42,336 bases of DNA, from contig JAAPAO010000289.1 of the NCBI GenBank assembly GCA_013115145.1, positions 1-42,336 on the forward strand, read 5' to 3'. The stretch's first letter is position 1; every line of letters starts with the position of its first letter. A model generated the notes under the pieces. The model worked only from the letters and a program-made list of their open reading frames with translations, did no database searches and had not been told where the DNA came from. Source of the stretch: Perkinsus chesapeaki (taxonomy: Eukaryota > Perkinsozoa > Perkinsida > Perkinsidae). A program made the translations under genes and the position numbers. Below are positions 1 through 42,336 of this stretch, piece by piece.

Positions 1-2327
1 AACGAAACCATCCTTTTTTAAAAGTGTCAGACAGGTTGATAGCTCCGACCTAAGGGCCTGTCGGGCCTCCTCGTCAGGTTGCAGGTGATATCGGAGCAGC
101 CTGTGGCAAAACCTAAATGATGGCCTCGAGGGAAGGGGACAAGTGGAGGGCAACCTTTGTGGTATCTCATCGACGTTGTTGATGAGTTTAAGGCAGATGA
201 TCTCCAACAGCGCTCGAGCGAGGTGTGGGCCTGGAAGTGTCAAGAATGGCAAAGGCTACCACGGGAGAGCCACAGTAGGGCCAAGTAGGGGAAGTCTCAC
301 CGGTGAGACGGGAGGACAAGCCAGTGAGTTGGGCATTAATGAGGTCCTTGGCCACCTTTGCCTCACGATCGTCTTTCACGCACAGCACGGCTTCACCTCT
401 ATTTGCATCTGAATGCTCCATGACAGAGTCATTGAGACTAGTCGAACCTCCAAAGCCCGCTCTGCCAGCTCGGCCGCACATCTGCCGTAGACGGGACGCA
501 TCGAGTGGATGGATCCCCACTTGCAGTGATCGAATGATAACTCTACGGGCCTGAGTCGACAGTCGGTTAAGAAAGCCCATGGGGAATAGAGGTACGGGAA
601 GATTGACGCCGGCAGCCAGGGTCGATGTCGCGCAGAGAGTATGGATGTAACCATTACGGAAGGCTGTCTCGATGACCCTTCTCTCTTCCATGGTGTGGCC
701 CGAGTGGTGATACCTGTGAAAACGGCATAGTCAAATGGGTAGTGCATGCACTCACGCGATGCCGCTAGGGATGCACCTTTCCAAAATAGGGGATAGACCA
801 GCTGGGCAAGCCCGAAGGATCTCGACCGCCTGCCGTCGTCCCCGAATGCTGAAGGGTTCTTGGGAAGTGTATGCAGGCTTGTGTGCTTACATGGTCTCAT
901 CGGAGTCCCACGGTACTCCAGGCCAGGTGTTCGCGAGATGCGTTGCGGTCTTCTCGCACCACACCTTTGTGGCACAGAAGACAATTACACCAGTTGCGCT
1001 TGAGGAGGAGGATGGTACCGTCTTCGATTGGTCAGATAATTCCGAGCAGGCTTCCTAAGGGTTATTGAATACCGGAAGGGCGCGGGTTCGAACCCTCGCA
1101 CGGGCTGCTTACTTGAGCCACTTCCCACACTAGAGCTGTTATGCGGTCAGGGTCCCCTCGTATCACTGGTAGTTCTCTAACTATTTTGTCCAATTCGGGA
1201 CTGTGCAAACGCGGGCCGACTTTAATAAAGTATTCCAGTGGCACTGATTGCAGGCGTTGTTGCTGACATGTTGGTGAGCAGCAGAAGGCTACCTGGACGG
1301 AATTCAGTGTTGAAAGTGTCCGCGTCGATCAGCCAGCTCTTAAGAGGATCTAGGCTGGGGAGAGTTGCCGACATACACACCACTTGGAGCTCGTAGGGCT
1401 CAGCGGAGGCGGCGGACACACGACCCGTGGCGAACCTGAGAGGTATCGGGTTCGATTCCTGGGGAGGGCATCTCGACCAACAGCATTAATTTGAGCAAGA
1501 TGAGCTCCAAGATATGCCCTCTTTGTTCATCTCCTATCATATGTAACTCGTCAATAATAACCGTTCCTGAGGCAGGATGTGACGGAAATGTGGTATTAAT
1601 TGCTACCAACGTTCGCAGTTGAACTATCTGCCTGTGACACTAGACGGTTTACCATACCATTAATCTTCTCGAGTGTACCTGTCCGCGAAGCTGCACGCTG
1701 ATCGTTGCCTGTAGAATACCCAAAGCCACGTCGACGCCCGCAGTCCAGCCGCCGATGAGATCCTCCTTATCGACGGAAGCGTTTGAATGGAACGCTTCAA
1801 TTCTGAGTGGGATGGATTTGGTGTCAATGTACATCTGATGGGCTTACCTCAGGGCTGCCAGACTCGAGCTCTGAGCCGAGTCTCCCCAAACTCGTCGAAG
1901 TTGATGTAACTTCTCTTGGCAAATAGAGACGTATCTATCGATGAGCATTGTGAACTGAGGCGGTGAAGTGACGGACGGTAGGGTGTAGAGGCCCCGGAGG
2001 CCCCGAAAGAGAAGACGTCTTAGCATGATGAGCTCTGCGACGAGGCTTTTGCCGCCACTAGTCGGGGCACAATAGACGCCACATTTAAAGGGGCGGTGGG
2101 CAGCAGCAGCTGCTGCTGGAGTGCAGTCATCATCAGTAGGTTCTTGGAAGCCAAAGATAGAGCAGCCGAGGAGGGCCCCTGAGAATGGTGTGAAAGGACT
2201 GTGATGGGCATAGCAGCAGCTTACTGAGGCAATCAGATTGCCAAGTATAAAGTCCAGTGATACCGCTGGAAAGGCGGTATCTAAACGATGAGGCGGAAAT
2301 ATGGTACAAGGTTGTTCAGTGAATTCA
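1..2327 (-). CDS. POLQ/HELQ-family superfamily 2 DNA helicase, 3' end outside window
   Basis: Predicted ATP-dependent DNA helicase of the Ski2-like POLQ/HELQ family, acting in the nucleus in break repair. Reading down the minus strand, the exons give the ordered motifs: Walker [22 protein letters not shown] (DExH box), MSATLP (motif III), [38 protein letters not shown] (motif V) and [10 protein letters not shown] (motif VI). Verified exons on plus coordinates are 1720-1802, 1625-1678, 1482-1566, 1293-1435, 1113-1243, 891-1054, 596-713, 448-550, 301-408 and 1-230; all junctions keep codon phase. The 5' exon runs upstream from 1848 as an open frame to about 2326 without an ATG, so the start is unresolved. 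Segments after motif VI and near the left edge ([14 protein letters not shown]) fit POLQ better than HELQ. Whether a polymerase domain follows cannot be seen. Two introns carry tRNA T-arm-like sequence. Confidence 0.9.
1055..1112 (-). other. 58-nt helicase intron with tRNA T-arm-like core
   Basis: Phase-verified intron between codons for WEVAQ and EACSE. It starts GTAAGC and ends CTTAG. It contains GAGGGTTCGAACCCGCGCCC, the pattern of an antisense tRNA T-arm followed by the variable loop. The core is also a near-perfect inverted repeat around TTCGAA. No full tRNA fold is present. Confidence 0.85.
1436..1481 (-). other. 46-nt helicase intron with tRNA T-arm-like core
   Basis: Intron between codons for KLML and FATGR, verified by phase and by the POLQ motif order. 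In gene sense it contains CAGGAATCGAACCCGATACC, matching the complement of a tRNA T-arm (plus strand GGGTTCGATTCC) and variable region. The preceding TGCCCTCC resembles a complementary acceptor arm. Confidence 0.85.
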
Positions 2328-2639
2328 AGTTAACGGATGAAGATGATTCCTGTCTGTTGGTCGAGAGCTGGACACCTTCCCAAATAAACCTTTTAATAAC
2401 AATCAAGCTTCTTCGTCTTTTTCCTCGGGCGCGGCACGGCCTATGAGGCCCTACAGCCGCCTTATATTTTATCAGTTAATACTAACCCTCTCATTTTCCA
2501 CATCTCTAATGCACACTTGCCGTGCTGCCCTATGACGCCTCGGCTGCCAATAAGAATGTCAACATTTTATCTCCCCAACTATAAGCGCTCTTCTAATTCG
2601 GGGTTCCCTAAAGTCCCCCATAAGCTTGGATGCGCCATC
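2328..2639. other. Spacer between helicase and orphan gene
   Basis: About 310 bp between two minus-strand genes. It may hold the helicase 5' exon and promoter; I see no convincing coding exon or repeat in it. Confidence 0.5.
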
Positions 2640-3365
2640 TTACGCTTCAACTATGTTCGGGGGTAGATGCCAGAACCTAAGGTCTGTTGGTGTAAGGGGA
2701 GGGTAATGCTGACAGTAGGGTAACGATCTAGGGTTCAGGATCGACGAGTTGGGGCCATACTCGTTGATGGACATCCTGGGGAAGAGTCCATGTCGGTTTA
2801 CACTGTGAACGTTACAGTACACTTTGGCTCACCTGGTCAGCGCCTTCTGGTCTCGCTCTTGTGCCGTATAAGCATCTCTCCCACGTGGATAGGCGATGCC
2901 GTCCAGGGAGACGTATATGGCGACTCGGTCGCCGTCGAGCACTCGAGAGCGCCATAAGCCCAGCCGACGGTTAGACTGTTTCTTCAGCATTTGACGGACC
3001 TTCGCCCGCATCTTGCTCTTGTACTGCCTAGCTTGATCACGCTTCCTCTTCCGTTCGAGGCCAGCTCGCTCTCTTAGTGGACTAGGAGCCCCGATGCTCC
3101 TAGAGTTGCCAGTGATCGGCACAGGAGCCGGAGGCTCTTCAACTGAGGTGGCACCGATGGTCAGGAAGGAAAGGTGGAGATCATCACCTTGGTGTGGTTT
3201 GGTGTAGTCCTTAAGGTAGCCGGCGTAGTTCTCCGGCAGGACTATATCATCATCCGAGTGGCGGTGCCGGTAATCGGTGGAGTAGCTTTCGACGGGTAAT
3301 AAATTGTGGTAGTAGTCATCATCATCGATAGACGAGGTTTGTTGATTCCAAGCTACTGGCGACAT
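2640..3365 (-). CDS. Orphan basic protein, 231 aa, two exons
   Basis: I do not recognise this family. The ATG at 3365 opens MSPVAWNQQ. Exon 1 (2833-3365) joins exon 2 (2640-2802) across a 30-nt intron (2803-2832, GTGAGC...TTCACAG) that removes an in-frame stop and restores phase, giving 231 residues. The N-terminal half is acidic and Tyr/Asp-rich; the middle carries a strongly basic run from about residue 100 (ERKRKRDQARQYKSKMR), a likely nuclear signal or nucleic-acid-binding helix; the C-terminal half is Pro/Asn/His-rich. It lies in the same orientation as the helicase downstream. A regulatory or DNA-binding role is only an inference from composition. Confidence 0.6.
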
Positions 3366-4473
3366 GTTACTGACATTATACAAGTGTTAATAGCTAGAGG
3401 TGTCAGAAAAAAGGAGAGGAGAGTACACTTCTGGACAATAGGAGCATACGTAGGGAATAAAGTGCTGTCGAAGTAATGCAGCGAACGCCGCCAAACGTGA
3501 TGAGCTCATCGTAGTGGTGACGTCGTTCAATAAAGTCATCTACTACCAAAGTCAATGCACCGACATCACGGGTCATGTTAGAGGCTCAAAGCACTATATA
3601 GACAGGATATATATCTATTTATATATCTATTTATATATCTATTTATATATGTACACGTTGCAGCAGCAGCAGTCGTTGAGCTGCTATGCCGTGATGTACT
3701 CTACTTATCGGTATGTGATATCATGTTTTATCCCCCATAGTTCCCACTGCTACTTTTAACTCAATATTAAACGAGTAAGAGATAGATAATCATGAAGGAG
3801 GGAAAGACTGTCAACACAGTTTCAGTCGGGGACACAGGGAAGCAGGAATGGGCAGCGGCACGAGAACGGCTGTTTGGTCCCCTCAAGTGGGCCATAAAGT
3901 ATCCTCATCGCAGTAAATGTGTTTATAGATTCAAAGGGATACCTCATCAGAGCACGAAGCTACTTTTAATCGCCCCGATGTCTTCATGAGGGAACAGTCT
4001 CTGATGGTCCTCGAAGCTTTGCCACCTAAATGCCGTCATTTCCCCCTTCACACCAAAACTCGATGCCCACCGATTCTTGAATGCTTCTTCTTTGTCTGAA
4101 GTATCCAAAACATTATGACGACTTTAGCAGTGTACCGCACTCGATAGGATTCCTATATTTCTTGCTTTAGTCCACACATTCGTTCTTTTTCATCTCATCC
4201 TCCCTTTCATTTGACAAGTACATCTCCACCAGCCGAGGCCACATAAGCTGACATAGATAGAGCCACAAAGAGCTTCGCTGCATATTCACCAACTTAACGT
4301 CAATGATACCCCCAAATAACGAGCGTAGTTCACCGCTGTCATGTGAAGGCCCAGTAATCCGAGAACGGACGGTAAGGAAGCGTTTTTGCGATGAAGAAAT
4401 GTAAGAGAGCAAGAGTCGGTAAGTGATACTGCTTAGTTTGTTTCGGTTTCCTCCCTAAACCTTCTCATCGTCT
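3366..4473. other. Intergenic region upstream of CTR9
   Basis: Divergent spacer between the orphan gene and CTR9. It holds a 12-bp microsatellite and two short open frames (3792-3989 plus, 4167-4412 minus) with no supporting features. The minus frame ends in a charged tail and could be a terminal exon of an unrecognised gene, but I could not extend it. Confidence 0.4.
3606..3650. repeat. 12-bp AT-rich microsatellite
   Basis: Tandem copies of a 12-bp unit, tatatctattta, with the single C recurring exactly every 12 bases (3615, 3627, 3639). It lies in the spacer upstream of CTR9. Confidence 0.85.
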
Positions 4474-7400
4474 ATGAGTGGCAGTGCTGGTGCCTCTGTC
4501 TCAACCGGAGGAGAATCTACACTGTAAGTTTTTGGCCTTCTGCTCTGTCGGACTGGGTCCCTACAAATGTAGACTATTGGGTGATCATCGAATCATCTGC
4601 ACGAAAGTCCGTCGCTCGAATGTCGCATAAGCTTATCAACGCGCCTCTAGTTTTGTGAAGGTCATCGTTTGTAGGTACTTTCCAGTGGACTCCTCCGATG
4701 ACTGGGTATCACTGGAAAGCAGGGACTTGCCGGAGGACGGTGATAAGATACTTGACCTACTCCGAATGGAGCTGGTCCCCTTGAAGCTCTGGCATGCACT
4801 TGCTGTAGAGTATTTTAGACAGAGGAATGATACTGTTAATATGATGAAAGTGCTGGAGGCAGCTACTGATAAGGAGCTGGAGAGCATTCAGGTGGGAGAT
4901 GTTCTCTACTGGTGATGACTTTGCTGTCAGATGTACGCCAGCCAACTACACCAAATGCAGTTTCTCATGTACGACTCTATGGGAGCATCATACTTGCAAA
5001 AAGGTCTCTATGATGGTGATGAGGAATCTGGTAGTATTATTGGGGCGATTCGGGTGAGTAGGAGTTGATTCAGTTAAGAAGGCGACGGACATGTACCAAC
5101 GTGGAGAGAATCTTAACCCCTTCGACCCTCGAACATGGCTCTCAAGAGCATGGACGGAGTTTTGCAAGTAGTGTATTGGTCGCTTAAGTGAATGTAAATG
5201 GCCATTGATCAGCTACATCAAATCCTCGGATGCAAATGGACCGTCTGTTGGAGGGCATGAGGCTTTAACAAAGTGTGTATCACATCTTGGTAATGTTATC
5301 AAGGCGGGGCCTATGGTCAATGAAGGTGGGGTGGCGGATATGGTCAGAGCACGCCTTCTTAGAGGTAAGTCTACTGGGAGGAGAGATCAACGTATTTTAC
5401 ATAATAAAAACTGATATTCCGTCTAGAAAAACCAAGGCAAAAGCGAGCATGAATTATCCTGATAAAATCTGACGCTTTTTCTAACAGGTGCGGCATTACT
5501 TTTGTTGGAGCAGCCAAAGGAGGCATTGACAGAGTACCGATTGGTGCTGCAAATGGCTGGGAGCCGCGTTCCGACCACTGCTAAAGTGGCTAATACTGCT
5601 AGGCTTGGTAGTAACGGGGCAGGAGAATGGGACGATTGGGACTGGGCGAGGATATTGGTTCCGTCAGGAACGGCTTGCGTGTTTGGCGGGGGAGCCGCTG
5701 GGTTATTTGGATTAAGATTAACAGACTCGTGCAGGAGTTAGGCGAATAATAGCTCCAACAGGTCTGCTTGGAATCACGGCGTAACCTGTCAGTTAATCTG
5801 TGAAATCTCGGAAGAGTGACGGAATCTTCAGTGACGAGATATTTGGTAAAACTGTTTCTTAGGGTTGGGAAATCAGCTGTCGTTTAGCGGGCTTAAAGAA
5901 TGCGAAATCGACTGTAAACTTGATAAATTCTGACCGAATCTGGTTCGGGATTGAGTGGGCTTATCTTTCAGGTATAGCAGCATGCCAGATGAAATTGGGG
6001 AATTTACCCAAGGCACAGGAGGCCATATTCCGGGCATTGGCGATGACTAGGAAAGGGGACCTGGATGGTGATGTAGTGGCGGCAGCGGCAGCGATACTGC
6101 AGGCTGGAGAGAGCTCTAGCGGGTACTGAGACTATACGAGGGAGCGGTATGAGTATTTAGGTCGTTGGATGCGGGTCATTTAGCGCAGGAGACAGCTCTG
6201 GCTGAGAAGGCGGGGGACCATCCCGTTGCTTTAACCATTCTTGCACGACAGGTGGGAGAGATGTCGGGCAGGGGGATCGGACCTGGGTGCTTTGGTTCAG
6301 AGCCTGGTGTTGGCGGCCGCGGCTAAGGATGATGAGGAGGGCCGTAAGAGATATCTTAGGACGGCCCGACGACTGGTAGGCTGAGGTAGCGCGTTGTGGG
6401 AAACAGAATGGTGGCAGGCGGAGGCGGCGGAGTCTCGGGTATGTGGGAAAGGGGCGAGACCGTTGTTGACGGAAATATGCCTGTTGAAGGCTAAGATCAC
6501 ACACGCTGAAGGGGACGTGGAGAAGGCTAAGAAACTATATGAAGAAGCTACAAAGCAGCTACCTTTGGGGAGCATGCATTACTCACATACAGCAAGCAGC
6601 AACAAGGACACTCCTATACCGTCAATGCTGCCGACCACGGAGAGGCTGTCATGTGCAGCTCTGTCGGGCTTGATTGCGACATCGGCGGATGATGGCACGG
6701 AAACTGGACGAAAGATGCACGTTCATCACGGGAAAAAGTTGCTGCAACTGCAGGCTGTGTCGGCGGCTAATACGGACAGCAGTGTGACTCATGGCGGGCT
6801 GAGGTTCGATGATGCTATAGCGTTGTTGTTGGCGAGGCAGTTGGGGCATGCACCGTTGCCTAGTGATAGTAGGAAGGCATTGGAGTTGGTTGAAGGGGTG
6901 AGTATGCATGCTAAACAAGCTAAGGAGAAGTAATAAGGGATACGAGGGGAAAACCGGCAGCGTGGTTATTGAACGTGTGAGCGATTATACTAAATGGGGA
7001 AATGGCGTTTGCCAGTGCAAGATAGGGTAGGGCCAGTTGAAGCAGATTGCAATGAGTAATACAGCTAATAGGATACTACTGAGGTTTCACTGACCATCGG
7101 AGATGATATTGCCGCTATGGTTATTTTGAAATGATCCTTCCCTACAGGCACGGCACATTTGACCAGAGTCTAGATTATGAGAGACATAAGTTGTATGTGT
7201 CATTGGTGTTGGGGGGCAAGAATATGGGAGCATTAACTAAGGCCGAGGTAGGGCTGCTGCTGCTTGGTGTGGTGTTGATGTATATAGGGGATGGTGGGTA
7301 GGCACAGCATTGCTTACAGGAGCTCAATGAGTTCTTGGCAGCTAAGGAGGAGAATAAGGAGGAGGATGTGTCAGTGGTTCAGGTAAGGTGCTGGAATGAC

Positions 7401-10400
7401 GGTGGGAAAATAATTCTACGCGGCTGTGGCTCTTATTGATGTTACTAAGGCGGATATTGTTAGGCGTTGATCACGAGAGGAGCGCTGCGGGCATCGGCGT
7501 TGAAGGAGCCTAAAAGGGGTCTGGACGACTTGGCGAGGGCTAAGATAATTATGTTGAAGACGGATGGTGGCGGCGTCGATGCGGAGGCTTATAGAGTGCT
7601 GTGGCGTAAGAGGAGTGGTGACTGTATTGGGCGAATTGTGGTGGTAGGCACACGAGTGTTTAACAAGGGTTTGTGTTATGAGGGAATGGCCACCACACAT
7701 GGAGGAATGTCTGGCGTTGACAGGGCTTTGAAAACGTGACAACAGCAGCAGCTGTAGTGATGGATGACGGGATGCGGAACATCAGGTACCGGAGGCTGGT
7801 GGAGAGGCAGCCGGATTACACGGACGCTATGGTTCGTATTGGAAAGATATACGAGAATGTTAGAGGCGACCTGTCCAAGGCTGAGGAATGGTAGCAAGGG
7901 GGATGCCTGCCGATGAGGGAGATTTAACCACGGTTCATGTAGGTATCGGAAAGCTATGGATGCGGTGCCGCTGAAGGAGGGTGGGACAACTATGGGAGCT
8001 TTGTGTCGAGCATCTATGCAGCACCACAAGCTAGTAAGTACTGAGAATCGAGTATTAAGTAGCTCTTGTTCAGAGGAATGCAGCGGCAGGCATAAAGACT
8101 ATAAGGGACAACTGTGGGTCACATAACGATCCTTATATTTACGAGGTGAGTGGGAGAGGTAGCCATCACTGAGGAATTGTATTTTGGCAGCTATTGGGAG
8201 ATATGCATGTCGACCATGCTAGATCGAGCTATGCTAAAACCCAGATAGACGAGAAGGATAGCATGAATAAGGCTATCAAGTTTTATCTCAAGGTAATGGG
8301 CGGACAGTCTCGGCCGGCGTCGAGGCTGCTGAACTATTCAGCTATGGATCTCAATGGATGCCAGTGTTATTGGAAATTTGGGGTCAGTGGGGTGTGTTGT
8401 ATTTTAGGCCATCGCCGGATCAACCCCTCCGAAGCCCCATGGTACTCCACATGGCACTCCATCATCGCCGCCTCATGCTGTATCAGCTATAATGGGCATA
8501 GCTGCGGTAAGCCGTGCTTGGAGATTCGTCGGTATCCTTGTTGCTAGGTACTGGGACATAGAGGGAGGAAGCAGCAGGCAATGGATTTATTGACCTCTAT
8601 TGAGGAGCATTCCACTGGTGAGGTTAAGTACCAGCTCAGTTGCCGTGTTAGGGTGGAAGCAGGTTGGAATTGGGCGGCATCGGCGAATCTGGGGCACTTG
8701 TATGTTGACGAGTATTATGCTATGAAGACCGAGATAGATGAGAAGAAGAGGGCTGATAAATCTCACGGTGCCCTGCAGATCCCACCACAGCTTTTGGCTG
8801 CGGAGCATGCAGTACGGCCACGTCGTCCTGGTATTGGCATTGGGAGTCTGCTCTTTGATTAGGCGGCTCGTCGGGCTGTCAAGTGTTATGAAGGCGCTAT
8901 GAAGACATATACCGGCGGTGACAGCACCATCAAGCAAGCGTTGGTGCTATACCTTTCGAACGCGTAGGTTTGATTCACCACTGGAGTTGAGGCTTGCCAC
9001 GGGCTTGGTAGGTATTTTCTGGCTGATCGGCATAATGATAGCATTGACATGCTCAACGAAGCCGTAGTGATGTGGCCAGAGAACCTCAGATTCAAGTACG
9101 ATGACGATAGGCATCAATCATCGGCATGATCGCCCTGGGCTCGTTCTATCACAACGCTTGCGCGTTAGGTATAACTTAGCTATGGTGCTCGAGAACTATG
9201 CAGCCGCCTCTCTTTTGGATAGTACGAAGAAGAACCAAGCCGAATGGGTTAAGAAGGCTCTATTAATGGTGAGCCCTCCGAGGTTTCGAGGAAGCATGCA
9301 ATTGCGATGATGTGCAGGTCCGGTGTGCGCTTGGCCATTTCCGGTCAATCGAGAGTATCGCGGGCACGACACCGATGCAGGCGATTCCCCGCATCCTGAA
9401 ACGGAAAATATTCAATAACAATTACATCACCAATCCAGAAGGTGAGTGTCGCTATCGTACCACTGGGTGGGGAAGACAGGAAGTGACCGTGGACAAAGTG
9501 TCATGGAAACCACCGGAGCCGCCATTGCGAGCCTTGATTGCGTTGAAGAGCGTGAACTTGTCTCTTCAGCGTTCACCAAGGAAATGAAGGCCCCGGAGGA
9601 TATATTCTCAAAGGCGTTCAAGAGGCATTTCGAGTATCTCCGTGATACGGTAGGCATACAGCACATCTCGATCCGACCGTGGCTATACTCTATGTTAGTC
9701 GAGGAAAGCGGAAGATTGGCTGCGTAAGCTGGAAGTCACGCAGAACGTGCATGAGGAGACTATGAGGTTAATTGAAAAAGAGAGAAATGAAAGGTATGCA
9801 TTTCGGCAGGGTGGCCGGTTTTTCACTCTTTCATCATTCCTTCCGGAAGGAATCTCTATTTTTCCGAAAGGAAGAATGCCTACTATTTCTCGGAAAAATA
9901 GCTACTCCGAGAACAAGACTTAAAACAAGACTCCGATATAAGAGGCATAGCACGTGAGAAGGCTCTTACGAATAGCGCAATACGTTTATAATGCTCGGCA
10001 CGGATCCAGTATTTAGTATCCACTTTGCGTTTTGGCAAAGATGGTATAGCGTAGCTCTTGGCTCACGGAACTCTTGAGGGCTTCGGTGCATAGCCGGCTG
10101 TGATGTCACGTTAATCGATTGAAGACTTGGCGTCGGCGCAATGCCGTTAAGTTTGGTCGTGTAGCGGGCATTGAAAGTGAACCTTTTTTAGGATGGAGAG
10201 GGAGAAACGTGAACAAGAGGCAAAGGAGGAGGAAGACAAACGACGACGGGAGGTGGGAATGGGTCAGGTCGCCATCCTGATGCTAGACTTATGCCACTCT
10301 TCATCATCTCTTGCTAATCGAAAGTTGTTAGAGGCTCTGGTTAGGAACTGGATCGGGAAGCCGAGAACAGGATGGACGTTATTCGATCAAGTGTAGCCAA

Positions 10401-11512
10401 CATGGGGCAGGAGGAGGAAGAGGTAGGCGAAGAACCGACTGGCATCGTAGGCGTTGGGATCGAGCTCATGCTGCGGAAAACATTCTCGTCGTGAGAATCT
10501 CACGAATAATCTCTATCAGGAGGAAGAAGTGGCAGCCGGAAAGAAGCGCAAACGACCTGCGAATGGAGGTAACGCGGTGGGTAGGAAGCGTCTGCGCAGC
10601 CCCGGCATTCATGGACTGCCATGATGGATGGAGTGTGAGGCTCCTACATGGCCCGTATCGTGGACTAGGCTTGTCATACTCAATGAACTCCACGTGAGCT
10701 CTCACCTCGAGATGAGATCGCCACAAGCCTCGTGATCCTTCCATGAGTGCTGAATCGCCACTGGTGGTAGCCTTCCTTCATGCTCCTGACTCATTGGTTG
10801 TGTAACTCTGCGTCACCACTCTGTGCACTAAAATAAAAATAGCGGTGAATAACTCTCGGCTCGTGCGGTCACGTTCCAATCATTGCAACGCAATGGCTAC
10901 AACATGGCAACTCATACCAGCCGTGCCATGGAAGGCTGCTTCAGCTACTGCTTCAGATCGTCGGAGCAAAGCTGCAGCTAAAAAGAAGGCTAAAGCTGTC
11001 GAGGAGGATAACTTCATCAACGACGAGCCTAGCTCATCCGGTAAGAGTTAGGGCTAGACAGATAGACTCATGTGTCAACTTTCCAGTTGGGCATTTGCTA
11101 ATCACATGGACAACGCGTTCTTGGAACACCGAAGTAGTTTTAGTCTCAGCCTTTCTCCTGTTAGATAGCGAGTCTTCTTCATCAAGTTCTTCATCTAGCA
11201 GCGATGAGTCCCAAAGCGCCGCCGGATCTGCTAGCAGTAGCACAGATAAGAAGGGCAGCAAAAAGTCTAGGAAACGTAAGGTTCGGGGATAAAACCGGTT
11301 TGAATGACACAATAGTGGACGTAAGGAAAATCCGGCAGCTCGGGCTCTATAGCTCAAGAGCTCTTTGATAATACACTTGACATTCGTCAGGTTCACAGAA
11401 GAGGAATAAGCGGAGATTGCGGAAGGGCCCTACCGACAATGAGGACTCGGCTCCTCGCCAACAGACCGACGGAGAAGTTTTAGAAGAACTTTTCGGCGAT
11501 GTCGATATCTAA
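4474..11512 (+). CDS. CTR9: CTR9-like Paf1 complex TPR subunit
   Basis: CTR9 is the TPR scaffold of the Paf1 complex, which travels with RNA polymerase II and supports histone modification and elongation. Exon 1 (4474-4523, ATG, donor GTAAGT), exon 2 (4651-4891) and exon 3 (4931-5053) join in phase. Exon 2 carries the conserved start LPEDGDKILDLL...LKLWHALAVEYF. TPR-like exons follow throughout 5.0-9.7 kb, e.g. GNLPKAQEAIFRALAM (about 6000), DVEKAKKLYEEATKQL (about 6520), NLGHLYVDE (about 8690), YNLAMVLE (about 9175). The C-terminus is typical: a charged coiled coil (MEREKREQEAKEEED), KKRKRPANG, EEDNFINDEPSSS, a Ser run and a basic end. The last exons (10957-11040, 11165-11275, 11391-11512) keep phase to the stop at 11510-11512. 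Introns range from 25 to 388 nt. Exons between 5.1 and 10.5 kb are only partly resolved. Confidence 0.9.
9839..9901. repeat. Inverted repeats in CTR9 intron/exon border
   Basis: A perfect 12-bp palindrome (ccttccggaagg, 9839-9850) is followed by a perfect 12-bp inverted repeat, ctatttttccga (9856-9867) and tcggaaaaatag (9890-9901), with a 22-nt loop. It directly follows the coding stretch for MRLIEKERNERYAFRQ of CTR9. Confidence 0.8.
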
Positions 11513-12828
11513 TGGCGAGTAGCTTGAACGTGTTTGATTCACTGAGTGAATTTCACTTATGGACATTTATGGAAACTTTTCCAAGGTGATATCTCTCGTT
11601 GAGTTCACAACGGCCTAGGAGTATTTGTTTGCGTAATCTACCGGGTAGTATTTTTGTCCCTGGACCGTTAGACGGCCTGTATACTAATGTTTCTCCGATC
11701 GCCGTGACATAGCTCCTTTGGGATTCCCCGGAAATCATTCCCGACAGTAGGTAGTGACACTTTAGATAAACAGTGTTAATCTCGTTCAAAATGCTGCGTG
11801 ACTGCCTTGGCTTTACACCGTTTAGGCGTGGCTCGTTTCTGCGGTCAGCTGTTTTATTAAAATGAAATTATAAATGAAATAATAATTCGAGTCATTGTAG
11901 CTCTAATCTGCAATGGTATCACTAATAGTGATTCATTATATAACCTACTAAGTGCTATAACTATTTATATTACATAACTTTCATACTACAATTTGTTGTC
12001 TACAACCAAGCCTCCCCTGGTGGTACTTGGGATGCATGCATAAGTGCCACGTTGTCAAGTTGGCAATGTCAACGCAGGCACTGCCTGCCGGGCACCATTA
12101 TTTTTCTTGAAATGATCTCGCATGCTTACATCGTAAGCCTAACAGACCATCTCTGCTCTAGGTCCGAGCGTTGCATGCAATTCGAATGATTTGACCGCTT
12201 GGGAATTGGGACTCAAATCGAATTTGAGGTGTATACTGTACACTGTATAGTATATCCCCAGCACTAGGGAGTTACGTGAATAAGATTTATTACCCCAACA
12301 AGTGTTTGTTCCTTGTGAGGAAATGTGGTGCCGATAATCCCAATGTTACCGTGAGCCTTTTGGGTGATCTACATGCCTCTAGTTGATATGTCTGTCCGTT
12401 CAGTAGATGGTCTACGTCTCTCCGGTCTGTGCATTGACTATTGATTCTATGATTCATCTACTTTCTGCGGTTCGTACTTGAAACTAGTGAAGGGGTCAAT
12501 CTAAGTTTGAAACACGTCATGTTTGTGATAGATACCGTATCTATGTGAACTCATGATCCTAAGGTTCACGCTCTGTGAACTACACTGTAGTCACTACAGC
12601 GGTTAGTGGTATCTGTGGGTGACGTAGATGGTTTTGTTTTGAACATCAAGTATTGGCTGCGTGAGCTGTCTTTCTTTATGGCTTACTTATGATCCGTGGG
12701 TGATCCACCCGCTCCTGGTGTTACACCAGTGGTGTATATGTCAACTAATGACCCAGTGGGTGGTCTACGACTCTCTGGTCTATGAACTAACTGGTCAAAA
12801 TATCAGTGATACTATGAATGGTCTAGAT
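11513..12828. other. Gene-poor region after CTR9
   Basis: About 1.3 kb with no exon I can support. From roughly 12.35 kb it shows scattered degenerate repeats (ggtctacg..tctc.ggtctatg near 12410 and 12765) related in style to the tandem repeat that follows. Confidence 0.5.
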
Positions 12829-13446
12829 GTTTTTGTTCGTATGGGTACTGACGGGCTAATGGTGATCCGTTTTGTTGTCCGTCCGTTGACTCATGGCATC
12901 GTCGGTGATGCACGTTTTTGCGGTTTGTACGTGAACTAGCGAGTCACTAGTAGTGACAACGTCATACCTTTAAATGTTGATTTTCTGTTCGTGGAGCACT
13001 GATGCAACTGATGAGTTATTGATACTGGGTTGATGGGCCGGGTTATTATGGACTTCTCAGAAGCAACTGGTGTTTTTGTTTGTATGCGTACGATNNNNNN
13101 NNNNNNNNNNNNNNNNNNNNNNNNNNNNNNNNNNNNNNNNNNNNNNNNNNNNNNNNNNNNNNNNNNNNNNNNNNNNNNNNNNNNNNNNNNNGCCGGGTTA
13201 TTATGGACTTCTCAGAAGCAACTGGTGTTTTTGTTTGTATGCGTACTGATGGGCTAAGGGTGATATGTTTTTTGTCTGTCCGTTGGCTCATGGCATCGTC
13301 GGTGATCTAGGTTTTTGCGGTTTGTACTCGAACTAATGGCTATGTCGTAGCTTCGAATAATGCTTTTTCGTTCGTGGAGTACTGATGCAACTGATGAGTT
13401 ATTGATACTTGATTGATGGGCTAGGTCATTATGGACTTCGTAGAAG
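12829..13446. repeat. Degenerate tandem repeat, unit about 230-240 bp
   Basis: Recurring blocks include tgtttttgtt(c/t)gtatg(g/c)gtactga (about 12829, 13071, 13226), gactcatggcatcgtcggtgat-like sequence (about 12890, 13280) and gatgcaactgatgagttattg (about 13001, 13385). Spacing outside the assembly gap is about 228-242 bp. No long frame is conserved between copies, so this looks like non-coding satellite-type DNA. Confidence 0.75.
13095..13191. other. Assembly gap of 97 N
   Basis: Run of N inside the tandem repeat. The 55 bases before it (13037-13091) and the 55 bases after it (13192-13246) are identical, so its size and even its existence are doubtful. Confidence 0.97.
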
Positions 13447-13573
13447 CTCAGCTGTCACGAGTACCACCATGATACCGCAGTTTTGTGAGCAATGTTCACT
13501 TGACGTCTCTCGTGAGCAGAACTAAGGCATTCTATGCAAATAGCGCCATGCTTTTGCTTGCGAGTCGTTTCCT

Positions 13574-14041
13574 GTGCAAACAAAGTTTGTAGTGCCTGAT
13601 ATTCACGAGACCCGTCCGCAGGATTTTTTGTGCCCCCCTCTCTTTTCCTCTGGACGAACTCACCATAATGATTCCAACCACAGCGTCGTCTATCGAGAAT
13701 GTCTCTGCGAAACCGCAGACTATGCAGTAAGTGGCAACAGTTACAGTTGGCAGCTGTGGATTTCACAGTGTGGAAGCTCCTTTGGTTTAAACTGTGGGCA
13801 GCCTTGCAGTTCGCACTACCAGTGCAGTGCAGGGTCTGCGCTACCTCATCTGGACGGCTGTCAAAAACTGGAACTCTTCGCTTTCAGGCAGTTCATCGTT
13901 CAATGTGCGACCGCTGAAGACACGCGGAATCTAATGGCATTCATAAGCAAAAGCCCCGGCATAGCTTGCTATCAGAGAGTGAACCCAGAAAGTAAGATCG
14001 TGTATCATCAGCCTATCGGCAGCCGGCGACCTGTCACGTAG
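13574..14041 (+). CDS. Hypothetical cysteine-containing frame, 155 aa (uncertain)
   Basis: An uninterrupted frame with clustered cysteines (CGSSFGLNCGQPC). I do not recognise it. A competing minus-strand frame over about 13455-13880 is also open and looks equally protein-like (GAICIECLSSAHERRQ), so strand is undecided. No flanking exon could be joined to either one. Confidence 0.2.
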   Translation: MQTKFVVPDIHETRPQDFLCPPLFSSGRTHHNDSNHSVVYRECLCETADYAVSGNSYSWQLWISQCGSSFGLNCGQPCSSHYQCSAGSALPHLDGCQKLELFAFRQFIVQCATAEDTRNLMAFISKSPGIACYQRVNPESKIVYHQPIGSRRPVT

Positions 14042-14864
14042 CTCCTAGGGCATGACGCGTGATAGACGCCCGACGCATGGGCGACGGGGATCTCTAAAAT
14101 CGCAAGGATTGCTATTGTTGCCCACCCGGGTACCCAGAAGGCGCTCCCGCCCACATCGGGACTGCACGGAGTTGATTCCGCTGCACAATACAGTTGATAC
14201 GACTCCTGAAGGTTGATCAGAGCATTTCTTCCCCGTAGTGGGTCGAGCTCTATTCTTCACTGTTTCAGCTTGGACGCAACGTCTCCCGTCACCACCGATG
14301 ACGCCTCGCGAACTGGAATCGCCAGGAGCTCTCTGCGCAAAAGGCATTACATCGAAGGGAATAGATTATGATGCGAGCATCGGCGAGGAGAGGTCTCCTT
14401 TGGTTCTGAGCGGCCCCTGTATAGTAGAAGACAAGACTGATGCCCCACAGCGGGCCGATGGAAAGGAAGGTCATGACTCGCACTGTGAGTTGGACTGGAA
14501 ACGATAGATGAGTGTTCGCCGAGCACTGTTCGGTCACCAGTGGCTCTTCCACTAACACGAGGTTTCCCTTGTGTGCGTGTAATACATGGTCTACCTTGTG
14601 CGTGGTCCCATCCTGGTGGTGCGGCTTCCATGCTGTCCCGTGGCCGTCCACAGGTTATCTTTTCGACCGTTTTTTATATCACCGATGCAGGGCAAGTATG
14701 CTATCGCTGTGCAAGCTTCGTCACATCCACGAAACCTCGGATTCCGAGGATATATCCCGAGTGCTTTCGTCGGATAGTGTGGACTCCACACTGTGGAGGT
14801 CCTATGATCGTTACCTCCATATTATAGACCGTCAAGTTATAGAGTCCATAGTATAGACTATATT
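14042..14864. other. Unresolved region upstream of first chromodomain gene
   Basis: Short frames exist on both strands (e.g. 14238-14507 plus, 14289-14651 minus) but none shows a domain or joinable exon. A quasi-palindrome (agtgtggactccacact, 14776-14792, then ctccacactgtggag) and short AT-rich inverted repeats lie within 90 bp of the next start codon. Confidence 0.4.
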
Positions 14865-15966
14865 ATGAAGGTGGCGACCGTATCAGCTAAGGCTATAACA
14901 CAATCAACCTCAGAACTTCCCCGTCGAGCTTGTGATAACCGGGCATGGCTTTCTAGCGGTAACCGCTTCGCAACACTCTGTTTCTATGTTTCTCAGCTCT
15001 AAGCACCCTCGAAGATGACTCGATTCCAGCTGGGGTGGATGATGTTTTGAGGAGCCCAGTGGTACTTCGCCAGGGCGATGCAGTGAAAGGGAAGGCGGCA
15101 GGGCCGCTTCTTAAACGGACGCCGCGGTCGAGTAGACGCACAGCACAGCGGAATGCTAAGGAGCCAGCGCCACTACCTGCGAAAGTGTCAAAGTCGAGTG
15201 CCGCCGCCCAGGATGACGAGACGTCGACCAAGGACTCGTCGACCCGACGAGTGAAGAGCACGGGGAAATCGTCGAAACAGTCACAAAAATGTGCTTCGAA
15301 TACTAAGAAAAATTCTAAATCCCAGTCGGTCTCAAAAAGTCCTGCGACTGCCAACAGCCATCCAATGAGCCTTGATGTTGCCGATAAGAAAATGGAGGCC
15401 GGCGGACGTATTAGTTCAGATAAGTAAGAGCTGCTCTTAAAGAACATCTCCATATTTCGCTTTATCTTGACATCTTCTCAATCACTTTAGGTTCCGCCAA
15501 GGATTTGTTTCTCCTAAAACCGGTAAGGTGGTATTTGTAGTGCGAGATATACTAGGTTACCGAAGGATACACCACGCAAGACAGTAAGTTGTCGCCCATA
15601 TCTCGGCGCACAATTTAGCCTCTCGCTTCAACTGACAAGCTCGATTATAGAGTTTTGTTAGGTATAAGGTTGCATGGGAAGGCTATTCCGATTCAGAGGC
15701 TACCTGGGAACCAGCTGCTAATATCCCGGCAGCGGAGTGGAAAGAGGTGCGTTTCGAGAGCCTTTTCTCCCTCGGGTTGCTGGTCTCTTTATTCGTCATA
15801 GCTCTACCCGTCTATCAGAAATGCATATTCCTCCGTGCTTCAGGAATGTGCTGATGCTCGAAGAAAGTACGAGCTCGAGAATAAGCGAAGATCCGGAGTA
15901 AAGAGACCGAGAGACCCCGAAGTGCTTTCAGAGTTCGATGATGGTGACTTAATTCCATTGGATTAA
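14865..15966 (+). CDS. Chromodomain protein 1, 276 aa, five exons
   Basis: Likely chromatin reader. Exons 14865-14958, 14997-15423, 15491-15583, 15653-15746 and 15844-15966 sum to 831 nt in one frame from ATG to TAA. The first ~160 residues are a disordered Lys/Ser/Arg-rich region suited to nucleic acid contact. The chromodomain follows at about residues 178-238: VFVVRDILGYRR, then VRYKVAWEGYSDSEATWEP, with the aromatic cage positions plausibly filled by the conserved Trp residues. The C-terminus ends acidic (EFDDGDLIPLD). No chromoshadow domain is visible, so it is not a standard HP1. The exon 3/4 acceptor (TATAGAG) is an unusual choice, forced by codon phase. The first intron is 38 nt. Confidence 0.85.
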
Positions 15967-16858
15967 TAAGAACTCCTTTTTGTGAAGTTGCTCGAATCGT
16001 TGTTACTATTTTCGCCTGTGCAACCGTCGTTTAGAGAATATCTCCTTCTGTTCCATCTGCTCTAATGCTGCTGCTCATCTGAATGTACTTAATGCACCAT
16101 ACTTATGTTGTTGTAGTCGTGTTGTGACACGGGAACGGGTGAACATATCCGAACCTAATGGGAGCCATCTCAGCAGCCGGTAGACGGGCTTTAATCTCCC
16201 GTGTCTCTCAGCCGATACTTCCATATCCTATAACTTCCCATGCCTCACTGGAGGAGCTATGCCTTCGACTGGGCCAAGCTTGGCTTCCTAGGAATGGTGC
16301 CGGCTGCTGCTGCTGCTGATCAACCTTCCAAAGGCCCTCATCTCATCAGCAGTCAGATGTCGGATGAAACGGCGGGCGCGCGCCGGTAATTCTCGTCTGC
16401 TGGCTCAGGCTCCAAGACTTCCAGACTGAGGTGTCGGTTTGGCTTCATAAGGTCTATCAAGCTGCCTGGGTCGAACAGCCTAGAGTTGTGTAAGTCTCAT
16501 ACCGATTTCCCCATCGGAAGCCCCCCTACCATTTGGCCCTTTGTGATGCATTACTAATAACAATACTGTCTGTTGTTTGGTCATGCTGACAGTTAGGTCT
16601 TGCCGATGGCGATTTGCCATGAAATGTTAGTTTCCATGTTTCTACTAACAGGGGTTCGTCGCCCACAACAACAGCAGGAGCTCGACATAGCTTGCTGCTC
16701 CTAATCGCCGGTCTTTGTATATTTGTACGCTTTCCTGACACACTCGAGTCAACCTTCATCGGCCTACCTCCGATGCTCCATCATCAGGTTCGATCTTGCC
16801 TCGTTCATTCTTGGCTTCTCCTCGGTAACTCTGATCTTCGTGCTGCTCCTCAGACAGT
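15967..16858. other. Spacer between the two chromodomain genes
   Basis: About 0.9 kb with a short CTG run (about 16305) and no exon I can defend. The upstream exon of the next gene may lie here: a frame starting near 16723 has a hydrophobic stretch, but it does not join cleanly to the chromodomain exons. Confidence 0.4.
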
Positions 16859-18190
16859 ATGTCTTCAACGCTAGCAAAGAAGGTAACAACAACCTGCCAC
16901 CCAGCTCGGTTTGGTATCTTTTCGCAGCCGGGAGATCCCCACGTAAGAGCAAACCCTCGCCGATATCCGTTCGTGATTCGGCCTACAACAAGGGTTCGTC
17001 CGCTAAGAGGAGAGGAAGCACTAGTCGAGGCGGCGCCACCGGCCACCGCGAGCACCCCGCCAAGGACAGGTGGACATTCTTAGCTGATCTGCGCTTCTTT
17101 GTTTTTAGCCTTCGGGGTCCAGAATCGCGCCTGTCAGGTCTGCCGGCGCCAGTAGGCCCTCAACCTCAGCCCAGAGTTCAACCGCTCCTCAACCGGCGAG
17201 GTCACCCGGCCACAGAGCCAAGCCGAAGTCGCACTCGTCGAGAACGAGCACTCCGCAAAATCAACTCACGCCCAGATCCTCAATCTTGAACAGTGATAGT
17301 CCCGAGGATCATATCAGATCACGGTATCACCGCGCGCCACGAAATTATGTCGTACATGAGCTTTGCAGAATCGCCGGCAGACCGAGTCCGGTTCCCACAA
17401 AGATTGCCGGTGATGACGGAAAGGTGTACGAAATTGACAGTATCGTAGACTCTAGAAACAATGGGGAAGTCGAAGAGTAGGCTGGCGGACGCCGCCGAAA
17501 CAGCAGTGCTGTTATTAGGTTCCTCGTAACATGGGTTGGCTATCCTCCAACTTCGAGCACTTGGGAGCCTGGCCAGAACTTGCCAATGTAAGCTCTTGTC
17601 CCGGGCAGCAGCAGTGTTGCCAGCAGCAGGCTGTCAGGCATCTTATCGACGAGTTCAAGGAGTTCTCGTCCTCATCGAGAGCTCGCCGTCACGTGAAGCC
17701 ACCGCCGTCAGATTCTGAGTAGCTGAGAGGCTTCAAGCGTTGAGGGAGAAGTATATCAAACGTATAATAGAGAATGCAGATGAGAATACTAAATGCCGTC
17801 TTCTGGTCGGCGGTGACCAATACTCTTACACTTCTCTGCAGTCTGGCTTTTGTTATGGTCAATCAAATTTGTAAGTGCTGTCAGGATTCTTCCTCGTTCC
17901 CATACCTTCAAAAATGTCATCTTGCCGTATCGCTGGATGTGCTGGCGTCCACAAGCTCATCCGATCGCTGCTGGCCATCGGATACTTCGGCATGGCCGTG
18001 GAGGAGACAGCGGGCACAACGGCGAAGAGGAGCGGTGAACAAGAGTGCTGGATGACTAAGTGAGAAGCGAGCCCTCTTATGTGGCCGGCATGAGTCTCTT
18101 TAGAATTGCAGAATCATGGGATGAAGCCAGCGAATGGTGGTGGAAGGTTTATAAGGTCACTTGGGAGGACCAGCCTCAAAACGTGTAGGT
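16859..18190 (+). CDS. Chromodomain protein 2, limits approximate
   Basis: A second chromodomain gene. The open frame over about 17113-17476 is Ser/Pro/Arg-rich and ends KVYEIDSIVDSRNNGEVE. A 27-nt intron (17477-17503) restores phase into exon 17504-17587 with VIRFLVTWVGYPPTSSTWEP, completing a chromodomain of the (V/I)xWxGY...TWEP type. Further protein-like frames follow at 17720-17872 (REKYIKRIIENADENTKCRL), 17890-18060 and 18091-18186 (WWKVYKVTWEDQPQ). The last could be a chromoshadow-like segment, which would make this HP1-like; that is a guess. ATG at 16859 (MSSTLAKK) is a candidate start, but phase to the next exon is unresolved. Confidence 0.6.
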
Positions 18191-18721
18191 GCTGGGGGTT
18201 GGTGCTGTCATCTGGGGGTGGTCAGGTATAATCTAATTGCCATCACCTTCTCCTTTATTATTATTGTTATAAGCTTTATACTTGGATCCAAGCACATCAG
18301 TAGAACTATTGAGGAGGACGGTAAGCTTGCAGCCACAGTTTATCGTTTGCATTGCCGCTGCTGCTGCCTTGATATCTCAAATACTCATTGTGTAGCCGAA
18401 GCAGTCTCCTCGGAGGTGGTTGGTGTGATGTACTCTGGTCGACCGAGTCGGCATAGTTTCGTCGGGGCACGAGAACTTCTGATTTATAAGTATTATTGGT
18501 TATATAAGTTAGCGCTTGAATTAATCCGTATATCGTTATAATGTAATAAATTAATATAGTAGATGAATCATATATGAAAGCTTGGCTAACGGAGATGTCC
18601 CGCAGCCTACGGGCTACTAACCCATATAAAATTTTATACGGGCCGTCGGAAAATAAACTTATGAGTGGCGGCATGGGAACCAAGTGCGCTCTATCTGCTA
18701 TTGAATCGCTCTGTATGATAA

Positions 18722-19233
18722 AGCATTTGCATATCCAAGGTCGACGCACGCATCTTGAATGCTCAGCTCGTATCCATGCCGCGTCCGCTGATGCTGTTAT
18801 CGAAGCAGCCGATGACTCGCAGGAAGATGAAGGTGGCGAAGATGCATCAGCTCCTGAGGAGGAGGGAGATGAGATGGCAGCGAAGAAGAAGGCTCCCAAG
18901 AAGTCTAGCAAAGCCAGCACCAGTAGCAAGGCTCGAGGTCGCTCTACTGAGCGTAAAGGTGACGAGGCGGAGCCTAAGAAAGGGTGAGCTGCGAAGGTGG
19001 AGACCAGCGTTGACCGTGGATGGCTGCTACAGGTCAACGAAGACCAAGGCTCGTTCAACCTCTCGAGCAGCCCGTCCAGCAACACCGGTCTCGCCAGCCA
19101 GCTCAGCCAAGTCTGGAAAAGGGTAATCGACAGCAGCAGCCGGCGGCGGCGGCGAGCTGCTGGCATTGACGGTGATGCACTCAGGACCCCGAAGAGCTCG
19201 AATAAGCGCCGCTCGAGCCGTCCAAGAGCGTGA
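18722..19233 (+). CDS. Acidic/Lys-Ser-rich nuclear tail exons
   Basis: Three exons join in phase: one ending at 18983, then 19033-19122 and 19185-19233 (TGA). Introns are 49 nt (18984-19032) and 62 nt (19123-19184). The peptide goes from an acidic block (DDSQEDEGGEDASAPEEEGD) to an H1-like basic tail (AAKKKAPKKSSKAS, TPKSSNKRRSSRPRA). The composition is typical of chromatin or nucleolar proteins. The 5' end is unresolved: it could be a separate gene or the C-terminus of chromodomain protein 2, whose exons lie about 0.5 kb upstream on the same strand. I give no specific function. Confidence 0.6.
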
Positions 19234-19402
19234 GGGTGAATTCATTCCATTAATGATAATTGTCGTCGTCATCAGCTGGTGATCACTACTTACCTATCCG
19301 ACTGCTATTATGATAATGCAAGTAGTGACGGTCGACAGTTGTTGAGTTTCCTGTTGGGCGGAGGCAGCGGAGCGACGCGGTACCAGAAGGTTTTAGTGAT
19401 CG

Positions 19403-20426
19403 ATGGTTTTATATTTAAACATTGAGGTTAAGAACAGCGATAGTATTGTGGAAGATAACATCGAAAGGCGAGCAGGCCGAGGGTTTCTGAGTAGGCATGC
19501 AGATCGCTCCGCCGATGATGACGACAGAGAGACTATCAGGTCAAATAATGTACCAGCTTGCATCATTGATAATCCACGACAGTGCTGTAACGGACAGGGT
19601 AGCCACAGCATGCTTGGAGGGGCTTGAGGCCACGCTGAAGGGACAGCATAGCTTACAGGTGGGGAATATAGGCTGCTATTTTACGTGAAAAATAGATAAC
19701 ACAGTCTTACTGCGTGACTGGGATGATTGCCTTATGTCGTAACTGCGCAGCAAATCGATCAACCGTTTCATGTGCTCCGCTGAATTCAATAATATCAAGT
19801 TGAATGGTTCGACACTGGACAAATTATTCTAAAAATGCGTAATCCTTGTATGATGCTGCAGCAGCCTTTGTGTTTTTGGTAGGTCGAGGTCACCAAGCGA
19901 GGAGTTTGGGGCAACTACTTTGTCCTTGAAATACGTCTGGTTGGTGTCCCCTATGATGCCGTTAGCAAAAGTAAAGGATTACTTATCGGAGGTGAGCTGC
20001 TGCTGCTCACCAGAAGCACATTTTGAAATGCAATGGCGGCCTGCTGGTAGGTATGATAAACCTTTTCAGAGTAACAGCGTGCTCTGATGCTTCCTACACG
20101 AATGTCATGGTCTTCCGAAACGCAGAGAGACTCTTAGAGCAACGATTGCCAGCTGAAGTGGCGGAGAAGCTGGCTGAGAATGGCGTAGAGGCCGACGTCG
20201 TTATAAAGGTAAAGTGTCACCGGAGGTGGTGATGGCAGTGACTTTCTGGCAGAGCAATAAGGAGGAACAAGAACTCTACCAAACGATTATGATACATCAA
20301 GTTGTTCGGGACGAGGATTCTGATGATGATTCTGACTGGTCAATCGAGAAGGAATACGTTATTGTCGATCCCGTGCAAGATGGAACAACAACGACGAGGT
20401 CGAGGATCCATGCGCTGAGTCGATAA
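19403..20426 (+). CDS. Unrecognised protein with acidic C-terminus, about 4-5 exons
   Basis: Exons 19503-19658, 19883-19991, about 20072-20208 and 20253-20426 join in phase (last intron 44 nt). Segments include ERLSGQIMYQLASLIIHDSA, KRGVWGNYFVLEIRLVGVP, RNAERLLEQRLPAEVAEKL and the acidic DEDSDDDSDWSIEKEY before the stop at 20424-20426. A candidate first exon begins at ATG 19403. The middle looks like a helical region followed by a beta-rich segment. I do not recognise the family. Exon 3 needs an AGAG acceptor, the same oddity as in chromodomain protein 1. Confidence 0.6.
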
Positions 20427-20831
20427 CACTCGTGGTGACATGTGTACACTGATCTACACAATTCTGATAAACTGTCCTCTTCATCCATGAATCTCTTAAA
20501 CGGTATCAATTTCATCTATCATCACTGAGATAGAACAACAGCAGCCGTTTTGAGTTACCCAGCGGAGTGGCAGTCATAGCAATCGATGAAGCAAAAAGAT
20601 CAACGTGGACACATGTGGATCTTCGAGATACCAGCTTGGCATGACATTGTCAAACACTCTCAAACCACGATAAAAAAATGGCATGGTTTGGTATAGTTGA
20701 GGTTAGAGAAATTACTAGGAAAGGCAATCACATGTTTCGATGGGAAAAAGTACGCAATAGGACAAACGCCACACTGCGTCAACCAGCTCCACGAAAAGGG
20801 TCGAAATAGTAGAAACAAGTTTTAATCAGAC

Positions 20832-21655
20832 ATGTCGATATCAGTGGAGGACTTGCGGCATCGCTTCACAGAATTCCAAGTTGACGGATGCATCGACGTG
20901 GTGGCATTCCACAATTTAGTAATCAAAATAATATATCTCAGCGAGTCAGCTTACAATTAGCAGGTGCGAGGCTGCTGCTGCCTGGGAGAGCCTGTCATGA
21001 GCGACGGTATGATTATGACCCTTTTCAAATTGCTGGATGTGTCTCGTCGAGGGGTACTTAATTGGTCCGAATTCGAAAGGTGCGTTTGTGGGTTTGGCGG
21101 TCGAGCGATCTCGAGCTGCCAGGCTGCCATCGTTACTTTTGAGTATCTCACTGAAGCCCAGCCATCCGGGGGACCCGCTCCCCCCGCCGGGCATCATCGA
21201 AGTGCCTCCGATTGCCAACCCGATGAGCTCTATGGTGCGACCGCTTCGGTGAGATTCACAAACCCCTTTGACGAAGCATCCTTTTGATAGGTTGTCGTTG
21301 CCAAGAGTGGAGGAGGGCTGTCTCTCGGAAGGCACCACGTGGGCAAGACTAGGGCTTGACATTGAAGATGATATTTCTTTGGCGACGCGGTAAGTACGGT
21401 GTAGGACAGCAACACTGAATCTCACTTTTGACAGGTCGATGTCTCGGAGACAAGAAAAGACGCAGTTCAAGCATCACAGGACTCTTCAGCGGTTTGGGAA
21501 ACATGAGGATGCCTTCACAGGAAATCCGCGGGACGTCTCAATAGGTCCTAAGGTGTCACTTTACATATCGATATTGCGTTATCATTCCGAGACAGACGTC
21601 AGCATCGCCGATGGCAACCACCGCAGCGCTCGCGAGCGGCAAGCGGCATTTTGAG
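20832..21655 (+). CDS. EF-hand-containing protein
   Basis: Probable calcium-binding protein. ATG at 20832 (MSISVEDLRHRF) leads to exon 1. A 42-45 nt intron ending near 20983 joins to a frame with one recognisable EF-hand, LFKLLDVSRRGVLNWSEFER: loop positions Asp1, Ser3, Gly6, Leu8 and Glu12 are present, but position 5 is Arg, so calcium affinity may be weak. Downstream frames are Pro-rich (PPPGIIEVPPIANP) and then basic (SMSRRQEKTQFKHHR); exon joins there are not certain. The calcineurin-B or calmodulin-like families usually have several EF-hands, and I see one clear copy plus a possible degenerate one in exon 1. Confidence 0.55.
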
Positions 21656-22741
21656 GACTTGGCAGCGCTGGAGTACATGCGAATCGCGTCGGTAGATGAA
21701 TCCGTTAATGCATGGCTAAGAACTGGTCGACCGCCTTTACTTTGAAAAATGTCAGTTTGTGTTTAAAAAGTTATCAAGTTGGAGTCACGGATTATCGTAA
21801 CTCTGCTGCTGTGATTCGTGTAGCTTGGATGCTTCCCACCGCGCCGTGAGAAAAGTCTCTGGTCTATGATGTGGGACGATAAAGTCCTGATAATAATGCC
21901 ACACGTGGTGTCCATGCAGCGTCACAGTAATTTGACGTCGTTCGGCACTTAATCTTCTCCATCGCGTCGATGAAACCGCCGACTGTTGAACACAAGATTC
22001 GCTGTCTTGGGTAAATTGGACATGACTAGTATGACAATTCTTGTAACATTTATATCACTCCCTTATATAGCGAGGCTCCGAATTCGACTTGATGTCCGCC
22101 GAGAAGGCCGCCAGACAGTCCTCCAGTCTGAAACACAATTCCACCCGAAAGAGCGGCAGGCCATTACTTCTGCGCCAGCTCGTGCACGCGCTCGAGATCA
22201 CTTCGCTGCTGACCACCGCGGCCTTTCCGTGCCAGTTTCCGGAAGGCATCCCTAATATTTATAATTGAAATGATCAACATTACCGCCCTACCGTTTTATC
22301 GCATTCTCAAGTCTCCCAATCTCGCGAGCGAGCAATCGTGCAGCGACTTGTCGGCACCTGCCAAGAGCTGTGCTCGCTGAGCCGAGTCACAAATCACCGC
22401 TCCTGAGAAGCCTTCAGTCGTTCCGTGGCGATCTGTACAAATCGACATAGGGAGGAGATGCCAGCGGGATACTGACAAGACCGATAAGATGACAGCGATT
22501 TCGGCGTCGTTGGGTCACCGTAATTGGTCCTGTTTTCGCGACATCTGTGCTGCTGCTTGTGGCGCTGGTATTAGCGTCCCGTGGAAGGGAAACCGTGCGG
22601 TGCGGAGGTATCTGAGAAGGCTCTTGACAAAGATCTGAGGGCTAGCCGCACTAGTCCAGTATCAAGCCCGAAGCAATGGGAGAGAATGATTCGTAATTTC
22701 TCTCTTAATATTGAGTGCTGTAGCTTTAAAGATGAGGAGTA
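21611..22741 (+). CDS. Possible single-pass membrane protein, exons incomplete
   Basis: Protein-like frames occur at 21611-21745 (HFEDLAALEYMRIASVDE), 22093-22269 (ATG; MSAEKAARQSSSLKHNSTRK) and 22500-22741. The last has a hydrophobic run, VTVIGPVFATSVLLLVALVL, followed in another frame by KALDKDLRASRTSPVSSPK. A 28-nt intron within the hydrophobic codons would fix the frame but would remove part of the putative membrane span, so topology is uncertain. These frames may belong to more than one gene. I name no family. Confidence 0.3.
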
Positions 22742-23721
22742 AACTGCGTAACCCATTCGTAGCAACTTGTGTATAAGAAAATGGTTTGAGAACGATTACG
22801 GGCACCAATCAATGGGTATATCAGGTACAAGCTGCCAATGCACAACAGGTACACTCCCGAAGTTCCACAACCCAACTCCTTGCAATGAACGAGAATCAAG
22901 CCAATTCTTGCGCAACATTGCTAGCAATCACAGCTTGAAAATGCGCGCAAAATTCATGTTTATGTTGTTAAGGGAGTATATTAAAGCGAATCATTTCACA
23001 CGTGACCACGCACACCATTCAGAAGGTCACGTACACCCTTCATCACTGACTGACATGAGTTTTAAACCGTAGCTTCGACTCGATGAGACACACAGTATTT
23101 TACACAGTATTTATTTTATACACTGTATAATACAGTCTGTATTAATAATGTTACCTCGTTGCTCTCAGCTGGCATTGCTTTACTATTTAGTGGCGCGCGC
23201 CGCCAATTGTTCCCCATAGTAGCACTGAGGGGTGCACTCATCGATTGGTGCTGTATAGGCAAATGTCCTCCACCGTATAACATCGCACAGTGGTTATTGG
23301 CGCTCACTCCCAGCGAAGTGGTGCAATGCTGTGGGGGGAAGTACATATGAAATCAACACTTAAAAAATGGTACAGCTTATAGCCTCTTCGATATGCTGTT
23401 ACTAGGCCGACCATGCATGATATTAGCAATTGTATATCAGCTATCCACCAGTTCTAGACACCACAATGACCGTGCAGAAGTTTCGGAAAAACACTCATGT
23501 GACTTTGGAGACCTTTTCCCTACTCTATCTCTGCACACTCCCCCAGACACCACTCCCAGGCTCAGGAACCCCCCCCCCGCATAAGTGATGACTTTAACAA
23601 CACAAGCAAGGCAGTGATGTAATGATGTTGTAGAGTGTACGTACACAAAAAGGCCCATTGAAACCAACGGCAATAATATCAAACCGTCAGGACTTCTCTC
23701 CCATAAATACTACTCCCTCAT
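22742..23721. other. Intergenic region
   Basis: Nearly 1 kb without a supportable exon. Near 23090-23140 there are clustered inverted short repeats of the type cacagtattt / tacactgtataatacagt, AT-rich and possibly a remnant of mobile DNA. Confidence 0.4.
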
Positions 23722-25180
23722 TTACCGTCCAAATCGCCTACTGCCGCCGCCCTTGCCTCCTTTGCCCCCCTTCTTGCCACTGCCACTATTTGGCTTTAGG
23801 ATCACTTTAACCACACCAGAAGATGTCATTGTGGCTTGCCGGAATCCACGGCCTCCTTTTCCCTTACTGCTGCCTTTACCACCTGAACAGAAAACCAAGT
23901 GCAAGTATAAGCAATCCCGAATCCAGATTGAAAATTTCGTATTCTGGACAGCGGCCGAGCTTCATTACTGAAGCGACTGAGTTGTCAATAACGTTACATA
24001 GTATTTAAGAACGCTCAGTGCATTTGGTACATTCACCAGTGCGGCCCGCCGAGGTGACCGCGTGGGAAGTTAAAAACGCTAACGTGTGTGTTACACGACG
24101 ACACTTCCCCCTCCGGTATCACAATTCCCGTGAATCAGCCTCCAGGAATGACACGGCACACGACCAGCTCCTTACTAGACCATTTCCGTGATGCTGTATG
24201 AAAAGCGAGAAATATCACGACAGCCATGACATCAGGCAAATAAATGGGGAAATATTCCCCCCAGCGAGCCCAAACTATTTCCCATTCTACTACCGGGACT
24301 TCTATTATTCTTCCAGGATGCACCTTTGCGTGCCCTTAAATTCGGCGAGTTAAAGTCTCTACCGTTCCGTTGAGAACGATCCTCTCTTGCAACCATTACG
24401 ACATCATCAGTACCCATACGATCAGAGTACATTCCCCTGACCAAGATTCGCCTGACCGCTGCGCCACGAAATTCATCTGTAAGCAGTACATGCTTGTTAT
24501 TCCGCGGACCTTCGCGTTCGGCACTCGGCGACCTCCATTTGGTGGGACGTCGAAGTCATCGTCAACTTTCCGAGGGCCGCATCGATCGTCGTGTTGATCA
24601 TAACTAAGAGCAAATAACACTCTCTGCATTCCAAAGAAGAGGCAATTCTCGAACTTCACGCAATGCCGAGATATAGTAGATCTATTTCGTGGGTAACAAG
24701 CACTCCTTCGTTTGGTGTTCCTTAACGACTCCCCACTGGCAACATTGTAGCGATGAAATATTTCTGAACGAGCCGAACAGAGTCCAGAAGGATACCAGAT
24801 CAAACCCTAGTACGAAATCTACGGGCCTATCCCACAGTATGTTCCTGGCCGCAGCAGTCGGTAGGGTTGTGAGCTATGGAACACAGCACTGCATGCAGCA
24901 CCCCTGTCCTCCTCCTCCTACTATTACTACCCCATAGTGTTATTAGCACTACGGCCACCATTTGTTGTTTGTCTCCCTGATCGCTCCCTGTCATCAAGCA
25001 GGTCCTCATCGGAATTGTCAGCGGGCTTTAGGAATATGCTCTGAGTGTCGCACCTGCGAGTCATCCGAATTGGGAAATAACAACTGAATAATGCGCCACA
25101 GACAAGCCAATCAGTGCGAGAGTTGGTAACTTGTATGGATAGTAATAGGATGAACCATATGACCCTTTTCCTACACAACT
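23722..25180 (-). CDS. Unrecognised minus-strand gene with Gly/Lys-rich C-terminus
   Basis: Minus-strand frames appear coding at about 24232-24500 (DEFRGAAVRRILVRGMYSDR, then MVAREDRSQRNGRDF) and at 23722-23904, which ends KKGGKGGKGGGSRRFGR before the stop. A frame at 24927-25178 with a hydrophobic N-terminal run (WFILLLSIQV) and acidic Ser/Asp stretch may be the 5' exon, though no in-frame ATG precedes it. The Gly/Lys/Arg-rich tail suggests RNA binding, an inference from composition only. Exon joins are unresolved. Confidence 0.4.
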
Positions 25181-25486
25181 GACTTCATGTACAGTACTAT
25201 TAATCCGCTCCATTATTATTCCTATATGTGAAAATACTATTAATATTAGGAGCCTGTATAGTAGAATATACCAGAGGCTTATCGTTGAGGCGTCAAAGTA
25301 CCCGAGAGATTTGATACTTCACTTTGGCGCGGTGGGCGGTATAGCGGCCTCACTAACGGCACGGATGGGGGGAGGTCGCCAACACCGAAGCTCTTCCATA
25401 AGCCAACTCGAAGGATAGTTTTTCCAGGGAACTAGCAAAGCTGCTACAGAGAGATAAGAAAGTGGTGGTAATTACTATTAGAATAG

Positions 25487-25697
25487 TGTCGCGTAGCTCC
25501 CAGAAGATGTGACCGGAGGCATACTATGAACGCAAGAACTTGAGCCAAGATGGCTACAGACTCACTAGATGCTAGCTCAGAACCGCAGGCTCGGAAAGGA
25601 CTAGTAATAGCTATGCATGCTGAAGCGCTCGCCCAGAAATATTGATCGAACGCATATACAAAGCATAGAGCAGAGCAACATCAGGAAGTACGTCACA
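25487..25697 (-). repeat. 3' LTR of the retrotransposon (211 bp)
   Basis: Second LTR, same length and apparently identical to 31231-31441. It starts 34 bp past the Gag-Pol stop, just after the purine tract. Confidence 0.97.
25539..25557 (-). promoter_or_regulatory. Spliced-leader-like 19-mer in 3' LTR
   Basis: Same 19-mer as at 31283-31301, at the equivalent LTR position, as expected for an LTR-internal sequence. Confidence 0.8.
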
Positions 25698-25709
25698 TCT
25701 CGCCCCCTC
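25698..25709 (-). promoter_or_regulatory. Polypurine tract
   Basis: Minus strand GAGGGGGCGAGA abuts the 3' LTR start, the usual place for priming plus-strand synthesis. Confidence 0.85.
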
Positions 25710-25731
25710 AGGTGGCGACTCACTGAGCCAC

Positions 25732-28700
25732 CTAATCAACGCTCTCTCTGGAAGGGTTAATAGGAACCTTCCTGACTATTCTGGGAGACAGCTTAACCAA
25801 AGCTTCCACGTCTCCAGTGACAGATAGTTTACCATCATTACCAATGTAAAGAGGTCTTAGCTGATTATCCCATAGACGACATTCTTGAACCAAATACTCA
25901 CCACGACCAGTCCAATTTTTAATAAGACCGTAACGAGAAATAGAATCATACGGATCCTTCCAGGTAACAAATTTACCAGCCGCTCTTCGGGTAATGCGAG
26001 GCTCTCCTGAACCTAAGCTAGTTGAAGGACGAGAGTGTACATTACGGGAAGAATCGCGAAGATCTACATCTCCATCAAGATAAACTTTTAAATGATCAGA
26101 ACTGTAAACTTGTTTACGACCGTCGGGCAACTTAACTTCATAACAACGTGATCCAATCTTACGTGTTATCACTCCTTCACGCCACATACGGTCTAGCTTA
26201 TGACTAGGACGATGCCAAACCAGAACCTCATCCCCTTCCTCAAATTTCTCAATTGGGTTAGGACTCTGTGGCTTCTGAGATTGCCAGAGCAATTTCCAAT
26301 CTTCTAAAATCTTCGTTCTCCTTATACGGAGTTTCTCACAGGCCGAGGAAATGGCCGATGAGTTTTTCTTATTGAAATGTGAAACATATTTGATAATGTC
26401 ATCATTATTGATCGGACTTGAACTCACCTGTGACGACGCCCATTGGGCTAAAGGGGATTGAAGTGGGAAACCATAAACTGCCTCGTGGGGAGTGATACCC
26501 AGAATTGTATCAACAGTTGTATTAACTCGAGCTTGGGCTAGGCCTAAGGCATCTTTTAAAGTTAGCTTGGGATCTTCCTCCAACAAGGCACGTAGAGCCA
26601 TATTAACCACCGCATGAGGCCTCTCGTAAAATGACCCACTCGATGGGTGATACACAGGTATCAAGACGTGCTTAATATGATAAAGAGAGAGAAGAGTATC
26701 AAAATTAATGCTTTTGACAAATTGAACACCATTATCAGTGATCACACACCGCGGACAGGAGTACTTGAGCAGGAATTCATTCTCGAATACTCTACTCACC
26801 TCCTCAGCAGATACCTTTTTCATAATGAAGAATAGACAATACCTTGTCAACAAGCATGTAATAGATAAGATGAATCGCTCACTGCGACTAGCGCCTACGA
26901 GTGGGCCTACTATATCAACTCCAACGGTTTCGAACGGCCTCGATGGACAAAACCAATGAGATATAGCAGCTTTACGTATCCTGGGAAATTTAGTAAACTG
27001 ACAAGCCTTACAGCATTTAACACATCTTTTGATATCAGACCTCGCCTTAGGCCACCAAAATACTCTCATAATCAACTTGAATGTATTATTAATACCAATA
27101 TGACCATGTAATCTATGAAAATAACTTATTACTTCGTTAACAAATGATGAAGCATATTTAGCAGACGGAAGAACAATCTTCGGAGAATCCTCATAATACT
27201 CACTAGGCTTAGTAGATACTTTACATAAGATACCATCAACCATAAGCATATGTTGGGCATATTTTTGGATATTTTTAGGGCATTTATCAAAACTGGGGTT
27301 ACTTGACTCTAATACCTTTATGCTTTCAGCAGCCATAGTATCTTTATGCTGCTGAGATTGAATAAATCTAGTAAATATATCGCCAACAGATACAACATCA
27401 CCATTACGCCAAGCTTGAAAGCAGTTACTCAATAAGACATAATCTTGAAAGCTGGGCAAATTATCAATAGTGGCAACAGAGACACTGCAACAATCTAGCT
27501 CAACCACATCTATTCCCGTACAGAGATCTTCTGCAACCTGAGGCAGCGACCGGATGTCCTTGGCAGGAATAGCCGTATCAATACGAGAAAGTAGATCTGG
27601 TTGTGCATTCTGACTTGCCGATACATGAATGAACCGGATAGAGAGTTTATGCGAGCGAACAAGTCTTAACATATCAATACAACACTCACGTAATCTGGAA
27701 GTGGCCAACCACTCCACTCCCTTCATCTTATGTGGGCGATCATCTAATCGTCTGATCGCAGTAGTAGAGTCGCTCGCAAGCATGACGGATTCTAACTGTG
27801 GGAAGTGATCATTAATAAGTAAAGAACAGAACTGCCCCAGCGAGCTGCTTAAACAGAAAAGCTCCCTCCTATTCGCATGCCAATAAGTGGCATTACGTGC
27901 AAACAGGTGGGAACGAGCACCAATAATCACGATCTTATAAGTCGCAGCTCCCGAGGAAACATTCTTTTCAATCGAATACCAAACAGAAGCATACCCACAG
28001 TTAGACGCGTCATTACCGATCACTAATATCTTAACAACAGAAAGTAAGGGCACCTCTAGAGGAATACGCGCCCATGCTTCTACCGCAGCAAATAAATGGT
28101 TATTAACCTCCTTATGAATATCAGGAGGCAACGGATCATCAAAACCTAAACTCTGGGATGCACTAATCCTACGAGCCCAATCACAATGACTACGAGCCTG
28201 AACTTCCTCTAGTGAGAACCATAAACTAATGAAACGACCAGCTAGACAAAAAACATCACGTTTACAATTAGAAACTGCAGCTTCAATCAATGGCGGTTTC
28301 ATGCGCAAGACGGAACCGTCCCACGACCAATAAGCACCGAGCCATTTAGAATAGTCGGTACTCCAAACCGCCTTCTTCTCTTCCGGGATGTCGAAACCCA
28401 CCAGATTGAGAGTCTGATTCAAAATCAGCTCAAAGTTCTCAAGGGTTTCTTGGCAAGATATAACTAATATATCATCCATCATCCGTATGGTTGTCACAGT
28501 AGGAAAGTAATGCTCCAAGATGCTCCATACCAAATCCAGTGATTGCTCTAGGGCTCCAGGCCCTATGGCCAGACCAAAACTGAGTCGGGTACTTCTCATG
28601 GTAATACCACGGCCATAATTTATGAAAATCGGATGAGAAATGGCTAGCCTATAAAACGCTCGAGCCAAATCATACTGGCGAACCTGTTTTCCTGGGGTGA

Positions 28701-31266
28701 GGGTCCCTCTCAGCTTCTGAACAATGCTTGCAACACTATGTTTTTTACTAGATGCTACGGGAGCTTTCACATTTAAGACTCGCGCATCTATTACAGGACG
28801 AACTTTGGTAGTTTTCGCCATGGAAACCACCGGAAAAGCTGTCGCCGTATCATCTGGGACCTCACCTGGGAAAACTCGCTCCCACCACTGCCGATTCTCA
28901 TACATTTCCAATTCTTTCAACCATAACTCATATTGCTCCGGACTCAGTTTTTGTAATAATCTATTAGGTGACCACGATCTTCTGTCTCCTTTACTTTTAG
29001 TCTCATCCCAATCCACCATAAATCTATATTTTTGGGTAGGTGTATCACGTACATCTTCATCCGTTAATCTAACTAATCGAATCCTGTAACCTTCCGCATT
29101 ATTAACAGAGATCCATCCTTCATTAGCCAATTTCTCGAAACATTTATCGATAGAATCACAGTCGCTCCAATCTCTTTTGATAACAGTTTTTGGTACATCA
29201 GCTGGCACCCACTCCTGGGTTTCTTGCTCGGACTCTTCCGGGCCTTCCTCGATTTCCTGATTGACGGCATCCAAGACCGCTAAATCATCTCCGGAGAAAG
29301 AGGAACTCAAACTGCCTTGCAGCTCGACGTTGCTGCAATCGATCCTTTCTGGATTGATAATCTCAACGAAGGACACATCCGAGAACTCGTAGGCCCCGTT
29401 CCTTTCTCTAGGTAACGGCTCCGACCTATTACGCGAGGAATCGGATTCTCTTAACGCATCCAACAACTCTTGCTGGATACACTCAAAAGCTGACTCATCG
29501 TCAAATCTATATACCAGCTTTGCACCACATAAACGCAACGCTGACCTCCCCAAAATGAGGTCAAATGACAGCCCTGACGCTATCAAAAATGGTAATAGTA
29601 AGTCCTTGCCACCCACTGTGCATGGAATAATTGTTTCTTCCGTGAGCAACTGTGTCTGCCTGTTAGCAAAAATCGCGCGAAGCGGCGCAATAAGCCTACG
29701 CTTCACTTCCAACTGCTTTGCCAAACTCTCACTAATCAAAGCCAGCGCTGATCCACTATCTATCAACGCTTCATGCTCAACTTCGTCAATCGTAACTTTG
29801 CATGTACTGGGAGGGCACGCTGTTGCTAAAGTGAGAGATCTAAACTCTTTAGACTCCTTTTCTTCAATCGATGCGATCTCGATGGAACCCTGCTCCACTT
29901 CGACCGCCATCGTTTTATGATTAGGCGAAGAATTGGGTTTAGATTCTACGCCCGACTGTGCTTTACCATTCTTCTCGGCTTGAACTGGTGGTTGACGTTT
30001 GGGACAATCCCGAGCGATATGTCCATAGTTCTGGCAATTAAAACATTTTATACTACTCTGACCTTCGCTTGTTCTAGAGCTCGGCCTCCACTGCACCTGA
30101 CGTTGTTCGCTATCTCGACGGAACTGCTGCTCGTGCTGGCGACCTCCCTGGCCCTTTCCCACAGAGAAACCTTTTCCAGGCAGGAATCCCTGTTGCTTAG
30201 AATCTTGGAAGTCTCTCTCAAAGAACTCGGCCGTATCAATGATGCTGGCCAAGGGCTTACTATATAGTTTAGCACCATAACGAGTTTTGAGCTTTGCAAC
30301 CAAGGGACCAGGCAAGCCTTTAAGAAATTGGTTCCGCACATCCATAGCAGTTAATGCCGGTAGTGAAGCTGCTAGTTCTTGCACTCTACCACCGAATGCA
30401 AGTACATTTTCATCAGATCTCTTATATAATTTGCTGAAATTACTAGCTGCTCGACCTTCACTCCACTGACTGGCGTATTCTGTATCCAGACGCTCCCATA
30501 ATAAATTGAAAATATCCTCTTGCAGTTCTCCAAGATCGTCCAAATCATTCAGCTCTGCCAATTGATCTTGGCAAAAAGTTTTCGCTCTACCAACCAAGTT
30601 TCGAGTCAAATAATAACATGCCAATCTTCCTTTCAGCTGGTAACTGCGGCATCCCGACACCACTCGTTTCTTAAAGATCTCATATGTCACATAAGAAGTA
30701 CTAGACTCTTTAGTATCAACATTCCAAGGAGCCGCCTCTACCAACGGAAGAGAATTCAACTCGATTTTATTTTGAACTTGGTCGCTGGCAACTTCAGGAA
30801 CCTTATCTTTGGCCTCTAGACCTAAGCCTTTGGCAATTCTTCCTATCATCGCAGAGTTATTATCATTAAAAATAGACTCCAAAGCTTGCAATTTAACTAA
30901 TAAGCGCATAACACATAAGCTTAGACAATAGGCCAACTCGGCCGCTCCATCTCCCAGACCACTATCAAGCGTACACCAATAAATTGCAACAAATACTGCT
31001 CGCCAAACTTCACCAAAGTTCGTGGCATTAGTGCCTCTAGTAATCTCTTTAAAGAACTCCTTCAGCTCAGTACCTCCCTTTCTCACTAACACTCCTATCT
31101 TCGATCTTGCTCTTGCTTCATCTGCAATATCGAGAAGTTCATCAACTATTAGATAAACTTTCTCCGCCATAGCTTTATCCTCCGGCTCTTCTGGCTGGAT
31201 GTCCCGCAAGCCCTGCATCGACCACCAATTTGTCGCGTAGCTCCCAGAAGATGTGACCGGAGGCAT
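25732..31266 (-). CDS. Gag-Pol polyprotein, 1,844 aa, single frame
   Basis: Polyprotein for retrotransposition. In order: Gag (residues 1-400), a CCHC zinc knuckle (C408, C411, H416, C421), aspartic protease with DSG at 503-505, reverse transcriptase (catalytic D866; MMDD at 929-932 where YxDD is usual; LSFGLAIGP nearby), RNase H (D1086, E1135, D1166, D1224), integrase zinc finger (H1384-H1389 region, C1419/C1422) and integrase DDE triad (D1451, D1511, E1548). A GPY-like module follows (about 1678-1730, FEEGDEVLVWHRP...SSDHLKVY), then a tail of about 110 residues. All core residues but the RT Tyr are present, so it is probably active. The first ATG lies in the LTR and the frame crosses the primer-binding site. 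ATGs at residues 17 and 33 are alternative starts, but the LTR ATG is preceded by the leader relic. Confidence 0.96.
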   Translation of the reverse strand: MPPVTSSGSYATNWWSMQGLRDIQPEEPEDKAMAEKVYLIVDELLDIADEARARSKIGVLVRKGGTELKEFFKEITRGTNATNFGEVWRAVFVAIYWCTLDSGLGDGAAELAYCLSLCVMRLLVKLQALESIFNDNNSAMIGRIAKGLGLEAKDKVPEVASDQVQNKIELNSLPLVEAAPWNVDTKESSTSYVTYEIFKKRVVSGCRSYQLKGRLACYYLTRNLVGRAKTFCQDQLAELNDLDDLGELQEDIFNLLWERLDTEYASQWSEGRAASNFSKLYKRSDENVLAFGGRVQELAASLPALTAMDVRNQFLKGLPGPLVAKLKTRYGAKLYSKPLASIIDTAEFFERDFQDSKQQGFLPGKGFSVGKGQGGRQHEQQFRRDSEQRQVQWRPSSRTSEGQSSIKCFNCQNYGHIARDCPKRQPPVQAEKNGKAQSGVESKPNSSPNHKTMAVEVEQGSIEIASIEEKESKEFRSLTLATACPPSTCKVTIDEVEHEALIDSGSALALISESLAKQLEVKRRLIAPLRAIFANRQTQLLTEETIIPCTVGGKDLLLPFLIASGLSFDLILGRSALRLCGAKLVYRFDDESAFECIQQELLDALRESDSSRNRSEPLPRERNGAYEFSDVSFVEIINPERIDCSNVELQGSLSSSFSGDDLAVLDAVNQEIEEGPEESEQETQEWVPADVPKTVIKRDWSDCDSIDKCFEKLANEGWISVNNAEGYRIRLVRLTDEDVRDTPTQKYRFMVDWDETKSKGDRRSWSPNRLLQKLSPEQYELWLKELEMYENRQWWERVFPGEVPDDTATAFPVVSMAKTTKVRPVIDARVLNVKAPVASSKKHSVASIVQKLRGTLTPGKQVRQYDLARAFYRLAISHPIFINYGRGITMRSTRLSFGLAIGPGALEQSLDLVWSILEHYFPTVTTIRMMDDILVISCQETLENFELILNQTLNLVGFDIPEEKKAVWSTDYSKWLGAYWSWDGSVLRMKPPLIEAAVSNCKRDVFCLAGRFISLWFSLEEVQARSHCDWARRISASQSLGFDDPLPPDIHKEVNNHLFAAVEAWARIPLEVPLLSVVKILVIGNDASNCGYASVWYSIEKNVSSGAATYKIVIIGARSHLFARNATYWHANRRELFCLSSSLGQFCSLLINDHFPQLESVMLASDSTTAIRRLDDRPHKMKGVEWLATSRLRECCIDMLRLVRSHKLSIRFIHVSASQNAQPDLLSRIDTAIPAKDIRSLPQVAEDLCTGIDVVELDCCSVSVATIDNLPSFQDYVLLSNCFQAWRNGDVVSVGDIFTRFIQSQQHKDTMAAESIKVLESSNPSFDKCPKNIQKYAQHMLMVDGILCKVSTKPSEYYEDSPKIVLPSAKYASSFVNEVISYFHRLHGHIGINNTFKLIMRVFWWPKARSDIKRCVKCCKACQFTKFPRIRKAAISHWFCPSRPFETVGVDIVGPLVGASRSERFILSITCLLTRYCLFFIMKKVSAEEVSRVFENEFLLKYSCPRCVITDNGVQFVKSINFDTLLSLYHIKHVLIPVYHPSSGSFYERPHAVVNMALRALLEEDPKLTLKDALGLAQARVNTTVDTILGITPHEAVYGFPLQSPLAQWASSQVSSSPINNDDIIKYVSHFNKKNSSAISSACEKLRIRRTKILEDWKLLWQSQKPQSPNPIEKFEEGDEVLVWHRPSHKLDRMWREGVITRKIGSRCYEVKLPDGRKQVYSSDHLKVYLDGDVDLRDSSRNVHSRPSTSLGSGEPRITRRAAGKFVTWKDPYDSISRYGLIKNWTGRGEYLVQECRLWDNQLRPLYIGNDGKLSVTGDVEALVKLSPRIVRKVPINPSRESVD
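31212..31227 (-). promoter_or_regulatory. Primer-binding site
   Basis: Three bases inside the 5' LTR edge the minus strand reads TGGTGGTCGATGCAGG. The TGG start matches the 3' CCA of a tRNA primer; I cannot name the tRNA. This stretch is also translated in the Gag-Pol frame. Confidence 0.7.
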
Positions 31267-31441
31267 ACTATGAACGCAAGAACTTGAGCCAAGATGGCTA
31301 CAGACTCACTAGATGCTAGCTCAGAACCGCAGGCTCGGAAAGGACTAGTAATAGCTATGCATGCTGAAGCGCTCGCCCAGAAATATTGATCGAACGCATA
31401 TACAAAGCATAGAGCAGAGCAACATCAGGAAGTACGTCACA
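31231..31441 (-). repeat. 5' LTR of the retrotransposon (211 bp)
   Basis: First LTR in element orientation. It begins TGTGACGTAC at 31441 and ends GCTACGCGACA at 31231. It contains the Gag-Pol start codon (31264-31266) and, 16 nt before it, a spliced-leader-like 19-mer. It is the same length as the other LTR and appears identical. Confidence 0.97.
31283..31301 (-). promoter_or_regulatory. Spliced-leader-like 19-mer in 5' LTR
   Basis: Minus strand reads GTAGCCATCTTGGCTCAAG, one mismatch to the corresponding part of the dinoflagellate spliced leader (20 of 22 over the full leader). It is 16 nt upstream of the Gag-Pol ATG. An identical copy lies in the 3' LTR at 25539-25557. It resembles a leader relic captured from a trans-spliced transcript. 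Confidence 0.8.
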
Positions 31442-31517
31442 AATAGCTATTAGTAAATTGCTTTATTAAATAATACAAGGCAGATAGATACTTATGAACA
31501 TCAGACTCACGGGAGAA

Positions 31518-31562
31518 GTACCGAGGGTGGGGTTCGAACCTGCGCCATGCGCATGCGTGCAG
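31518..31562 (+). other. Candidate 45-nt intron with tRNA T-arm-like core
   Basis: Bounded by GTACC and GTGCAG, with GTGGGGTTCGAACCTGCGCC in the same relative place as in the other T-arm introns. The flanking frames are not proven exons, so the intron call is provisional. It lies 77 bp from the retrotransposon edge. Confidence 0.5.
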
Positions 31563-32595
31563 ATCCTGGCCCAGTTGTGTGGCAGATTATTATGTGCCTT
31601 GAAAAATCTTGTACACTTTGAATTATGCTATTTCCAGTGTGAGAATCGATTACAGTGGCCCGCGCAATATTCAACTGCCCATTTCCGACTGGAGTGGCTG
31701 GGGGCTCCAAACTGTTCCGAGAAGCAGCTTTTAGATTTGCCTCTTCGATTTTAGGAGGTATTATTTAACACCTCTGCCTATTCTAGAACCAAGTGGTTTC
31801 TCCATCCATTACCTATTTTTGTTTCGTCTCATCTCCTCGATGTTGAATCTATCTTGCACTATTTAGCGTTCGTACTTCCTAAGGAAATGAATTTCGTTTA
31901 GTAGTAGGGTTCATTAAGGAACATTAGCGACTTTGACGGTTTCGGCCCCAGTGCTGGAACCAAGCTACTACGTGACCATCTAAGATGTGGACTCCTATCG
32001 ATTCTTGTGAGTCGTATTGCATCGATTAAGCGAGGGAAATTCGGATCCCTAACTGAGGGGGGCAGCAGATAACATTGCTAGTCCGTTACGGCTCCACGTC
32101 TCAGTAACTCAGTCATCAGTTAAATGCAGCCCTCTGGACAATACCAAAACAGATCGGCCTTTATTGGCATACCAACGGCGGGAACAGTCGAGGCTGAATT
32201 TGACGACTATGTGAGAAGTCCAGTGCAGAGATGTAACGCCTGGTACTTGTCGATTGTGCAAATTGTCCCCGTTTGCAGCCGCTTTCCGTTCGACATCTCC
32301 GAATGCTATGGACAATCTCTACGGCAACAGATCGGCTGCTTACATGTAACCGATGTCACATTGGAGGACGCTCGAGGCTGGTGTGTTTCAGGAACGCATC
32401 TGGGAGGGGCGCACAGAAGGAACAAGCTCCGAGCGGTAGCCTGGAAAACGGATTTTATCGTCAATACGGAACTTTACAGAAACCCTCAATCCATCAAGCG
32501 GCAGCCGTGCCCCGAGTGTACCGGAGCCTCCAGCTCCTGTAGCTTTCAGGGACTTGCCTTCTGGAAAGATCACTGAGGTCTGCATAAGAGGCATG
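31563..32595 (+). other. Unresolved region upstream of coiled-coil gene copy 1
   Basis: A 64-codon frame after the candidate intron (31563-31754) and a 150-codon frame (32124-32576) are open but show no domain. They may be 5' exons of the coiled-coil gene that follows or chance frames. Confidence 0.3.
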
Positions 32596-33098
32596 GGAGA
32601 CGCAACGTGGGCTTGTTCAGAGCACTTCGTTTGAGGGGACCTCTTCGGGTCGTTTTGGGGACCTATCTGTCAAGCAGAAGGTTGAAAGGGTTGCTGAGGG
32701 CCTGAACCATTTGAGACAGGTAGACCCTGGGTTCGATCCCGGCACCTGGAATGTATATTATTAAAGGTTCATAATGAACATGCCGCTCAAGTTCAAATGA
32801 GGGCGGATGAGCTTCGTTCGGATATCCAGAGTAATGTCGATTCTGCGGGGACGAACGCCAGCTGGTGTAGGTGCGGCACGGGACATCGGTCAGCTCAGAG
32901 AGGAGGTCACCACTTCATCTAGACAACAACAAAAGTACCCTCCCTGGGATTCGAACCGGGGACCGATTTCTTGCTAGATTCTTGCACGAAGTTAAAGCTA
33001 TTTTAGAGGGTCACATTCGGCGTAGTGAAGCCTGTCTTGTTCATATACAGTCGCAGGCTGAGGAGCTGGCCAAACGGCAAGATAGAATGGAGCGAGCA
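32596..33098 (+). CDS. Coiled-coil protein copy 1, possibly Nup54-like (ends unresolved)
   Basis: Tandem paralog of 34190-35246. Exons: one ending at 32719 (GDLSVKQKVERVAEGLNHLR), 32767-32830, 32871-32934 and 32978-33098, all in phase. Introns are 47 nt (32720-32766, T-arm-like), 40 nt (32831-32870, absent from copy 2) and 43 nt (32935-32977, T-arm-like). The encoded helix (LHEVKAILEGHIRRSEACLV, AKRQDRMERA) resembles the C-terminal coiled coil of nuclear-pore protein Nup54/Nup57. An FG dipeptide before GDLS would fit but is thin evidence. A good donor (GTAAGG at 33099) leads to a last exon I could not locate, so the copy may be degenerate at its 3' end. Confidence 0.6.
32720..32766 (+). other. 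47-nt T-arm-like intron, copy 1
   Basis: Located between codons for HLRQ and VHNE. It contains CCTGGGTTCGATCCCGGCACC, a stem of five pairs around a TTCGAT loop. The same intron in copy 2 is 315 nt (34397-34711) without this motif. Confidence 0.85.
32831..32870 (+). other. 40-nt intron present only in copy 1
   Basis: Removing it aligns copy 1 with copy 2 residue for residue over 26 positions (SDIQSAARDIGQLREE against NDVQVVNASVVQLKEE). Copy 2 is continuous at this site. Confidence 0.8.
32935..32977 (+). other. 43-nt T-arm-like intron, copy 1
   Basis: Starts GTACCC and ends GCTAG. It contains CCTGGGATTCGAACCGGGGA, matching the complement of a tRNA T-arm. The orthologous intron in copy 2 (34840-34884, 45 nt) lacks the motif. 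Confidence 0.85.
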
Positions 33099-34189
33099 GT
33101 AAGGGTCTCCGGTTGCTAATGGTTCTGCTGGATTGCTGACTGCCGCGATTACCCCACATTTCTACAAAGCTAAAATCCCATTTCTCATTTCTCACATTTC
33201 CAACACCTCAGAGTCGCCGAAGTAGTTTTCATAGCACTATTTTTCGGGATAAATGGTACATCAATGGGGCAAATTGTTTTCCAAATCATCGCCATTTGTG
33301 TTGTGCGGCTTTAACTCTGAGTAGCTACATATTAAAATACTATACTATGATAAGTATATCTGAGATTCTAATCAGGTACAACTGCTCGAGTCCCAAGTCC
33401 TTCGTTGATGCTTTTGCATACCACATGTCCCGTTGTTGTAGTCCTTTAAGTGTTGTGTTGCCGTCGATCCTTCCTACCCTCCCCCAGTCTAATATTTCAT
33501 GGTCGCGCCTGGTGGGGAGTCCTCCACTCTTCCCCATTCTTCTTGTTGTCCAGCGGAAGCTTCTCGCCGTTCTGCCGGCTGCGCAGTTCACTCGACGACG
33601 ATGGACGGCAGGATGAACTTCTCGGCCTGCTGCTGTAATAATAATTATCTTGCTCTTTGCGCCGCGTCTCCCTTATACTGGAGTATCTTGGCTCATAGTA
33701 GAGCTCTGGCACTGTCATCTCTAGAATCTTTCGCTTCAACGCGTGGAGAGGGCGAGCCTGTAGGACTGGTTTCGGCCTGTTTATGACCCGGAGCTTTCGG
33801 GTTGGTACTGAATGCTTGTATAGCCTATACGGTCGCCTTGGGATAACACTACAAGCCGAGGGGCGAGGAGACCTCCGAAAATGAAGTATTCTGCTCCGTC
33901 TTTGCGTCCATTTTCCCTCGATAAGTGACTTTACGTGAAGAGGCTCCATTCCACTGTGGAATGCAGCCTCTTCTGATCTCCTCGGAATTGCCACCCCGAG
34001 GCTGTAGAAGCCATCCTGTGGCTCGGTCAGGTCGCCCAGGGACACAGGTGGGCCCGAGACACTTCATGTTGAGCCCTCGAGATGGCGTTGATGGCAATGG
34101 TGCCGATGCTGCTTCTGCCGAGGGTCTGGTAAGGGCCTCCGACCCGGCAGTGGTTTGAGCATTCCTTCGGTTCAGGATGCCATACCATT
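33099..34189. other. Region between the paralogs
   Basis: It probably includes the 3' part of copy 1. A minus-strand frame (33497-34045, Arg/Tyr/Ser-rich, e.g. ELYYEPRYSSIRETRRK, no in-frame ATG at its 5' end) looks protein-like but has no domain or verified splice partner. A plus-strand frame at 33925-34158 overlaps it. Confidence 0.3.
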
Positions 34190-35246
34190 GAGCGCATCTG
34201 GTCAGCATTATGCAGCTACAAGGGGATTGAAAGTACTATAAAGGCCGGTGGGGATGTTGAGCAACGACTGTTGTGGCAGAGCGGCCCGCCCGAGTTCCTT
34301 TCGCTGAGCTTACACCAGTCAGCTGCGCGCTTGGGCGACTTGTCGGTGAAGCAGAAGGTCGAGAGAGTCTCTGAGGGCCTCAGCGTGCTTCGACAGGTGA
34401 GCTTGGGCAACGGGGTCGCTAGGCTGCGGACAGTATTCTGGGAAGATGTGACAGAAATCGACAACAAAAAATCGAAGCAAAAATGGTGACGGCGCTTGTG
34501 AATATTATTATTATAAATCTTTATTGCATAATAATATAGTCGAAGGAGCAGCCTTTCTAGGTGGTTGCCTGTATGGAATAGGCTCGAGTAGTGTTGCGGT
34601 GCGAGAACTCCGATGCTCACCTCTCCGTTTCCAATCTGGAAGTCATTTTTGAGCCTACGACCATGTGGACACCTACGTGTCGTTTTACTGTTAGACTATT
34701 TGTTTGGGTAGGTTCACAACGAAGCAGCCTACAGTGCTCAGTCAAGATACGACGAGCTGAGGAATGACGTGCAAGTTGTGAATGCCAGTGTGGTCCAGCT
34801 GAAGGAGGAGGCCACTGGCAGCGCTCGACAGCAACATCAGTGAGGTCTAGGGCCGAGCGTCGAAGGAGAATCTGAAACCGTTAGATACCTCCACGAGCTC
34901 AAGGCTATACTAGAGGGGCATATTAGGCGGAGCGAAGCATGTATCATTCACGTACAGAATCAAGTTGAAGAAGTGGCCAAAAGGCAGGATCGTCTTGAAC
35001 GAGCTGTGAGTGCTGAGAGAGTCGTAGAGCAACGTGGGACGAACGCATCTAGTGGGGCTGTTCAAATGACCGCTTCCGACATTCAAAGGCGCACGTTGAA
35101 TCCAATCCTAGCAGGGCTATTCAATCTCGGGAGAGGTGCATTAAGCATCCTGAGTATTTTTCATCAAACTATACCCGGAGCATTGATGGATAACTTCATG
35201 ATCTCTTTCTCAGGTTCAGTTGCTGGAGACGCAGATCCTCCGTTAA
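34190..35246 (+). CDS. Coiled-coil protein copy 2, possibly Nup54-like
   Basis: Tandem paralog of copy 1 with a complete 3' end. Exons: one open from about 34190 to 34396 (ARLGDLSVKQKVERVSEGL), 34712-34839, 34885-35005 (YLHELKAILEGHIRRSEAC) and 35214-35246 ending VQLLETQILR and TAA. All junctions keep phase; introns are 315, 45 and 208 nt. It is helical throughout with heptad-like spacing. Nup54-family C-terminal coiled coils have similar organisation, but similarity is weak by eye. The N-terminal exon and start are unresolved. The stop is only 21 bp before the OXA1 ATG. Confidence 0.65.
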
Positions 35247-35267
35247 TTTGTAGTGGTGTAGTCATGA

Positions 35268-37947
35268 ATGTTCCACCAGCGTTGTCCGAAACCATCTCTC
35301 TTGCGTTCCAGTGTCAAGGCTATCTTGCAGCATTTGTCAGCAGTGGCGGTTTGGACCGCAGTGATGCTATCGAAGGCCCTAAGACCGTTGCCCCATGGGC
35401 GGCGACTGTTATCTTCGGCGAGGCATCGAAGCTTTTCAAGCAGCGTCTGGTCGAATGTGACGGGGGAGAGCGGAGAAGGATCGCCTATGGATGCCCATGA
35501 TGTCGCTTTCTACCAGCAGTTTGACGTGCCACTCTTGGGCAAGTACCACAACTACTATCCAGAAAACACGCCATCATTTAATCTAATGGAAAGGTAAGGC
35601 AACGATAGCGGAGAACAATTAATGGGCGCGCGGTCAGGTGTGTCGATGAGGCTCATGCGAGAGGAGCAGAGCTGGCGGCCTCCTATGAGCCTTATCTTCC
35701 CGTCGATTTGATGCAGTCCCTCATTATTACAGTAAGTCAGCGATGGAACTCTTCGACAGATGAGAGTGCGCAACGTATGATAGCCGACCGGGCAGAATGA
35801 GCCAGAACCCAGTGCGTCCCTGGCTTTACTAAGTACTGCCGAATGCCGCATAGATGGGGCCACAATTTCGGCGCACGGCTGGTAGTTCACCAAAAGACAT
35901 AATCCTCTATTTGCCCGATAAGACGGTCTCTGCCTCTCGCGTTGCGAACTCTTCATTGTTGGGTTTATGTTCGGTAGATACACGACTACATACCTGGGCA
36001 TAGTTGGATGGCATCTATAGCAGTAGCGGCAACAGTGGTGGGCGGGGGGGAGCTGAAGGCGACCTTGGAAGAATCTTAGGTGCGGATAATGGTGCTACCG
36101 TTGTTGATCTCATCGATGAGGGCTGGTAGAGTGAAGCAAAGGATCATGCCGCAGATGGATGTAGAGGGATGATGGCTGCCGCGCGGCTTAGGGTGCGGTT
36201 AGGCACTTACTGCGGAGATGAAGGAGGCAGAAAAGAAGGGAAGTCAACAACAGCTTATACGAGCTCAGACTAAGTAATGGTGCTGGGGGGCATGCTATTA
36301 GAATGAGAGTTCTGTACCGATGAAGGGCATAGTCGAGCTATGATGGTGACAAGCCTGACACATGAGCAGTTTTTCTTGTTGGCGATAGGCTTTGAAACTA
36401 TGTACTTGATACCACTTTGTGGAAAGGAAGCGGGAAAAGCCCCGCGAAATTCCCTCTGCCTTCTGTAGGTACTCCCAGTTCATAAAGGAGCACGGGTCGA
36501 TGGTGACAATGAAGGGCATGTTGGGCATGTTCGTACAGATACCTATATTCACCACTGCATTCTTGGCAATGCGACAGATGTCGAACCATCCACATATTTT
36601 TAAAGGTATCCTGTATCCCACTCTACCCCAATCCGACCTCAGGATTCCCCATGGAGACCCCACTGTGGCTGGACTCCTTGGCTCTGTCTGATCCGTAACA
36701 ATCTCCTCATCATCTTCAATTCCCTTTAATATGCCTCTTCAGTATAATAGTTCTACCAGTCTTGGCATCTGCGTTGCTCCTCACCAATATTGAATTCTTC
36801 GGCTCTATCGACTCCGCCCAGGCGGCAGAGGCAGGCGATCGACCGGACACCAAGAACAAGCTGGGTAGCTGCTTCGGCCACCCCTTCCCCCAACGTTGCT
36901 GGTGTGCCAGGCATCGACAGCAAGACCATGCAGAAGTACTCTCGCCATGGCTTTCGTGCTCTCTGCGTGATTGCCTTGCCCGCGACGATGTACCTTCCAG
37001 CAGGCCTCTTCGTGTACACATGTAAGAGGCTTTGCTCCAGCTTCGTGGTGTCTTGGCTTCTTAGGCACCAATGCGATGTGGGCTATCACTCAGAACCGTG
37101 TGCTGCGGTTTCCAGTGGTGGAGCAAGCTCTTAATATTCCGCATAATGTAGCATCCTGTTCACAAGAAGGCAACTGAGGGGAGAATTTTTCGCCACTTGA
37201 TTAAAGTGGTTTATCGGGGGGCCTAATGGCTATTATAACTATTATAGGATGCACAGGAGAGCTGAGACGGGTTTATGGAGGAGCAGCTTCTCTGTAGATT
37301 GTATAGTGATTACGTCCCAAAGTGTCGGAGCCGGAATCCTTCTCATTGGTGAGAAAATAAGAACACCCATGAAGAGTTGTTTGCCGGCATTTTCCTGTAC
37401 ACCAATTATACCATCATAATGAGGGCTCTTTCGACCTCTGTGGTGCAAAATCATCGTTTGCAGATAAAGAAAGAAGAGAAGAAGGATGAGACTTATTTCG
37501 ACCCAGGCTCGATTGTCACCGTTGAGGAGGTTCGCCATGTTGGTAGCGTTGTTGTTGAGGCTGCTTGGGTGTGTTAGGCGTTGAGGATCTCTAAAGAGAA
37601 CAGTCAGCGAGCCGAACAGGTAGCCAGAATGAATCTACACCAGAAAGTGGCACGGAGGGCGGCACAGGTAAGCCTCTACCTACTGGGACCCACCTAGCAT
37701 CACAATGTTCCTTATACGGAGTGGATCTATTTTCAAAAATTTCAACTTTTCTGATTTTTCTTTCACAATGGAAATTTGGAAAGGAAATACGATCAAACTG
37801 CCTTCCTTTTGGGAGCGCCTGATGCTCCTCTATGAACTCTGGTCCTGGCGGAGCTTTGCTATTGTGAGTGCGATGATGTTACTCCATCAGGCCGCTGTTG
37901 AGGCATCCTTACCACAAATGGTTAATATGAAAAGAAAACAGAAATAA
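35268..37947 (+). CDS. OXA1: Mitochondrial inner-membrane insertase OXA1, 446 aa, 13 exons
   Basis: YidC/Oxa1/Alb3-family insertase that inserts mitochondrially made and some imported proteins into the inner membrane. Exons 35268-35593, 35638-35731, 35978-36037, 36080-36160, 36203-36273, 36469-36605, 36643-36694, 36743-36864, 36911-37021, 37065-37147, 37464-37520, 37578-37667 and 37891-37947 keep phase throughout. The first ~70 residues lack acids and are Arg/Ser-rich (MFHQRCPKPSLLRSSVK, SSARHRSFSSS), a clear targeting presequence. Then come MQSLIITIHDYIPGHSWMAS, VVRIMVLPLLISSMR, a charged loop, the signature MLGMFVQIPIFTTAFLAMR, LWLDSLALSDPIIVLPVLA, LPATMYLPAGLFVYTC and RFPVVEQALNIP. The C-terminal tail is Lys/Arg-rich as in mitochondrial Oxa1 (ribosome binding). 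The GTTGAG donor at 37521 is the weakest join. Confidence 0.93.
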
Positions 37948-38725
37948 TGTTGTTGTTGATGGTGGTGGTGTTTCCGAATAATTAAATGGACTTGCGCAAG
38001 TTGGTAGAGTTAGTAACACCAGCAGCAGCAGTTGACAATAAATATGCATTATGACGCTACTATCATCGAACGATCACTCGAGGACTGTACCGTCGTGGGG
38101 TGCCATCTGATAACAGTAAAGATAGTAAAGCATTAACTAACACATCCATGGTGCGATTGGCTAGGTACGGTTAGACTGTTGCCTATCTGCCCTACCAATT
38201 CGAGTGGTGGCTTGAAATACTTCCCACTAGTGAGGCTGCATCACACAGACTGTATGTGTCCGTAATTCCGCCGACAATACTCACGCCATTACGGCTTTGT
38301 TACCATTCGATAATTCATTTTATTTCACCAAATCAGATTATCATGCCACAAGTGCAGTGACGGAGGTGAGCCGGTAGTCCCCTCTGCTACGCTGTATGGG
38401 TGCTGTGGAGTACTATAGTTGACCCTCAGCGGTGTAGTCCGCCCCCCACTGTCACGTACCCAGCTACGCCACTGGACAAGTGCCGAATAAATACCTTGCT
38501 TTGCATCAACGTAGCTCGAATTGCTGGTGTAACTCTCCGGCACCCCACCACTGTGCAAGCTCGGATGTCTGCTGCCGTGGTGATGATGGTGGTGATGACT
38601 GCAATAGATGCGATCGCGTTTCTGCGCCGTTGTGGTGCCCACCTGTGCTCGCCATCTGATCTCGAATTTTTATGATGATGATGCTGAGATGATCGGTCAC
38701 TATCTGATTCGACCTGAGTCCGTCA
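37948..38725. other. Spacer between OXA1 and the membrane-protein gene
   Basis: Convergent genes flank it. A short plus frame (38400-38675) and minus frame (38325-38642, with a His run) are open but lack any support. Confidence 0.4.
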
Positions 38726-39732
38726 TCACTGCTGACAATTCTTCGATCGGCGGCGTCGGCGGCCTACCCCAGGTGGGGTAAGAAGCCTTCCATAGCGCTG
38801 ATGACTGTGCAGTCGCTCACGGTACGTCATTCGACGGCTCTTGGCTGCTGTTGAACGGCTTCGATGCTTTCGTGCTCCTTTGAAAAGAGCGTGTATTCTC
38901 GAGGCTGCCGATTTGGACCGCACGCCTAATGAAGGCGGTCCACCCAACACGACGTCGGGGATCGTACTCGTCCAGATATAGAAAATGATAGTCGCAATGA
39001 CGAGGGAACCGATGACGATGAGAACAACGGCGTAGTAAGGCAGACCGCCTCCAGACTTCGGTGGGCCCTCGGTAGGCAGCTGCTGCCGAAGACCTGAAAG
39101 CCGGCAGGATATTCAATTATTTGCGTCGACAGCAGACAAGCCGCTCGGTGTGATTCTACCGCGATTTGCGAAAACGTACTTGTAGCTTGTGGGAACGCTA
39201 TAATTGGTGTCGCCGGCAAAGCCGTGGTATCTTGGACCGCCGTAGGAACCGGTTGCTGTTGATTCTGACACCACCTCTCTGAACTAGGCTCGACACTGCT
39301 AATGCGGCTCACTGCTGTCATAACGCCGACGGTCCCTTGCATCTGCTGAGGAAGGCTGAGACTAGCCTGGGGAGCTCCAAGCGAAGGAGGAGGAGGAGGG
39401 ACCACCTCGAGAACCGATGGTGCCGGAGCCTGAAAGGATATTGGCGGAGCTGAAGTAGCGACGCAGCTACCAGCCCTCGAGTTGATAACACGTCAAGTGC
39501 TAGGAGCAATAATGCTGCTCGCTGTAGTCGTCGATATATGTCCAATTGCTGTGTTGACATATATGGGAAAGGGGCATGAAAAAAAACTGCCAAGGCCGAC
39601 AGCAATCAGTAATACCGCGAATTGACGAACGCCAAAAAATTGTAAGATGAAACGTGAAACTACAAATGCAAACAAGCAAGAGGTAAAGACGGACGTGATG
39701 GACCCACATACACGCTCAAAAGCATGACTCAT
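38726..39732 (-). CDS. Single-pass membrane protein with basic tail, N-terminus uncertain
   Basis: The last exon (38726-39093) has TM segment YYAVVLIVIGSLVIATIIFYIW followed by ~75 residues rich in Arg/Lys/Ser (ARKHRSRSTAAKSRRM, GRRRRRSK). It joins in phase across an 86-nt intron (39094-39179) to a Pro/Gln/Ser/Thr-rich exon (PPPPPSLGAPQASLSLPQQM, TPIIAFPQATS). Upstream, ATG at 39732 starts a hydrophobic frame (FTSCLFAFVVSRFILQFF, AVLLIAVGLGSFF) that may be a signal sequence or extra membrane spans; its join to the Pro-rich exon is unresolved. A type I surface protein is plausible, family unknown. Confidence 0.6.
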
Positions 39733-39970
39733 CACTAAAGTCCAACGAAGATCTCCTCCAAGGTCCTACTGCTGCCGTACGACGTCCGTGGTAGAAAGGC
39801 CATCGTGAGACACCTTGCCTCACCACCTGCCTCGGGCAGGCCATATAATTGGCCAAACAAGCAGCCAGCAGACCGGTACGGTGAAAGGTCGGAATCGCTA
39901 GTGAGAAAAAAACCGGCGACCGCCTATCAAATGGGAAAAGCAACCTTCAACAGTTCATCATCCTAATGGC

Positions 39971-39989
39971 CACTGTAGTCTGACTCCAA

Positions 39990-40002
<13 letters not shown>
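39971..40002. other. Perfect 13-bp hairpin at the DYRK stop codon
   Basis: Stem CACTGTAGTCTGA (39971-39983), loop CTCCAA, stem TCAGACTACAGTG (39990-40002). The DYRK stop codon (39990-39992, minus strand TGA) and its last codons lie in one arm, so the mRNA would fold there. Confidence 0.9.
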
Positions 40003-42240
<2,238 letters not shown>

Positions 42241-42336
42241 GACGCAGTTCAGCCATTCTCTACGCGCATTTGCTGCGCGCCGCCCGCAAAATCTCTGCGC
42301 GCGCCCTCAAAAACTCTTAATCCACCCTCAAATTTC

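Follow-up and report, generated by a model that had tools for sequence, protein, structure and literature searches.

Short introns of Perkinsus chesapeaki occupied by a module resembling the 3′ end of a tRNA gene, a possible introner-like family

Short GT-AG introns in the genome of Perkinsus chesapeaki were found to be almost entirely occupied by a module of ~42 nt that resembles the 3′ end of a tRNA gene. We put the probability that these introns form one dispersed, introner-like family derived from a Pol III-type module at about one half. How spliceosomal introns arise has long been debated, and introners are among the main known routes; an intron family with tRNA-gene transcription signals in both orientations would, if true, be a new intron source. 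The window, which is the whole 42,336-nt stretch of contig JAAPAO010000289.1 analysed here, contains the features given in Table 1.

Table 1. Genes, introns and module copies in the window. Profile scores come from a profile built from 83 copies, and the scanned sequence includes its own training copies.
Feature	Position	Strand	Details
HELQ/polymerase-theta-like helicase gene	188..2329	-	partial model; holds introns 1055-1112 and 1436-1481
58-nt GT-AG intron	1055..1112	-	helicase gene; module antisense; core 1084-1095
46-nt GT-AG intron	1436..1481	-	helicase gene; module antisense; core 1448-1459
49-nt candidate intron	6252..6300	+	degenerate antisense module; profile 16.1 bits; coding-phase score 14.4
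Module copy near Ty3-type LTR element	31518..31562	-	B box on minus strand 31530-31540; profile 31.7 bits
Gene without functional assignment	32124..33120	+	partial model; holds introns 32720-32766 and 32935-32977
47-nt intron	32720..32766	+	core 32729-32739; orientation ambiguous; coding-phase score 9.2
43-nt intron	32935..32977	+	module antisense; core 32947-32957; coding-phase score 5.4

Structure and abundance of the module

An earlier note on this DNA had described five tRNA T-arm-like cores in the window. All five are present, and a sixth, degenerate copy (6252-6300) had been missed. The tRNA-like cores are genuine and far above chance, with 126 exact GGNTTCGAWCCNGNNMCC matches in the 35.39 Mb genome, whose best protein match is to Perkinsus olseni, compared with 1 for the reversed pattern. 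True tRNA genes were ruled out as the explanation, as they overlap only five of the 100 matches retrieved. The module consists of an extended B box (GGTCNCNGGTTCGANYCC), ten bases, Y-A and then oligo-T. Genome-wide, a B box followed after 10-12 nt by ATTTT occurs 412 times (0 in the control), with a spacing of N10 in all listed places except six, and there are 1555 exact B boxes against 53 in the control, near-palindromic ones being counted on both strands. A search for the module with no B box in the query returned 64 matches (1 in the control); a B box, scored as at least 8 of 11 bases, was present in 34 of the 40 readable matches, the remaining six having at most 6 of 11.

The edges of the module are sharp across 95 copies, which were chosen by pattern, so that conservation of the core partly reflects how they were chosen; pattern-independent sets were made to lessen this bias. 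The position of the module within the intron is regular. The B box is ~98% kept, while positions 66-69 are variable (0.06-0.22 bits), a combination not expected if recent copies were simply decaying. Similar pairs of copies exceed column shuffles (47 versus 8.2 at 33 or more of 42 positions). The high end-to-end identity of introner copies was not found among 120 copies compared, in which the best pair outside one local repeat family agreed at 36/42 positions (38/42 inside that family) and no near-identical copies lay in unrelated places. In one repeat family the B box is changed in two of five copies.

Introns in the window and across the genome

The reading frame of the helicase gene is continuous once both of its introns are spliced out, and retention of 1055-1112 brings in an in-frame stop. 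Removal of the introns restores a polymerase theta-type helicase, which aligns to the DNA polymerase theta helicase across both junctions (E about 6e-24). Each junction adjoins an alignment gap of 3-4 residues, and that of 1436-1481 falls within the aligned region, a single residue away from a gap of four. The predicted frame of these two introns is supported, their exact boundaries being unproven by this alignment.

The earlier note had placed every core in an intron or candidate intron. This holds for the two helicase introns and for 32720-32766 and 32935-32977, but is not supported for 31518-31562 (coding-phase score -0.2), which shares 88% identity over 42 nt with a copy in L065. For 6252-6300, one spliced frame is open across the junction. 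The distance of the core from the 5′ splice site, given as 13-27 nt, is 9-22 nt by eye in these four introns. The antisense orientation claimed for all cores was retained for three verified introns of the window, but 32720-32766 proved ambiguous: its core is nearly palindromic, it scores 9.3 bits antisense versus 6.1 bits sense, its closest subfamily (GGTTCGATCCCGGCACCTGTCATTTT; L026, L047, L095) reads sense, and relabelling by module orientation makes it antisense. Nor does the claim extend to the family, in which orientation by score gave 30 sense and 17 antisense introns.

No Pfam match was found for 32124-32576, within the gene that holds introns 32720-32766 and 32935-32977. A second copy of this gene, at 34.2-35.5 kb, matches the exons around both introns, the match starting at the acceptor TAG of 32935-32977; a DNA search with 32600-33120 detected no further copies close enough. 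At the corresponding positions the second copy also carries introns, but no module is clear in them, and the one matching 32720-32766 is longer by eye; this observation counts against an introner-like family.

Candidate introns of 32-110 nt were considered in the genome as a whole. Coding phase distinguished 84 elements from 336 random positions (p = 1.2e-8), 11 of the 95 copies having been left out owing to short flanks, and 15% of random positions passed at the same threshold. Orientation in this set was assigned by pattern, whereas the 30 and 17 introns above were relabelled by module orientation after removal of unclear cases. The test was also significant (p = 0.001) for 33 copies missed by the pattern, a set with profile scores of at least 12 from which tRNA genes and edge cases were removed and in which three copies still look tRNA-like by eye. 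Without these three, 12 of 30 copies score above 9, compared with 10.3% of random positions.

Outside the window, removal of the introns restores conserved domains in a DnaJ protein, where the module is reversed, and in a histidine-kinase ATPase, where it is forward. Ten proteins were checked, chosen by hand because they scored well for coding and had domains that could be recognised; the matched stretch spans the junction in nine, six of them above the Pfam cut-off, the exception being an acyltransferase. Junctions fall inside conserved domains in both module orientations. Homology supports the predicted spliceosomal removal of the modules in the cases examined, and similar introns occupy many unrelated gene positions, as introners do.

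The ends of the module were compared between orientations. GT precedes the left AA of the module in 11 of 32 copies, the next commonest dinucleotide in 5. The T content per site of the oligo-T is 53-65% in reversed copies versus 63-87% in forward copies, a partial loss in the reversed copies. A GTAA donor for reversed copies was found at 176 places (1 for the reversed-pattern control, ~62 expected from composition), and its spacing is peaked, 27-29 nt being the value at 70 of the 100 places listed (p = 2.5e-14); however, much of this peak is made by the module's own A-run, so the test is not independent support. Locally, GTAA (26 of 140) is little commoner than CTAA and ATAA (19 each), again owing to that A-run, and a search for reversed copies with no B box in the query gave an uninformative 5 matches against 2 in the control.

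Origin of the module

The unit of the proposed introner-like family is a DNA module of ~42 bp with tRNA-gene 3′-end signals, which sits in genes in either orientation. In the forward orientation the AA-rich left end has the donor GT at its edge or just within it, and the acceptor consists of oligo-T then AG; when reversed, the module has its oligo-A end at the donor, while TT..AG is supplied by the left end. On this reading a mobile module of Pol III type, which may have been a truncated tRNA-like retroposon, would have inserted copies of itself into genes; these would have created the introns instead of entering existing ones, and the B box would have been retained because source copies required it. 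The earlier note's reading of dispersed introns with a tRNA-like core is supported genome-wide, and introner-like behaviour fits. Insertion itself was not caught; we only infer it, since near-identical unrelated copies are lacking and no target-site duplications, nor any excess of direct repeats, were found in 36 introns. More tentatively, and at odds somewhat short of even, a module that combines a Pol III promoter with a terminator and depends on no RNA structure could be the raw material of thousands of spliceosomal introns, a class of bidirectional introners with an origin other than DNA transposons; we propose that its AA- and T-rich ends allow it to form an intron whichever way it lies.

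Introners (Gozashti 2022, PMC9860276; in Amoebophrya, PMC7789003) are likewise short, similar introns dispersed in unrelated genes. According to the main text of the survey, in which the words tRNA and Perkinsus do not occur, introners come from transposons of diverse kinds, many of which bear marks of DNA transposons, and some families have neither target-site duplications nor inverted repeats (PMC9860276). The copies described here differ in being strongly diverged except for the Pol III-type B box and terminator, and in having yielded no target-site duplications.

The main rival, which we regard as unlikely, is that the host maintains these as DNA sites, the B box binding TFIIIC and being selected, in whichever orientation, inside short introns older than the sites. 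Conservation of the B box beside variable neighbours would fit, as would both orientations with no need of RNA structure, the lack of target-site duplications and the second gene copy sharing intron places without a clear module. However, the 10-nt spacing to A plus oligo-T, the sharp ~42-nt module filling the introns and the partial oligo-T loss in reversed copies would go unexplained, and the repeat family with changed B boxes also argues against it. Extra TFIIIC (ETC) sites are extended B boxes without a tRNA. The module resembles them in this, TFIIIC occupancy here being predicted from the B-box sequence, but has far more copies, nearly fills introns and keeps a fixed spacing to A plus oligo-T. 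If the host does keep the sites, introns across the genome would be carriers of TFIIIC-type sites, likewise an unexpected situation.

tRNA-derived SINEs carry a Pol III B box in their 5′ head and resemble tRNAs. The module shares both properties, but its B box adjoins the terminator, its A box is mostly missing, and no body, tail or target-site duplication was seen in its copies. The tRNA-derived SINE suggested by the earlier note is not supported: of its A box plus B box promoter the B box is present, but an upstream A box was found in 10 of 109 copies, compared with 2-5 in controls. The same count rules out full-length, A-box-bearing elements as the rule.

Relation to tRNA genes and RNA structure

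The common element is a linear B box plus terminator rather than the T-arm of the earlier note. In 61 terminator-bearing copies, pairs 49-65, 50-64 and 51-63 are at or below shuffle frequency, and in a set assembled without bias 9 of 34 copies have 49-65 paired, versus 15.0 in shuffles. Among 100 rows without a terminator, some of them near-palindromic cores entered for both strands, only 50-64 exceeds shuffles (0.43 versus 0.35, p = 0.005). The same three pairs form in 21, 21 and 19 of 21 tRNA-gene rows, many of them near-identical tRNA-Arg and two on the wrong strand. Neither the T-arm pairing nor the cloverleaf of a tRNA gene or pseudogene was found in the elements. When 20 loci were searched with Rfam, none of their elements matched a tRNA, the matches being one true tRNA gene and, at elements, three weak tmRNA matches (E 0.037, 5.1 and 5.1); in the window it gave two sub-threshold matches, none at a core.

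These results bear on the proposal, which we consider improbable, that ends of tRNA genes or tRNA pseudogenes were captured many times over, with a different tRNA as the source each time. Pairing at or below shuffles at 49-65 and 51-63 and the Rfam result weigh against such captures; for them speak the variable acceptor-like positions beside tRNA-like invariants, the few copies in which an A box persists with the spacing of a tRNA (e.g. L089, L038, L044) and tRNA-Leu CGAAAGGGCGCGGGTTCGAATCC, which by eye is one of 23 bases off the module consensus. The module shares with the tRNA genes of this genome the geometry of B box, ten bases, A73 and oligo-T, together with tRNA-Leu variable-arm words, but no tRNA was found at the elements, the T-stem is not paired as in a tRNA and the 5′ half is mostly absent. 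tRNA-Phe was ruled out as a source, that of this genome having AGTTCGA.

Very improbable, in our view, is an RNA element, either a T-arm-like hairpin or a protein site, that promotes splicing, although the regular position in the intron would suit it. Folding is no better than in shuffles (mean z -0.28 in 24 introns and -0.19 in 16) and the T-stem lacks tRNA-like pairing, therefore both a T-arm and the splicing-promoting hairpin offered as an alternative in the earlier note are unsupported. Moreover, flanks that are not palindromic are found in either orientation, which makes the transcribed sequence differ. There is a negligible chance that tRNA-like words merely coincide with GT and AG that look like intron ends. 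Short GT-AG pairs are common and random positions do pass the phase test at the rate given above, but controls of 0-1 stand against 126, 412 and 64 matches and conserved domains are restored when the module is removed.

Anatomy of a module resembling a tRNA gene 3′ end

The T-arm-like cores claimed in the earlier note (GGxTTCGA(A/T)CC-N-G-NN-(A/C)CC) are present in the window where it placed them, and genome-wide counts bear out that they are real, with 126 matches to the full pattern compared with one when it is read backwards. Fetched sequence and the window together cover 100 of these 126 matches, five of which overlap tRNA genes predicted by ARAGORN. The tRNAs seen in the genome comprise 62 tRNA hits and 39 class II tRNAs, two sets that may overlap. 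Exact B boxes were found 1555 times (53 in the control), near-palindromic ones being counted on both strands. A B box followed by 10-12 nt and ATTTT occurs at 412 places and at none in the control, the spacing being 10 nt in all listed places except six.

Module edges were drawn from a profile of 95 non-tRNA pattern copies. The profile leaves background at tRNA position 37 and drops back past five T's, delimiting a module of ~42 nt, AANCGAAAGGTCNCNGGTTCGAAYCCCRGNNNNGGCATTTTT, whose parts follow the linear 3′ end of a tRNA gene: variable region, B box, acceptor-like stretch, A73 and oligo-T. Across 238 kb of fetched sequence 70 places exceed 10 bits, training copies included, versus ~1 in Markov and reversed controls; extrapolation from these regions, which were picked around matches, suggests several thousand copies genome-wide. 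Once the copies that the pattern had found are discounted, along with edge cases and known tRNA genes, 33 copies of at least 12 bits remain, and three of these resemble tRNA genes by eye.

Selecting the module without reference to the B box gave 64 matches (control, 1), and a B box was present in 34 of the 40 that were readable. In these 34, positions 53, 55, 56, 58 and 61 are invariant and 60 is always C or T; variants occur at 52, 54 and 57 in two, one and three copies respectively, and 62 is C in only 25. Pairing of the T-stem is unlike that in tRNA genes. Pairs 49-65, 50-64 and 51-63 form at 0.43, 0.57 and 0.41 in 61 terminator-bearing copies (expected 0.48, 0.59, 0.49). The values are 1.00, 1.00 and 0.90 in 21 rows from tRNA genes, a set with many near-identical copies of tRNA-Arg. 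In 100 terminator-less rows, which include near-palindromes read on both strands, the values are 0.54, 0.43 and 0.26 (expected 0.51, 0.35, 0.45), and only 50-64 exceeds shuffles (p = 0.005). In the 34 B-box-bearing copies that were selected without reference to the B box, the three pairs form in 9, 22 and 16, against 15.0, 22.0 and 14.0 in shuffles. Nor do the introns fold better than dinucleotide shuffles. The conserved entity is therefore the B box at the DNA level: the T-arm structure had been a misreading, and a splicing-promoting hairpin, offered as the alternative, finds no support in either pairing or folding.

Splicing and orientation of module-bearing introns

A codon-model phase test asked whether the coding sequence flanking a GT-AG interval over the core stays in phase once the interval is removed. 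Scores above 9 were reached by 50% of 84 copies compared with 15% of 336 positions taken at random (p = 1.2e-8), and by 39% of the 33 non-pattern copies versus 10% at random (p = 0.001), or 12/30 once the three tRNA-like rows were removed. The test is insensitive, the four window introns reaching 5.4 to 9.2, and homology support is firmer. Excision of 1436-1481 and 1055-1112 yields a continuous helicase frame, whose alignment with DNA polymerase theta takes in the sequence before and after each junction, with a gap of 3-4 residues adjoining each. At L033, a locus elsewhere in the genome with a reversed module, the alignment of the spliced DnaJ domain runs through the junction uninterrupted (Pfam E = 6.5e-26). 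At L040, with a forward module, splicing restores an ATPase domain (Pfam E = 2.1e-14), one of two structure alignments having no gap at the junction and the other a one-residue gap adjoining it. A Pfam match crosses the junction in nine of ten spliced proteins and exceeds the curated cut-off in six.

The earlier note read the T-arm-like core as antisense in all its introns and candidates. This describes three window introns and one degenerate copy (see table) but is not general, as 30 introns carry a forward and 17 a reversed module (assigned by score and margin); lengths of 42-53 nt account for 34 of the 47. Divided by strand, with labels taken from the pattern, 26/84 and 18/84 copies score above 9 in the phase test, where 7.6% is expected per strand. 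Positions 37-38 are AA in 32 of 120 copies, and GT precedes 11 of the 32 (next commonest dinucleotide, 5/32), which shows that in forward copies the donor is tied to the module. The corresponding donor count for reversed copies, GTAA placed 12-20 nt ahead of the B box, is 176 (one in the reversed-pattern control), but composition alone would yield ~62. Locally, GTAA (26/140) is barely above CTAA (19) and ATAA (19), because the module's own A-run occupies that place. The case for reversed introns is therefore carried by homology and the phase test, and not by the GTAA count.

An 80-nt candidate intron at L089 resembles a complete tRNA-like element in reverse, A box included, and is possibly an intermediate. 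L029 holds seven module copies within 10 kb, several without an intron reading, possibly a nest or source locus.

Module-bearing introns and the retroelement of the window
Feature	Position	Strand	Remarks
Reversed-module intron	1055-1112		
Reversed-module intron	1436-1481		
Candidate intron, degenerate reversed module	6252-6300		
Ty3-type LTR retrotransposon	25487-31441	-	single 1857-aa open frame; two identical 211-bp end repeats
Intron, ambiguous orientation	32720-32766		profile 9.3 bits reversed, 6.1 forward; nearest subfamily forward
Reversed-module intron	32935-32977		

Origin of the family

Descent from a copied Pol III-type module is favoured, with a probability of about one half, because the module takes up the greater part of the intron and is sharply bounded, retains its oligo-T and shows weak subfamily structure among copies. 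The terminator-like oligo-T is kept although reversed introns do not need it. A mobile or otherwise copied module would itself have turned into introns, whichever way round it lay, and B box invariance could reflect numerous source copies held by their own transcription, or host upkeep. Simple recent insertion is countered by the lack of target-site duplications in 36 introns examined, of near-identical copies outside one local repeat family, and of constancy at positions 66-69, which vary beside the almost invariant B box. Gene copies 32124-33120 and 34231-35500 have common intron positions filled by different introns, the second copy's first being much longer by eye; the second copy has no clear module at these places, which speaks against intron creation there.

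Putative TFIIIC sites kept by the host would also account for a constant B box, but this is rather unlikely, and in the five-copy repeat that bears the module (L080, L097, L108, L109, L110) the B box is changed in two copies, which is mildly against host selection there. Immediately upstream of the module L097 carries a perfect inverted repeat, TTTGCGCAC-ATTTT-GTGCGCAAA, of which L108 and L110 have imperfect forms. The copies at L065 and at window position 31530 are 88% alike over 42 nt, and they have ~20 bases in common ahead of the B box, which hints that the ancestral element was longer.

The suggestion of introners holds in that the family works like them; tests for insertion marks and copy identity came out negative, and membership is therefore left unclaimed. 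Among the literature matches listed (titles and abstract openings, subscription papers lying outside the search) no tRNA-like introner is described. PMC9860276 gives introners diverse origins, some without target-site duplications; the sole match for introner and Perkinsus was an Amoebophrya paper (PMC7789003). P. marinus introns span 39-1622 bp, mostly <100 (PMC3101222).

Other content of the window

The genome measures 35.39 Mb in 884 contigs. The window holds a HELQ/polymerase-theta-like helicase, a Ty3-type retroelement and further genes with short introns. The top protein match of a helicase exon is from Perkinsus olseni (71% identity across 70% of the query), which places the host in Perkinsus or close to it. 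The Ty3-type element is probably a recent insertion, since its two end repeats are identical; its zinc knuckle and integrase zinc-binding domains score above the Pfam cut-off, and protease and reverse transcriptase below it. Positions 12828-13064 and 13226-13447 form a direct repeat with 79% identity over a 237-column alignment.
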